Shown here piece after piece: positions 1 through 64,000 of a stretch of DNA of 64,000 nucleotides. The stretch is from positions 1,426,001 to 1,490,000 of the forward strand of contig CP087969.1 in NCBI GenBank assembly GCA_024703915.1, written 5' to 3'. Position 1 is the stretch's first letter; each line of letters starts with the position of its first letter. The stretch is from Massilia sp. H-1. GTDB lineage: Bacteria; Pseudomonadota; Gammaproteobacteria; Burkholderiales; Burkholderiaceae_D. The notes under the pieces were generated by a model, which saw only the letters and a program-made list of their open reading frames with translations, made no database searches and was not told the DNA's origin. The translations under genes and the position numbers were made by a program.

Positions 1-1
1 A

Positions 2-2067
2 GACTTCGACGGCGTGTACTACTCGGTAGGCCGCACCAAAACCAACATCAAAGGCGGCGATCGCGAAGAAGCGTCGGCAATGATCGGTATGACCGGCGAA
101 AAGGCCGCATCATCGCCGGTATGTCCAAAACCAAACGCGACATCATCTACGTGCGCGACTACCCATGGGGTGCCGTCAAAGGCGCGTCGGTATTCTCGAA
201 CTCGTTCTACGCTTCGCGTCAAGATCCAGACACCGGCGAACTGCTGCCAGTGGCAACCGGTCCTGGCTTCCGCGGCAACGCTGGCGCCTGTAACGACCCG
301 GCACGTGGCTTCTACATCCCTGCTGGCCAGGCACCTGGCGTCGAACGCTGCCGTTACGACTTCAACCTGGTAGCCGCTGACGAAGCCGCAACCGGCGCGA
401 CCTCGATCTACGCTCGTGGCGAATACAAGATCAGCGCTGACTTCAACGCTTACGTCACGATGTCGAACACGAACAACACCTCGTTCGGCCGTTACGCTCC
501 AGTACCTGACTACATCCAGGTCGAAGCTGGCGCCGTGGGTAACACCTCGCGCACCCCGAACGCCACCGTGTTCCTGGCACACCGCTTCGCCGCTGCTTAA
601 GCAACCAGCGACACCTCGACCGACGGCAACCTGCTCGACATGAGCATCGGCGTGCAAGGCACCGTGGCTGGCTTCGACATCGACGCTTAGCACCCGCCGC
701 ACCAAATCGCACCTGGTCGAAACCGGCCGTGGCTTCATCGTCAAAGGTCTGGCTACCGCCGCGATCAACAACGGCACCTACCGTACCGATGATCCGTTCC
801 TGAACTCGGACACGGTTCTGAAGTCGATCTCGACCACCACCGGCCGTGATTCGCTGTTCGATTCGACCGAATTCTACGCAAGCGCAACCCACGACGTGTT
901 CAGCATGGCTGGCGGCGCATCGCGTATCTACGCATCGCTGGAACACCGCAAAGAAGTGTACGCCGACCTGTACGACTCGCTGTCGGAAGCTGGCGAAGTG
1001 CTGGGTTCGTCGGGTAGCTCGGCAGGCGGCAGCCGCAAGGTTGACGCAGCGTCGATGGAATGGCTCTTCCCATTCACCAAGACCCTGGAAGGTACCCTGG
1101 CCGCACGTTACGAGAAATACTCGGACTACGGCAACGACTTCTCGCCTAAGGCGTCGGTTCGTTGGGCTCCTACCCGTGCTCTGACCCTGCGCGCATCGGT
1201 TGGCCGCGGCTTCCGCGCTCCATCGCTGCCGGACATCACCGCCAAGCCAGCATTCTCGGCTGACGATATCGTCGATCTGCGTCACTGCCTGGCCGACGGT
1301 GGCTTCACCGCTGCTCAGTGCACCTCGCAGCCATTCCAGATCCAGGCTCTGCGTATTTCGAACCCAGCTCTGGGCTCGGAAAAGTCGAAGCAGTTCTCGT
1401 TCGGCGGCGCGTTTGACGTGACCAACTCGTTCACGATCAAGGCTGACTACTGGAACACCCAGATCACCGACGTGATCTCGTTCGTGAGCGCCCAGGAAAT
1501 CGTTGACCGTGACAACGGCGACACGGACCGTCCGATCCCAGCTGGTCTGTCGATCAAACGTGACCCAGTCACCGGCGCGATCCTGAAGATCACCGCTGGT
1601 TCGACCAACGAAGGCCTGCTGGAAGTACTCGGGTATCGACGTTGGCGCGACCTTCGCGCACAAGTACGCCAGCATCGGCAAGTTCAAGCACGACCTGACC
1701 TGGTCGCACGTGAACAAAACCGAAGTGAACGGCACCGACTTCAACGGCACCTTCTGGTTCGCCGAAGAACCGTCTCGCGCTGAACAACAGCTGGGGCCTG
1801 GGCATGTTCGACGTATCGTGGAACGTGAACGCGATCGGCAAGAACGGCGACAAGGAAGACGGTCTGTACGTGTCGACCTACACCACCCACGACGTTCAAG
1901 CAACGGTTTCCCCAGGCTTCATCAAGGGCATGAAACTGAGCGTTGGTCTGGTCAATGCCTTCAACAAGCAGCCACAGCTCGTGTCGAACGGCGCCAAGCC
2001 ATTCAACTACGACCTGTACGACGCGTATGGCCGTCAGGCTTACTTCCGTCTGGAACAGAAGTTCTAA
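2..2067 (+). CDS. TonB-dependent outer-membrane receptor, C-terminal part
   Basis: This is the barrel part (about 690 residues) of a TonB-dependent receptor; the plug domain lies beyond the left edge. The family forms 22-strand outer-membrane barrels that import siderophores, cobalamin or glycans with TonB/ExbBD energy. Visible are the conserved barrel segment GRGFRAPSLPDI (near 1203-1240), LVNAFNKQPQ near the end, and a C-terminus RLEQKF whose final aromatic residue is the usual BAM signal. The substrate cannot be told. The frame slips near 105 (one G lost), at 595-602 (GCTTAAGC), 685-691 (GCTTAGC), near 1627 and near 1775, but protein similarity continues across each break, so I read one gene. 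A strong terminator follows. Confidence 0.9.
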
Positions 2068-2120
2068 TTCGGAACTTGTTGATCTCAAGGGGTAAGCCTG
2101 GCTGACCCCTGATCTACACT

Positions 2121-2156
2121 AGCCGCAGCGGCTCCTGGTCGCTGCGGCTTTTTTTA
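2121..2156 (+). terminator. Rho-independent terminator after the TonB receptor gene
   Basis: A perfect 10-bp stem AGCCGCAGCG/CGCTGCGGCT (2121-2130 with 2140-2149), a 9-base loop and a run of seven T. Confidence 0.9.
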
Positions 2157-2177
2157 TCCAATTTTTCTAACCGGCTG

Positions 2178-4227
2178 ATGCCCAACATGAAAAACACCCT
2201 GTCCTTGCAGTGCCTGCGCGTGCTTGCCGCCGCCTGCGCGCTGATGATCGCCCAGTTTCCCGCGCAAGCGGCACCCGGCCGCCTAAGACGGCCGCCCAGA
2301 TTCCGGTCCAGGAATTCTTCCGCCGCCCGGCCGCATCCGGGCCCCGCCTGTCGCCTTCCGGCCAAAAGCTGGCTTTACTCATCCCCACCGAAAATGGCCG
2401 CTTCGCGCTGGCAATTGCCGACATCTCCATGCCAACCCGCTTCGTCGGGATTGCCCCTTCGATGATGCCGACGTCGCCGACTTTGGCTGGGTCAATGATG
2501 ACCGCCTGTGGTTCGATGCCACCGACCTGCAGTCCGAACTCTCCGACCAGCTCGGCAGCGGCCTGTTCGCGGTCAATGTCGACGGCAGCGCCTTCACCAA
2601 GATCATTTCGCGCCGCACCGAGAGCAAGTCCGGCTCGGCCGACCGCAACGTCCTGCCGGGCGACCGCAACGCCTTCCTCGGCATCGCCAACGATGGCAGC
2701 GACGATGTCTTCATCCAGCACTACGAGTGGGTGGCCGAAGATGTGCCGCCCGACAGCAAGGTGCTGCGCCTGAACACCAAGACGCGCGAAGCGAAGTCCA
2801 TCATGCCGATCGGCGCGCCCGACGGCGTGAGCACCTGGCTGCTCGACCGCAACCGCGAACCGCGGGTCGCGGTCAGCTCGGACCGCAAGACCAAGGTCAT
2901 CGTGCGCTGGCGCGATCCGGCCAACAACCAGTGGAAGCAGCTGGTCAGCTACGACGCGATCGAGCAGGAATCGCATGCCTTCACTCCGGTGGCCGTCGAT
3001 GCGGACGGACAGCTGTTCGTGACGGCGATCGATCCGGCCACGATGAACGGCGCCAAGACCACGGCCCTGTTCCGCCTCAATCCGGCGACCGGCAAGATGA
3101 GCGACAAGCCGGTGGTGAACCTGAAGGGCTTCGATTTCGACGGCAACGTGATGTTCGATAACGCCAGCAACAAGGCCCTCGGCGTGCTGTTCCGTTCCGA
3201 CGCCGCGGGCGCGGTCTGGTTCGACCCGGTCCTCAAGGCCGACCAGGAAGCGGTCGACAAGCTGCTGCCGGGTACCGTCAACAATCTGTCCTGCAACCGC
3301 TGCGCGAGCGCCCGCCACCTGGTGGTGAACGCCTATTCGGACCGCCAGAGCCCGGTCTACTTCCTGTACGAGCGCGGCACCGGCAAACTGACCCTGATCG
3401 CGTCCAGCCGCCCATGGCTCGATTCGTCCAAAATGGCCGAGCAGGACTTCATCCGCATCAAGTCGCGCGACGGCATGGAGATTCCGACCGTCATCACCCG
3501 TCCGCAAGGCAAGGGCCCCTTCCCGACCGTGGTCCTGGTCCATGGCGGTCCCAACGTGCGCGGCGAAGAATGGGGTTTCGCGGCCGACACCCAGTTCCTC
3601 GCCTCGCGCGGCTACCTGGTGATCCAGCCCGAATTCCGCGGCAGCACCGGCTACGGCGACACCTGGTTCAAGGCAGGCTGGAAACAATGGGGCCTGACCA
3701 TGCAGGATGACGTGACCGACGTCACCAAGTACGCGATCGCCCAGGGCCTGGCCGACGCCAGGCGCATCGCCATCATGGCGCCAGCTATGGCGGCTATGCC
3801 ACCATGATGGGCCTGGTCAAGGAACCGGAGCTGTACAAGGCTTAAGCATCAACTGGGTCGGCGTGACCGACATCGGCCTGATGTACGACATCGGCTGGAG
3901 CGACTTCATGGGCGACAAATGGATGCGCTACGGCATGCCGCGCATGATCGGCGACCCGGCCAAGGATGCGGCCCAGCTGCGCGCCACCTCGCCCCTGGCC
4001 CAGGCGGCGCGCATCAAGCAGCCCGTGATGATGGCCTACGGCGTGGAAGACCGGCGCGTGCCATTGCCGCACGGCACGAAGATGCGCGATGCGCTGAAAG
4101 CGGCTTAAGCAATACCAATGTCGAATGGGTCACCTACGAGGGCGAAGGCCATGGCTGGATGCTGGTCAAAAACAACGTCGATTTCTGGACCCGCGTGGAA
4201 AACTTCCTCGCCAAGAACCTGAAGTAG
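2178..4227 (+). CDS. Secreted S9-family (prolyl oligopeptidase-type) serine peptidase
   Basis: About 680 residues. Residues 1-30 are a signal peptide (LRVLAAACALMIAQ, then AQA), so the enzyme should act outside the cytoplasm. The first ~400 residues suit the family's beta-propeller; the last ~260 form the alpha/beta-hydrolase domain with oxyanion HGGP (near 3541), nucleophile Ser in GASYGGY (3778-3796, where one G is missing and the frame slips), Asp in GVEDRR (near 4040) and His in GEGHGW (near 4150). Further breaks are GCTTAAGC at 3840 and 4103, plus one near 2460. Family members cleave short peptides from the N-terminus. Its place beside a TonB receptor suggests nutrient scavenging, which is inference. 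ATG 2187 is an equally possible start. Confidence 0.9.
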
Positions 4228-4236
4228 TAAAACTGC

Positions 4237-4266
4237 GCATGCCGGGCGATCCCCGGCATGCCTTTT
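4237..4266 (+). terminator. Rho-independent terminator after the S9 peptidase gene
   Basis: A perfect 10-bp stem GCATGCCGGG/CCCGGCATGC with a 5-base loop, followed by C and four T. It lies 10 bases after the stop codon. Confidence 0.8.
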
Positions 4267-4304
4267 GAGCAACGACCCACCCAGATCAAGAAGGACGTAG
4301 AACA

Positions 4305-5033
4305 ATGAAGACAACACTGACCCGCCTGAGCGCCGTGCTGATCGCATCGGCCCTGTCCATGGCAGCATCGGGCGCGCTGGCGCAAACCGCGAAACCAGCC
4401 GCCAAGGCCGCCAAAGTAAAGCCCATAAAAAGGCAAAAACGGGCAAGGACAAGATCCAGACCAAGGAAGAGCTGCGCGCCTGCATGATGCTCAAGGAAAG
4501 CAACATCGCCCGCACCGCCGATCTGGAAAAACGCAACGAAGAAAACCGCAAGCAGAAAGCCGACATCATGAAGGCGCCGGAAACAGTGGCCGCCTCGGCC
4601 AAGGCCGACGTCGAAGCCAAGCTGGCGATCGTCAAGGAAGCCGACGCCCTGGTCAAGGAAAACAGCAAGGCGATCTCGGACTGGAACGAGCGCATGGCCG
4701 ACTTCGAAAAGAATTCCAAGGAAATGCGCAACGCCGACCATGCGCGCCAGGTCCTCAAGGACGAGCGCTATGCGCTCAAGGCCAAGGATGACAAGCTGGT
4801 GGCCGACCGCGCCACCAAGATTACCGCCTACGAGGCGGCGGTGACCGCCGCCAACGAAGGCATCGTCGCGCGCGCCAAGGCCGCCGAAGAATGGAACAAG
4901 AGCAACGACGCCCTGGCCGACGAAGAAGACCGCCTGGCCGAAGCGCGACAAGTGGATGGCCGACTGCGCCAACTGCCGCTTCCTCGACGACGACGAGAAA
5001 GAAATCAAGGCTGAAATGAAGGCGGGCAAGTGA
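4305..5033 (+). CDS. Exported coiled-coil protein of unknown function
   Basis: I do not recognise a named family. Residues 1-27 are a signal peptide ending ASGALAQ. A Lys/Ala-rich stretch follows, then a long, highly charged helix (rich in Glu, Lys, Ala, with heptad-like spacing) over about 150 residues, and a Cys-containing tail (WMADCANCRF, near 4955-4985) whose two Cys could form a disulfide or bind metal. The frame slips near 4425 and near 4945. The stop overlaps the GTG start of the TPR/hydroxylase gene by four bases (GTGA), so the two are probably co-translated. A periplasmic structural or scaffolding role is only a guess. Confidence 0.7.
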
Positions 5034-6404
5034 GCACTGGACCAATCCTGATCGTGCCGCCGACGGTGGCCGAGGTCATCGCCAAGGCACGCGTCCTGAT
5101 GGCCGAATCGCAGGCGCTGTCGGCCGAAATGCTGCTGCGCCCGCTGGTCGAGCAATTCCCCGACTGCGTGGAAGCGTGGATGCTGCTGGCCGACCTGGCC
5201 GAGCAGCGCGGCGACGAAGACCGGGCCCGCGCCTGCCTGACCCAGGCCCAGGCCCAGGTGCCGGGCAATGAATCGCTGGCGATCAACATCGCCCAGGCCC
5301 AGCTCGAAGTGGGCCGTCCGGCCGACGCGGTCGACACCCTGGCCACCCTGCTCGACCATGTTCCCGACAGCGTGACTGCCTGGATCATGCTGGGCGACGT
5401 GTTCCAGATCGTCGGCCTGCCCGACCTGGCCGACAGCGCCCGCTTCCGCGGCGTGGCGCGCGGCCGCGCCATGCCGGCAAGCTGACCAGCATGGAAACGA
5501 CGCCGCCGCACTTGCAGCCGGTGATCGAACAACTGGTCACGGAAGTGGTGCGCAGCCAGAACGCCATGGTCTACGATGGCATGGCGCGCATGCGCAGGAG
5601 CAGTTCGGCGCGGACGAGCTCAAGCGGCTCGAGCATGCCATGCAGATCTACCTCGGCCACAGCAAGGATGCCCCGGCCAGCCCGCACCAGGCCCCGAAAT
5701 TCCTGTACTTCCCCGGCCTGCCGGACGCGCCCTACCACGATCCCTACCTGCATCCGTGGGCGCGCCAGCTGGACGACGTGTTCGACGCCATCCGCGCCGA
5801 AGCGCTGGCGGTGCTGCGCCAGGAAGACGGCCTGGAGAACTTCCTGTCGTTCAAGCCGGGCCAGAGCAAGGAAGGCTATCTGGGCGGCGAAGGACGCAAC
5901 CCGTCGTGGGATGCCTTCTTCTTCTTCCGTCACGGCAAGCGGCACGACGCCAACCATGCACGCTGCCCCGCCACCTCGAAGCTGCTCGACAGCATCGAGC
6001 TGTGCAATGTGGTAGGCCAGGCGCCGGAAATCTGCTTCTCGGTGCTGCAGCCCGGCACCCACATCATGCCGCACCACGGCGTCACGAACACCCGGCTGGT
6101 GATGCACCTGCCGCTGATCGTGCCGCCCGGCTGCGCCCTGAACGTGCATGGCGGCGGTGAGCATGTGTGGAAGGAACGCGAGCTGATGATGTTCGACGAC
6201 ACCTTCAAGCACGAGGCGTGGAACAAGTCGGACCAGACCCGCGTGATCCTGCTGATGGATTGCTGGAATCCGCATCTGACGCCAGCCGAACGGATCGCCA
6301 CCCGCCATCTGATCGAAACCATCGGCGCCTACGAGAACTTCCCGCTGCACGCACTGCGCGCGATCGCGCAGCAGATCCGCGGCCAGGCTCCGGCCCAGGC
6401 GTAA
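5030..6404 (+). CDS. TPR protein with aspartyl/asparaginyl beta-hydroxylase domain
   Basis: About 455 residues. Residues ~1-145 form TPR-like helical repeats (CVEAWMLLADLAEQRGDEDR, then SVTAWIMLGDVFQ), a protein-binding module. The C-terminal ~250 residues match the AspH-type Fe(II)/2-oxoglutarate oxygenases: QPGTHIMPHHGVTNTRL (iron-binding His region and an Arg) and FDDTFKHEAWN, then TRVILLMD. The family hydroxylates Asp/Asn side chains or similar groups; the target here is unknown. GTG 5030 overlaps the previous stop, which favours this start. The frame slips near 5460 and 5590. A GCCGGC at 5473 is intact. It ends convergently with the methyltransferase gene. Confidence 0.85.
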
Positions 6405-6434
6405 CACCACCCGCCGCGCGCCGGACCGCCAGGT

Positions 6435-7420
6435 TCAGCGCGCGGCGCGGTCCACGCTGATGGCCCAGCCCATCAGCACATCCTGGTCCAGCATCGGACC
6501 GATCTCCAGCTTGCCTGCGCCTTGCGCGAGCGTGCGGCCCAGCGCTTGCGCCGCATCGGCGTCCAGCGCATAGTCGCGCAGCTCTTCCAGGCGCAGCGCC
6601 GCATCGGCCAGCTGCCCGCGCAGGGTGGCCAGCGCCGCGTCGGCGCGCGCGGCCTTCGCGCATGCCCAGATTGAGAATGGCGCCCAGCGCCTGGCGCACT
6701 TCGAACAAGACGTCCGGGCAATTGCTGCCCTGCGCCTGCTGCTCGAGCGCGGTTTGCAGATCATTGAAGCGTTCGCGCGCCGCGTGCGCTGTCGCGTCAT
6801 CGGCCAGCGCCGCGCGGCCCTCGGCAGTGGCGGCGCGCGCCACCGGCTCGATCATGGCCTGCGCCGTGTCGAGCAAGCCCTGGGGCGCGGCCAGCCAGGC
6901 CATGTGCGCCAGTTCCGTGTGCGCCAGTTGCACCGGGCGCGCATCGCTGTGGTGACAGACCAGGCGCACTTGGCCGCCCGGCGCGCACACGCGCAGCAGT
7001 TCCGGCACCGAGCGCGCCAGATCCGTGTATTCGAGCCCGTACTGGCTCATCACCAGGTCGAACTGGCTTAAGCGCCGAAGGGCAGCGCCTCGGCCGCCTG
7101 CTGGCCGTGGAAGCGCAGGCGGGCGCGGCGCAGGCCGGCGCCAGCTGCGCGAACCAGGCCGGGGCCAGCGCGGCCAGATCGACGGCGTCGCATTCAGTAG
7201 CCCCTCGGGATCGAAATCGGCCAGCAGCTGCGGCAGCGCGCCGTTGCCGGTGGCGATGTCGAGCACGCGCGCCCGGCGCCAGCGCGCCGAAGGCGGCGCG
7301 CCAGAATTGCGCCAGCGCGCCTTCGTAGCGGCTGCCGTAGCTGCCGCCGCAGGAATGGGTGGCGCCCTGCGCCCAGTAGCGGGTCCAGACCGCGCGGCGC
7401 GCGTCAATCGGGTGTTCCAT
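6435..7420 (-). CDS. Class I SAM-dependent methyltransferase
   Basis: About 325 residues. The SAM-binding signature VLDIATGNGALPQLL (motif I) is near 7255, and FDLVMSQYGLEYTDL with PELLRVCAPGG (motifs IV-VI) follow near 7050-6970. The C-terminal ~120 residues are alpha-helical and Ala-rich, ending LMGWAISVDRAAR. The substrate is not evident; family members methylate small molecules, quinones or lipids. The frame slips near 7265, 7110-7070 (GCTTAAGC at 7068) and 6660. ATG 7420 gives the sensible N-terminus MEHPIDARRAVWTRYW. It converges with the hydroxylase gene, 30 bases apart. Confidence 0.8.
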
Positions 7421-7481
7421 GGAAAAACCTTTGCAATGGCGGGAGGTCGTCAGTATCCCTCCCGCCATTGCTGTGGTCAAC

Positions 7482-10409
7482 TTAGAACTTGTAGTTGGCC
7501 GTCAGGTAGAAGGTGCGTCCCAGCGGGTCGGTGTAGCGCCCGTCGTAGCCGACCTGGTTGCCGCCATCGGCATTGCGGATCGACATGGGCGGATCCTTGT
7601 CGAGCACATTCTTGATGCCGCCCGTCAGCGTCAGATTCGGCATCACGCTCGCCTTGAGCTGGTAGTCCAGCGTCAGGTAGGGCTTGACCTCATGGTCGGG
7701 CATGTCGACCACGGCGCCGATCGAATTGTCCGGATTGATCTCGCGCACCGCCTGATCGGCCACCTTCAGTTCCTGGTCGTGATAGCCGGAGCGGTAGTTG
7801 GCGGTCAGGGCGTGGGTCAGCTTGTCGCTCTTGAGCATGAACACCATGCGCGAGATGACGCGGAAGGTGACGTTGCTGTAGGAATCGAAGCGGCCCACGC
7901 TGTATTCGGTCTCGAGCCTGTCGTCGGCCCCGGGCACGGTCTGCTCGGCCTTGAGCATATAGGTGCCGGTCCAGTTGACCGAGAACGCGCCCAGGCTGGT
8001 CTTGCCGTAGCGCCAGGTGGTGTCCCAGTCCAGGCCCTGGTAGTGCGACTTGGCCAGGTTGAGCGGGTTCTGCTCGGCCACCAGCACGTCCGCCTTCTGG
8101 ATCGGATCGTAGTAGCGGCGCATGTACTTGTTGGCCAGGTCGGCGCGCTCGAACAGCAAGCTTTGCGACAGGGTCTGGATCTGGTTCTTGAGCTTGACGT
8201 CCCACAGGTCCAGGCCGAACGACAGGCTGGGCATCGGTTCTGACCCGGAAGCCGATCGTCGCTTGCTTCGAGGTTTCCGGTTTCAGGCCCGCTTCGCCGG
8301 TCAGCGGGTTGCCGTTACGCAGCAGGCCGTATTCGGTCGAGCCCTTCTTGCACAGGCCCAGGCGCGCATCATCCTTAAGCAATGGCGGGCAGGGGAAGGC
8401 GTTCGACGAGCCATCGTTCTTGAGCGGATCGGCGATCTGGTTCATGGTCGGCGCCTTGAAGCCGGTGCCGTAGGAGCCGCGCACCAGCAGCGTCTGGACC
8501 GGGGTCCAGCGGGTCGACAGCTTGAAGGTGGCCTTGGAGGTGTCGTTGCCGACGCTGCCGGGATTGCTGGCCACGCCGTTGATGTCGTAGCTGACATTTT
8601 TCTTGTCGACCGCGGCATAGCTGTCATGTAGCGCACGGCGGCGGTGGCTTCGAGCTTTTTGCTGATCGGCATGAGCAGCTCGCTGAAGGCGCCCCAGTTG
8701 GTGCGCGACGCGTCGAGCGCCTGGGAACCGGTGCCGCCGCCGATGATGACGTCGGTCCAGCCCGGATTGCCCGGCCCCGGCCCGCGCAGGATCTGGGACG
8801 GATCGTCCTTGAATTCCTGGCGCGTGAAGTCGATCCCGGTGCCCAGCATGGCCGTGCCGCCGCCCATGGCGAAGGTGTCGCGCGAGGCGCTGGCGCTGGC
8901 CACGTCGATTTTCGAGCGGGTCGTTTGCAGCACGCCGTGCAGCACGGCCGGGGCCAGGATGGCGGCGGCCCCGCTTTGCAGGCGGAACGGATTGTAGGCG
9001 CCGGTACGCACCAGTTCTTCGAACTTGTCGCCGCTCATGTAGCCAGCCACGGCGGTATCGGTCTGCTTGTTCTGCGAGTGGGTGTAGGCGGCCGTCACGT
9101 CCCAGTAAGCCAGCTAGCTCTGCACCCCGAACACGAGGTGGGCCGCCTCGGTCGCGTACTTGTCTTCGCGCCCGCCTAAGCATCGACCCCGCGGTAGTTC
9201 AGATAGGCGTCGCTGACGTCGGCCGGATTGATGCCGACCGTGCCCAGCAGCGGCACGATGGTGCTGTTGTAGGCGCCCAGGTAGTTGGTGTTGGTGGTGC
9301 GGATGCCGGTTTCCTTATCGGTCGAAAACACCGTCAGGGGCTGGGCCATGCCGCGCATGCTAGCGCGCCTGGTTGCTGAACTTGGACAGCACCAGCTCGC
9401 CGAACAGCATGGTGTCGTCGCTGAGCTTGAAGTTGGCCGAGCTGAACAGGCTGTCGCGCTTGAGTTCCGGCAGCAGCTGCACGGTGGCCGGGAAGTCGAA
9501 GCGGCAGGCATTGCCGCGCGAGAAGGTATTCGGCGAGGAGCAGCCGCCGCTGGTGGTCAGATCGTGATTGAGCAATTCATCCTGGGCGTCCGGGCCGCCC
9601 ACCTGGGTGATCGCTTCCACGTTGGCCGGGGTCGAGTTGATGCTGGTCTGCCAGGTGGCGAACTGCTTGCCCTTGTGGCTGAAACGGCGCGCGCCGGTTT
9701 TCGAGAATTCGCGCTGGTTCGCATTGAGCGCCTTCTGCTCGTCGTGGCTGTAAGCCACGAGCACGTTGTAGCGGTCGGCATCGATGTCGCCCCAGCCCTT
9801 GGAGATGGCGAAGTTGGCGCTCTTGCCGCCCTTTTCCTGCGGCAGGTTGTAGGTCGCCTCGATATTGAAGTCGCGCTGGTTTTTCTTGAGGATGAAGTTG
9901 ACCACATTGATGATCGCGTCCGAGCCGTACAGGGTCGAGGCGCCGTCGGTCAGGATCTCGACCCGTTCCACGGCGGCCAGCGGAATGCTGGCCAGGTTGA
10001 CCGCGCTGCCGGTGCCGTAAGGCGCCATGCGGCGGCCATTGAGCAGCACCAGCGTGTACTGGGTGCCGATGGCGTGCACCGAGGCGGTCTGCACCCCGCC
10101 GCCGCCGCCGTTGACCGAGGTCGAGGCGGTGATAAAGCCTTGCATGGTAGGCAGCAGCGCGGCGACCAGGTCGGCCACATTGTTGGCGCCCGACTGGTCG
10201 ATCTGGGCGCGGGTCAGCGTTTGCACCGGCAGCGAGCCTTCGGCCGCGATCCGCTTGATCGACGAGCCGGTAATTTCCACCCGCTGCATCACGGGTTCGG
10301 CCGCCTGCTGGGCAACAGCTTTAAGCAGCGCCAGCATGGACAGGCCAAGCACGGCCCCGCCCGCGTACATGCGCCGCAGGGAACGGGCCAAAACGGTTTC
10401 ATTCATCAT
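7482..10409 (-). CDS. TonB-dependent outer-membrane receptor, full length
   Basis: About 970 residues with plug and barrel. After a signal sequence (about residues 1-35) come plug motifs VEITGSSIKR, LLNGRRMAPYG and EILTDGASTLYGSDAI, then a large barrel with GSYGTGFKAPTMNQI and the C-terminus TFYLTANYKF, ending in the aromatic residue used for BAM recognition. The plug type (LNGRR, ILTDGAS) is common among receptors for peptides or plant compounds, but the ligand is not known. Breaks are at 9173 (GCCTAAGC), near 9110, near 9360, near 8630 and near 8240. The start ATG 10409 has AAGG about 10 bases upstream; a longer reading to 10490 is possible but lacks a better signal. Confidence 0.9.
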
Positions 10410-10668
10410 TGTGTAAAAACCTTTATATATTGTCACCACTTGATCGTGTCGTCCGGGTTGTACCCGAACTGCATGGACGGATGTCAACATTGAACAAATA
10501 TCAACATCCGGAGGGTCAGTGGACCACGGGGCTGGCAGGGGCTGTCAATACACGAAGGCAACATTATTCATATTTCAACTGTTTTTCCTGCGTAAAACGG
10601 CAAGGATTGGCAGGAGTGCCACGGGCTAACGTAAAATAGCGGCTTTTGCGCTGTATCCGGAAAACACC

Positions 10669-12335
10669 ATGTTGCGACTGAACGAAGTAAAACTCCCGCT
10701 CGACCACCCCGAACAGGCCCTGACCGACGCCGTCCTGGCGCGCCTGGGCATTTCATGCCTACCGAACTGCGCGGTTTCACCGTGTTCAAGCGCAGCTACG
10801 ACGCCCGCAAGCGCAGCGCCATCGTGCTGATCTACGCGCTCGACGTCGACGTGGCCGACGAAGCGGGCGTGCTGGCGCGCATGAAGGCCGACGCCCATCT
10901 GATGCCCGCGCCCGACACCGGCTATCAATTCGTGGTAGGCGGCGCCCAGCTGCAGGGCCATGACCTGGGCGAGCGCCCGGTCGTGATCGGCACCGGCCCG
11001 TGCGGCCTGTTCGTGGCCCTGATCCTGGCCCAGATGGGCCTGCGCCCGCTGATCCTCGAACGGGGCAAGGTGGTGCGCGAGCGCACCGTCGACACCTTCG
11101 GTTTCTGGCGCAAGCGCGAACTCAATCCGGAATCGAACGTGCAGTTCGGCGAAGGCGGGGCCTAAGCACCTTCTCGGACGGCAAGCTGTACAGCCAGATC
11201 AAGGATCCCAAGCATTACGGGCGCAAGGTTCTGACCGAATTCGTGAAGGCGGGCGCGCCGGAAGAAATCATGTACGTCAGCAAGCCGCACATCGGCACCT
11301 TCCGCCTGGTGAAGATGGTCGAGCAGATGCGGGAAAATATCATCGCGCTGGGCGGCGAATACCGCTTCGGCTGCAAGGTGACCGACATCGAGGTCGACGG
11401 CGAAGGCGCCACGCGCCAGATCCGCGGCGTGACCCTGGCCAGCGGCGAGCAGATCGCCAGCCGCCACGTGGTGATGGCGATCGGCCACAGCGCGCGACAC
11501 CTTTGAAATGCTGTATGAGCGCGGCGTGTACATCGAAGCGAAACCGTTCTCGGTCGGCTTCCGGGTCGAGCATCCGCAATCGCTGATCGACAGCTGCCGC
11601 TTCGGTCCGAACGCTTAAGCAACAAGATCCTCGGCGCGGCCGACTACAAGCTGGTGCACCATGCCAGCAACGGCCGCTCGGTCTACAGTTTCTGCATGTG
11701 CCCGGGCGGCACCGTGGTCTCGGCCGCGTCCGAGCCGGGACGCGTGGTCACCAACGGCATGAGCCAGTATTCGCGCAACGAGCGCAACGCCAACAGCGCG
11801 ATCGTGGTGGGCATCACGCCTAGCCGATTATCCGGGCCATCCGCTGGCCGGGATCGCGCTCCAGCGCCAGCTCGAAGAAGGCGCGTTCGCTGGGGGCGGC
11901 GGCACCTACGACGCGCCGGGCCAGCTGATGGGCGACTTCGTCAAGGGACGCGCATCGACCGCCTTCGGCTCCGTGATTCCTTCGCTCAAGTAGGCGGGTG
12001 CACCTGACCGACTTGTCGGGCTCACTGCCCGAGTACGCGATCAGCGCCCTCAAGGAAGCCTTCCCCGCCTTCGACAAGCAGATCCGCGGCTACTACAAGG
12101 AAGACGCGCTGCTGACCGGCGTGGAGACGCGCACTTCGTCGCCGATCCGCATCAAGCGCAACGACGACGACCTGCAAAGCCTGAACACGCGCGGCCTGTT
12201 CCCGGCCGGCATGAAGGGGCTTACTACGCGGGCGGCATCCTGTCGGCCGCGGTGGACGGCATCAAGGTGGCCGAAGCGGTCGCCCTGTCGATGGCCGCCG
12301 CGCTCAAAGCCAGCCGGACTTCCTGGAAGCGGTAG
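10669..12335 (+). CDS. FAD-dependent oxidoreductase (COG2509-type dehydrogenase)
   Basis: About 545 residues. A ~90-residue N-terminal domain (LRGFTVFKRSYDARKRSAI) precedes the FAD-binding Rossmann motif VIGTGPCGLFVALILAQ (near 10985). Then come FGEGGAGTFSDGKLYS, the central domain with HVVMAIGHSARDTFEML, and the C-terminal flavin region with GLFPAG and YAGGILSAAVDGIKVAEA. The substrate is unknown; the family is widespread and poorly studied. Frame breaks are near 10755, at 11160 (GCCTAAGC), near 11500, at 11614 (GCTTAAGC), near 11820, 11890, 11990 and 12220. The end overlaps the convergent corA end by about 30 bases. The stop is uncertain by a few codons because of indels here. Confidence 0.85.
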
Positions 12336-13270
12336 TACAGATAGCCGCACAGGCCGAACATGAAGGCGAGTGCGGCCGGATAGCCGTAGTGCGACTTGAG
12401 CTCGGGCATGAAGTCGAAATTCATGCCCCATACGCTTCGGCTGAAGGCGGTAAATACCACGAAGATCGCGGCCCACGCGGCCAGCCGCTTGTTGACCTCG
12501 CCTTCATCGATGGCCACCATCGACAAATTCACCTGGATCGCGGTGCCGATCGTGTCGCGGATCGTATCGAGCGAGGTATTGATACGGTACAGGTGATCCT
12601 GGACGTCGTGGAAATAATCCTGGGTATCGCGGCAGAAGGCCTAAGCACGCGGCCGCCGTGCAGCTTGCCGACCGCGTCCAGCAGCGGCGCCACCGCGTGG
12701 CGCAGGACCAGCACCTTGCGCTTGAGTTCATACAGGCGCTCGATATTGTCGCGCTGCGACCCCTTGATGAAGATGCGGTCTTCGATCTTTTCCAGTTCCG
12801 ATTCGAGCATGTCGACCACCGGGAAATAGCGGTCGACGACCGCATCCATCAGCGCATACAGCACGAACGAGGAGCCCATCGCCAGCAGGTGCGGTTCGTT
12901 TTCAGGCGCGCACGCCCAGGAAACCGCGGTTGCAATTGTTCCGTACCGACAGCACATAATTATGGGCGACGAAGATGTCGACCTCGCCCACATTGAGCGC
13001 ATCGCCCTCGAGTTCGACCGTTTGCACGACCACGAACAGCGAGTCGCCGTATTCCTCGATCTTGGGGCGCTGATTGCCGCGCTGCGCATCTTCCACGGCC
13101 AGTTCGTGCAGGCCGAATTCATGCTGCATGACCTTCAGTTCTTCCGGCTCCGGCTCGCGCAGCGCCACCCAGACGAAGGTCTCGGGCTTTTCGATATAGT
13201 CGCTGATGGCCTCGACGGGAATGTCGGACAGCTTCTTGCCTTCCTGGTAGGCGACGCAGTTAATCAGCAT
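12304..13270 (-). CDS. corA: Magnesium/cobalt transporter CorA
   Basis: About 322 residues. A large cytoplasmic domain (N-terminal half, including LHELAVEDAQRGNQRPKIEEY) precedes two membrane helices. The family signature GMNFDFMPEL follows TM1 (near 12425), TM2 is YPAALAFMFGLCGYLYYRF, and the positively charged C-terminal tail is there. CorA pentamers move Mg2+ (and Co2+) down the membrane potential. Breaks are near 12905, at 12642 (GCCTAAGC) and near 12312, where skipping one base gives the usual ending RWL-stop. The start ATG 13270 yields MLINCVAYQEGKKL. A perfect palindrome separates it from ntrC. Confidence 0.92.
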
Positions 13271-13333
13271 AGTGTTCCGTGTAATGAAAATGCGCGATGC
13301 ATGCAAAGGCGCAAGCTTACACCACCCACACAA

Positions 13334-13402
13334 TTTCAGAATCGGGGTCAGACCTCAATTCTGAAATTGTTTCAGAATTGAGGTCTGACCCCGATTCTGA
13401 AA
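13334..13402. repeat. Perfect 33-bp inverted repeat (REP-like palindrome)
   Basis: The arms 13334-13366 and 13370-13402 are exact reverse complements around the 3-base centre TTG. Each arm contains GGGGTCAGACCTC flanked by TTTCAGAAT/ATTCTGAAA, which is itself a smaller inverted repeat, so the unit is nested. It sits between corA and ntrC, both on the minus strand. It resembles intergenic palindromes I associate with Oxalobacteraceae genomes. It could also act as a transcriptional or mRNA-stability hairpin. Confidence 0.9.
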
Positions 13403-13410
13403 CAGTGCGA

Positions 13411-14896
13411 TTACTCGTCTTTGGCGCCGTCGATGCCGAGCTCGGCGATCTTGCGGGTGATGGTGTTGCGGCCGATGCCGAGCCGCACGGCGGCGTCGTT
13501 CTTGCGCCCGTGCGTGTGCTTGAGCGCGGTCTTGATCAGGGCCGATTCAGAATTGCCGCCCCAGCACATCCATCACTTCCGATTGCCCCGCCGACAGCAT
13601 GCTGGCCGCCTGCAATTCGAGCAGCCCGATCCAGCCGCCCGCCACGCCCAGCGAGGCCATGGCCCCGTTGCTTACCACGACGGCAAGCGGCATCTGGCCC
13701 GGTTCGGCCGCGCCCAGCGCCATGCTGGTTTCGCCCGCCCCTTCCTGGCTAGGCCGTCAGTTCGAGCGGCATGTCTTTCACTTCCACGGTCTGGCCGGGC
13801 GCCATCACGGTGATCCAGTTGCACAGGTTTTCCAGCTGGCGCACATTGCCCGGCAGATCGAGGCTGGCCAGGAATTGCATGGCCGTGTCGCTCATGCGCT
13901 TGGTCTCCACGCCCAGCTGGCGCGCTTTGCACCAGGAAGTGACGCACCAAAATGGGGATATCCTCGCGCCGCTCCCGCAAACTGGGCAGGCGCAAGCGGA
14001 TCACATTGAGGCGGTGGTACAAGTCTTCGTGGAACAGGCCGTCGCGCACGCGCTGTTCCAGGTTCTGGTGGGTGGCGGTGATGACGCGCACATTGGCCTT
14101 CATCGGCTGGTGCCCGCCGACCCGGTAGAAGTGCCCGTCCGACAGCACCCGCAGCAGGCGGGTCTGCAGGTCGAAGGGCATGTCGCCGATTTCATCGAGG
14201 AACAGGGTGCCGTTCTCGGCCTGTTCGAAGCGGCCGCGGCGCGTGGTCTGGGCGCCGGTGAAGGCGCCCCGCTCGTGGCCGAACAGTTCCGATTCGAGCA
14301 AGTCTTTCGGAATGGCCGCCGTGTTGAGCGCGATGAACGGTTGCTGCGCGCGGGCTGTGCTTGTGCAGCGCGCGCGCCACCAGTTCCTTGCCGGTGCCCG
14401 ATTCGCCCGTGATCAGCACCGTCACGTTCGATTGCGACAGGCGCCCGATGGCGCGGAACACTTCCTGCATGGCCGGGGCCTGGCCCAGGATTTCCGGGGT
14501 GTCGGTCGGGCCCGATTCGACGCTGGTTTCGCGCAAGCTTTCTTCGAGCGCGCGGCGGATCAGCTCGACCGCCTTGTCGATGTCGAAGGGCTTGGCCAGG
14601 TATTCGAAGGCCCCGCCCTGGAAGGCGGCCACGGCCGAATCGAGGTCGGAAAACGCGGTGATGATGATGACCGGCAGCCCCGGATGGGCGGCCTTGACGG
14701 TCTGCAGCAAGTCCAGCCCCGATTCACCCGGCATGCGGATGTCCGAGACCAGCACTTGCGGCGTATCGAATTCGAGCGCGGCAATGGCGTCGCGCACGTT
14801 GGAAAAACTTTTTGTAGCGAGGTTCTCGCGTGCCAGGGCCTTTTCCAGCACCCAGCGGATGGAGGCGTCGTCGTCGACTATCCAGATTGGTTTCAT
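13411..14896 (-). CDS. glnG: Nitrogen regulation response regulator NtrC (NR-I)
   Basis: About 490 residues. The receiver domain has the acidic pocket IVDDDAS, phospho-acceptor Asp in LVSDIRMPG and the Lys of LAKPFD. The sigma54-activating AAA+ domain has Walker A GESGTGKE (near 14400), the sigma54-contact loop GAFTGA (near 14260) and Walker B LFLDEIGD (near 14195). A Fis-type helix-turn-helix ([16 protein letters not shown]) ends the protein. Phosphorylated by NtrB, it activates sigma54 promoters when nitrogen is scarce; likely targets in this window are the two sites upstream of glnA. Breaks are near 14345, 13930, 13750 and 13560. ATG 14896 starts [10 protein letters not shown] directly. 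Confidence 0.95.
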
Positions 14897-14966
14897 GTGT
14901 TCGCGCTTCCCCGCAATATGGATCTTCAATTGGTGGGATCCGGACCCCAGGGCGCGCCGCCGCAAC

Positions 14967-16058
14967 TTATGGCAGCGGCAGCAGTATCCTGAAGTCCGTC
15001 AATCCAGGCCTAGCTCTCGCACTCGATCACGCCCATGTGCTGTTGCACGAAGGTTTGCGCAAGTGTCAGCCCCAGGCCGCTCCCCCTTCCCGTCCCGATA
15101 CCAGCGGATAGAAGATGCGGTCGCGGATCTGGGGTGAAATCCCCGGTCCATTGTCGATGATATGCAAGTCTAATGCCAGCCCGTAGCGAACCTTGGCCAG
15201 GGTCACCTGGCGCGCCACCCGGGTCTTGAAAATGAGCTCGGCCTGGCTTGGCCACGATCTGCCCGGCCAGGGCCTGGGCCGCATTGTGGGCAATGTTGAG
15301 CACCGTCTGGATCAGCTGCTCCTTGTCGCCCCGGAATTCGGGAATCGAGGCGTCATAGTCGCGCTTGATGGTCAGGCCGCTGGGAAACTCGGCCAGAATC
15401 AGGCTGCGCACCCGTTCGCACACTTCGTGGATATTGACGTCGCCCACGATATGCGGTAGAGCGGTGCGGCGCCAGCAGGCGGTCGACCAGGGTCTGCAGG
15501 CGGTCCGCTTCCTTGATGATGACCTGGGTATATTCGCGCAACTGGGTCAGGTGCAGCGGCGGCAGCTCGAGTTCGAGCAGCTGGGCCGCGCCGCGGATGC
15601 CGCCCAGCGGATTCTTGATTTCATGGGCCAGGTTGCGCACCAGCTCCTTGTTGACCTGGCTCTGGTCGAGGATGCGCTCCTCGCGGTCGAGCTTGAGCTG
15701 CTGGACGTTCTCGCGCAGCTCGATCACCAGCCCGTCGTCGCTCTACCGCGCTGACGATGCTGTGCACGTGCAAGGGCTCGCGCCCGCCGCGCTCGAGCGC
15801 CAGGTCCTGGCGCAGGTCGGCGTACTTGTGCGCCAGCGCCTGGCTGCACAGGCTGAGCAATTCTTCGGGATTCTGGAACAGGGAGGCCAGCTGCTGACGC
15901 TGCAGGGCCTTGAGGGAACTGTCGAGCAGGTGTTCGGCGGCCGCGTTGGCCCAGGTGATCAGGCCGTCGGCGTCCACCAGCAGGACGGCCGAGGCCAGCA
16001 GGTCGAGCGCGCCCAGCGACTCTGGCGCATAGTGCGCAAAGCCACTTAGCTCGCTCAT
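14967..16058 (-). CDS. glnL: Nitrogen regulation sensor kinase NtrB (NR-II)
   Basis: About 362 residues. An N-terminal PAS domain ([20 protein letters not shown]) is followed by the dimerisation/phosphoacceptor helix with the H-box [11 protein letters not shown] (near 15620), N-box [11 protein letters not shown]1 [10 protein letters not shown] and G2 [13 protein letters not shown]. It is soluble and signals via PII, phosphorylating NtrC. The apparent TAG at 15010 is a scar (GCTAGGC where GCCGGC is needed); read through, the protein ends RILLPLP. Other slips are near 15750, 15470, 15250 and 15085. The start overlaps the stop of the DUF4124 gene (ATGA), so it belongs to the same transcript. Confidence 0.94.
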
Positions 16059-16571
16059 TTGATGTTCGCGATTTCGCGCTCGAGCGCCTCGATATTCTTC
16101 TCGGCGCGGCTGATGCTGTCCTTCATTTGCTCGACCCGCTCCTGGTACTTGGCGTAATTGCGTTCATTGCCCTGGCGTTCAGGCTCGCCATTGTTGAATT
16201 CTTTCTTCATTTCGGCCAGCTTCTTCTTCTCGGTCCGCAATTCCTCGTTGAGGATCTCGCGCCGGTCGCTGTCGCGCGCCTTTTGCTGCGCATCATTGAC
16301 CTTGGGGAAGTCGGACGGGCTGGTGGCCGGGGCCCTGGGCGCGGCGGCAGCCCGGCGCGGTGCTTAAGCACCGAGACGCCATTGGCGATGTCGAGTGTCT
16401 TGCAACCGGTCTTGTAGGAATCGGTGAGGATCTTGCGCCCTTCGGCGTCGGTGCACAGATAGATGCCTTGCGCTTGCGCTTAAGCAGCTGGACCAGCAAG
16501 GCGCACAGCATGGCAAGCCCCGGTGCAAAGTGGCGCACGGTCAAGCGTGGGGTTGTCAGTTTCATCTCCAT
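16055..16571 (-). CDS. DUF4124-type exported protein
   Basis: About 170 residues. A signal peptide (FAPGLAMLCALLVQL, then Ala-rich) precedes the DUF4124 motif GIYLCTDAEGRKILTDSY with paired Cys (GCKTLDI). A Pro/Arg-rich linker follows, then a charged helix (LRTEKKKLAEMKKEFNNGE) to the end. Proteins of this type commonly sit directly upstream of ntrB in betaproteobacteria; their role is unknown. Breaks are GCTTAAGC at 16479 and 16362. The stop overlaps the NtrB start by four bases. ATG 16565 is an alternative start. Confidence 0.75.
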
Positions 16572-16637
16572 GGGGTCAGTTCACGGTTGCCCGTGCGAAA
16601 AATTGGTTCAACCCGAATATACAACAAACAAAGCAAA

Positions 16638-16667
16638 ACGCGAGGAAAGCCTTAGCCCTCCTCGTGT
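16638..16667 (-). terminator. Probable terminator downstream of glnA
   Basis: A stem ACGCGAGGA/TCCTCGTGT (one G-T pair) with a 12-base loop. On the minus strand it is followed by GTTTTGCTTTG, and on the plus strand by TTTTT, so it may work in both directions. Confidence 0.6.
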
Positions 16668-16693
16668 TTTTACACCGTGCTTACATATTAAGA

Positions 16694-16719
16694 TGTCAGC
16701 AACTCAACGAGTGCTGACA
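16694..16719 (-). other. Stem-loop just after glnA
   Basis: A perfect 8-bp stem TGTCAGCA/TGCTGACA around a 10-base loop, 10 bases beyond the glnA stop. There is no T-run on either side, so it may protect the mRNA 3' end rather than terminate. Confidence 0.5.
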
Positions 16720-16728
16720 GCTTGGCAA

Positions 16729-18150
16729 TTACAGCGAATAGTACATATCGAATTCAGCAGGGTGCGTGGTCATGCGCATGCGCTGTACGTCCTGCATTTT
16801 CAGTTCGATGTAGGCATCGATCATCGAATCGGAGAACACGCCGCCGCGGGTCAGGAACTCGCGGTCCTTGTTGAGCGTCGAGTGCTTCTTCGAGCGAAGC
16901 GCAGACGGTCGGGATCAGCTTGTCTTCTTCAGGCGGCAGGTGGTACAGATCTTTGGAAGCGGCTTCGCCCGGGTGGATCTTGTTGGCGATACCGTCCAGA
17001 CCGGCCATCAGCAGCGCGGCGAAGCACAGGTACACGTTGGCCAGTGGATCCGGGAAACGGGTCTCGATGCGGCGGCCTTTTGGATTGGCCACGTGCGGAA
17101 TGCGGATCGAGGCCGAACGGTTTTTAGCCGAGTACGCCAGCTTGACCGGTGCTTCGTAGCCTGGAACCAGACGCTTGTACGAGTTGGTGCCTGGGTTGGT
17201 GATCGCGTTCAGCGCCTTGGCGTGCTTGATGATGCCGCCGATGTAGTACAGGGCGTCGTCCGACAGGCTTAAGCATAGCCGTCGCTTATGAACAGGTTCT
17301 TGCCGTCTTTCCAGATCGACTGGTGCACGTGCATGCCCGAACCGTTGTCGCCAACGATAGGTTTTGGCATGAAGGTGGCGGTCTTGCCGTAGCTGTGGGC
17401 CACGTTCCAGACCACGTATTTCAGGTTCTGGGTCCAGTCGGCGCGCTCGACCAGGGTCGAGAACTTGGTGCCGATTTCATTCTGGTTTAAGCGCTAGGCC
17501 ACTTCGTGGTGGTGCACTTCGACCGGGATGCCCATGGCTTCGAGGATCAGGCACATTTCCGAACGCATGTCCTGGAACGAGTCCACTGGTGGCACTGGGA
17601 AGTAGCCGCCCTTGACGGTCGGACGGTGGCCGCTGTTGCCGCCTTCGGTCTTGGCATCGGTCGCCCACGACGATTCGTCCGAATCGATCTTGACGAAGCA
17701 GCCCGACATGTCGATCTTCCAGCGCACGCTGTCGAAGATGAAGAATTCTGGTTCCGGACCGAAGAAGGCGGTGTCGCCGATGCCGGTCGATTTGAGGTAG
17801 GCTTCAGCGCGCTTGGCGATCGAGCGCGGATCGTGGTCGTAGCCCTTGCCGTCGGCTCTACTCGATGACGTCGCACTGCATGAACAGCGTGGTCTCTTCC
17901 ATGAACGGATCGATGTTCGCGGTGTTCGGATCCGGCATCAGCAGCATGTCCGACGCTTCGATACCCTTCCAGCTTAAGCAATCGACGAACCGTCGAAGGC
18001 ATGGCCCGACTCGAATTTGTCGAGATCGAAGTGGGAGATAGGCACGGTCACGTGCTGTTCTTTACCACGGGTGTCGGCGAAGCGGAAATCAACGAATTTG
18101 ACTTCGTTGTCTTTTGCCATTTTCAAGACTTCTGCGGCGGTCATTGCCAT
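16729..18150 (-). CDS. glnA: Type I glutamine synthetase
   Basis: About 471 residues once repaired, the standard GSI length. It makes glutamine from glutamate, ammonia and ATP as a cytoplasmic dodecamer. Motifs seen include FDGSSIAGWKG near the start, [51 protein letters not shown] and the region [10 protein letters not shown] whose Tyr is the usual adenylylation site. It ends FDMYYSL. Scars break it at 17972 (GCTTAAGC), near 17858, 17485-17497, 17265 and 16882. ATG 18150 has AGGAG eight bases upstream. Control by NtrC and sigma54 is indicated by the promoter and operator-like sites upstream. Confidence 0.97.
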
Positions 18151-18211
18151 GCGTATTTCTCCTAATTGAAATGGGGACTTGCCGACATGCGACAAAACTC
18201 AAGGGGACTAT

Positions 18212-18227
18212 AGCAGAATCCATGCCA
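18212..18227 (-). promoter_or_regulatory. Sigma54 (RpoN) promoter of glnA
   Basis: The minus-strand sequence TGGCATGGATTCTGCT matches the -24/-12 consensus TGGCACGNNNNTTGCT at all but two defined positions, with the GG and GC dinucleotides correctly spaced. Transcription would start near 18202, about 50 bases before the glnA ATG. Confidence 0.75.
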
Positions 18228-18333
18228 GCATAATTATCATGAGCAAATGCCGATTGCGTCGTTGAATGTGCTGGCAATTGATCCTAAAATTGCTTGTTCC
18301 TGTTTTGACATCGAAATTGCGCGGCATCAATCG

Positions 18334-18350
18334 CGCACATTCTTGGTGCA
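18334..18350 (-). promoter_or_regulatory. NtrC-binding-like site, promoter-proximal
   Basis: CGCACATTCTTGGTGCA matches 12 of 17 bases of the enteric glnA site TGCACCAACATGGTGCA, with one half nearly perfect. It lies about 140 bases upstream of the predicted glnA start. Confidence 0.6.
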
Positions 18351-18362
18351 TCTCAAAATAAA

Positions 18363-18379
18363 TGCACCAAATTAATGCA
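18363..18379 (-). promoter_or_regulatory. NtrC-binding-like site, promoter-distal
   Basis: TGCACCAAATTAATGCA matches 13 of 17 bases of the enteric NtrC site. Its centre is 29 bp from that of the proximal site, close to the spacing used for cooperative NtrC binding. The remaining stretch between glnA and the rhodanese gene (18151-18462) holds no other gene that I can see. Confidence 0.65.
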
Positions 18380-18462
18380 TTTTGCACGAAAACAGGCAAA
18401 ATGCATCCGGGTGGTGCAAGCGTCGCTTATCTTAAACCTAATATTCTCGTTTGGAGCATCTC

Positions 18463-18920
18463 ATGAGCACTGTCGAACAAGTTTTAGCTGCCGCACGCGA
18501 GCGAGCGCCGACGGCGGCCTATGCGGGCGCCGTCACGCCGCAGGAAGCGTACGCCCTGGTCCAGGCCGATCCGCGCGTCAAGCTGATCGATGTACGTACC
18601 AATGCCGAACGCGACTGGGTCGGACGCGTGGCCCTGCCCGAGGCGCAGCACGGCGCGGTGCAATGGAGCACCTACCCCGGCGGCGTGCCCAATCCGGACT
18701 TCGTGGCGCAGCTGGCGGCCGTGGCAGGCAAGGACGATGTGCTGCTGTTCCTGTGCCGCTCGGGCGTGCGTTCGCGCCATGCGGCCACGCTGGCCACCCA
18801 GCACGGTTATGCGAACAGCTTCGATATCCTGGAAGGCTTCGAGGGCGACAAGGATGGTGAAGGCCACCGCAAGAGTGTCATCGCTGGTGCAAGGCGGGCT
18901 TGCCCTGGGTCGGTGCCTGA
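18463..18920 (+). CDS. Rhodanese-like domain protein
   Basis: About 151 residues, one rhodanese domain. The active-site loop LFLCRSGVRSRHAA carries the catalytic Cys (near 18753), and KLIDVRTNAERDWVGRV is the CDC25/rhodanese entry motif. Such single-domain proteins transfer sulfane sulfur to thiol acceptors in the cytoplasm. The C-terminus continues past a frame slip near 18882 as WCKAGLPWVGA, a common ending for this family. The start ATG 18463 is preceded by TTGGAG. It is divergent from glnA. Confidence 0.88.
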
Positions 18921-19021
18921 GTTCGCACAAAGTAAGGCCGCGGGGATGTCGAAATGCGGGCCGCCGATTCGTCGTCGTAATAGAGGATCCCCCTCTGCCA
19001 CTTCACTGAAGGAAATCGATC

Positions 19022-19469
19022 ATGTCCTCGCATACCGTTCAATTGCACCGCGTACTCAAATCCACGCCTGACCGCATCTATCGCGCCTTCACCACGGCCG
19101 CCGCGTTCTGCCAAGTGGCTGCCGCCGCATGGCTTCGTCGGCACCGTGCACGAGATGGACGTCAAGGTCGGCGGGCGCTACAAGATGTCGTTCACCAATT
19201 TCACGACCGGCCACAGCCATTCCTTCGGCGGCGAATACCTGGAGCTCCATCCCGGCGAGCGCATTCGCTACACGGCAGAATTCGACGATCCTCATTTGCC
19301 CGGCACGATGCAAACCACGGTCACACTGCGCCAGGTGTCCTGCGGCGTCGAGCTGAACATCGTTCAGGAAGGCATTCCCGCCGTGATCCCGGTCGAAGGC
19401 TGCTATCTCGGATGGCAGGAATCGCTCACCCTACTGGCGCAACTGGTCGAGCCGGAAATCGTGGGCTAG
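19022..19469 (+). CDS. SRPBCC / AHSA1-domain protein
   Basis: About 148 residues. The helix-grip fold is recognisable from HRVLKSTPDRIYRAFTTA, GRYKMSFTNFTTG, PGERIRYTAEFDD and the final helix GWQESLTLLAQLVEPEI. The fold makes a hydrophobic ligand pocket; AHSA1-type members are often unassigned or stress related. A slip near 19115 (expected KWLPPHGFVGTVHEMD) breaks the frame. The ATG at 19022 is preceded by GAAGG. The ligand is unknown. Confidence 0.82.
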
Positions 19470-19478
19470 TACCCCGGC

Positions 19479-19511
19479 CTCGGGACTGATCGCGCAAGCA
19501 CAAGTCCCGAG
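19479..19511. other. Stem-loop downstream of the SRPBCC gene
   Basis: A perfect 9-bp stem CTCGGGACT/AGTCCCGAG with a 15-base loop, ten bases after the stop. It lacks a T-run, so termination is possible but not shown. Confidence 0.5.
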
Positions 19512-19616
19512 CAATCCCCAAACGGCCATGACCGCGATCGGGTACCACACGCCTGCGATCGAAAAGCGCTTCCAGCATGTTGACGCATGGTCTGGCTGCT
19601 TATTTCCAATCGCGTA

Positions 19617-19997
19617 CTAAAAACAATCCCCCATCCCGCAAGCGACCAACAGCCACAGGTAGCACCCACCGATCCCGAGCCCGATCAAGCCAGACAGTAC
19701 CCCGAGCGCAAGCGCGCCAACCTTCGGGGCATGCCTCACGGCATGCACGCCAAGTATCAGAACGAATACGGCGAGTGCAAACACCGTCTACCACAAACTG
19801 CCTCGCAATGCGGAAATCGGCGAGCGGACATATCCGCCATAAACGCAAAGCACCAGAATCAGAAGGCCGCTGCCCGTTGCGAATGCCGTTGCGCCAGCCG
19901 TGCTCCTGGAACGCCGAACAAGAACACTCCACGCACCGTATAAAAAGAGGACTGCCGCAATAAAAAATGGGGAAACGCCGAGTACGGTACAGGACAT
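19617..19997 (-). CDS. Small integral membrane protein, unknown family
   Basis: About 126 residues. It is almost wholly hydrophobic, with probably four membrane helices: VLGVSPFFIAAVLFLYGAW, a second around GSGLLILVLCVYGG, a third VFALAVFVLILGVHAV, and a last ALALGVLSGLIGLGIGGCYL. A single in-frame TAG near 19786 separates otherwise continuous sequence and is probably an error. No domain is recognised. It heads away from the SRPBCC gene and precedes other small membrane proteins on the same strand. Confidence 0.6.
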
Positions 19998-20219
19998 GTG
20001 CACGCTTCTCTTTCTCTGTATAGGTTCAGCGCCAAACGACGATGTGGCGCTGGCGATCATGCTGCCCGGGCGCCTGCAAGGACAACACGTCCAGGCAGAA
20101 AAATAGATCCCGCCCAACATGGGCGCCGAGATCAGCGCACCCAGAAGCAGCTACTTTCCTGTGCAGCGTTCACGCTGGCGAATAAGGATCTGCGAGCAGC
20201 CGAAACTGCACCAGATAGT

Positions 20220-20516
20220 TCACGTCAATTTGCCAGGCCACAGCCCGGCCTTGCGGTACCAGCGAATACATGCGCTCTCGAGCAGGAAGAAGGCAATCAG
20301 GGCCAGCATGAAAAGCCCGCCTTGAACGAAACCGCAGATGCCCAAAGGCACAACCACGAACCAGCACCCGCACTTGTAGACCAGCGGCAGCGCCTTGTAG
20401 CGTGCGCCTTTCTCTGGACTGCGCTTGAATTCGGCCCGATTGAGCAAGGCAAGCATTGCCAGCGCAATGGCATAGGCACCAGAGAACAGCAGAACAGGAA
20501 GTGGTGGAAGCATCAT
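20220..20516 (-). CDS. Small membrane protein, unknown family
   Basis: 98 residues, intact. Two or three hydrophobic segments are seen (LPPLPVLLFSGAYAIALAML, WFVVVPLGICGFVQGGLFML) with a basic loop between (NRAEFKRSPEKGARYK). I recognise no domain. Its start overlaps the stop of the preceding 99-residue membrane protein (ATGA), so the two are co-translated. Confidence 0.7.
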   Translation of the reverse strand: MMLPPLPVLLFSGAYAIALAMLALLNRAEFKRSPEKGARYKALPLVYKCGCWFVVVPLGICGFVQGGLFMLALIAFFLLESACIRWYRKAGLWPGKLT

Positions 20517-20812
20517 CGGCGCAGCGCTCGCTCTCGATATCGATTAAACAGCCAGGCGCTCACGCACAGGAAGAGCGGCAAACAGAGTATCCAAAAAATC
20601 CGGAGCAGTTGCCAGCGCGGTGCCCACGCCGGATCGGCGCCCGCGACCAGCGACGAAAGAGCGCGCGCCACCAGGCCCCATCCGACGACTTCGGCCAGCA
20701 GCAAGGGAATCCAGGCGGCGCGGTTGCGGCGCCCTGCGATGGCGAACGACAATCCACCGACAAAAAAAACGATCAGCAAGATGAATGGCAAGAGTATGAG
20801 CGGTGACACCAT
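20513..20812 (-). CDS. Small membrane protein, unknown family
   Basis: 99 residues, intact. The N-terminal helix LILLPFILLIVFFVGGLSFAI, a central segment and a C-terminal helix IFWILCLPLFLCVSAWLF are seen, ending in a basic tail (NRYRERALRR). It overlaps the next small membrane-protein gene by four bases. It may form part of a three-gene unit with the exported protein upstream (20832-21436). The function is unknown. Confidence 0.7.
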   Translation of the reverse strand: MVSPLILLPFILLIVFFVGGLSFAIAGRRNRAAWIPLLLAEVVGWGLVARALSSLVAGADPAWAPRWQLLRIFWILCLPLFLCVSAWLFNRYRERALRR

Positions 20813-20831
20813 GTTTCAGCCGGTTTCCCGA

Positions 20832-21436
20832 TCACTGCGTCGCACGGCGAATGACTTCGCCATCCTGGCGCACATGCGGGCCGATCTTTCCCTTCACGGA
20901 TTCCAGGAATTGCCGGAACCGAAGTTCAATGTGCTGGTCATACATGGGTGCATTGGCTTTCAGGTGCGGCCACGCAAGCCGGGCGCTCGCCGCCACCTCG
21001 CCCACTGCCGGATTTTTCGCGTCCAGAATCGTGTACTCGGCACCCTCGTCCGCCCCCGCTGGCGCGTCACTGTCCAGCCGCCCCATTTCATGACTGTCTT
21101 GGACATTGTTCCCGCAGGCGGAGGAAACGCGCCGAATGCCCGCTGCCCTTGCTCCGACTTCAAGTCATACAGCGTCAGCGCGATGCTGGTCGAATGCGGG
21201 GTATCGATATCCGCAGGGTTGGGAAGCTGAAAGCTGATCGCGGCAACCGGGAGCTTGGTCTGCATCGACAGCACGGGCCAGTTGTCTTCGGCGACGAAGG
21301 ACACGCTGCCATTGCCGGTGATGATGGTCAGTTCGGTGCTGGCGCGCGCATCGACGCACACGGCGCTCCATGCCAGGATAAGTGCACTCAGCGCGATACG
21401 CCAATGGCTCATTGCGGCAGTCAAATAGCGGATCAT
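20832..21436 (-). CDS. Exported protein of unknown function
   Basis: About 200 residues. A signal peptide (MSHWRIALSALILAWSAVCV, cleaved after DARAS) is followed by a beta-rich N-terminal half (LTIITGNGSVSFVAEDNWPV, AISFQLPNPADIDTPHSTSI) and a more helical C-terminal half ending GKIGPHVRQDGEVIRRATQ. A frame slip near 21075 joins the two halves. No domain is recognised. Starts at 21436 or 21412 are both possible. It leads a run of small membrane-protein genes, so a role at the envelope is likely. Confidence 0.6.
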
Positions 21437-21598
21437 CGACTTTTCCGGTAGTGCGGCTTCACATACACGACGTCGGGCGACGCGAGGCAAACCCTGCCCC
21501 ATCAAAAGCTCGACTTCAAGTACTCGAAACGCTGATGGGTCAGCACATTCAGGCAGCGAGCGTAGCTCGACGAATTCCTTCCGGCCATCTTCTGTTGC

Positions 21599-21875
21599 TC
21601 AAGCCCGCACGTCTGCGCGACGTATCAGGTCCCACGCGACTTGCGTCGCCGTGAAGGCCTTTAATTCCTGCTTTGAATCCGCAGCTTCCTTCATCAATTT
21701 CTTGATTTCTTTCCCCAGCTTTTCGGCCTCCGCAAAATTGACGCAAGCATCGAAAAAGGAGCTGGTATCCGGACCTTCGCAGCCATAGGTTTCAGCTTGC
21801 TCCTCTTCGGCGAAGGCCGGAATTGCCAGGTGCGAGGATCGTGCAGCAAAACACCATGGTGACTAATCGCTTCAT
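21599..21875 (-). CDS. Small exported protein of unknown function
   Basis: About 91 residues. The signal peptide MKRLVTMVFCCTILAP is followed, after a one-base slip near 21830, by a mature region with two Cys (TYGCEGPDTSSFFDACVNFA) and a charged helix (EAEKLGKEIKKLMKEA), ending DLIRRADVRA. The two Cys could form a disulfide. No family is recognised. Confidence 0.55.
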
Positions 21876-21893
21876 AAGATCATTCCTTCATAC

Positions 21894-22176
21894 TCAAGAG
21901 AACCGATGTTTGTTGATGGTCTCAATACCCATTTCCATTTTCTGGCGCGCGGATGAATTGGCCGAGTGCACCGACATCATCGGGGGGGCACGAAACCGCG
22001 CGTGATCACGGCTTCTTCTATCCACAAAACCACGTCGTACCCGGTGCCACGCTCGTCATCCCCGAGGTCGTGATCCAGGCTCAGCTCGGTCACCTGCCCG
22101 GTCTCCAGGAGCGCGATGGCTTCGTCCGGCCAGTAGACACGATGCCAGACTTCGGGCGTGGCGCGCTCACGATCAC
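21894..22176 (-). CDS. Cyclic-phosphate processing receiver-like (cREC) domain protein
   Basis: About 95 residues. The sequence WHRVYWPDEAIALLETGQ, VTELSLDHDLGDDERGTGYD, VVLWIEEAVITRGFVPP, MMSVHSANSSARQKM matches the small receiver-like family with conserved DERxTP, SLDHDLG and HSAN motifs. Members are predicted to act in nucleotide or cyclic-phosphate processing linked to stress or defence; the reaction here is unknown. The N-terminal DERATP is damaged near 22165 and one C is extra near 21988. The likely GTG start overlaps the repaired stop of the TAXI gene (GTGA). Start uncertain. Confidence 0.7.
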
Positions 22177-23546
22177 GCTTAGCTTCAGGACTTCTGCCGC
22201 GGGCACGGCCGCCTTCATCGCATTTTTCACGCGCTGGCGCACGAAATTGATGTGGCTGCGCAAACCGTACAAGCCATCGGCAAACGCCAGCGGCACGGAA
22301 ATCTGATTAACCAGATCTTCGATTTCGTCGAGCCGCTTGAGCAGCCCGGCACACAATTCCTGATTGCCCTGCGCCGTTTCCAGTTCCTGTTCCACGGTGC
22401 GCAACTGCCCGTACCAGCGATACACGCGCGAACGAATCCGCCACACATACAAAGGCGGCACCACTTTCGACAGCGGCAGCACCAGCGCCGCCAGCGCGAC
22501 CACCACCACCCACATCCGGTCCAGGAAATTGGCCATCCAGAAGCTCATGTAGCGCTGCAGCATCGGCGCGCCATCCTTGTAGAACTTGGCCGCCTCGCGC
22601 GAGACGGGGATCTCGGTATAGCGCGCCGACGGGAACTGGCCCTGCTGCTGGAACCAGCCCGTGCCGCCATGGATGGCCGAGGCCGACTGCACGAACAAGT
22701 CCACCAGCGCCGGATGGATATCCTCGCGCGCCACCAGGGTGGCAGTCGGCGCGATCAGGTGATAATCCTGAGCAGGGATGTCGCGCCCCACGTCCACGAT
22801 CCCGCGCGGCAGTACCACGTGGGTCATGAACGGCAGGCGCCGGGTGTAGGCCTCGGCCTGGGTAAAGTTGAACAGCTTGATGCCCGGCGTTTGCAGCAAC
22901 ATCTGCACCAGCAGCGCGTCCGGCCCGGACGAGAATACCAGGCCGTCGATGCGCCCTTCCAGCAGCTCCACCGTGGCTAGGCGTGTTTTCCAGCGCGCCC
23001 ATGGTCAGGTCGGTCGGTTCGATGCCGTTCAGCGCCAGCACCTGGCGGAACATCTTGGGCGCGCCCGTGCCTTCCGGACCCACATTGATCTTCAGGCCCT
23101 TGAGCTGGGTCAGCTGTTCCACCTTGACGCCTTCGCGCAGGAACAGCCAGACCGGCTCGGTGAACAGGCTGCCGAGCGAGATCAGGCCCTTGCGCTGGGC
23201 CTCGGCTTCCTCGGTCGAGCCGCTTTGCACGAAGGCGATATCGACCTTGCCGTCATTGAGGCGCTGCAGGTTTTCCTGCGAACCGAGCGAAGGCACCAGC
23301 GTGACCTTGATCTTGTGCTTGGCCATCGCGGCCGCGTATTTCTTGCCCAGCTCCTCGTAGGCGCTGTTCTCTTGCCCGGTGGCCAGCGTTACCGCGCGCG
23401 GTGGGGTCGGATCGACCAGGAAATAGGCCAGCACGCACAGGGAGGCAATGGTCAGAACGGTGGGACCGGTGGCGGCAACCAGATCTTTAAATGAGAACTG
23501 GGTAAAACTTCCGGATTTTGGACATGGCGAGTTGCAGTGGTTTCAT
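22173..23546 (-). CDS. TAXI-family TRAP transporter solute-binding protein, membrane-anchored
   Basis: About 455 residues. An N-terminal hydrophobic segment (TVLTIASLCVLAYFLVDP) precedes the binding domain (VTLATGQENSAYEELGKKYA, VDIAFVQSGSTEEA, INVGPEGTGAPKMFRQVL), typical of TAXI binding proteins. A second membrane helix (WVVVVALAALVLPLSKVVPP) and a coiled C-terminal tail follow. TAXI proteins feed a fused TRAP permease; none is seen nearby. Breaks are near 22980 and near the start. Restoring GCCGGC at the scar 22177-22183 gives the stop after VLKPA. ATG 23525 is an alternative start, which would leave the 12-bp inverted repeat in the leader. Confidence 0.8.
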
Positions 23547-23576
23547 GGATTGGGACAATGCCAACAATCCATGAAA
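23541..23576. repeat. 12-bp perfect inverted repeat between the PBP and TAXI genes
   Basis: TTTCATGGATTG (23541-23552) and CAATCCATGAAA (23565-23576) are exact reverse complements with a 12-base loop. It covers the first possible ATG of the TAXI gene and lies 11 bases after the PBP stop, so it may be an operator or an mRNA hairpin. There is no T-run. Confidence 0.6.
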
Positions 23577-23587
23577 CTTGCAAGCTT

Positions 23588-26500
23588 TTACGTGCGGGCA
23601 ATTAGCGGACGCAAGCCTTGGCGACCACGTCCTTGGGCGGTTCCGATCATCGGCATCAGGGTCGGTGCCAGCGTGGTCAGCAGCTGCACCGGCAGCGCGC
23701 TGGTGAAGTCGTAGTCCCCTGCCTTCGGCCCGTGCACATAGGCCGTCATGCTGCCATAGAAGCGTTCGCCGATATTGAAGACGAAGGTCGCCGAGCGGTT
23801 GACGAAGCGCGATTCGATCAGGCGCCCACCGGCCCCGTACACCTCGAAGCGCTGGTCGCCGGTACCGGTCTTGCCGCCCACGGCGATGATCGAGCCGTCG
23901 GCCATCTTGAAGGCAGCCTTGACGCGCTTGGCGGTGCCCTCCGAGACCACGCCGCGAATCGCGTCGGCGGCGGCGCGCGCCACTTCTTCGGACAGGATGC
24001 GCTCGCCCACCGGCTGCTTGGCATGGCGCACCAGCGTTTCATAAGGCGTGCCCTGGGCGAAGTGCAGCGAATCGATGCGCTCGATCGGCTTGCGCACGCC
24101 CTGGTTGACGATAATGCCCATCATCTCGGCCAGCGCGGCGGGACGGTCGGCCGACGCGCCCAGCGTGGTCGCATACGAAGGCACCAGCGAATCGAAGGGG
24201 TAGCCCATGCGCTTCCATTGCGCATGGATCTTGAGGAAGGCTTCCACCTCCAGCAGGCCGGACGATGCGGCGGTCCTGGGCATGCTTGCGGTGCGTGTTG
24301 AACAGCCAGGCATAGACTTCCTGGCGTTCCTTGGCGCTGGCGTCGACGGCATCGGCGAACTTGGCGCTTTCGTGGGCGCGCAGGTAGCCGACCAGCCACA
24401 GTTCGAGCGGGTGGATGGTGGCCAGGTAACCGCGGTCGGCCAGCGACATATTGGCTAGAAGCGAATACTGCTCGTACATGCGGGCGATGCGGTCTTCCGG
24501 CACTTCGTTCTTCGACTCGAGGTTGTCGTTGATGAAGTCCCCGAATTCCTTGACCGTGGCGTTCGGCAAAATGGTCCGGTGCACCGTTGCCAGACGTACC
24601 GGCGTCGGACGCAGGCTGGCCAGCAAGACCTTCTCCGCTTCGGCCGCGTTCTTGTTGCGGTACTTATTATAGAAGCGGCCCATGAACTCGCGGCCCTCGC
24701 GGTCGGCGAAGCGGGCCAGGTACTCGGCGCGGCGCGGGTCGTCCGCATCGGCCAGCAGCGCCGCCGAGGAACCGGGCAGCTGGAACATGTAGTAGCGCAC
24801 CACGTCGCGCATCAGGCGCACGAACACCAGGTTGGTCGAGCTCTTGAGGGCGTCGCGCACCGGCATGATCTTCTTGTCGTCGAGCTTGCTGGAAGTTGCC
24901 GAAGGTGTGCAGGCCGCCGCCCGTGAAGAAGCCTTCGAACGGGCTGGCCGAATACTTGCGGTCGAGCGCGGCAGCGAGCATCGCGGTCAGGCTGCGGTCG
25001 GCTTTCTTGGGCAGGTTCTGGAAGTAGGCGATGCCCCATTGCGACAGCAAGTCCTTGGGATCGACCACGACTTTTTCAGCTCGGCCGCTTCCATCGGTTC
25101 GAAGCGCTTGTGCAGCTGGTCGACGATGTCGAGGTAGGTCACCAGCGTGCGCAGCTTGGCGGTCGAACCCAGGTCGAGCTTGGCGCCTTCGTTGATGTCG
25201 AGCGGCTGGTCATAATTGTCAGTCTGCACGCGCAGGTAATTGACGTTCTCGCCGCGCTCCATCAGCGTGAAGCTGTACACGACGTTGGCCGGATCGCCGT
25301 TGCCGAGCATGCCCTTGCCGGTCAGGCTGAGCGGCGGCCGCCGCATCGGCGTCGCGCAGATTGCGCAGGGCTGCCGTGACGGCTTTCTGCGCGTCCGAGT
25401 CGAGCGTGCTGACCACCGACAGGTCGAGGCGGTCCAGGTTGTACAGGCGGCCGTCGCCCAGCAGACTGCCGAGGTGGGTGCGCACGGCATTGGTGGCCTT
25501 GCGCGAGACGAAGGTATTGGCCATGCCGCGGGCAGCACGCCGGACGCCTGCGACGGCTCCAGCTTGACCTTGAGGGCCGCGTCGCAGCGCTTGCGCGTGA
25601 TGATGATGTAGGCTTGCGCCAGCACTTTCAGGTGGGTGTTGGTCAGCGCTTCCAGGTCGTCCTTGCTTAAGCACCGAGGTAGTGGGCCGGGCGGCGCTGG
25701 GCGATCATCAGCGACAGCGCCTGCTTGTAGGTGAGCGCGGCCTCGCGCGAGGTCGGATTGCCCTTGAGGGCGGCTTTCATCTGATTGAAGTCGCGTCCGT
25801 ACCAGACCCACATGCCGTCGCCGATGCCGTTCACTTCGCCGTAACCGAGCTTGGCCGACAGCGGCACCGTGTTGAGGTAGTCGACCACGATCTGGCGCCG
25901 CGCCAGCGTGGTGTCTTCGCCGTACTGGTAGGCGCGCAAAGTGGCCGAGGCCATCTGGCGCAATTTTTCCGACAGCGAACTGGTACGTCCGTCCGGCGAG
26001 TGGCGGTATTTTTCGATCTGGGTCGCGAGCGTGCTGCCATGCCACTGAGCGCTGGTCGCTGCCGGTGAAGACATTGAGCGACTTGTCGAACACGGCCTTG
26101 CCGAAGCGGTCCCATTCGACCGCCGGATTGCGTTTCGGATAGGTGGTGTCGAGCAGCTCGCGGTTCTCGATGAACAGCAGGCTCTGGACCAGCAGGGTCG
26201 GCGTCTGCGCTGAAACCGTCGAAGTAGCGCTCGGGGTAGCGCGCGGCGAACAGCGGCTGGCTCTTGCAGTCGAGGATCTCGAGGCCGACCTTGGTCTTTT
26301 CGCGGTAGGTGGCGAACAGGCCCATGTCGGCCAGTTCGATCATCTTGGGCGAAATGCGCACTTGCGCCTCGATCGCGTAATCGCGTTCCTTGAGCTTGCC
26401 CAGGTAGTCGGGCATGTTGGCGTAGCCCAGCCGTTCGTCATACGGGCTGTCGTGCGGGAAACGGATCGCGTTGCTCGGGCCCTGCTCGACCTTGTAGCTG

Positions 26501-26863
26501 ATTTTTTGGCGATCTTGGAAAACACGCGCGCCTGCATCGACGACGTGCGCGACTCGTTGTAGGCCCAGCCGACGGCCACCGTCAGCAGCATCAGCAGCAC
26601 GAGAATCAGGGCTTAAGCTTGATGCGGCTGCGCTTTTTGGGCGGCGTGGGCGCGGTGTCCTGCGGTGGCGTTGGGTCCGGCATGCCTTCGCCTTCGCCTT
26701 CTTCTTGCGGGCCCTCGGGCACCAGCGACAGGTGGGGATGCGGATAATTGTGCGCGCCGTGGGCTGGCTGCGTGAGGCGAATTCGCTGACGCAGCGCGTG
26801 CGCGTAATTTCCGCACTGCGCGCTACGATTCAGGGGCCGTCGAAATCGACGATTACTTTCCAT
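23588..26863 (-). CDS. PBP1-like bifunctional transglycosylase/transpeptidase, divergent
   Basis: About 1,080 residues. A basic, Pro-rich cytoplasmic N-terminus (TPPKKRSRIKLKP) precedes one membrane anchor (LILVLLMLLTVAVGWAY). The GT51-like region has LLFIENRELLDTTY, HGSTLATQIEKYRHS and RRQIVVDYLNTVPLSAKLGY, clearly related to class A PBPs but divergent from EDxxFxxHxG and GGSTITQQ. The transpeptidase has SxxK (DLGSTAKLRTL, near 25160), SSTN (near 24840) and KTGTGDQ (near 23875). It would polymerise and cross-link peptidoglycan in the periplasm. Many slips occur, including GCTTAAGC at 25665 and 26606. Starts at 26863 or 26683 are possible. The 26864-27158 gap shows nothing clear. Confidence 0.85.
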
Positions 26864-27158
26864 GATGGCTCAACCGGTTTGATTCAATCGTACCTGCGCT
26901 CACCGCATCAACCTTCGCCATCTGTGCTGCAGGTTTCTCCAATGAGCGTGGTGGTCAATCGTATTGCTTTGTTTATTCAAATTGTCACAGGAATCTCATT
27001 GTGTATTCCCGTGTACGCACGCTTACCATTGCACCACAAGGCAGGGGGCGGCACGAAGGTCTGTTCAATAAAAATTGATCCCGCCGATTGTTTTTCGCAA
27101 AAAAACAACGGCTGAGTACAACGCACGAAAAACGGGCGACAAATTTGTCACACGCCTG

Positions 27159-27949
27159 TCATGCGGCACGCACGTATTCCACGTCCATGCGCGTGAGTTC
27201 GGCACACAGCCGGGCGAACGCATCGGCCGTCTGGACCGGCTCGCCCTTGACGCCCAGTTCGATGTGGCGGCGCGTGACGGCGTCGCCCACCGTTGGCAGG
27301 CTGAATACTTTCACGCGCGGGTAAGCCGCTTCCAGCGACTCCATCAGCGGCGTCAGGTCCGACTCGGCCGAACCATACACCAGCAGCGACTGCTCGGCGC
27401 GCGGCTCGAGGTTGAACAGATCGCTGTAATGGGTGTCGAGCACCCACGCGATCATGGGCCAGGCCATCACGGGAAAGCCGGGCACGAAGTAGTGGCGCCC
27501 GACGCTAAATCCTGGAATCTTGTTGTACGGATTGGGAATCAGGGCCGCGCCCTGCGGAAACTCGGCCATCTTGAGGCGGTGCAGGTTTTCCGGCGTGTCG
27601 AGCTCAGGCGGTTTGCCCGCTTCCCGCGTACATCTCGGCAATGCGCTCGCGGATCAGGCGCTTGCCTTCCGGATGCATGGCGAGCGGGACGCCCAGCGCC
27701 CTGCCCGCGCAGGCGCGTGTGGTCGTCCGGCGTGGCGCCGATGCCGCCGCAGGAAAACACGATGTCGCCGCTGGCCATGGTGCGCGCCAGCGTGGCGGTG
27801 ATGCGGTCCGGATCGTCGCCCAGGTACTCGGCCCAGGCCAGTTGCAGGCCGCGCTCGGCCAGCATGGCCACCACTTTCGGAAAGTGCTGGTCCTGGCGTT
27901 TGCCGGACAAGATTTCGTCGCCAATAATGATCAATCCAATTGCCATCAT
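27159..27949 (-). CDS. CinA-like molybdopterin-binding (MoCF_biosynth) domain protein
   Basis: About 262 residues. The N-terminal MoCF fold starts IGLIIIGDEILSGKRQDQ and has VFSCGGIGATPDDHT, the classic CinA/MogA signature, then ENLHRLKMAEFPQGA and FSVGRHYFVPGFPVMAWPMI. It lacks the C-terminal amidohydrolase domain of full CinA and instead has a ~90-residue extension ending VEYVRAA. Family members bind nucleotide- or pterin-like ligands; the function of this short form is unclear. Slips are near 27715 and 27620. ATG 27949 overlaps the stop of the EI24 gene (ATGA). Confidence 0.88.
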
Positions 27950-28751
27950 TTCCCCCGCATGTCCTGCAGCGCCTGCAGGCAGTAATATTGGAACCACAGT
28001 CCGGTGAACACGAAGATCAGGACAAAGATCCAGATCGACAGCGGCGCCAGAATCGGGAACAGCACCACCGACAGCACGGTGCCGCCTATCCATACCAGGC
28101 CCGGCAGCGCGCCTACCACACCCGAGATAATCCCGATCACCATCAGCGGCGTGCGGTGCAGGCGCTTGAGTTCCTTGCGTTCCTCCTCGCTGGCATGGTC
28201 GGCCAGCGCGTCGTAGCTCATCACATGCGCCGTCAGCCAGCCCCACAGAACGATTTGCACCAGCACCGAGAGCGGATACAGCGGCAGCGTCAGCAGCCAG
28301 ATCGGCAGAAACACGAGCATGCCGCCCAGATTGGTCTTGACGCTGCCCACGAAGCTGCCGCCATGCTTTTGCTCGAGCCCGGGATACTGGCGCGCCGCCA
28401 CGTGGCGCACGATGGCCTAAGCATGGCGGCCACGCCCATGAAGACCAGCGCCGTCATGATCATCAGCGGCAACAGCAGCAGCATCGCCAGCAAGGGCACG
28501 ATCACGGTCTTGAGAAAGCCCATGCCCAGCATGCCGAGCATGCCGGAACTGGTCTGGAAGCCGTTGTGGCTGTCGAAATACGCCTGGATCGCGTCGAACA
28601 GCGGTTGCAGGCCGGTGTACAGCAAGCCGCTCCACAAGGCCACCGAGAGCAGGAAGGGCACGGCCGAGAGCAGCATGATGCGCCCGCTGAACTGGGAGCG
28701 CAGCGCACGGCCAAACGCGGTGAGAACGGGACGCAGCGAGAGTTGGGTCAT
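27946..28751 (-). CDS. EI24/CysZ-like membrane protein
   Basis: About 266 residues with four or five membrane helices: RIMLLSAVPFLLSVALWSGL, the long IVPLLAMLLLLPLMIMTALV, LTLPLYPLSVLVQIVLWGWL, and WIFVLIFVFTGLWFQYYCLQ. The conserved SYDALADHASEEERKELKR segment lies between helices, as in the EI24 domain family that includes the sulfate permease CysZ. Whether it carries sulfate is not shown. GCCTAAGC at 28413 breaks the frame. It is translationally coupled to the molybdopterin-domain gene. Confidence 0.82.
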
Positions 28752-28879
28752 GGGTGCGAACTGGAATAAATGACAATGAAAGCGAAGCATAATCGAAATC
28801 GGCTCCTTCCATGTGCAATAGCGCCCCGCCACGCCTTCGACTACAATCACGGATCACCCCCACATTAGCAAGGAATAAC

Positions 28880-29238
28880 ATGTCCACGATCACTACCGAT
28901 TCCGGCCTGCAATACGAAGAAAATCACCGTTGGCAGCGGCGCCGAAGCCAAAGCTGGCCAGCACGTCACCGTGCACTACACCGGCTGGCTGCGCAACGAC
29001 GACGGCACCCAGGGCGCCAAATTCGATTCGAGCAAGGACCGCAACGATCCGTTCCAATTCTCGCTGGGCGCCTAGCCAGGTCATCCGCGGCTGGGACGAA
29101 GGCGTGCAAGGCATGAAAATCGGTGGCCTGCGCCGCCTGACCATTCCTGCCGCTCTCGGCTGGGCGCGCGCGGCGGCGGGCGGCGTGATTCCGCCGAACG
29201 CCACGCTGATCTTCGACGTCGAACTGCTGGGCGTGTAA
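28880..29238 (+). CDS. FKBP-type peptidyl-prolyl isomerase
   Basis: About 118 residues, a single FKBP domain with no signal peptide, so it is cytoplasmic. Diagnostic stretches are [70 protein letters not shown]. It catalyses cis-trans isomerisation of Xaa-Pro bonds. Slips occur near 28922 and at 29070 (GCCTAGCC). The start ATG 28880 follows AAGGAAT. Its stop overlaps the start of a small lipoprotein gene (TAATG). Confidence 0.94.
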
Positions 29239-29451
29239 TGCGCGCGTGCTGGTGGCGCTGCTGCTGCTTAGGCGCTGGGCGGATGCACCGTGCTGGCGGT
29301 CGGCGGCGCGGCGGTGTCCGTCGCCTCGACGGCGGTCGGCGCAACCTACGCCGTGACCAAGGGCGCGGTCAATGTCACGACCTACCCGTTCCGGGACAGC
29401 GAGGAAGAAAAAGAAGAAAAACGCAAGAAAGAAGAAGCAGAAGAAAAATAA
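29238..29451 (+). CDS. Small lipoprotein-like exported protein with acidic/basic tail
   Basis: About 68-70 residues. A hydrophobic leader (VLVALLLLAG) leads to a lipobox-like GGC followed by TVLAVGGAAVSVASTAVGA, then NVTTYPFRDSEEEK and a Glu/Lys-rich tail. The lipobox overlaps a scar at 29268 (GCTTAGGC) and one base is missing near 29246, so the exact cleavage site is inferred. It is coupled to the FKBP gene and followed by a terminator. The function is unknown. Confidence 0.6.
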
Positions 29452-29476
29452 AACGTCGCCTGCGGGCGACGTTTTT
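29452..29476 (+). terminator. Rho-independent terminator after the FKBP/lipoprotein pair
   Basis: A perfect 9-bp stem AACGTCGCC/GGCGACGTT with a 4-base loop, merging into TTTTT. Confidence 0.88.
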
Positions 29477-29481
29477 ACTTG

Positions 29482-30944
29482 TTACTCCCAGTCGCCCATC
29501 AGCGCCAGCATCACCAGTTTTTCAAACTCGGGGGCGAAGCGGCTGATGATGTTATCCGGATCCTTCACCAGCGCATCGTCGGTGACGATGCCGAACTGGA
29601 CCCCGCCGTTGTAGCTGAGAATCGACACGCCGATCCCGATATCGCCCGACTGCGGCACCCAGAACATGCACTGGTCGAGCTGGCTGCTTAAAGCAATATA
29701 CAGCGGCTGCTGCGGACCGGGCACGTTGCTCATCACCGCCGTCGCCTTGCGCGCGAAATAATTCTGGATCTCGTTCTGGACTTGCTTGGGCGTGGCGCCC
29801 AGCACGCCCAGCACCGACATGGCCACCAGCGCCGTGTAGCTGCCCTTGAGCTCGTTCATGCGGTGGCGCACCTCGTACATGCGCGCGACCGGGTCTTCCA
29901 GCCCCACCGGCAACACCAGCGGCACCAGGCCGAAGGCATTGCCCAGCTTTTGCTGGCGGCTGGCCTTGCGCAGATTGACCGGCACCATCACCCGCACGTC
30001 GCAGTCGTGGGCGACCTCGTCCCCCTTGGCGCGCAGATAGGCGCGCAGCGCGTCTACCACGCTGGCCATGAGCACGTCGTTGATCGAGCAGCCGAAGGCC
30101 TTGCTGATCGCCTTGACCTCGGCCAGCGGCAGCGGTTCAGCTCCAGGACACGTGCTTCTTGCCGTTCGGCTTGCCCTTGAGGCGGGTATGGCTGTCTTCT
30201 TCCATGGTGGTCAGCTTGACCGCGTCCATGGCCAGCTGGTAGACCGTGTGGCCCAGCGTGGAAATCTGGGCTTAAGCAGCTTGTCGAAGTCGGTCCACAT
30301 GCTCATCGACTTGATGAACACGGACGAGGACAGGTCGATCGCCTTGATCGAGGCGGCCGTCACCGGCAGCATGATTTGTTCCCAGGGATTTTCTTCGGCG
30401 GCCGCCGCCATGCGCGGTCGGCGCATGGTCTTTCTCGTCCACCGACTTGTCGAACATCGACATGAACACGCCCACCAGCGCCACGCCGTCGGCGATGCAG
30501 TGGTGGATGCGGATGATCAGGGCCTGGCGCAGCTTGCCGTCCTCGCCCATGCAATTGTCGACCAGGTGCATTTGCCACAGCGGCTTGTCCGGATTGAGCG
30601 GCTCCTGCGACAGCTTGCCGACCAGGGCTTGCAAGGCCTAGCTTGTTGCTGGCCTTGTTCTTGTTCGAGGGCAGCGCGGTGTGGATCACATGGTCGTCGA
30701 GGTCGACTTCCTGCTCCTGCCACCAGGCGCCCGACATGTCGCTCACCACCCGGCTGCGGAAACGGCTGTACACCAGGAAGCGCGTTTCGAGCGCGTGGCG
30801 CAGTCCTTCGACGCTGACCGGTTTGCTCAGCATCGAGACGCCGACGATCATCATCAGGTTGCCTTCGGAATCCATCCTTAGCCACGCGGTGTCTACCGTG
30901 GACATTTTCTTGCGGCTAAATGCGGACAGAGCTTTCGACAACAT
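29482..30944 (-). CDS. Wax ester synthase/diacylglycerol acyltransferase (WS/DGAT)
   Basis: About 487 residues, the usual WS/DGAT size. The catalytic motif HHxxxDG is present in IRIHHCIADGVALVG (near 30500). Also seen are DTAWLRMDSEGNLM at the N-terminus, KPLWQMHLVDN and the C-terminal domain MSNVPGPQQPLYIA. It esterifies fatty acyl-CoA with alcohols or diacylglycerol, making wax esters or triacylglycerol at the membrane or lipid bodies. Scars are at 30638 (GCCTAGC) and 30270 (GCTTAAGC), with slips near 30420 and 30140. It is divergent from an acyl-CoA-binding protein gene, which suits a shared substrate. Confidence 0.93.
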
Positions 30945-31076
30945 GGAGCGTCTCCTCTAAAGAACTGTGATCTGGCTATTATGTCGCGCAAATTGCTTGG
31001 TGTTGCGCTAAGATTCTAGGCACATTACTCTAGCGACAATAACCGAGCAACATTTATTCAGCCAACAGGAGACTTT

Positions 31077-31332
31077 ATGAGTTTGCAAGAACAGTTCGAC
31101 CAGGCCCTCGCCGATTCCAAGAACTTGCCGGAGCGTCCGGACAACATGACCTTGCTGAAGATTTACGCGCTGTACAAGCAGGCCTCAGTAGAGCGACGTC
31201 GACGGCAAGCGCCCGGGCTTCACCGACATGGTCGGCCGCGCCAAATTCGATGCATGGGACGGCCTGAAAGGCACCAGCAAGGACGACGCGATGCAGCAGT
31301 ATGTGGATCTGATCGAAGAATTGAAAGGCTGA
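31077..31332 (+). CDS. Acyl-CoA-binding protein (ACBP)
   Basis: About 84 residues, the standard ACBP size. Conserved parts are [51 protein letters not shown] and [10 protein letters not shown], matching the four-helix bundle that binds long-chain acyl-CoA in the cytoplasm. One base is inserted near 31190: TCAGTAGAGCGACG stands where TCGGTGGGCGACG is expected ([12 protein letters not shown]). GGAGA precedes ATG 31077. It is divergent from WS/DGAT, and ACBP may deliver its acyl-CoA. Confidence 0.95.
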
Positions 31333-31356
31333 TCGCGCATGCATGGCCAGCATAAG

Positions 31357-31382
31357 AAAAACGGGCCGCGGCCCGTTTTTTT
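31357..31382 (+). terminator. Rho-independent terminator between ACBP and the PHA-system gene
   Basis: The palindrome AAAAACGGGCC GC GGCCCGTTTTT continues into TTTTTTT. It can serve both the plus-strand ACBP gene and the converging minus-strand gene. Confidence 0.85.
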
Positions 31383-31390
31383 ATTTCCTG

Positions 31391-31672
31391 TCAGGCCGCG
31401 CCGAACACTTTCTTCATGTTCTCGGCCACCTTGGCTTCGATGGTCGGCGCGAACGCGCTCATCAGAAAGCCGAGCCGGATGAACATCTCGGCCTTCTTCT
31501 TGTCCAGCGTCAGCTGCCCCTGCACGCCACTGCGCTCGAAGTGCAGCACGTCGCCTTCCCATTCGCAGGCCAGGCCATACTCATCGGAAATCGAATCGGC
31601 CACCTTCTGCGCCGCTTCGCGCGCTTTCTTGTGGGACAGTTTGTGCTCGTGCACGATGCTGATATCTGCCAT
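31391..31672 (-). CDS. Polyhydroxyalkanoic acid system family protein
   Basis: 93 residues, intact. The pattern ADISIVHEHKLSHKKAREAA, GLACEWEGDVLHFERSGVQG, TLDKKKAEMFIRLGFLMSAF fits the small PHA-system/granule-region family (TIGR02610-type). Members are found near PHA genes and are thought to be granule associated; the biochemical role is not established. It fits with phaZ 5 kb away and with the neutral-lipid genes next door. Confidence 0.85.
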   Translation of the reverse strand: MADISIVHEHKLSHKKAREAAQKVADSISDEYGLACEWEGDVLHFERSGVQGQLTLDKKKAEMFIRLGFLMSAFAPTIEAKVAENMKKVFGAA

Positions 31673-31782
31673 GTTGTTCTTCCTTGGTCATTTTTCGGCC
31701 ATCATACCACCAGCGCTGCATGGCCTGAAACACGGCATTGCTGATTTATAATTGCACTCCGACATAGTCCTCCAGGAACGCC

Positions 31783-33044
31783 ATGACCGATATCCAGCTG
31801 ATCGCCGCCGTCCTGTTCGGACTGGCCCTGGCCCACACCTTCGCCGCCAAGTCCTTCGAACGCCTGGCCGACCGCTATCCGCGCCATGCTTAAGCCTGTT
31901 CCACTTCTTCGGCGAAGTCGAGGTCGTGTTCGGACTGTGGGCCCTGGTCCTGATCGTGGCGATGGCCATCGTCTCCGGCGGCAGCGCCGCCATCACGTAC
32001 GCGGAAAACCCGCACCTACACCGAACCGCTGTTCGTGTTCGTCATCATGGTGGTGGCCGCCTCCAAGCCCGTGCTCGAAACCATCCGCGCCCTGGTCGAT
32101 GCGACGGCCCGCCTGACGCCGCTGCGCACGGCCGTGGTCCGCGTCTGGCTGTGCCTGGCGCTGGTGCCGCTGATCGGCTCCTTCATCACCGAACCGGCCG
32201 CCATGACGCTGGCCGCGCTCATGCTCGGCCCGCTGATCTTCCGCCAGGGCATTCCCGAATGGCTGGAAGTACGCCGCGCTCGGCGTGCTGTTCGTCAACA
32301 TCTCGATTGGCGGCACGCTGACCTCGTTTGCCGCGCCGCCGGTCCTGATGGTCGCCTCCGCCTGGAACTGGGACAGCGCCTTCATGGCCACCCACTTCGG
32401 CTGGAAATCGGCGCTGGCGGTCCTGATCAATGCCACCGTGGTCACCTTCATGCTGCGCAGCCATGTCAGCGACGACGCGCCCGGCGCGCCCCGCCCCGCC
32501 CGGATTCCGCCGCTGGTGGCCCTGATCCACCTGGCCTTCCTGGGCGGGGTGGTCGGCTTTGCCCACCACCCAGTCATTTTCATGGGCCTGTTCATGTTCT
32601 TCCTCGGCTTTACCAAGGCCTACGAGCAATATCAGAACCCCCTGATCCTGAAGGAAGGCTTGCTGGTCGGCTTCTTCCTGGCTTCTAGCCTGGTGGTGCT
32701 GGGCGGCATGCAGCAATGGTGGTTGCAGCCGATCGTCTCCGGCCTCGGGCCGACCGCCCTGTTCTTCGGCGCCACCGCGCTGACCGCCATCACCGACAAT
32801 GCCGCCCTGACCTACCTCAGGTTCGCTCATTGCCTAAGCATGAGCGAGCAGGCCAAGTACATGCTGGTGGCTAGGCGCCGTGGTGTGCTGGCGGCCTGAC
32901 CGTGATCGCCAACGCGCCCAATCCGGCTTAGGCGTCTCGCTGCTGCGCGAAGGCTTCAACGACAACGAGATCGGCTTCGGCAGCCTGTTGCTGGGCGCCA
33001 TTCCGCCGACCGTGGTGGCGATGCTGGCCCTGTTCCTGCTGTAG
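31783..33044 (+). CDS. Putative Na+/H+ antiporter, membrane protein
   Basis: About 418 residues with ten or more membrane helices, for example IQLIAAVLFGLALAHTFAAK, FFGEVEVVFGLWALVLIVAM and FMGLFMFFLGFTKAYEQYQN. Conserved polar motifs include FITEPAAMTLAALMLG, TSFAAPPVLMVA, TAITDNAALTYL and VIANAPNPAG, matching the putative Na+/H+ antiporter family of proteobacteria (Na_H_antiport_3 type). It would exchange sodium for protons at the inner membrane. Slips are at 31886 (GCTTAAGC), near 32018, 32270, at 32832 (GCCTAAGC), 32869 (GCTAGGC) and 32928 (GCTTAGGC). The TAG at 33042-33044 could itself be a scar, so the exact C-terminus is uncertain. Confidence 0.88.
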
Positions 33045-33106
33045 GCGCGGCACAGTTTGACCCCGGTCAACCGCTGAGGCCGCCACACGCGCCACTATTT
33101 CCGCTA

Positions 33107-33130
33107 GCGCCGCCTGCTCAGGGGCGGCGC
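33107..33130. other. GC-rich stem-loop upstream of the metalloprotease gene
   Basis: A perfect 8-bp stem GCGCCGCC/GGCGGCGC with an 8-base loop, just before the protease ribosome-binding site (GGAGGA). There is no T-run. It may be a weak terminator for the antiporter gene or a leader structure. Confidence 0.45.
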
Positions 33131-33146
33131 ACGCGGAGGATTTGCC

Positions 33147-34565
33147 ATGGACCGTCGTGTCGCCCTACCCATCCTTGCCCCGGCCCAGCCGCCGGTCGGC
33201 TACATTCCCACCCCCACTGCCGCCTACCGCCAGCACCGCAAGACGGCCGCGGTGCTGCTCGAACCGGGGCCGCCGCGCCATCCGCCCGGCGCCGAACCGT
33301 TGCCGGTGCCGTTCGGCCTGGGCGCGCGTGCTGATGTGGAAGCAGGATCCCTCGGTCGGTGAAATCGGCACGCGCAAGGTGTTTCTGCCCGGACTGGTGC
33401 TGGACGGTCCGCGCGACGCCCGCATCACCTTCGGCCAGCCGGGCATCGCCGCGGTCAGCCCGAACGCCTTCGGCGACTACGTCACCATGCCCGACACCCC
33501 GCAGTTCGACGCCGTCCACACCTACGCCGTGGTGCGCCTGACCCTGACCATGTACCAGCGCGCCCTGGTAGGCGGCAGCGGCGACACGCCCCTGCCCTGG
33601 CAATGGAACGACAGCGTCAACACCGAGCCGCTGGTGATCTACCCCTACGGCTTGCCGAACGTGATGAACGCGTTCTACAGCCGCACCCAGGCTTGCCTCA
33701 AGTTCGGCGACTTCATGCCTACTTCTACCAGGCCACCCGCATGTACACCTGCCGCTCGTTCGACATCGTCGCGCACGAGACCGCGCACGCCGTGCTCGAC
33801 GGCCTCAAGCCCGCCTGGCTGCTGGCCGACAATCCGCCCCAGACCGGCGCCCTGCACGAAGCCTTCGGCGACCTGACCGCGATCTTCCTGACCCTGTCCC
33901 AGCTCGACCAGTGCGAAGCGATCGTGGCCCAGACCCGGGCCCGCCTGCACGACAAGACCTTCCTGGCCGACATTGCCGAGCAGTTCGGCCTGGCGCTGGG
34001 CCGTTCCAACGGCTTGCGCAACGCCGACAACGACATCACGCTGGCCCAGGCGGGCGCCGAAGTGCACGCCATTTCGCAGGTCTTTACGGGCGCCATCTAC
34101 GACATCCTGGCCGACCTGTTCGCGCTCGAACGCGATCCCGCGCGCCGCGACGACGCGCTGGTGCTGCACCAGGTCGGCGCCACCCTGCGCGGGCTGGTGC
34201 TGCGCGCGCTGATCGCCGCGCCCGACCACGCGGCCCTGTACGCGGACGTGGTCAACGCCATGCTGCGCCTGGCGGTGGAAGACGGCTTGCCGGTCGCCAC
34301 CCGCAACGCGATCCGCAACCGCTTCGTGCAGCGCGCCGTGGTGCAGGGGCTTAGGCCGACCGGGACCACGTGGCGGGCGTCGACCTGTTGCCGGGCGTGC
34401 AGGATGCGCCGGGCGCGGTCCAGGACCGGCGCGCCTGCTGCGGCACCATGAACCTGGCCGAGTATTACGACGTCGAAGCTTTGCTCGATGTCGAGCGGCT
34501 GCAGCTGAGCGCCTGGTGCGCTTAGCCATGGCCGCAGCGCACCGCAACCGGAGGAGACACCATGA
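33147..34565 (+). CDS. Gluzincin-type metalloprotease
   Basis: About 472 residues. The zinc motif HETAH lies in FDIVAHETAHAVLDGLKP (near 33770); the third-ligand region GALHEAFGDLTAIFLTL follows about 30 residues later, as in M4-like proteases. A conserved downstream block EVHAISQVFTGAIYDILADL is present. There is no signal peptide, so export, if any, is non-classical. Slips are near 33330, 33720 and at 34348 (GCTTAGGC). The apparent TAG at 34523 is probably a scar of GCCGGC; restoring it moves the stop to 34563-34565, overlapping the next gene (ATGA). The start ATG 33147 has GGAGGA upstream. The pairing with an emfourin-like gene supports a protease role. Confidence 0.8.
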
Positions 34566-34842
34566 AAATCACAGCCCACTGCTCGGGCGGCTCTCAGCGG
34601 CCAAGCCGAACACTACCAGGTCGACACGGCGCATCTGCGCAACGGCCCCTGCATCGAAGCCCTGCTCTCGAGCCTGGAATACCTGCCGCAGCCGGCGCCG
34701 GACGCGCTCGGGGCCGACATCGGCCGCTGGCAAATCACGCTCGACAACGGCCGCCAGCAGCACACGGTCGCCTTCGCCGAAGACGGCAGCGCGGCCGCCG
34801 AACCCTGGCACGCTGCTCGCGCAGTTGCGGGCAAGCAGCTGA
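34562..34842 (+). CDS. Emfourin-like protease inhibitor
   Basis: About 93 residues. The pattern MKITAHCSGGFSGQAEHYQV, DTAHLRNGPCIEALL, WQITLDNGRQQHTVAFAED, then a short helix LLAQLRASS fits the emfourin (protealysin-inhibitor) family: an SGGF start, VDTxxL, and a final beta pair. Such proteins inhibit M4-family proteases and are usually encoded beside them. Its ATG overlaps the repaired stop of the protease gene. Slips occur near 34595 and 34810. The assignment rests on pattern and neighbourhood, not on a search. Confidence 0.75.
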
Positions 34843-34924
34843 ACAGCGGTTTTTACCGTTAAAAAATCGTCAACATGCACACCGCGCCTTGTATTTGCTT
34901 ATGTGGATTGTGTATAAGCCTAAT

Positions 34925-34953
34925 TTGTGGGAATAAGCGAATTGCCTTAAAAT
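34925..34953 (+). promoter_or_regulatory. Sigma70-like promoter for the ferredoxin gene
   Basis: TTGTGG, 17 bases, TAAAAT, about 50 bases before the fdxA start codon. The -10 matches five of six consensus bases and the -35 four of six. Confidence 0.5.
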
Positions 34954-35001
34954 ACAGTGCTTTGCTCTAGCAGGCAGCACCCCTTCTTTGATAGGACTGT
35001 T

Positions 35002-35328
35002 ATGACCCACGTTGTCACCGAATCGTGCATCGCATGTCGTTATACCGATTGCGTCGATGTATGCCCGGTAGATTGTTTCCGGGAAGGCCCGAATTTCCTG
35101 ACTATCGACCCTGACGAGTGCATCGACTGCGCCGTGTGCGTGGCCGAATGTCCGGTCAACGCCATCTTCGCCGAAGAAGATGTGCCTAAGCCGATCAGCA
35201 GCAATTCATCAAGATCAACGTTGAACTGGCGCGCGCCTGGCCATCGATCACCAAGACCAAGCTTAGCCCTGCCAGATGCCGAGCAGTGGAAAGACGTCAA
35301 GAACAAGCTGGACCAGCTGGTCCGCTAG
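35002..35328 (+). CDS. fdxA: Seven-iron ferredoxin FdxA
   Basis: About 107 residues, the usual FdxA size. The N-terminal cluster motif [17 protein letters not shown] and the second motif [16 protein letters not shown] bind one 3Fe-4S and one 4Fe-4S cluster. The C-terminal tail ends [15 protein letters not shown]. It is a cytoplasmic low-potential electron carrier. Scars at 35184 (GCCTAAGC, expected PADQQQF) and 35262 (GCTTAGCC, expected TKPALPDA) break the tail. It is followed 30 bases later by ferredoxin-NADP reductase, its probable redox partner. Confidence 0.95.
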
Positions 35329-35358
35329 AAAGCGCTCTTCGCGCAACGGGATTTACGC

Positions 35359-36456
35359 ATGTCTATTAGCGCCACCCACGATACTGGCAGCATCGCTGCC
35401 AACAGCACTTTTGCTTGCGCCATCGATACCGATGCCGTGATCATCGGCGCCGGGCCGGTCGGCCTGTTCCAGGTCTTCGAACTGGGCCTGCTGGAAATCA
35501 AGGCCCACGTGATCGATTCGCTGCCAGCCGTGGGCGGACAATGCGTCGAACTCTATCCCGACAAACCCATCTACGACATTCCCGCGGTCCCGGTGTGCAC
35601 CGGCCAGGAACTGACCGACAACCTGCTCAAGCAGATCGAGCCGTTCGAGCCGACCTTCCACCTGGGCCAGGAAGTGACCGGCGTGCAGCGCCGCGAAGAC
35701 GGCCGCTTCAACGTCGAAACCTCGACCGGCACCCGCTTCATCACCAAGACCATCTTCATCGCGGTAGGCGTCGGCTCGTTCCAGGCGCGCACCATCAAGG
35801 TGGACGGCATCGACGTGTTCGAAGGCACCCAGCTGCACTACCGCGTCAAGGACCCTTCCCTGTTCGAGGGCAAGAATCTGGTCATTTGCGGCGGCGGCGA
35901 CTCGGCCCTGGACTGGGCGCTCAATTTCGTCGGCAAGGCCGAATCGGTGGTCTTGCTGCACCGCCGCGACGACTTCCGCGCCAGCCTAGCCTCGGTGGCC
36001 AAGATGAAGGCCCTGTGCGACGCGTTCGAAATGCAACTCATTACCGGCCAGGTCACCGGCTTCGACACCAAGGACGGCACCCTGACCGAAGTCAAGGTCA
36101 CCGGCGCCGACGGCGTCACCCGCCGCGTGCCGCTCGACATGCTGCTGGTCTTCTTCGGTTTGTCGCCAAAACTGGGCCCGATCGCCGAATGGGGCCTCGA
36201 TATCGAACGGCGCCAGCTCAAGGTCCAGAACACGGAAAAGTTCGAAACCAATGTGCCGGGCATCTTCGCCGTGGGCGACATCAACACCTATCCGGGCAAG
36301 AAGAAACTGATCCTGTCGGGCTTCCACGAAGCCGCGCTGGCCGCTTTCGGCGCTGCACCATATATCTTCCCCGACAAGAAGATCCACATGCAGTACACGA
36401 CCACGTCGCCCAAGCTGCACAAGATCCTCGGGGTCGAAAGTCCGGTATTCGACTGA
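35359..36456 (+). CDS. Ferredoxin-NADP+ reductase (thioredoxin-reductase-like type)
   Basis: 365 residues, one of the few long genes here without a break. FAD-binding [19 protein letters not shown] is near the start; [20 protein letters not shown] follows; the NADPH-binding [13 protein letters not shown] is mid-protein; [20 protein letters not shown] is the second FAD contact. It lacks the CxxC redox pair of thioredoxin reductase, which marks it as the TrxR-like ferredoxin-NADP reductase. It moves electrons between NADPH and ferredoxin in the cytoplasm. The adjacency to fdxA supports this pairing. A strong terminator follows. Confidence 0.94.
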
Positions 36457-36482
36457 CATTGTTCAGTAACTCGCGCAACAAG

Positions 36483-36510
36483 TGCCCCGCTCAGCCGGGG
36501 CATTTTTTTT
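36483..36510 (+). terminator. Rho-independent terminator after ferredoxin-NADP reductase
   Basis: A stem TGCCCCG/CGGGGCA with a 6-base loop followed by eight T. Confidence 0.9.
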
Positions 36511-36713
36511 ATCCGTTAGCTAGCTCATAAACGCAGTGCAGCATTGTGTGTTAAAACTGCTTATCGCTTACGGATTCCTTACGCGAAAGTCCGGTGATGC
36601 TGGATTTCCAATAGGCACCCAAAATTGCAGGTTGGCGCTCTCAAATAGCCTATAATTAATTGGCGGGCGCTGCAAACGATTGCAAGCCAACCGATTATCT
36701 TGAAGGAATATGT

Positions 36714-37956
36714 ATGCTTTACCAACTGCACGAGATGCAACGCTCATTCCTGACTCCGCTGATGCAATGGGCGGACGCCTCAGCCAAGTTATTCTCGAAC
36801 CCGGTTTCCCCCCTGGCGCATACTCCCTTCTCCCAGCGCATCGCCGCGGGATACGAGCTCATGTACCGCCTCGGCAAAGACTACGAAAAACCTGCCTTTG
36901 ACATTCGATCTGTCGACATCAACGGCGAAAATGTCGGCATCATGGAGCGCACGGTCGAAGAGCGCCCCTTCTGCAAACTGCTGCATTTCAAGAAAGATCT
37001 GAGCGAAAAGCAGATCGCCAAGCTCAAGCAGCCTAAAGTGCTGGTGGTCGCGCCGCTGTCCGGCCACCACGCCACGCTGCTGCTGCGGACACCGTGCGCG
37101 CCCTGTTGCTTGAACACGACGTTTATATTACCGACTGGACCGATGCGCGCATGGTCCCGGCATCGGACGGCGCCTTCCACCTGGACGACTATATCTTCTA
37201 CGTGCAGGATTTCATTCGCCTGCTGGCACCCGATCTGCATGTGATTTCCGTGTGCCAGCCAACGGTGCCGGTGCTGGCGGCGATCTCGCTGATGGCCAGC
37301 GCCAAGGATCCGCAACTGCCGAAAACCATGACCATGATGGGCGGCCCGATCGACCCGCGCCGCTCGCCGACCGCCGTCAACGACCTGGCGATCGAAAAGA
37401 GCTTCTCGTGGTTCGAGAACACCGTGATCTACTCGGTGCTTAGGCCAACTACCCTGGCTACGGCCGCCGCGTGTATCCGGGCTTCCTGCAGCACGCCGCT
37501 TCATCGCCATGAACCCGGGCCGCCACGCGCAGAGCCACCGCGAGTTCTACATGCACCTGGTGACGGGCGACGACGAACCGGCAGAAGGCCACCGCAAGTT
37601 CTACGACGAGTACAACGCGGTGCTCGATATGCTTAAGCCGAATACTATCTGGACACGATCAAGACCGTGTTCCAGGAATTCAGCCTGCCGAAGGGCACCT
37701 GGATGGTCGGCGGCAACCTGGTGCGTCCGCAGGACATCACCACGGTGGCGCTGTTCACGGTCGAGGGCGAGCTGGACGACATCTCCGGCGCCAAGCCAGA
37801 CCCAGGCCGCGCATGACCTGTGCAGCGGCATCCCGGCCGACATGCAGCAGGATTATGTGGCGCCTGGCGCCAAGCCACTACGGCATCTTCTCAGGCCGTC
37901 GCTGGCGCGAGACGATCTGCCCGAAGATCGGCGAATTCATTCGCAAGCATGGTTAA
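36714..37956 (+). CDS. phaZ: Intracellular polyhydroxyalkanoate depolymerase PhaZ
   Basis: About 412 residues. The start MLYQLHEMQRSFLTPLMQWA and LAHTPFSQRIAAGYELMYRL are hallmarks of intracellular PHB depolymerases. The catalytic nucleophile is the Cys of VISVCQPTVPVLA (near 37250), with Asp in VEGELDDISGAG and His in PGAGHYGIFSG. It mobilises PHB granules to hydroxybutyrate oligomers. Scars at 37438 (GCTTAGGC), 37631 (GCTTAAGC), 37790 (GCCAAGC) and 37870 (GCCAAGC) and slips near 37085 and 37497 split the frame; the expected residues (VPANYPG, MPAEYYLD, GAGQTQAA, GAGHYGIF) are clear in each case. A ribosome site GAAGGA precedes ATG 36714. Confidence 0.95.
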
Positions 37957-37960
37957 ACAA

Positions 37961-37987
37961 AATGCCGCGTACAACGCGGCATTTTTT
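37961..37987 (+). terminator. Rho-independent terminator after phaZ
   Basis: A perfect 10-bp stem AATGCCGCGT/ACGCGGCATT with a 3-base loop, followed by T residues. Confidence 0.9.
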
Positions 37988-38039
37988 CGTCTGGCCCCAA
38001 GGAATTAGCACCACTTCAATCAAGAATCCACGCCATCGT

Positions 38040-38110
38040 CCTCGCGAAGGCGGGGACCCATAGCACGTTACCGAATTCGGCAACGTGCTATAGCCCCCGC
38101 CTTCATGAGG
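38040..38110. repeat. Imperfect long palindrome (REP-like) between phaZ and the RnfB-type gene
   Basis: The left arm CCTCGCGAAGGCGGGG, then CATAGCACGTTACC, pairs with GGCAACGTGCTATAG and CCCCCGCCTTCATGAGG around the centre GAATTC, with a few mismatches. The GGCGGGGAC head is typical of intergenic palindromes seen widely in proteobacteria. No gene lies inside. Confidence 0.8.
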
Positions 38111-38129
38111 GCGATGTCAGGCGACTATA

Positions 38130-38803
38130 ATGTCGCATATGAGCAAACCCCTCGCCGATCAGGTCGAAGATCTCCTGCCCCAAACCCAGTGCACCAAGTG
38201 CGGGTTCAGCGGCTGCCGTCCGTACGCGGGAAGCGATCGCCGACGGCACGGCCAACATCAACCAGTGCCCGCCCGGCGGCATGGAAGGCGTGCGCCGCCT
38301 GTCCGCCCTGACGGGCCGCCCCGTCATCGCGATCAACCCGGTCAACGGCATCGAGCGCTCGCGCCCGGTCGCCTTCATCGATGAAGCCATGTGCATCGGC
38401 TGCACGCTGTGCATCCAGGCTTGCCCGGTGGACGCCATCCTCGGCGCGACCAAGCAAATGCACACGATCTTGCCCAGCCTGTGTACCGGCTGCGACCTGT
38501 GCGTCGCGCCCTGCCCGGTCGCCTGCATTTCGATGCTGCCGATCACGGGCGAGCGCAGCGGCTGGGATGCCTGGACCCAGGAGCAGGCCGACGCGGCCCG
38601 CGAGCGCCACGATTTCCGCGCCATGCGCCTGCAGCGAGAACGCGACGAGAACGACGCACGCCTGGCCGCCAAGGCCGTCGCCAAGATGAAGGAAGTGGTC
38701 GCCCAGGACAGCAACACGCCGGAAGAGCTGGCGGAGAAAGAGCGCAAGCGCGCCATCATCGCCGCCGCGATGGAACGCGCGCCTGAAAGCACAAGGTCAA
38801 TGA
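38130..38803 (+). CDS. rsxB: RnfB-type ferredoxin (electron transport complex subunit B)
   Basis: About 225 residues. The N-terminal 4Fe-4S motif [16 protein letters not shown] ends at the later Cys in INQCPPGG; then come two ferredoxin motifs [16 protein letters not shown] and [17 protein letters not shown] long charged helical tail follows. It resembles RnfB but lacks the N-terminal membrane segment, as in the short form common in Burkholderiales, which commonly sits beside nth. One extra G near 38231 and two missing bases near 38782 shift the frame; the repaired end is RLKAQGQ with a stop overlapping the nth ATG. ATG 38139 is an alternative start. Confidence 0.9.
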
Positions 38804-39448
38804 ATCCCGCCAAACGACAGCAAATCTTCGAGCGCCTGCGCGCCGCCAATCCTTCGCCGAAAACCGAGCTTGAATACACGACCCCGTTCGAACTGCTGAT
38901 TGCCGTGCTGCTGTCGGCGCAGGCGACCGACGTCGGCGTGAACAAGGCCACGCGCAAGCTGTACCCGGTCGCGAACACGCCGCAGGCGATACTCGATCTG
39001 GGACTGGACGGCCTGGAAGGAATACATCAACACCATCGGCCTGTATCCGACCAAGGCCAAGAACGTGATCGCGACCTGCCAGATCCTGGTGGACCGGCAC
39101 GGCGGCGAAGTACCGCGCACACGCGAAGAACTCGAAGAGCTGCCGGGCGTCGGCCGCAAGACCGCCAACGTGGTCTTGAATACGGCGTTCGGCGAACTGG
39201 CGATGGCGGTCGACACGCACATCTTCCGCGTCTCGAACCGCACGAAAATCGCGCCGGGCAAGGATGTGGTGGAAGTCGAACACAAGCTGATGAAGTTCGT
39301 GCCGAAGGAGTTCCTGCTCGATGCCCACCACTGGCTGATTCTGCACGGCCGCTATACCTGCATCGCGCGCAAGCCGAAGTGCTGGAATTGCGTGATTGCC
39401 GATCTGTGCGAGTTCAAGCAAAAGACGCCGACGCCTGAAGGCGTCTAG
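38800..39448 (+). CDS. nth: Endonuclease III (DNA glycosylase/AP lyase)
   Basis: About 216 residues. The helix-hairpin-helix [14 protein letters not shown] holds the catalytic Lys, the essential Asp is in [12 protein letters not shown], and the C-terminal 4Fe-4S motif C-x6-C-x2-C-x5-C is in [17 protein letters not shown]. It removes oxidised pyrimidines in base-excision repair. One extra G near 39020 (GGAAGGAATAC, expected EEYINTIG) shifts the frame. The start overlaps the repaired stop of the ferredoxin gene (ATGA). Confidence 0.96.
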
Positions 39449-39454
39449 AACTGA

Positions 39455-39535
39455 TCATGTGCCATCGTCCTTGTAATAGACCTCATAGATGGCAAGCTCG
39501 CCGCCTCTGTTCATGACGCGATAATTCCAGGGCAT
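39455..39535 (-). CDS. Very small protein, possibly truncated
   Basis: 26 residues: MPWNYRVMNRGGELAIYEVY then YKDDGT. A strong ribosome site AGGAAGG lies five bases upstream of the ATG, so the start looks real. The N-terminus resembles a family of ~60-residue cytoplasmic proteins beginning MPWNYRV, so this copy may be cut short by the TGA at 39455-39457, either truly or by an indel. It is convergent with nth. The role is unknown. Confidence 0.4.
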   Translation of the reverse strand: MPWNYRVMNRGGELAIYEVYYKDDGT

Positions 39536-39646
39536 ATTTTCCTTCCTGGAAGTTGGATATCTGGCGACGACAAGGCTGCGCTACGCCTGGCCAAAGACGG
39601 CAGTCAATCATCCTACGACCAGCTCGTCGGCTTTAGGGCACCAGGA

Positions 39647-40275
39647 TCAACGCGCTTGAACTGAACACCATTTGTCCTTGTTGGCGCGATATCGGGCAGG
39701 GGCACCCGGGTCACTGGCGACGCTGCAAAGGTAGGCCGCGGCATCCTTGTTTTCAAGCGCCGCTGCCTCGAGAAGCAAAGCATGCCTGCCGAAACCGTAA
39801 CGGCCACCATACGCTGGCCACGCTGAAGCCTCGTACTCAGCTTGTTCTTTTGGCGCCTCGGAACCGATCAGCATCGCCAGCGCGTACATCGCTTCCGGAT
39901 CTTTTTCCCTGACACGTTCGTGCAGTATTCTTGCTTGTTCGAGCGCAGCTGTCGCGACCAAGGCAGGACCGTGCCGTGCTGTAGATACGCCGTCCGGCTT
40001 CTTCACTTGAGGCAGGCAAGCCTTGAACAGGTCTTCAACTTTCAGTTTCTTGCCTTCCTGCTCAACGGCCAAAGCACGCATGCACAGTATCAGGTGACGA
40101 AGGTCAGATTTTTTTGAAACGCTTAAGCGATTTCGCCCAAAGCAGTCACCAAGCCCGCTTGTTCCGCTGACGCCGCCTGCAGCCAGGCGACGGCGGCATC
40201 TTCCTTCGTCAGGCCGCTGGCAAGGGCAAACTGGCTCGCAATAAGTAGAGCCGAAAATACTAGAATCTGTTTCAT
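39647..40275 (-). CDS. Exported hypothetical protein
   Basis: About 208 residues. The signal peptide MKQILVFSALLIASQFALAS is followed by a largely helical, Ala-rich protein with repeats of the type LLLEAAALENKDAAAYLCSV and DPEAMYALAMLIGSEAPKEQ, suggestive of Sel1/TPR-like helices. It contains four Cys. GCTTAAGC at 40121 breaks the frame. It ends DKWCSVQAR. It leads into a run of small accessory genes on the same strand. No named family is recognised. Confidence 0.65.
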
Positions 40276-40331
40276 TGATCGAACCGGGGCGAGCAAAATT
40301 CATCGAGAAAGTCGAGGGACCTTGGCGCTTT

Positions 40332-40757
40332 CTACACATCATGCAAAAGAAAATCCAGCGACTGCATGCGCAAATCCTTGACGGCTGCTACGCACGAGGC
40401 ATCCAGGATATGCTGAAGAAATGCCTGGGTGTCGTCGTCCTGCAGCCATTCATTCCCTGAAACAAGGGATACCTGGTCTGCATCATAGCGGCAAGACATG
40501 CGCAACTGCTGCATCCGATCGTATTCGCCATCTTCGTCGTTGAAGGAGAATTGGCGAGTGAGACTAATCGAAACACATTGATCCCAAGGATACGGCCCGC
40601 CCCATTCGAACAACAGCATGTCGCCGTCTGCATGTTTAGGACACCCTTCAATTTCGGTATCTGCATAAAATGCTACGAATGCGTCGAGCGCGGTTGCCAA
40701 CGCTGTCCCGGGAGGGATTTTTTTCCCGAGTTCTTCGACTGCTTGCTTGGGTGTCAT
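40332..40757 (-). CDS. Hypothetical cytoplasmic protein
   Basis: 141 residues, intact. It is acidic, with the segment DGDMLLFEWGGPYPWDQCVS, SISLTRQFSFNDEDGEYDRM and QLRMSCRYDADQV. It has no signal or membrane segment. The acidic, Trp-rich make-up and the position beside SUKH, macro and DUF4272 genes resemble immunity proteins of polymorphic toxins, but I recognise no family. It is nine bases downstream of the next gene on the strand. Confidence 0.6.
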   Translation of the reverse strand: MTPKQAVEELGKKIPPGTALATALDAFVAFYADTEIEGCPKHADGDMLLFEWGGPYPWDQCVSISLTRQFSFNDEDGEYDRMQQLRMSCRYDADQVSLVSGNEWLQDDDTQAFLQHILDASCVAAVKDLRMQSLDFLLHDV

Positions 40758-40766
40758 GCGTGCCTT

Positions 40767-41144
40767 TTAATGTTGAGAGTGGGAGCCGGAATCCCCAGCG
40801 ATATCGTCGAAAACGTCGGAAGGGTCCTTCTGACACAAATACACGAACCGGATGCCTGGTCGGCCACTTCCAAGCACGTGGCCTAATGGGGTTTCCAATG
40901 GAACGCGCAGCCGGGGCGCTTGCCATTGCTGAGCCAGCACGCCAAGTGGGCTGGGCCCATCCCCGGAACAAGAGACGATCCAGGTTGCGGCGCCACCCGC
41001 AATACCTGGCAAGTAACTCGATTTCAGCTCGGTCAGAATGACCCCGATTTCAGCCGCTGAATCTGCATCGATCTCCATTGCATGAGACTCGATATCGTCG
41101 CCAGCATGAACACTGTCGCGATCCAGTTGAATAGATACGAGCAT
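40767..41144 (-). CDS. Hypothetical cytoplasmic protein
   Basis: About 125 residues, intact. Very acidic N-terminal half (LDRDSVHAGDDIESHAMEID) followed by a beta-rich half (ATWIVSCSGDGPSPLGVLAQ, GRPGIRFVYLCQKDPSDVF). It has no signal peptide. The spacing to the 141-residue gene is nine bases, so the two are probably co-transcribed. It is immunity-like in composition only. Confidence 0.6.
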   Translation of the reverse strand: MLVSIQLDRDSVHAGDDIESHAMEIDADSAAEIGVILTELKSSYLPGIAGGAATWIVSCSGDGPSPLGVLAQQWQAPRLRVPLETPLGHVLGSGRPGIRFVYLCQKDPSDVFDDIAGDSGSHSQH

Positions 41145-41316
41145 CAAAGACCCCCTTGCTTAGGAAAGTGTACATTCACGTCTCACCGCTTTACCAGTTA
41201 ACCTTGAGCAGAGGATGCTTCGACTTAAGGTTCCAATGGCAGCAGGCGGGAGCGTCAGATCCGCGGACCTGGGCATGCTCCTCGCGCCCATGTGCGCCGC
41301 CACATTTCAGCCTGAA

Positions 41317-41718
41317 CTAGCGAAGGCGCTCCGGCTCCGAAAAATCGTCACAATGCTTGTGCAAGGTTCCGGTTTCATGGTCCCAAACATGCGGCGCGGG
41401 ATTAAATACAGCGTCCTCACGGCGAAACACGATGCTATCACCTCCACCATTTTCTGCGATAACGACGACATCTTCCGGAAACCCACGCCAGTCGCGATGG
41501 CTTTTGGTTTCAGTCACAATATCGTTGGATGAGCGTGCGAGACGCTTGCGATCAGCGGCGTCCCGGATAGGAATCAACGCCCAATCTTCATCCGCAACAG
41601 TCAGCTCGCCGCCATTCTCGGCCATCATGGCGATGCGGTAGGTGGCGGGCAAAATCGCACCAAGTGCCTCTTCTGCCGCCAGTACAAATTGTTCTGCCAG
41701 ATTGAAAGCCGTTCTCAT
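41317..41718 (-). CDS. SUKH-type (SMI1/KNR4) domain protein, probable immunity protein
   Basis: 133 residues. The SUKH pattern is visible: AEEALGAILPATYRIAMMAE, NGGELTVADEDWALIPI, DIVTETKSHRDWRGFPEDVV and VIAENGGGDSIVF. The superfamily commonly provides immunity against bacterial polymorphic toxins by binding the cognate toxin. Its ATG overlaps the end of a short orphan C-terminal reading frame (ATGA), the arrangement expected of a toxin-immunity pair. The C-terminus FSEPERLR may be slightly cut by an indel. Confidence 0.82.
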   Translation of the reverse strand: MRTAFNLAEQFVLAAEEALGAILPATYRIAMMAENGGELTVADEDWALIPIRDAADRKRLARSSNDIVTETKSHRDWRGFPEDVVVIAENGGGDSIVFRREDAVFNPAPHVWDHETGTLHKHCDDFSEPERLR

Positions 41719-41827
41719 TCCTCAATTAAACCCGCAGCAATCGCCGCGTCAAAAAACGCCTGTACTGTTCACCGAAATTTTACCGCCGCTGCGCTTGCCG
41801 ACTAGAGGATGCGGATTGGCTGGGTTT
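41715..41827 (-). pseudogene. Orphan C-terminal protein fragment directly upstream of the SUKH gene
   Basis: A reading frame without a start gives NPANPHPLVGKRSGGKISVN, STGVF, and after skipping one T near 41752 DAAIAAGLIEE, ending with TGA that overlaps the SUKH ATG. It begins where the macro-domain gene stops. The simplest view is a remnant of the C-terminal end of a larger protein, possibly a toxin module cognate to the SUKH gene, left after the main body was lost. The identity is a guess. Confidence 0.4.
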
Positions 41828-42283
41828 CTACGACGCAAACTCGACAAAGGTATGGTCTGCCCCATCCAGCTCGTCACTGATGATCGCAACAATCGTGTCC
41901 CAATCTCCGCCTGCCAGACCAGCACCGATCTCGGGATAAGCGATCTTCTTCCCCTGAAACTGCACTTTCACGGCACGCATCACGCGCCGGATCGCATCGT
42001 AGTCGGCCAGCACGCCCACGCCGCGCCAGTGAAATTGAGTGTAGCCGTTCACCACGAAGAAGGTCCTGCCGTTGCGGTGAACCTCTGCCACCGCGATCGT
42101 TCCCAGCTTGGCAGCATCGGCCTTGGAAGTAGATAGATCGGCCTTATATACCTCCGGGAATTGCCGCTTGATCGACAGGGCGATTCCTTTTCCCATCTGA
42201 CACTGGCAATTTCAGCCATGGATGATCACGTCAAACGTGCCATCCAGGGCCAGTTGCAGCAGGTCGCCGCTCAATGTTTTCAT
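41828..42283 (-). CDS. Macro-domain protein
   Basis: About 152 residues. LSGDLLQLALDGTFDVIIHG, CNCQCQMGKGIALSIKRQFP and YPEIGAGLAGGDWDTIVAII are the ADP-ribose-binding loops of a macro domain. It could hydrolyse ADP-ribosyl adducts or Appr-1''-phosphate. A TGA at 42212-42214 interrupts it where TGC (Cys) is expected, a substitution without frame change. The start codon lies three bases from the DUF4272 stop. In this neighbourhood an immunity-like or ADP-ribose-processing job is plausible. Confidence 0.85.
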
Positions 42284-42285
42284 CA

Positions 42286-43367
42286 TCAGGTCGGCGTATC
42301 GACGTCGTCCCAGGCCGCGTGCTGGAAGCGCACCAGCCAGTTGAGCGCATGATGGCGCTCGGAGACCACGCCGGAATCGATACCTTCGATTTCCGGCAGC
42401 GCCTTGCGCCGCTGTTCGCGAATGCGCCAGTGCAGGCGGTAGTGCAGGTCCAGCGCGTCGAGAATCTCGGCGGCGGGGCGCAGCCGCCGCTGGCCGAGCT
42501 CCCCCAGCAGGCGCACGCATTCATGCCGGCGTCGCAAGGCTGCGGCGGGTAAGGCAATTCGTCCACCAATCCCAGCGACCATAACAGCAGATACACCGCT
42601 TCATAGCGCCACAGCAGTTGCACGCTTTGATGCTGGGTCGGTGCGCCGAGGTCGAGGTAAGCCTGTTCGGCTAGGCGTCATTTGTCCGATCGCGCCCGGG
42701 ATCTTCACCAGCAGCAGGTCCACATCCGTCGCTGTTCGGCCAGGCAGGATTCCGCCCGCAGCGCGCACACCAGCAGGGCCTGCAGGCGGTCCGCGATTTC
42801 CGCTTCGCCGCGCAGCATGACTTCCTTCTCGCACACCAGCGGCGGCAGGCTGGCCGAGGTCGCGATGCCGAGGGCCGTCAGTTTGCCGTCGGTACGGGCT
42901 TTGCGCGCGAGCGCCTGCTCGGGATACGGTTCGCTCGCGCCCGGCGCGATGCCGCCGTCGGCCGCATGCACCAGCACCAGGCCGTCCGGGTCGAGCACAT
43001 GGCCATCGGGGACGAACAGAATCGCATTGGACTTGCGCGCCCACGCGTACAGCGCAGGCAGCGCAGTAAGCTTGCCACCGACAGGCTGGCGTGGTGCTGG
43101 ACGCGCTGCAGATGCAGGATCACGTGATACTTATTGGGCGACATGCCCGCCTCGCCGCGCGCCATCACACAGCCGCAGAAGCCGTCCAGGTGCGGCAGCA
43201 GCTCCGGATCGGACAGGTCGCGCCGGTTGTGCAGCACGTGGGCGAACTCCGGCTTGGGCAGCTCCAGCAGCGTGCTGTAGGCGTTCACCAGGATCATGTC
43301 GTCCGTGACGACCGGCGCCACGTTGCTTAGCCGTGCGCCCGAACAGGTTCTTGAGTCGTCCGATCAT
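42286..43367 (-). CDS. DUF4272-domain protein
   Basis: About 358 residues. The C-terminal third has the DUF4272 pattern LLWRYEAVYLLLWSLGLVDE, PYPPQPCDAGMNA and LDLHYRLHWRIREQRRKALP. The N-terminal part (VVTDDMILVNAYSTLLELPK, LDGFCGCVMARGEAGMSPNK) is an unassigned domain also seen with DUF4272. Slips are at 43325 (scar, expected GRTAGNVAP), near 43068, 42740 and 42665. The function is unknown; DUF4272 genes recur among polymorphic-toxin immunity clusters. It starts five bases after the proB stop. Confidence 0.8.
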
Positions 43368-43372
43368 GTTTG

Positions 43373-44488
43373 TCAAACCAGTACAAGGTTGTCGCGGTGG
43401 ATCAGTTCAGGTCCTTCGAGGAAGCCCAGAATCGCTTCGATCTCGGCCGACGGCTTGCGCATGATGCGGCGCGCTTCGGAACTGGTGTAGTTGCTGATCC
43501 CGCGCGACCGGCGTGCCGTCTCCGGCCAGGCAGGTAATGACGGCGCCGCGGCCAAACTCGCCGCGCACTTCGCTCACCCCGATCGGCAGCAGCGACTTGC
43601 CCTCTTTCGTGAGCTTGGCCACCGCGCCCGCGTCGAGCACCACCTTGCCCGCCGTGTGCAGGTGATCGCTCATCCACTGCTTGCGCGCTGTCAGGTGCCC
43701 GGTCTGGGCCGTGAGCTGGGTGCCGATCGCTTCATTCGGCCGCCAGCCGCGTGAGGACGTCGCTGTCGCGCCCCCAGGCGATGATCGTGTGCGCGCCCGA
43801 ACCGGCGGCGCGCTTGGCCGCCAGGATCTTGGTGAGCATGCCGCCGCGCCCGATGCTGCTGCTAGGCGCCATGCCTACCATCGCTTCAAGCGCCGGGTCG
43901 CCCGCCTTGCCTTCGGCGATCAGCACCGCCGACGGATCCTTGCGCGGATCGGCGCTGAACAGGCCATGCTGGTCGGTCAGGATCACCAGCGCGTCGGCTT
44001 CGATCAGGTTGGCCACCAGCGCGCCGAGGGTGTCGTTGTCGCCGAACTTGATCTCGTCGGTGACGACGGTATCGTTCTCGTTGATGATCGGGACCACGCC
44101 CAGGCGCAGCAGCGTGGTCAGGGTCGAGCGCGTTCAGATAGCGTTCGCGGTCGGCCAGGTCGGCGTGCGTGAGCAGCACCTGGGCCGTGCCCAGGCCGTG
44201 CGCGGGAAGCTCGTTTCGTAGATCTGGGCCAGGCCCATCTGGCCGACGGCGGCGCAAGCCTGCAGTTCATGGATGTCGGTCGGACGCTTGTCGAAGCCGA
44301 GGCGCAGCATGCCTTCGGCGATCGCGCCCGAGCTGACCAGCACCACCTGCTTGCCCAGCGCGCAGGGCGGCGATCTGGGCGGCCCAGCGGGCGATGGCGT
44401 TGTGATCGAGTCCGCGCCCGTCGTTGGTGACAAGCGAAGAACCCACTTTGATGATGATGCGTTGTGCGGAGTGTATGACGGATTTCAT
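43373..44488 (-). CDS. proB: Glutamate 5-kinase
   Basis: About 372 residues. The kinase domain starts [19 protein letters not shown] and has [37 protein letters not shown] and [15 protein letters not shown]; a C-terminal PUA domain ([19 protein letters not shown]) completes the long form. It makes glutamyl-5-phosphate, the first step of proline synthesis, and is feedback-inhibited by proline in related bacteria. Slips are near 44360, 44210, 44130, 43742 and 43505. It starts at ATG 44488. Confidence 0.95.
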
Positions 44489-44495
44489 CGGCGCT

Positions 44496-44903
44496 TTACG
44501 GTCGGCGCGGGCGCAAGGCCAGCAGCGCGATGCCGCTTAGCCAGTTCAAGCCCGCAGATGACTAACAAAAATCCCTGGGGCAGTCCGATGGCCATGACCG
44601 CAATCAGGCAGTAGATTACTGCGCCAGGATGAGTAATGCTGTGATATCGCCGAGCACTGGCTGGTCGCCATGCTGTGCTGCCAGGAGCGCCAGACCCGCG
44701 GTAGCGAGCCTGAAGCCGACGTACATGGCGAAGAACTGGCTGTAGCCGTTCACGCCCACTAATAACATGCCAAGACTGCCTGCCACGCGGTCCGGATCGA
44801 GCAGGGCCACCAGCGCGGCCAGGCTCGAGACGAGCGCGATCAGCTTGAGCAGCGCCACGCGCTGCCCCTCGCGGGATCCGAACAGCGCCAGCAGCTTAGT
44901 CAA
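44496..44903 (-). CDS. Small integral membrane protein (possibly DUF4345-like)
   Basis: About 135 residues, four hydrophobic segments: [58 protein letters not shown] and [12 protein letters not shown] at the end. Slips are near 44615 and at 44537 (GCTTAGC). The start is a TTG that overlaps the obg stop (TTGACTAA). The family name is tentative, based on overall pattern. It may be co-transcribed with obg. Confidence 0.55.
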
Positions 44904-46009
44904 GGATCTTGAAACGCGGATCGTCCGGATCGATCGACGAAATGCCGCGTGCTTCTTCGGTCATTTGCGTCTCTTCGGCGCGGTGTTCGCTGTGGCGCTT
45001 CGCTTCCAGGTGCAGGTAGATCGCGTTGACCAGTTCCTGGCAGCCGTCGTGGTTCAGCGCGGAGATCTCAAACACCGGGCCCTTCCAGGCCATGCGCTTG
45101 ATGAAGTCCTTGACGATCTTCTTGCGATCATCTTCCGGCACCACGTCGAGCTTGTTCAAGACCAGCCAGCGCGGCTTGTCGACCAGCGCTTCGTCGTACT
45201 TTTGCAGTTCCTTGACCAGCGCCTTGGCTTCCTTGACCGGATCGACGTTCGTTTCGAACGGCGCCAGGTCGACGATGTGCAACAGCAGGCCGGTGCGCTG
45301 CAAGTGACGCAGGAACTGGTGACCCAGGCCCGCGCCTTCGGAAGCGCCTTCGATCAAGCCGGGAATGTCGGCGATCACAAAGCTCTTCTCGTGCGAGACG
45401 CGCACCACACCCAGGTTCGGGTGCAAGGTGGTGAATGGATAGTCGGCGATCTTCGGCTTGGCGTTCGAGACGGCGGTAATGAAGGTCGACTTGCTTAGGC
45501 GTTCGGCATGCCCAGCAGGCCCACATCGGCCAGTACCTTCAGTTCCAGACGCAGCTCGCGCCGTTCGCCTTCCTTGCCCTCGGTCTTTTGACGCGGAGCG
45601 CGGTTGGTCGACGACTTGAAATGGATATTGCCCCAGCCGCCCTCGCCGCCCTTGGCCAGCAGTTCGGTCTGGCCATGTTCAGGTCAGGTCGGCGATGATC
45701 TCGCCGTTGTTGTTATCGACGATCAGCGTGCCGACCGGCATGCGCATGTAAATGTCTTCCGCGCCCTTGCCATAGCAGTCAGCGCCGCGGCCAGGTTCGC
45801 CGTCTTTGCCCTTGTGCATTTTGGAATAGCGGAAATCCACCAGCGTGTTGATGTTGCGGTCAGCCACTGCCCAGATCGAGCCACCCTTGCCGCCGTCGCC
45901 GCCGTCCGGACCGCCGAATGGGCGGAACTTCTCATGACAGAACGAGGCGCAGCCATTGCCGCCGTCGTCATGCGATGACTTCGATTTTTGCTTCGTCGAT
46001 AAACTTCAT
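44896..46009 (-). CDS. obgE: GTPase Obg/CgtA
   Basis: About 370 residues. The glycine-rich Obg domain ([31 protein letters not shown]) precedes the GTPase domain with G1 GMPNAGKST, G3 [12 protein letters not shown] and G4 NKLD, followed by an acidic C-terminal tail. It is an essential factor in late 50S ribosome assembly and stress signalling. The G1 P-loop contains a scar at 45493 (GCTTAGGC; minus strand GCCTAAGC where GCCGGC encodes Ala-Gly), which alone would kill the protein, a strong sign of sequence error. Other slips are near 45975 and 45675. It belongs to the rplU-rpmA-obg unit. Confidence 0.97.
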
Positions 46010-46030
46010 ATTTTTGCCGCCATAAAACTA

Positions 46031-46057
46031 AAAGGCTCTACCGTGGGCAGAGCCTTT
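46031..46057 (-). terminator. Terminator-like hairpin between rpmA and obg
   Basis: A perfect 9-bp stem AAAGGCTCT/AGAGCCTTT with a 9-base loop; on the minus strand it is followed by TAGTTTTA. It would end or attenuate rplU-rpmA transcription before obg. Confidence 0.7.
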
Positions 46058-46110
46058 CGATTGAAGGCTTGCGCCTTACAAGATGCGCGCCATGACAGCG
46101 CGGGTACTAC

Positions 46111-46384
46111 TTAGGCTGCAACAGCTTCGTTCCGGTACAACGGTGACGAACTGCTTCGAGCCCACACCTTTGACTACGAACTTGACTTTGCCGTCGACCA
46201 GCGCGAACAAGGTGTGATCCTTGCCGGTGCCGACGTTTTCGCCTGCGCAGCACCGGGGTGCCGCGCTGACGGATGATGATGCCCATGGCGTTGATCGCCT
46301 GGCCGCCGTACACTTTAACGCCAAGACGCTTTGATTCTGAATCGTGGCCATTTCGCGTTGTGCCGCCGCCTTTTTGTGTGCCAT
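46111..46384 (-). CDS. rpmA: 50S ribosomal protein L27
   Basis: About 86 residues. MAHKKAGG-type start, [20 protein letters not shown] and [35 protein letters not shown] are L27 signatures. It sits at the peptidyl-transferase centre of the large subunit. The gene has several small errors (near 46345-46360, 46247 and 46128), although L27 is a core ribosomal protein in a single-copy operon. It follows rplU directly. Confidence 0.96.
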
Positions 46385-46426
46385 TTAATGCTCCTAGATA
46401 GCTGGTTTAAACCGGGCAAACAGCAA

Positions 46427-46738
46427 TTAGCCGTTGATCGATACGATTTGGATTTCGGTGAAATTCTGACGATGGCCTTGGTGCTTCTGGTAGTGCTTAC
46501 GACGACGCATCTTGAAAATCTTCACTTTATCGTGACGACCGTGTGCCACAACAGTTACCAGTACCTTTGCACCTTCGACCAATGGCGCACCAAATTTAAT
46601 GGTGTCGCCCGCGCCTACTGCGAGAACTTGATCGATGGTGATTTCGGAACCAATGTCTGCCGGTATCTGTTCTACTTTAAGTTTTTCGCCAGCGACAACT
46701 TTGTATTGTTTGCCACCGGTTTTTATGACCGCGTACAT
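46427..46738 (-). CDS. rplU: 50S ribosomal protein L21
   Basis: 103 residues, intact and of standard length. [39 protein letters not shown] and [20 protein letters not shown] are diagnostic. It binds 23S rRNA in the large subunit. ATG 46738 has GAGG upstream and is the first gene of the rplU-rpmA-obg unit. Confidence 0.98.
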
Positions 46739-46797
46739 GATATGAAACCTCATCAAATGTTAATAGATTTCCCTGGCCGGAGCCGGGGGAACCGCAG

Positions 46798-46826
46798 ATT
46801 ATACACGGAATGAATTTTTTCGTCAA
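46798..46826 (-). promoter_or_regulatory. Sigma70 promoter of rplU-rpmA-obg
   Basis: On the minus strand TTGACG, exactly 17 bases, TATAAT: five of six and six of six consensus matches. It lies 60 bases upstream of the rplU start. Confidence 0.85.
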
Positions 46827-46871
46827 AAGGGATGCACAGCGCATCAAGTTCGTGGTATGTCGGCAACTTGG

Positions 46872-47674
46872 CTACATGCCGCCATAGTTCTGGCGGATGT
46901 GCTCGAACACCCCGCGCTTTTGCAGCCGCTCGATGGCGGCGTCAATACGGCGCACGTCGGCCTGGGGCACGGTGGCGCGGGAAAACATCAGGTGCACCTG
47001 CGATTCTAGCAGCCAGAACGGCAAGGGCTGGACTTTCACCCCCTGGCGCGCCGCCGCATGCTCGACCGCCGAAGCGTCGCCGATCATGAAATTGCCGCGC
47101 CCGGCCGACAGCATGCGCATGCCCTGGGAAAAATCGATGAATTGCGACAGGCGCTTGGTCTCTAGCAGGCCCGGCAAGTGTTTTTCGTACAGCGCCCCGT
47201 AGAAACCGACCCGCGGCGCCAGCAGCGACAGCTGGGCCTGGGCCACCACGTCGTTGAAGCTGCGCAGCTTGGCGAACTTGTTGCTGCCGTCGGCCACGAA
47301 GAACAGGCCGACCGTCTCGTCCCGGTACGGCAGGCTGAACCAGGCGCGCTTGAGCCGCTCGGCCGTGACGGACGCGCCCGTCATCATGTCGATGTCGCCC
47401 CGGAAAAACAGGGTCAGGTTGCGGCTGGCGGGCATGGAACCGAGTTCGACCAGGGTGCAGCTTAGCCTCGTTGAAGATGGCGCGCACCATTTCCGCGTCG
47501 ATGCCGGTGAAATGGCCCTGGGCATCGTAATAGCTGTAGGGCTCCCACTGGCCCGTGGCCAGGCTGATCGGCTTGCTGCACTGATTGGCGCAGGCTTAAG
47601 CATCATCGCAATCCCAGCGCCAGCGCCAGGGCTGCCCCGGCGCCCGATTTCCGTGCTGGCAACGGCCAATTCAT
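46872..47674 (-). CDS. Periplasmic substrate-binding protein (amino-acid-binding type)
   Basis: About 265 residues. A signal peptide (RKSGAGAALALALGL) precedes ISLATGQWEPYSYYDAQGHF, GIDAEMVRAIFNEA, FFRGDIDMMTGASVTAERLK and the final lobe DVRRIDAAIERLQKRGVFEH, the SBP_bac_3 pattern. It probably binds an amino acid or related solute; no permease is adjacent, so it could be an orphan binder or a sensor. Scars are at 47594 (GCTTAAGC) and 47459 (GCTTAGCC). ATG 47696 is an alternative start in the other frame, but 47674 gives the better signal peptide. Confidence 0.8.
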
Positions 47675-47802
47675 TATCTTGCTCCAAATTACGCACCCAT
47701 TAGCAATTTGCCACAGGTAACAGCAATGTCAAGGCGTCAAGCGTTGCGGCGCTGGAAAGGATTCCCCAATTGCAACGTTTTACCCTTCCCGCTCGGGCAA
47801 AC

Positions 47803-47832
47803 CCGACAGCCGGGCAGTGCTTGTCGTATAAT
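47803..47832 (+). promoter_or_regulatory. Sigma70-like promoter for ispB
   Basis: CCGACA, 18 bases, TATAAT, about 32 bases before the likely TTG start codon of ispB. The -10 is perfect and the -35 matches four of six bases. Confidence 0.6.
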
Positions 47833-47863
47833 CCCCGCACCTCATGTCTATAGCAGGTTTGCC

Positions 47864-48856
47864 TTGTCCGCCGCCACCCTTCAAGCACCACAAAACAACA
47901 TCGCCCACTCGATCGCGCCGGACATGGCTGCTGTCAATACGGTGATCCGCGCACGCCTGCATTCCGAGGTCAGCCTCGTGAACCAGATCGCCGAGTACAT
48001 CATCAGCGCGGGCGGCAAACGCATCCGGCCAGTGCTGGTGCTGCTGGTGGCCAACGCCTACGGTTACCAAGGCACGGCCCACCATGAACTGGCTGCCGTG
48101 GTCGAATTCATTCATACCGCCACCCTGCTGCACGACGACGTGGTCGACGAATCGTCGATGCGCCGCGGGCGCCAGACCGCCAACGCCCTGTTCGGCAATG
48201 CCGCCTCGGTGCTGGTGGGCGACTTCCTGTATTCGCGTTCGTTCCAGATGATGGTTGGTCTGAATAATATGCGCGTCATGCAAATCCTGTCGGACGCCAC
48301 GAACGTGATCGCCGAAGGCGAAGTGCTGCAGCTGCTTAACATGCACGACCCGGACGTGAGCCAGGACAGCTACCTCAAGGTGATCCGCTCCAAGACCGCC
48401 AAGCTGTTCGAAGCGGCGGCCGAACTGGGCGCGCTGATTTCGGGCGCCACCGATGCCCAGATCGACGCCGCCGGCATGAATACGGCCGCTCGCTCGGCAC
48501 CGCCTTCCAGTTGATCGACGACGTGCTCGACTATGCGGGCGACGCCGCCGAGATCGGCAAGAACGTGGGCGACGACCTGCGCGAAGGCAAGCCGACCCTG
48601 CCCCTGATCTGGCTGATGGAAAACGGTACGCCGGAGCAGCGCGAACTGGTGCGCAACTGCATCGAGCAAGGCGACGAGCAGCATTTCGACGCCATCCTCG
48701 CCGCCGTCACCAGCAGCGGCGCGCTGGCCTACACGCGGCGCGAAGCGGAGACGGCCGCGCGCCGCGCCGCCGATGCCGTGGCTTAGCCTGCCGGAAAGTA
48801 TCTACAAAGACAGCCTGCTGCAACTATGCAAGTTCGCAGTTGACAGGAACCACTGA
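47864..48856 (+). CDS. ispB: Polyprenyl (octaprenyl) diphosphate synthase
   Basis: About 330 residues. The first Asp-rich motif is in LLHDDVVDESSMRRG (near 48128), the second in FQLIDDVLDYAGDAAEIGKN (near 48507). IISAGGKRIRPVLVLLVANA is the substrate-binding GGKRIRP region. It makes the side chain of ubiquinone from FPP and IPP. The start is probably TTG 47864, preceded by AGCAGG; no in-frame ATG is nearby. Breaks are near 48490 and at 48780 (GCTTAGCC). It ends LLQLCKFAVDRNH. The tRNA-Pro gene follows at once, as is common for ispB in this group. Confidence 0.93.
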
Positions 48857-48892
48857 CCGGCGCTAGCGTTCTAACTGTGGCTGCAACCTTGT

Positions 48893-48971
48893 CGGGGTGT
48901 GGCTCAGCCTGGTAGAGCGCTGCGTTCGGGACGCAGAGGCCGGAGGTTCAGAATCCTCTCACCCCCGACCA
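48893..48971 (+). tRNA. tRNA-Pro(CGG)
   Basis: The cloverleaf is clear: acceptor CGGGGTG, D arm GCTC...GAGC, anticodon arm CTGCG/CGCAG with loop TTCGGGA (anticodon CGG), variable AGGCC, then the T arm and the encoded CCA. Two bases are extra for a functional tRNA: an A in the T loop (TTCAGAATCC, expected TTCGAATCC) and a C in the acceptor 3' strand (CACCCCCGA, expected CACCCCGA). Confidence 0.95.
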
Positions 48972-49101
48972 CCTTCCCTGCCTAGCATGGCGTGCCTCAA
49001 AACACGCACAACGCCCTCCTCCGCGGGTGAGAAAGCGCGTCATTTGGCCCGATTTTCTCGTGTACGATGCTTGCTTTTCCAGCATCAAGAAAGTCAATCC
49101 C

Positions 49102-50187
49102 ATGCCACATCGATCGACGCTGCACGTGCTTGCCGTACTGCTTTCCTGGTGCTCGCTCAGCGCCGCCGCTGCCACCATCGAAGATGCCAACCTGCTGGCC
49201 AGGCAATCGATTCAGATGCTCATGAAAGAGCAGCGCATTCCGGGCCTGCAAATCGCGGTCGTCAAGGATGGCAAGATCGTGCTGTCCGAAAGCTACGGCA
49301 TGGCCAACGTGGAAAACCGCGTGGCGGCCACGCGCACGATGCGCTTCCCGCTCAATTCCGCCAGCAAGGCGTTCACCGGCGTTGCGATGATGCAGCTGGC
49401 CGAAGCGGGGCTGGTCGATCTTGACGCGCCGGTCTCCAACTACCTGGATGACTTGCCGAAGGCCTGGCAAGCCATCCGCGTCCGGCAGTTGCTGGCCCAT
49501 ACCTCGGGGCTGCCCGACCTGGTCGATGGGCAGGGCGACATTGAAGGCGGCAGTGAAGCGGCAGCATGGAAGAGCGCGCTCGCGCCCGGTCACCTCGGCT
49601 GCTTAGACGACAAGTTTTCCTACAACCAGACCAACTACGCCTTGCTGGCGCAGATCATCAGCAAGCAGAGCAAGCTGCCATACGAGCGCTTTGTCGCCGA
49701 GCGACAATTCGCGGTGGCCTAAGCATGTCCCTGGCCACCTTCGGCGACAGCTACGACCTGGTCCCGAATGCGGCGACGATCTATGCATTTGCGGCGCGCG
49801 GCACTTCCGCCAGCGACGACGGCAAGCGCCTGTCCCACTGGTTCTACGGGATTCCGTATGGCCTGTGGGCCGGTGGCAGTGTGCAAACCAGCGCCGACGA
49901 CGTCGCCCGCTGGCTGATCGCACTGGCGGAAGGACGGTTGATCAGCCAGGCCAGCCTGCGCCGCATGTGGACGCCGGAAAAACTCAATGACGGCACCAAT
50001 GGGGACTGGGGCAGTGGCTGGCCGGTCCTGCAATCGACCCCGGAACGGCAAGTGGCGGGGATAGGCGGCACGCGCGGCTTTTATCGTGTATCCGGATCAG
50101 CGCCTGGCCGTCATCGTCCTGACCAATCTGGCGGGTGCCAATCCGCAACGATTCATTCCGAAAATTGCCGCATTCTACAAATCCTAG
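49102..50187 (+). CDS. Exported serine beta-lactamase-like hydrolase
   Basis: About 360 residues with a signal peptide (LAVLLSWCSLSAAAA). The SxxK motif is SASK in RFPLNSASKAFTGVAMM (near 49360); the Tyr motif region is SYNQTNYALLAQIISKQS; and the third-motif area is VAGIGGTRG near 50060. This is the class C/Pab87-like serine hydrolase fold, whose members include esterases and D-peptidases; beta-lactam hydrolysis is not implied. Breaks are at 49601 (GCTTAGA), 49723 (GCCTAAGC) and near 50080. It ends PKIAAFYKS. It starts 131 bases after the tRNA. Confidence 0.88.
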
Positions 50188-50358
50188 CCTGCCGCACCAG
50201 CGGTCGATAAGGCCGATGCGTGGCAGCACGCCTGCCTGAACGGCTGCCTTTGCGCCCCGTCAGCGCCACGCCCGGCCGTGCGCCTAGAGTGAGTGTCAGC
50301 GCCGCGGCGCCAGTGCAAGCGCTTGCTTGCACTCACCTTCTTGCAAGGGGCACTCATC

Positions 50359-52308
50359 ATGCAATTTCAAATAAGCAGCAAGGTTGAGCGTGCAGCAAGC
50401 GCGCCATCGCCGTCGCGCTCGCCGGTATCCTGGTGCTGCCGGTCACGGCCCGGACCAGCCTGCCCGTCGCGGACGAGCCGGAATCGCTTGCCGCTGCGGC
50501 CGCCAGTGCCGCGCCTGTCACGCCGGCCGTGTACAGCGTCGTCAACGTGGGCATCGAAGACAGCGCCGTGGCCTTGCTCAATGCCCGCGGCCAGGCCGCG
50601 TTTGCCGCCTTTTCCTACACCGGCTACCGTGCTTAGCTTCTTTGACGGCGACCGTTTGCACAATATCGGCTCGCTCGGCGGCAGCCACACCTGGATCTAC
50701 GGCCTGAACCGGCACGGCGTGGTGGTCGGCGAATCCGAAGACGCCGAAGAACACAGCAACATCCTGGGCTTCGCCTGGACCGCGCGCGCGGCATCCGCGC
50801 CCTGGCTTGGCGCCTCCGTCTCGAGCGCGCGCCATCAACGACCGCCACCAGATTGTCGGCCTGACCGCCTCGCCCGGCATTTCCGCGCGCCATCCGCTGG
50901 AATCCGGACGGCACGGTCACCCAGCTGGGCCCGGCTCCACTGTCGCTGTCCGAGGCTTACGGCATCAATGAATGCGGCCTGTCGACCGGCTTTGCCGACG
51001 TGCTCAGCGGCGCCATCCATGCCACCATCTGGGACCGGGCTTAGCACCGTCACCGACCTCGGCACGCCCGGCGGCGACACCGGCTTCGGCATGTTCATCA
51101 ATGACTGCAGCGCCGTGGCTGACTTTGGCGAGAATGCCGCGCGCGACCGGGTGCTGGGCTTTTACTGGAGCCGCGACAGCGGCATGGTGCCGATCGACGT
51201 CGAGGGCGGCGGAACGCGCCTGGTGGCCGACCTGAACAACCGCGGCGAGGTCGTGGGCGACACCGTGATTGACGGGCACACGGCGGCCTATTACTGGACG
51301 CTGCGGCGCGGCCTGATCCCCTTGCCCACCGGCCCCGCCACCGACAGCGACGTATTCGACATCAACAACGGCGGCACCATGGTCGGCCAGATCTGGCGCC
51401 GCCCGGTCGACGGCGGCGGCGCGCGCGCATGCGCTGGCAGGGGCCGGTCATGCCGGTCGACCTGAACACCCGCCTGCACCGACCATGCTACTTACTGGCC
51501 TGGTGCTGCGGGCCGGGGCGGCCATCAATGACGACGGCGCGATCCTGGCCTACTCCAATGCCGGGTTGGTACTGCTGCGTCCCGGCAAGCGCGGCACCGA
51601 TGCCCCCGTGCTCGGCCCCGTGGCTTAAGCTTGCCGGACAGCCCGGAAGTGGGGCAAGACCTGGCGCTCACGCTCGGCTTTGTCGACAACGATCCCGCCC
51701 AGACCCACCGCGCCCGCGTTGTCTGGACCGACGGCTGCCCCTCATGCCGGCGCTTACCGTGAGCGAGACGCGGGGGTGGGCGAGGTACGCTTCCAGCACC
51801 GCTTCTGCAGCGCTTAACTTGCACGCGGTCACGGTCCGGGTCACCGATTCGGGGCGGCCGCACAACCGAGCTGCAGAAGGACATCCTGATCGAAGCGCCC
51901 TCGCTGGCCTCGGTCAGCGGCAAGGGCACGCTCCTGGCCGGCAAGCGCGCGCCTGCCGCTGCGCTTCGCGCTGTGGGCGCCGCTGGGCGAGGCCACGCCG
52001 GAAAAAACCGTTGCTTAAGCAATGCCGCGCTGCTGCTGTCGGGCCCCTTCCAGTTCCGCAGCGAGCAGATGCGCAGCACGCGGGCCGGGCAGCAAGTCCG
52101 CCTGGACGGAACGGGACGCTACAATGGCCAGCCAGGCTACCGCTTCTCGCTTGACGCCAGCGCGACCCGCATGCGCCTGCGCGTCACCCATGCCGATGCC
52201 GCCACCGGCAGCGAGGTGATCGACTACGACAACGGCGGCGCGGCCAAATCGGCGGCCGGGCTTGACCGCACGGTGATCACCGATGGCGGCCTCAGCCTGC
52301 GTCACTGA
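50359..52308 (+). CDS. Exported HAF-repeat-like extracellular protein
   Basis: About 640 residues. After a signal segment (IAVALAGILVLPVTA), the first two thirds hold repeated units with the pattern ...GLNRHGVVVGES, INDRHQIVGLT, YGINECGLSTGFAD, VTDLGTPGGDTGFGMFINDC, LNNRGEVVGDTV and DINNGGTMVGQIW, the HAF-type 'IN.xGxVVG' repeat that likely builds a beta-propeller. The last third has Ig-like strands and ends RTVITDGGLSLRH. The function is unknown; such proteins are secreted or surface bound. It has many slips, including scars at 50630, 51041, 51619 and 52012. Confidence 0.7.
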
Positions 52309-52460
52309 GCCCCCCCTGGCCGGATCGCGTTGTTAATTGAATAACTCGATCCGGCCCCCTGCCCCATTTGGCGCGAACGCGCATCGGCCTGTCGCATTCG
52401 GACAAGACCACCACCCCACGCTCCATTAAATTGGTCGCTCGCTAACCAGAGGAGCGGACC

Positions 52461-54213
52461 ATGTCGAAACGCAGCAGCACGGAACGGCGCCAGTTCATGG
52501 CGGCGATGGGCGGCCTGATTGCCGGCGCCGCGCTTCCCCCGGCCTGGCCCAGGCGGCCACCCTGCCGCCCCGCACCGCCCTCGCCAGTCCCCTCACTGAG
52601 CTGAGCGGCAATTACGACGTCCTCGTGATCGGTTCCGGCTACGGCGGCGCCGTGATGGCGGCCCGGCTCGCGCCCGGACGCCGGCTGGCCGTGCTGGAAC
52701 GGGGCAGGGAGTGGGCGCCCACTGACTTCGCCAGCGGCCTGGCCGACACCCTGGCCCAGTTCCGCTCCGCCGCCAAACCGCTCGGCCTGTTCGACTACCG
52801 CATCGGCAGCACGGTCGATGTTCTGAGCGGCAGCGGCGTGGGCGGCACCTCCCTCATCAACGCCAACGTCGTGATCGCCCCCGACCGCGACATCTTCGCG
52901 CGCTGGCCGCAGGCGATCCAGACCGCCTACGCCAGCGGCGCCATGGACCTGTACGAGGCGCGCGTGCGCACCATGCTCGGCGCCGACAGCGTCGTCGAAG
53001 GCGATGCCCTGCGCAAGAACTGGCTCCACATGTCCGGCGCCAGGGCGCGCCAGCGGGCTTGGCGTCGCGGTCACGCCGCGCACGCTGCCGATCGCCGTCA
53101 ACCTGCGGCGCTACCCGGGCCAGCAAAATGCCCAGGGCGTGTGGCAAAATGCCTGCACTCACTGCGGCGACTGCGTCACCGGCTGCCGCACGGGCGCCAA
53201 GAACAGCCTCGATGTGAACTACCTGCCGCTGGCACGCAGCGCCGGCGCCCAGATCTTCGCGCGCATCGAAGTCGACTGGATCGAGCGCCTGGCCGACGGC
53301 CGCTGGCGCGTGCACTACATGGCCAGGCCCGCCATAGGCGCCGCGGTCGCTCGAGCAGCGTCACCGCCACCAGCGTGATCCTGGCAGCCTACTCGCTCGG
53401 CAGCACCCAGATCCTGCTGCGTTCGCGCGGCCATGGCCTGCCGCTCTCGCCCGCGCTCGGCACCCGCTTTTCCACCAATGGCGATCTGCTGGGCCTGTCC
53501 TACAACACGCGCATCCAGTCCAACATCATGGGCTTTGGCGGGGGCGCGGCGCCGTTCGGACAGAAGCTGACCGGCCCCACCATCACCACCGCGGCCGACT
53601 ATCGCGGCGGCGGCCGCGCGCCGGAGCAGCGCTTCATGATCGAAGACGCCGCCATTCCGAGCGTGCTGGTGGACGCGATGCGGGTCGCGATGCCGCTGGC
53701 GGCGGCTTGGCGTCTATGACTTCCCCGGCACCCAGCGCATCGCGCGCGACGCCCTGTCGCGCCGCAGCGACGGCGCCCTCAATCACAGCATGGTGTACCT
53801 GGGGATCGGCCACGACAGCGCGTCCGGCAGGGTCGAACTGGACGGGAACGGCAACGCGCGTGGTCTGGCCCAAGCTGATGCAGGAGCCGTTCGTGGCGCG
53901 CATGCGCGCCGAGATGAGCGCCCACGCGCAAGCATACGGCGGCAAATTCGCCGACAGCCCGCGCACCAGCGCCATCTTCGGCGGCGCGATGACCACCGTG
54001 CATCCGCTGGGCGGCTGCCCGATGGCCGACCGGGTCGAGGACGGCGTCGTCAATGCCGACGGCGAGGTGTACAACCCGAACGGCGGCGCGCAGGCGGTCT
54101 ACCCCGGCTTGCGCGTGGTCGATGGCGCGATCGCACCGGCCTCGCTCGGGGCCAATCCCCTGCTCACCATCGCCGCCCTGGCCGAACGCGCCGCCGACCG
54201 TTACCGCATCTGA
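52461..54213 (+). CDS. GMC-family oxidoreductase, cholesterol-oxidase-like, Tat-exported
   Basis: About 585 residues. The N-terminus SSTERRQFMAAMGGLIAGAA is a Tat-type signal. The FAD-binding motif is DVLVIGSGYGGAVMAARLAP; DVLSGSGVGGTSLINANVVI, the Cys motif CTHCGDCVTGCRTGAKNSLD and TTVHPLGGCPMADRVEDGVV follow, as in cholesterol-oxidase-type GMC enzymes. It would oxidise a hydroxyl of a steroid or other lipid in the periplasm; the substrate is not known. Slips are near 52538, 53058, 53335, 53706 and 53860. AGAGGAG precedes ATG 52461. It heads a seven-gene cluster with tiny gaps. Confidence 0.9.
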
Positions 54214-54222
54214 GGAGACATC

Positions 54223-54849
54223 ATGAAAAAATTCCTGCTGCTGATCGGGATCCTGCTGCTGCCTGCGCTGGTATGGGCGCGCGGCCTGGCCTTTACCGAG
54301 GAAATGCACGGCTACACCTACTACCAGGGCGAGTACCGCAACGTCAGTGTCCACTTCAAGATCGTGATCAACGACATCGACGCCTGGCGCGCCAACCAGA
54401 ACTACGCGGCCAGCGTCACCGGCACCCTCAGCGTGGACCGGCTCCCCGGCCTACACCGTCAACGGCACGCTGCAGATCCTTCCGCCCGCGCCCAACGACG
54501 CCGGGCGCCTGCTGACCTACCGCTTCATCGGCACCGGGCTGCAGTTCGTCGGGATCAAGCACGTGTACAACAATGCGGGCCTCGATCTGCTGGACGACAT
54601 GACCACCCTGCACGGCCTGTTCCAGCTAACTAGGCCCAGGTCCAGCCCTCGGTCCAGGATCTGCTATACGGCCACCCATGGACCTCGGAGCTGCAGTTCG
54701 AATGGTGGAAGCCTACCACGCTGTGGGATTTTTCCTGGTCCTTCTCGACCATCGCCACGCCCTGGTATGAAGACCTGGCCGTCAAGATCCTGTTCCTGAA
54801 AACGATCTTCGGCGACCTGGCCAAAGTCCTGTTCCCGTGGGCCGCCTGA
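54223..54849 (+). CDS. Exported protein of unknown function, GMC-cluster
   Basis: About 207 residues. The signal peptide MKKFLLLIGILLLPALVWA precedes a beta-rich body (HGYTYYQGEYRNVSVHFKIV, LLTYRFIGTGLQFVGIKHVY) and an aromatic C-terminal part (ELQFEWWKPTTLWDFSWSFS) ending LAKVLFPWAA. No named family is recognised. It starts nine bases after the GMC gene and ends three bases before the AraC gene, so a role tied to the oxidoreductase (partner, substrate binding or localisation) is likely. Slips are near 54445 and 54628. Confidence 0.65.
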
Positions 54850-54852
54850 GCG

Positions 54853-55853
54853 ATGCGCAGCCTGCCCCTGACGCCGAGCGTGTCGACCCTGTATGCGGAC
54901 GCGCTGGGCGCCTTCCTGTCCGAACAGGGCTTGCCGCAGGACGCGCGCTCGCCCGGACCGCGCCTGTGCGGCGTATCGTATTCGACCCTGATGGCGGGCG
55001 CCTCGCGCGAACTGGGCGACCAGGGTCTGGGCCTGCGCTTCGGCGCGCGTGGGCGGGGCCGGCTTCGGCATGCTCGGCATCGCCGCCGCCACCGCGCCCT
55101 CGCTGCGCGAAGCGATCCGCCACCTGACCCAGCTCGAATCGATCACCAGCACGCTCGGCTTCGCCACCGTGCGCCGCCACGGCAGCCGGGTGCACCTGAG
55201 CTGGCAGCCGGCGCAAAGCGTCCCGGCTACCGTGGTCGAGGGCATCCTCATCGGCTGGGTTTCGTTCGGCCGCTACCTGCTGGGCGAGCGGGTCGACGTG
55301 GCCCAGGTCTCGCTGCGCCACCATGCGGCTGGCGCCCATGGCCGTCTACGACGCCGTGTTCGAGTGCCCGGTGCGCTTCGAGACTTGCTGCTACGGCGTG
55401 ACGATCGCCGCCGAGCTGCTCGACGCCCGGCCGCGCTTTGCCGACGACCTGCTCAACGCATCCATCGGCACCTGGCTCAGCCACTGCGCCCGGGCCGCCT
55501 CGGGCGACGCGCTGACCGTCACCCGTTCGGTCAGCGGCCTGCTGCAGCACGCGCTGCCGCTGGCCGAAGCCGACGAATGCACGGTTGCCGCCATGCTCGG
55601 TCTTGAGCGGCGCACCCTGCAGCGCGCGCTGCAGCAGGAGTGCACCTCGTTCCGCCAGATCGTCGGCGCGGCGCGCGCCCAGCACGCCATCATCGCGCTG
55701 ATGCGGGGCGACACCTCGCTGGCCGATCTGGCCGCCGACACCGGCTTTGACGAGCAGTCGTCGATGTGCCGCGCGTTTCGCCGCTGGACCGGCTACGCGC
55801 CGCTCGCCTTCAAGCAGCGCGTGAGCGACGTGTTCCGGCCCCTGCGCGCATGA
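54853..55853 (+). CDS. AraC-family transcriptional regulator (arabinose-binding-domain type)
   Basis: About 333 residues. The N-terminal ligand domain (GLRFGARGGAGFGMLGIAAA, LREAIRHLTQLESITSTLGF) is of the AraC_binding_2/OruR type; the C-terminal domain has the double helix-turn-helix, ending IIALMRGDTSLADLAADTGF then DEQSSMCRAFRRWTGYAPLA. It probably controls the cluster in response to a small lipid-like ligand. Slips are near 55050 and 55322. Its stop overlaps the next start (ATGA). Confidence 0.88.
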
Positions 55854-56843
55854 TCACCCTCGCCGACGCGAACCGCTGCCGCTTCCGGCACGCCGACAAC
55901 GGCGGCCACTACGAGAGCTACTTCCTGCGCGCCAACCACCCGCAGCGCGCGCTCGCCTTCTGGATCCGGTAGGCCTTCTTCAGTCCCAAAGGCCGCAGCG
56001 GCGACGCCGTCGGCGAAGTGTGGGCGGTCGTGTTCGACGGCGAGCGCCAGCGCATCAGCGCCAGCCGCGACAGCTTCCCGATCGCCGACTGCACGATCGG
56101 CACGGACGGCCTGGCGCTGCTGATCGGCGGCTCCACCCTCGACGACGCCTGCCTGGCCGGGCGCGCGGCTGACATCGCCTGGACGCTAGCCTACACCTCG
56201 CCCCAGCCACCGTTGCTGCTGCTGCCGCCGTCCTACTATGCGCGGCCGCTGCCGCCGCCGCCAAGGCGCTGGTGGGCGCGCCGGGCGCCCTGTTTTCGGG
56301 CCAGGTGCAAAGCGATGGCGCGACCTTCGTGATCGACCAGTGGCGCGGCAGCGCCAACCACAACTGGGGCAGCCGCCACACCGACACCTACGCCTGGGGC
56401 CAGGTGGCTAGAAGCTTCGACGACGCGCCCGACGTTTTCCTCGAATGCACCACCGCGCGCCTGGAAGCTGGGGCTTCTAGGCCTGGACCCCGGCCCTCAC
56501 GCTGGTCGTGCTGCGGGTCGGGACGGCCGAATACCGTCTCAACAGCCTGCTGCAAGCGGTGCGCACGCGCGCCACGCTCGCCTTCTTCCACTGGGAGATC
56601 GAGGCCGAAGATGCCGATGCCCGCATCACGATCAGCATCCAGGCATCGCGTTCGGCCTTTGTCGCCCTCGGGTACGCCAACCCGCCGGGCGGCGTCAAGA
56701 CCTGCCTGAACTCAAAGCTCGCTTCCTGCACCGTCACGCTCACCCGGCCCGGCAAGCATCCCGTCAGCTGGGACACGCGGCACCGCGCCGCCTTCGAAAT
56801 CCTCACCGACCGCACCGACCACGGTGTCGCGCTGGCCGCGTGA
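55850..56843 (+). CDS. Lipocalin-like (CrtC/tocopherol-cyclase-like) protein
   Basis: About 330 residues, beta-rich. Segments such as GGHYESYFLRANHPQRALAF, GEVWAVVFDG, FVIDQWRGSANHNWGSRHTD and SKLASCTVTLTRPGKHPVSW look like the double lipocalin fold of AttH/CrtC-type hydratases, which bind lipid-like ligands. This assignment is tentative. It has no signal peptide. Scars at 55967 (GGTAGGC), 56408 (GCTAGAAGC) and 56472 (GCTTCTAGGC) interrupt it. It overlaps the AraC gene and precedes the parvulin gene by 17 bases. Confidence 0.6.
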
Positions 56844-56860
56844 ACGAACAGGAGAACAAC

Positions 56861-58081
56861 ATGAAATGGCTCATGCGCGTCGCCGCGTGTTTTGCCGCCT
56901 GCTCGGCCCACGCCAGCGCCTTCCATGCGCTCACGCTGGACGTGGCGGCGCGCACCACGGCCGTTCCCAGGCCGCTCGAACAGCTCGAAGGCGACCGCGC
57001 CTTTGCGCGCTGGCTGCGCACGCGCTTTCGTCCCGCCATGCTGCACCCCGACACCCGGGTGGGATTCAACCGCCAGGCCGCGCTCGACGACCAGCTCACC
57101 AGCAGTTTGCGCATGACCTATCCGGCCGAAACCGAGCCGGTGCTGCGCGGCCTCGAACGCGCGATCAGCGCGCTCCACACGCCGGACGCGGCCCTGCTCG
57201 AGCGCCTGTTCGGCCGCAGCGGACAGCTGCAGCTCGGCTATTCGTTCGACGCAGCGCGCTCGTCCCTGGCCTAAGCACCGTCCCGCTGGTCAGCTACACG
57301 CTCCCCCGGGGGCCAGCTTCTAAGCCTGGCTGTCGCTGGCCGACATTTTCGGGCGCCAGAACGTGCAGGGGCGGATGGCCTTCTTCGCGCGCGACACCGC
57401 CTTCATGGCGCAGCAGGCGCGCTCCCGGGTCGGCGCGCTGCTGATCGAGCACTGGGCGCGCGAGCGCTTCGGCGACGCGGCGCTGGCCGACCTGCGCCAG
57501 GCACTGTCCGACCAGGAAGACGTGCGCGCCGCGATGGGCTTGTACGGCCTGGCCGACGGCGCCGAAGACGTCAGCCCGATCCAGAAAGCACTCGCCAGCG
57601 AAGTCACCAAGGCCGACATCCGCACCTGGTACAAGGCGAACAAGGAGCAGTTTCGGCGCGTCGACCGGGTGCGCGCACGGCACATCCGGGTCGCCACCGA
57701 GGCACAGGCGGCCACGCTGGCGGGCCAGGTGGCGCGCGGCGCCGATTTCGCGGCGCTGGCGCGCGCGCATTCGCTTGCCGCCGATGCCGCCCGCGGCGGC
57801 GCGCTGGGCTGGGTGCGCGCTTGGCGTCGAACCGTCCTGGCTCGACGCGCTGGCCCTGCAGCAGCCGAGCAGGCAAGGTGTCGAAGCCGTTTCGGGAGGC
57901 GGTCGGACCGGGTCACAACGCGTACTGGGAAATCATCCTGGTTGAAAAACGCGTCGAAAACTACCAGCCTACTTAGCTCCGAAACGGTGCGCTACCTGGC
58001 ACGCAAGGCGATCGCGCGAACGCGCCCGCACCGAATTTGTCACCGCGCGCAAAGCCTATGCCCTGGGAGGCTTAGCCATGA
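56861..58081 (+). CDS. Exported parvulin-type peptidyl-prolyl isomerase
   Basis: About 405 residues. The signal peptide is MKWLMRVAACFAACSAHASA. A helical N-terminal region of ~250 residues precedes a parvulin-like domain: RVRARHIRVATEAQAATLAG, RGADFAALARAHSLAADAAR, GGALGWV, then AYWEIILVEKRVENYQ. This layout is that of SurA/PpiC-like periplasmic chaperones. Within this cluster it probably helps fold the secreted enzymes. Breaks are at 57275 (GCCTAAGC), near 57318, 57820, 57880, 57970 and 58070. Restoring the last scar moves the stop to overlap the next ATG. Confidence 0.8.
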
Positions 58082-58627
58082 ACTTCACACTCAAGCTACT
58101 GGTGTTGGCAGGCCTGGCGGGTGGCGCCTGGCTCGCCTGGCCCGACGCCGACACCGCCGCGCCCCACCGTCCTGGCTAGGCCCGGTACGCGCACCGCACG
58201 CCGCGCCGCAGCCGCAGCCGCAGCAAGCGGGCATGCCCTTCTTTGCCGCAGTACCGGGAACCGCGTCGCCCGTTTCCGCTGCCGCCAGCCTGGCCGCGAC
58301 ACGCTCTAAGCACGGCGACCCGGAAGCGCCGCCGATCGCCCGCGAACCGGTCGTGCGCGTGCCGCCCACCGCACGCGAACTGGCCGATCCGATCCGACAG
58401 CCTACGCGGCGTATGAAGCGCGCGAGGCGCAGCGCACCTATGCGGCCTATATCCGCGCGGTCGACGACGAGCTGCCGCGCCTGCGCGCGGACATCGAACG
58501 GGGACGGGCCATGGGCATCGCGCCCGAAAAAATCGCCATGGCCGGAGACAAGGCGCGCCGCCTCGGCCTGATGCGCGCCCAGCTGGCGCAGGAGCTCCAG
58601 GCAGCACTCTCACCACCACGACACTGA
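58078..58627 (+). CDS. Exported protein with helical tail, unknown family
   Basis: About 183 residues. An N-terminal hydrophobic segment (LKLLVLAGLAGGAWLAW) leads into a Pro/Ala/Gln-rich linker (HAAPQPQPQQAGMPFF) and a charged helix (EAREAQRTYAAYIRAVDDEL, PRLRADIERGRAMGIAPEKI). No domain is recognised. Its architecture resembles foldases such as lipase chaperones only in being anchored and helical; that idea is speculation. Slips are near 58172, 58305 and 58402. It ends 12 bases before the phospholipase-like gene. Confidence 0.6.
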
Positions 58628-58639
58628 AAAGGAAAACCG

Positions 58640-59670
58640 ATGACATTCGCATTCAAGCTGGTGCCTGTCGCAATCGCGCTGGCCGCCTGCCTGCTTAAAG
58701 CCCAGGCATGGAACACCGAGACCCACCGCCGGATCGTGCTCGACGCCGTGCAGTTCATGAAGACCCATCCTGCCCAGACCCGCTACGCGCAACTGCTGAC
58801 CAGGGGTGACCCGCGCTGCTACTACACGATGGACCAGTTCGCGGCCGCCATCGGCCAGGGCGCGCATGACGTCGACTACTTCGAGGACACCTACATCTGC
58901 GGCGCCACCACCGGCAACTGCCAGGGCGCGCCCGTGTGGGGACTGGCATCGGGCCTGGCGCGCTACACCTCGTTCTGGCACTTCCAGAACCACACCATCC
59001 GCAGCGGACGCGCACGGCAACGACTTCGGCGGCTACCACTACGCCAAACTGAACGACCCGGGCGACATCGACAAGCTGGCCGCGACCTGGCTGGTCAATG
59101 ACTACCTGGACGACGGCAGCCCATGGCAACAGCGCCTGGTTCGGCGACAGCAGCAAGTACAACAGCTACGGCGTGACCGAAGCGCGCTACCGCCAGGGCG
59201 GCTACTCGACGCCCAAGATGTACGAGGATTATCAGAACTTCCCGTGGCAGCCGATCGACAACCTGGGGCAGTACTACTGGAGCCGCTTCCTGCAGGCGCC
59301 GTCGGCGCAGGCGCTCGGCTTCGCGCTGCACACGACCGACCTGCTGCAGCCGCACCACACCTTCAATACGCTGGCCCACAATCACTCTGGCTGGGAAGGC
59401 TGGGTGGGGGACTACTACGACAGCGAAACGCTGGGCGACCCGGCCCTGGTCGCGGCGGCGCTGGCCGACTTTACCCCGCTGGCAAGCGGCGCGACCGACA
59501 TCCGTCCGCTGCTCACGCAGGGCGGCACCTATTCGTACAAATATGGCGGGGCGGTCCTGTCGTCCACCGATCACGCGGTGCGCAAGTCGGTGGCCAAAAA
59601 GATGATCCCCCATTCGATCGCGATGGTGGTGCGCATCCTGGACCGGGCGGCCGAACGGCTGGCGCAATAA
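58640..59670 (+). CDS. Zinc-dependent phospholipase C / S1-P1-like secreted enzyme
   Basis: About 340 residues. The signal peptide ends just before AWNTETHRRIVLDAVQFM, where a mature N-terminal Trp and TH are the usual zinc ligands of this fold. GAHDVDYFEDTY, TSFWHFQNHTI and LHTTDLLQPHHTFNTLAHNH supply further His/Asp ligands. The enzyme would hydrolyse phospholipids outside the cell. Slips are near 59010 and 59125. A weakly paired A/T-rich stretch follows the stop at 59670, with no firm terminator. Confidence 0.82.
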
Positions 59671-59720
59671 AAAAATCAAACAGGGCGAAAAGTGTCCTGA
59701 TTAGCCCATACGATGGGAGC

Positions 59721-60207
59721 ATGAAAACACTTACTCCCCTCCCCTCCTCAAGCGCCGACTTCGATTTCTTTGTCGGCGCATGGCGCATCTGCCACCGCCA
59801 GCTCAAGGCACGCCTGGCTAAGCTGCGATGAATGGCTCACCTTCGGCGGCAGCTGCGTCACGCGCCCGCTGCTGAACGGCGCCGCCAATGTCGACGACAA
59901 CGTCATCGACCACCCGGTAAGCAGCTACCTGGCCGTCACCCTGCGCTCGTTCGACCCGCAAGCGGGCAACTGGTCGATCTGGTGGCTGGACGGCCGCTTC
60001 CCCGGCCGGCTGGACGTGCCGATGGTCGGCCGCTTCGAGGACGGCAAGGGCGTGTTCTACGCCGACGACGTGTTCAACGGCGTGCCAATCCGGGTCCGCT
60101 TCCTGTGGCATGTGGACCCGGACAGGCCGCGCTGGGAGCAGGCCTTCTCCGCCGACGGCGGAGCGGCCTGGGAGACCAACTGGATCATGGAGTTCGAACG
60201 CGCCTGA
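59721..60207 (+). CDS. DUF1579-like protein
   Basis: About 162 residues. The pattern FDFFVGAWRICHRQLKARL, EWLTFGGSCVTRPLLNGAAN, VDDNVIDHPVSSYLAVTLRS, NWSIWWLDGRFPG and GVPIRVRFLWHVDPDRPRWE fits a small beta-barrel family often annotated as DUF1579 or unnamed. It has no signal peptide. A scar near 59815 (GGCTAAGC) breaks the frame. It ends one base before the stop of the convergent M4 protease gene. Confidence 0.7.
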
Positions 60208-60208
60208 C

Positions 60209-61939
60209 TTACTCGGCGACGTCGCTCCCCACGTTGATGGCCGCATACGCGCGCTGCACGGCGATCGCCTCGCGGCTGCCGGTGCCGTACAGTTCCTGCG
60301 CCGCGGCCAGCACCTTGGTCCGCGCGTCGGCATAATTGGTCGCCGACGTGAACTTGGTGCTGAGCGCCTTGAACCAGATGCGGAAGGCCTTGTCGCTTCC
60401 GATGCCGGTCATCGCCAGCGGCGCGGGGGTCAGGTACTTGCTGTACTTCTCGCTGCTGGAACTGGCATTCGAACCCTGCGACAGGAAGTAGAACATGCGG
60501 TTGTTCGGACCGCTGCTCAGGTGGACGTCGAGGCGCTTGATCTTCGTGCTCCATGCGTCCGGGCTTCGGCCATCCTTGCTCGGCTTGTACAGCCATCGCA
60601 ACGGGTCGCCGTTCTTGGAGATTTCCTGGCCGGTGACCCAGTCGTTGCCGGTGTTCGGCACCACGGACCCGGTACCACATGCAGCGCGTAGGCTTCCACC
60701 ATCTCGCCGCCGATGTCCGAGTTCGATTCGTTCAAGCCGCCCGATTCGGCCCGGTACACGAGGTTGGAGGTGGCCGCCGTCACGCCGTGCGACATCTCGT
60801 GGCCGATCACGTCGATCGAACCCAGGTTGTTGAAATAGGTACCGCCGTCGCCGATGTACATGCACTTGCAGCCGTCGCTGTAATACGCATTGTCGTAGGC
60901 CGTGTTGACGTGGGCCGCGATGTAGGTGGCGGTGTTGTTCCCGTCGAGCGACTGCCAGCCAAGCACGTTCTTGTACATGTCGTAGGTATTCATCAGGCCC
61001 CACATGGCGTTCACGGCCGCGGTCTGGCCGTTGGCGTTGGTGGTGCTGCCATGCCGCATGATGTACTGCATGCCGTCGCCCCAGGTGTTGGTGCTGTTGG
61101 TGTACACCGCGCCTAGCCGACGTCGTATGGTTGGCATTGGTGATCGCCATCGCGCCGAAGGTGCCGCCGGTGGCGCGCGACGGGTCGCGCATCGAATAGG
61201 TCGAACCGGTCAGCGTGGTATTGAGCGGCACCGTGCCGTTGTACTGGCTATGGCCGGTGCTTAGGCCACGGTCTTGAGCATGCTCCACTGCTCGATCAGG
61301 GCGCCCGTCTTCGCGTTGACGACGCTGTCGTGGTAGACCGGCTTATTGCCGTTGGCCAGGCGCGTCTGCACCAGGTAGGCCAGCTCGTAGTGGTCGACGA
61401 CGTCCTCGACGTCGAGCGCATTGAGTTCACTCTCTTTCTTGCTTAGCCGCCGAAGGCAGGCGCACTTCCTTCATGACCGGATAGATCACCAGTTCGGCGC
61501 GCGGCGCCTCGATCTTCGTGCTGTGCGCGCCGACGCTGGCGAGCGCGGTCGCGATGGCGCTGGCCGTGCCCAGACGCGGGACCACATCGATCGCGGCCCC
61601 GCGCGCCAGCGCCGAGCGGCGGTCGGCCACGGACTCGCTCATGATCTGGCCGCGCGTGCCGGTGACCAACACCGATTCGGAGCCGAACACGCGCACACCC
61701 TTGTAGGTGTGATTGACGCGCGGATGCGGGTGCCTTCGACGCCCGGATGCGCACTGGCGAGCGCGAAGCCGTGCTCCGCACCGAGCCCGTTGCGGCCGCG
61801 CTGCGCCATCAGCGAAGAAATCAGGCTCGTGCTTTCCTGCGCCGCGGAGAGCTGCCGGGCCGGACGCCAGCGCCGGTTGACACAACATCAGCGGCAAGGC
61901 GGCGAAGGTGGCGGCAAGCAAGGACTTCTGCATAGTCAT
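60209..61939 (-). CDS. Secreted M4-family (thermolysin-like) metallopeptidase
   Basis: About 575 residues. A signal peptide (LLAATFAALPLMLCQPALAS) and an FTP/PepSY-type propeptide precede the mature protease. The zinc motif is HEMSH in SIDVIGHEMSHGVTAATSNL (near 60785) with the third ligand Glu in GGLNESNSDIGGEMVE. GDGMQYIMRHGS and YMYKNVLGW-type regions, and the C-terminal helical domain with KAFRIWFKALSTKFTSATNY, complete the M4 pattern. It degrades extracellular protein. Slips are near 61735, 61440, 61256, 61112 and 60680. ATG 61939 has GGAGA upstream. Confidence 0.9.
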
Positions 61940-62207
61940 GGTGTCTCCATTATCGAAAGGGTGAATCATGAGGCTAGCCCCTGCCCGGTGCAGGGTCAAC
62001 GGAACTGAAAAGATAGTCAAAAACCTCGCGCAATGTCCAAATTGAGACAAAGTTTCATATGAGAATTTTGTGGCGCAATCAGCGCAATCAGCCTGACGCG
62101 ATGCCGCAAGACCGCCGTGCTCCCTGCGTCTACGCTCGAACGCGTCACCGTTTCAACTGCAGCTCATCGTCCAATTTCTAACGAAAATAACAGATGGAGA
62201 CTCGCCA

Positions 62208-63083
62208 ATGAAAACTTGCACGCTGTCCGCACCACTCGTTCTCGGCCTGGCCTTACTGGCCGCCCTCCCCCGCCACTGCTTAAGCAATACCGGCGTCGCT
62301 TTCGTCCACGGCACCGGCAATCATCCCGACGCGATCAATGACTACTGGAGTCCGGACTTCGTCAGTTCGGTGAAACAGGGTTTGCCGAACCAGAGCATGT
62401 CGATCGTCGTCAACTGCGACTTCAGCCAGTACATGTGGACCTCAGGCGCGCAGTAGCTGCCTGGCCAGCCAGCTCCATCCCTTCATCGTCAACAACAACA
62501 TCACCGACCTGGTGATCCAGACCCATTCCAACGGCGGCAACGTGATGCGCTGGATGATGTCGAACCCGACCCAGGATGCGCGCTACCCGGTCATCATCAA
62601 CGCGATCCGCTGGGTCAACGCGATCGCGCCATCCTCGCTCGGCACGCCGCTGGCCGATGCTGCCATTTCCGGCAACGTGTTCGAGTCCGCGGTCGGCTGG
62701 CTGCTCGGCTACAAGAGCGACGCCGTGCGCATGCAGCAGCAAAGCTGGATGGCCAACTACAACGCGACGCTCCTGTACGGCACCATGCGCTGCCCGGCCC
62801 TGCCCAAGCGCTTTTATACCGTGGTCGGCTCCGACGTCGACACCTCGCCCTTCGACGGCGACAGCTACTGCGGCGGCTATCAGTACAACCTGGGTCTGGA
62901 AGTGACCCAGGCCTGGCTCAACAGCTGCTCCGACGGCTTCCTCAACTGCAGCAGCCAGACCGGCGCCAAGCACCATCTGGTTCTACGACAAGAACACGAT
63001 GGCGGGCAGCGAGCCGCTCTCGCACCAGCAAAGCCAAGCGCAGCTGCTTCGGCCTCGATGTCATCCTGCGTAACGACCTGTGA
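62208..63083 (+). CDS. Secreted alpha/beta-hydrolase, lipase-like
   Basis: About 290 residues. A signal peptide (PLVLGLALLAALP) precedes TGVAFVHGTGNHPDAINDYW, where HGTG is the oxyanion loop. The nucleophile Ser is in DLVIQTHSNGGNVMRWMMSN (near 62527). A Cys-rich middle and C-terminal part (YCGGYQYNLGLEV, LNSCSDGFLNCSS) suggests disulfides. It ends GLDVILRNDL. Breaks are at 62276 (GCTTAAGC), near 62453, 62970 and 63040. Lipid or ester hydrolysis is likely, but the substrate is unknown. ATG 62208 has GGAGA upstream. Confidence 0.82.
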
Positions 63084-63100
63084 ACCCGGAGGAGCCGATC

Positions 63101-64000
63101 ATGACCAAGACACTGAACCCGAATACCGTGCGCGCCTTCCTGCTGCTGTCGGCCACCATGCTGGGCGGCAGCGCGTGGGCCGCGCCGCAGTTTCTGCTTA
63201 AGCAGCACCGGGCGACCTGGTGCCGCGCCAACTGCTCGCGCCCGAAGCCATGCAAAGAGCGCAGGCGCGCCCGGCCTGTCGCGCGAGGCAGTCGGCATGA
63301 GCTGGGCGGCCGAGGGCGCGATCGCCACCGCGCCCCAGCCTTTCGTCGGCCAGAGCCGCGAGTACTACCAGGAGGTCAGCGCCGACGAACTGGCCCATCG
63401 GCGTGACGATCCATACCACGTCCCCGCGCGCTGGTCAGGCTGCAGCCGCTGGCCGCCGCTAAGAAGGACGCCATCGCGCCGCAGTCGCTGGTGCTCACCA
63501 GCCCCGCCGGACGCGCCTTCGCGGTAAAGCAGCAGCGGCATGGACATGCTGGCCAGCGCCGACAAGCTGGCAGCGGCTTAGCACCCCCGTTCGCCCAGGG
63601 CACGTCGGCGTTTCGCATCCATCCGGACCTGGGCGCCGGCGCCTTCCGCCTGCAGGCGAACGAGGCGCGCGGCGCGGCCCGTTACCTGGTCAACGTGGTC
63701 GAACCGGACAGCCCGTACACGCTGACCATGCAGACCGACGCCCCCAGCTATCTGCACGGCCAGCAGCTGACCGTGACGCCCGAACTGGTCGAACAAAGCG
63801 GCGCGCGCACGGCGCAGCGCCACGCACTCGGCAAGCTCGATGGCGTGGTGACCTCGCCCGGCGGTCGCAGCTTCCCGGTCGCGTTCAAGATGGAGAAGGA
63901 CGGCCGCCTGCACGCGCGCCTGCCGCTCGACGCCAACGAGGCGCCCGCTCCCGGCCTGTGGGAAGTGCAGGCGTCCGGCCAGACCTTCGTGCGCGGCCAG
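63101..64000 (+). CDS. DUF4785-domain exported protein, partial
   Basis: The gene runs off the right edge after about 300 residues. The signal peptide (AFLLLSATMLGGSAWA) is followed by LLAPEAMQRAQAR, FVGQSREYYQEVSADEL and the Ig-like strands AFRIHPDLGAGAFRLQANEA, YLVNVVEPDSPYTLTMQTDA, SYLHGQQLTVTPEL, matching DUF4785 proteins, which are secreted and often sit beside proteases and lipases. Breaks are at 63196 (GCTTAAGC), near 63285, 63400, 63463, 63525 and 63579 (GCTTAGC). It follows the lipase-like gene by 17 bases and has a GGAGG ribosome site, so the two are an operon. Confidence 0.75.

Follow-up and report, generated by a model that had tools for sequence, protein, structure and literature searches.

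Loss of GCCGGC from the nanopore-only genome of Massilia sp. H-1 is probably a consensus error at a modified motif

Background

Nanopore consensus errors linked to base modification are already known. In the available portions of the reports on Listeria (PMC10687267), on Dcm sites of Klebsiella (PMC6591954) and on Neisseria (PMC12506013), errors in assemblies of native-DNA nanopore reads cluster at a single motif that is methylated or otherwise modified; for Listeria and Neisseria they vanish on amplification. The methylation errors described in Neisseria are mainly substitutions, mostly C-to-T for 5-methylcytosine (5mC), and include indels. M.NgoAIV of Neisseria gonorrhoeae, among the closest known systems, acts on GCCGGC, and 5mC was read at 32 of 33 such sites according to the available text of PMC12871193.

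The genome of Massilia sp. H-1 (CP087969), from cave water, was published as a sequence of 5,836,689 bp obtained on MinION R9.4.1. The reads were base-called with Guppy 5.0.11 and polished with the same reads alone; the announcement, the one paper that a search of open-access text returned for CP087969, nowhere mentions short reads and lists 8,116 coding sequences for 5.84 Mb. By this announcement, the assembly rests on nanopore reads of native DNA that were not corrected with short reads. Its errors resemble the published cases in their concentration at a single motif and differ from these cases, as far as the available texts go, in the motif itself (GCCGGC), in the share of sites hit (~87%) and in the usual addition of one or two bases. 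A word search of open-access text returned nothing that links GCCGGC or NaeI methylation to such scars, which is weak evidence of absence.

Scars in the 64-kb window

The window, i.e. the whole analysed stretch of 64,000 nucleotides, contains 16 intact GCCGGC sites, among them all five examples named in the initial annotation, which had estimated a dozen or more. The expected number is 57.5 by a Markov model, 102 when scaled from the density in the nearest relative, G006, and 127 when the CGGCCG count of the window is multiplied by the regional ratio of G006. Of the GCCGGC sites of G006, 71 have an aligned place in the window, and only three of these are intact in H-1.

The canonical set of scars comprises seven forms, which occur in the window as follows: GCTTAAGC (20), GCCTAAGC (8), GCTTAGGC (6), GCTTAGC (13), GCTAAGC (1), GCCTAGC (7) and GCTAGGC (7). 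Their total of 62 bears out the ~60 scars first noticed. The same seven forms number 33 per 480 kb in G006, which predicts about four per 64 kb, and GCTTAAGC alone is seen 20 times against 0.7 expected. The initial expectation of 75 GCCGGC sites was too low; therefore 62 scars and 16 intact copies do not cover all sites, as had been claimed, and leave a remainder in minor forms. Individual sites are listed in Table 1.

Table 1. Scars and intact GCCGGC sites in the window.
Feature	Position	Basis
62 canonical scars, seven forms, dispersed	1..64000	Positions and sum, compared with G006
Scar GCTTAAGC	595..602	GCCGGC at aligned place in G006
Scar GCTTAAGC	4103..4110	GCCGGC at aligned place in G006
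Scar GCCTAAGC	11160..11167	GCCGGC at aligned place in G006
Scar GCCTAAGC	12639..12646	GCCGGC at aligned place in G006
Scar GCTAGGC	13748..13754	GCCGGC at aligned place in G006
Scar GCCTAGC	15008..15014	GCCGGC at aligned place in G006
Scar GCTTAAGC	16478..16485	GCCGGC at aligned place in G006
Scar GCTTAAGC, glnA frame break	17972..17979	GCCGGC in G006; frames by eye
Scar GCTAGGC	22976..22982	GCCGGC at aligned place in G006
Scar GCTTAAGC	25665..25672	GCCGGC at aligned place in G006
Scar GCTTAGGC	29266..29273	GCCGGC at aligned place in G006
Scar GCCTAAGC, Na+/H+ antiporter gene	32832..32839	GCCGGC in G006; Pfam for gene
Scar GCCTAAGC, ferredoxin gene	35184..35191	GCCGGC at aligned place in G006
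Scar GCTTAGGC, phaZ	37438..37445	Near miss in G006, not GCCGGC
Scar GCTTAAGC, phaZ	37631..37638	Near miss in G006, not GCCGGC
Minor scar GCCAAGC, phaZ	37869..37875	GCCGGC at aligned place in G006
Scar GCTAGGC	43861..43867	GCCGGC at aligned place in G006
Scar GCTTAGGC, P-loop of putative obg (gene by eye)	45493..45500	GCCGGC in G006
Cluster of intact GCCGGC, 8 of 16 in the window	50522..55212	Site positions, clustering

The 11 sites singled out initially as former GCCGGC all align to G006 and fall into two groups. GCCGGC stands opposite five of them (17972, 45493, 37870, 35184 and 32832); at the other six (37438, 37631, 37790, 35262, 32869 and 32928) G006 has a one-letter near miss and no GCCGGC. 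The CAA-type strings, also proposed as scars, and their TTG counterparts are mostly ordinary sequence, and a few of them align to GCCGGC: GCCAAGC occurs 86 times in 464 kb of the H-1 genome vs 93 times in 480 kb of G006, and GCTTGGC 128 vs 120 times in the same samples.

The N-terminal frame of glnA, as assigned by eye, stops at 17977 within its scar, and the protein resumes in another frame. The PHB depolymerase and the antiporter were each matched by Pfam in two pieces; no Pfam match came from the two frames chosen for glnA and obg.

Genome-wide deficit and error profile

The whole H-1 genome has 1,645 GCCGGC sites against ~12,500 expected. The genome-wide count that had been suggested as a check is thus about 8-fold short, not normal. 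The ratio of GCCGGC to CGGCCG (8,570) is 0.19 in H-1 and 1.46–1.76 in 12 congeners. Conversely, GCTTAAGC occurs 1,773 times in H-1 vs 13–41 times in 16 congeners, with a maximum of 165 among the other 375 genomes of the family.

In 322 kb aligned to G006, 27 of 547 GCCGGC sites are intact in H-1. The length is changed at 37.8% of the 547, vs a median of 3.5% over hexamers, and GCCGGC ranks highest among hexamers with at least 40 occurrences. At conserved places GCCGGC is intact in 17 of 374 cases, vs 105 of 258 for CGGCCG. Errors are thus concentrated at this single motif, far above other motifs, and ~87% of GCCGGC sites are affected in the H-1 consensus. At G006 GCCGGC sites, inserts of one base number 113 and those of two bases 112.

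The type of scar is strand-symmetric, as the flank profile of GCCTAAGC correlates with that of the complement of GCTTAGGC (r=0.91). It also depends in part on the flanks, which predict it at 0.37, compared with 0.25 for the commonest class and 0.18–0.23 after shuffling.

The NaeI-type restriction-modification locus

A genome search for a GCCGGC-type methyltransferase, as had been recommended, revealed a NaeI-type restriction-modification locus outside the window (G000:C1:3045939-3048515). It encodes a C5 methyltransferase, the sole PF00145 gene and sole C5 methyltransferase match in the genome (1.8e-47 and 5.2e-11 for its pieces), a Vsr endonuclease (PF03852, 1.7e-28) and a nuclease of the NaeI family. 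The nuclease pieces match PF09126 (NaeI) at 8.7e-48 and 1e-12, and one piece matches the NaeI structure (PDB 1ev7) at 7.7e-26. The locus was not found in the 16 congeners searched.

The methyltransferase shares 55% identity over 240 aa with the enzyme that neighbours NgoMIV in the gonococcus, and its homologues adjoin NgoMIV or NaeI nucleases at five places. From these neighbours and from the scar motif, we infer that the locus recognises and methylates GCCGGC. The two systems differ in that NgoMIV belongs to another family than the H-1 nuclease, and in that the methyltransferases of H-1 and of the family genome G240 have, close to the target-recognition region, a stretch that is missing from the gonococcal one. 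The H-1 system, whose specificity is predicted, differs from NaeI in that the methyltransferase and nuclease genes of the assembly are each split in two frames. Neither split gene contains any of the seven canonical scar forms. If the frame breaks in the methyltransferase gene were real, the enzyme would be dead.

Two family genomes, G240 and G207, carry methyltransferase, Vsr-like and NaeI frames; the methyltransferase and nuclease are whole frames in both. Their GCCGGC counts are normal relative to CGGCCG (15,954 / 10,790 in G240 and 10,276 / 5,843 in G207). No scars were found in G207 despite the same locus; its contig C17 of 5.13 Mb suggests long reads.

The H-1 genome also has a second methyltransferase gene, of the N6/N4 family (PF01555), to which NCBIfam gives adenine-type names, every match being below its cut-off, and three stretches in two places that match PF02384. 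Both were set aside.

Interpretation of the scars

We consider it likely that the NaeI-like system modifies GCCGGC, probably as 5mC, and that nanopore base-calling misreads the modified motif consistently, leaving the scars. The misreading proposed initially is supported by the genome-wide shortage, the NaeI-type locus and the nanopore-only published genome; for the modification itself, we infer an active methyltransferase, a 5mC mark and an error that arises at base-calling. The enzyme would mark both strands of GCCGGC, and the mark would most probably be 5-methylcytosine. In native DNA read on R9.4.1, base-called with Guppy 5.0.11 and polished solely with the same reads, the modified motif would be misread consistently, with strand symmetry and a dependence on the flanks. 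The consensus would then become GC-TTAA-GC, GC-CTAA-GC, GC-TTAG-GC or GC-TTA-GC, among other forms, and would usually exceed the true length by one or two bases.

Several observations count against this explanation. It does not account for the unscarred breaks that split the methyltransferase and nuclease frames, G207 has the same locus and apparent long reads yet is scar-free, and the flanks forecast the scar type in part only. The published methylation errors are mainly substitutions in the available text of PMC12506013, and the PF01555 enzyme could in principle be of the N4-cytosine type.

Nearly nine in ten GCCGGC sites of H-1 seem to be misread by nanopore sequencing, and therefore thousands of the gene breaks that this public 'complete' genome seems to contain are probably artefacts. 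If so, the deposited sequence carries ~11,000 erroneous changes at a single motif, the majority of them frame-shifting, which fits the 48% completeness of the assembly and its 8,116 coding sequences, and studies of pseudogenes or gene loss in H-1 would be misled. In that case, an assembly alone can expose a modified motif of its source, and the motif can be assigned to a restriction-modification locus that the assembly itself contains; this check could be applied across public long-read genomes.

A misread modification other than plain CpG 5mC set by the NaeI-type locus is an unlikely alternative, although better placed than the others. Its variants are 5mC at the other cytosine, a base that is bulkier or carries a further modification, phosphorothioation, and N4-methylcytosine from another enzyme. 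The misread mostly adds one or two bases, vs the C-to-T changes in the available Neisseria text (PMC12506013), the methyltransferase gene is split, the genome has a further methyltransferase gene in the N6/N4 family, and G207 has the locus without scars. Against this, the sole C5 methyltransferase match sits in a NaeI-type locus, just as the motif predicts; moreover, the Neisseria data are from R10 and those of H-1 from R9.4.1, and therefore the shapes of the errors do not allow a direct comparison. Searches with the Tet_JBP and DndE profiles gave no match in H-1, and none in 14 control genomes either, and therefore do not demonstrate absence from H-1. We give little credence to a reading in which the cytosine bears another or an additional modification, or 5mC sits on the outer cytosine, strongly enough for the pore signal to yield one or two surplus bases; if true, the scars would indicate a modification step that is as yet undescribed and linked to the NaeI-Vsr locus.

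The strings could instead be real, with GCCGGC lost either through restriction avoidance, as restriction systems are able to select against their own sites, or through mutation or insertion directed at TTAA-like targets. Restriction avoidance was rejected because G240 and G207, which carry the same locus, keep normal GCCGGC counts. Real mutation was rejected on the breaks in housekeeping genes, as scars disrupt glnA and other genes and a single closed contig reaches 48% completeness, and on the nanopore-only source; real loss in either form is almost certainly not the cause. It is also very improbable that the assembly is generally poor and GCCGGC just one among many error contexts. Such a view draws on 1,663 frame-changing gaps relative to G006 away from GCCGGC and scars, and on length changes at 18.6% of TTTTTT and 13.3% of CGCGCG. 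However, these distant gaps are near the level that congeners show among themselves, and this baseline ruled out general low quality as the main cause. Compared with three congeners, H-1 has 5.06 inserts of 1–2 nt per kb vs 2.64 for G006, and 3.10 deletions per kb vs 2.72. The excess thus consists of inserts and is of the same order as the missing GCCGGC sites (~1.9 per kb genome-wide).

Loss of GCCGGC and excess of scars

The initial annotation held that strings such as GC-TTAA-GC stand where the encoded proteins require GCCGGC, and both a GCCGGC deficit and an excess of these scars were found in the window. The window contains 16 GCCGGC sites, where a Markov model predicts 57.5 and scaling from the nearest relative, G006, predicts 102-127; for GCTTAAGC the expectation is 0.7 and the count 20. 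The seven canonical scar strings (three eight-base forms, GCTTAGC, GCTAAGC, GCCTAGC and GCTAGGC) sum to 62 in the window, to 473 in 464 kb of the H-1 genome and to 33 in 480 kb of G006. The eleven sites named individually fared less well, since at six of them G006 has a near miss instead of GCCGGC. A Pfam search with glnA and obg frames chosen from the window gave no match.

The H-1 genome (RCAM05339, CP087969; 8,116 coding sequences, PMC9933642) is one contig of 5,836,689 bp with completeness 48.22. For one window protein, the named loci most closely related belong to Massilia and Telluria, followed by loci of Oxalobacteraceae outside these genera and of further Burkholderiales, consistent with this source. 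A genome-wide count, proposed earlier as a check, gives 1,645 GCCGGC, whereas the control hexamer CGGCCG occurs 8,570 times. The resulting ratio is 0.19, compared with 1.46 to 1.76 in the 12 congeners among the 20 relatives examined. At the ratio of G006 about 12,560 GCCGGC would be expected, which makes the shortfall about 87%. Genome-wide, GCTTAAGC is present 1,773 times, against 13-41 times in 16 congeners and at most 165 times in each of the other 375 family genomes (maxima taken by eye).

Motif specificity and scar shape

The 464 kb of H-1 around the window were aligned by blastn with 480 kb of G006. The 70 of 111 blocks retained (at least 200 columns, 74% identity, non-overlapping) cover 322 kb, and each hexamer with at least 40 occurrences in G006 was scored as intact in H-1 and for changed length. 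GCCGGC tops all scored hexamers for length change (37.8% of 547 sites vs a median of 3.5%) and is intact at 27 of the 547 (4.9%; hexamer median 39.6%). Three others, each seen 41-51 times in G006, match or fall below this intact share, but their length changes in only 2-9%. Where flanks are well conserved, GCCGGC is intact at 17 of 374 sites and CGGCCG at 105 of 258.

Inserts in H-1 at G006 GCCGGC sites comprise one base (113), two bases (112) or three bases (18); there are 44 deletions, 23 of them one-base. Parts of three additional congeners, with 26-27 kb aligned, served as the indel baseline: H-1 has 5.06 inserts of 1-2 nt per kb and G006 has 2.64; deletions number 3.10 per kb in H-1 and 2.72 in G006. 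In H-1 the surplus of inserts comes to about 2.4 per kb, similar in magnitude to the GCCGGC sites lost genome-wide, about 1.9 per kb.

Scar types pair strand-symmetrically for GCCTAAGC (61) and GCTTAGGC (62), and unequally for GCTTAGC (100) vs GCTAAGC (44). An A directly follows GCCTAAGC on the 3' side in 50 of 61 cases, a T directly precedes GCTTAGGC on the 5' side in 50 of 62, and the two flank profiles are mirror images (r=0.91). A random forest predicted scar type from six flanking bases with an accuracy of 0.37 (commonest class 0.25; shuffled labels 0.18-0.23); the flank effect is real, yet partial. The pattern would fit base-calling in overlapping words across a modified palindrome.

Intact sites in H-1 favour a 5' CA (46 of 260 flanks vs 54 of 1,536 in G006) and are unevenly distributed, with a mean of 2.2 and a variance of 4.7 per 8 kb. 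Part of this clustering may come from the flanking context, and the clusters could be unmethylated patches. Separately, GCGATCGC occurs 59 times in the 464 kb of H-1 vs 17 in the 480 kb of G006, an excess without visible link to the scars.

The NaeI-Vsr-methyltransferase locus

A search of the genome for a methyltransferase, also proposed earlier, found a single PF00145 gene, adjoining genes for Vsr and a NaeI-family nuclease. NaeI cleaves GCC^GGC, and NaeI (1ev7) is the top PDB match of the nuclease, at 7.7e-26. Vsr enzymes repair mismatches arising from deaminated 5mC, which supports C5 chemistry. The nuclease was found in three of 392 family genomes (H-1, G207 and G240), and six of the 392 encode the methyltransferase at a cut-off of E 1e-40; neither was found in the 16 congeners searched at this methyltransferase cut-off. 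By eye, G240 and G207 have Vsr-like frames between or adjoining the two genes.

Features of the H-1 genome (contig C1, or window positions where stated)
Feature	Position	Strand	Observation
C5 methyltransferase (PF00145)	C1:3046005-3046978	minus	two pieces matched
Vsr	C1:3047215-3047619	plus	PF03852 1.7e-28, TIGR00632 1.7e-39
NaeI-family nuclease, two frames	C1:3047696-3048515	plus	PF09126 8.7e-48 and 1e-12
Frames resembling DUF262 protein and nucleotidyltransferase (by eye)	C1:3051184-3052845		near the NaeI locus
N6/N4-type methyltransferase gene	C1:2924431-2925039		among apparent histidine-biosynthesis genes (by eye)
Intact GCCGGC cluster	window 50522-55212		8 of the 16 sites in the window
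Intact GCCGGC cluster	C1:1258042-1263525		10 in one 8-kb bin
GCGATCGC count region	C1:1226001-1690000		464 kb
Imperfect palindromic repeat	window 38034-38117		84 bases

The methyltransferase and nuclease genes are each split, which counts against an active locus. No canonical scar lies inside either split gene; minor-form errors may account for the breaks, or the lesions may be real, in which case the putative GCCGGC mark would no longer be assigned to this locus. Restriction avoidance was rejected as the cause of the loss: G240 and G207 have the locus, yet GCCGGC exceeds CGGCCG in both (15,954 to 10,790 and 10,276 to 5,843). With GCTTAAGC at 20 and 39, respectively, these genomes are unscarred, and the locus alone is therefore insufficient to scar an assembly. 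G207 is probably long-read based too, because its contig C17 reaches 5.13 Mb. Either the read method must matter, or the mark differs between genomes.

Homologues and site specificity

The methyltransferase matched 1,476 records of a plasmid collection, 30 of them listed, and six neighbourhoods were examined. Among these, an annotated NgoMIV nuclease adjoins it in Azonexus and on an E. coli plasmid, and annotated NaeI and Vsr are neighbours in Rhodococcus. The unannotated nuclease neighbour in the gonococcal record matches NgoMIV at 1e-188, the Kovacikia homologue has a neighbour gene without a name, and the more distant Methylocaldum homologue (34% identity) neighbours Vsr and a GIY-YIG nuclease. 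By position among the matches listed, NaeI lies about 400 bases or less from the methyltransferase in Loktanella. Intact GCCGGC numbers 3-19 in each of five homologue neighbourhoods, and the three eight-base scars are absent from the five searched. One methyltransferase family is seen with two unrelated same-site nuclease families, NgoMIV and NaeI (L145, L146, L147, L162). The Rhodococcus NaeI locus is likewise adjoined by a DUF262 gene, such as one of the frames near the H-1 locus resembles by eye, together with a HEPN gene.

In excerpted text, M.NgoAIV is described as acting at GCCGGC, with 5mC read at 32 of 33 pilin-locus sites (PMC12871193), and GCCGGC is listed with the number 3 for Aeromonas hydrophila NEB724 (PMC8565308), taken to be the methylated position. 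An excerpt of PMC4081073 prints the NgoMIV site as G|CCGGC and that of NaeI as GCC|CCG, the latter apparently a misprint.

Relation to known nanopore errors

H-1 was sequenced on MinION R9.4.1 after native barcoding, with Guppy 5.0.11 as base-caller; Flye produced the assembly, and Racon and Medaka were used for polishing. The announcement mentions neither short reads nor scars (PMC9933642). Excerpts of PMC10687267 and PMC6591954 already describe nanopore errors that fall at specific motifs and stem from untrained modifications. For Neisseria, the portion of PMC12506013 consulted describes methylation errors as chiefly substitutions, with 74.76% of erroneous indels at or adjoining methylated sites; the H-1 scars, in contrast, add bases. 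The GCCGGC case, with its NaeI-Vsr locus and base-adding scars, is a putative motif-specific modification error. The initial annotation, working from sequence only, reasoned soundly.

The 84-base repeat of the window has many both-strand matches in H-1 and G006, with several tandem copies at the corresponding place in G006, and resembles REP or MITE elements.
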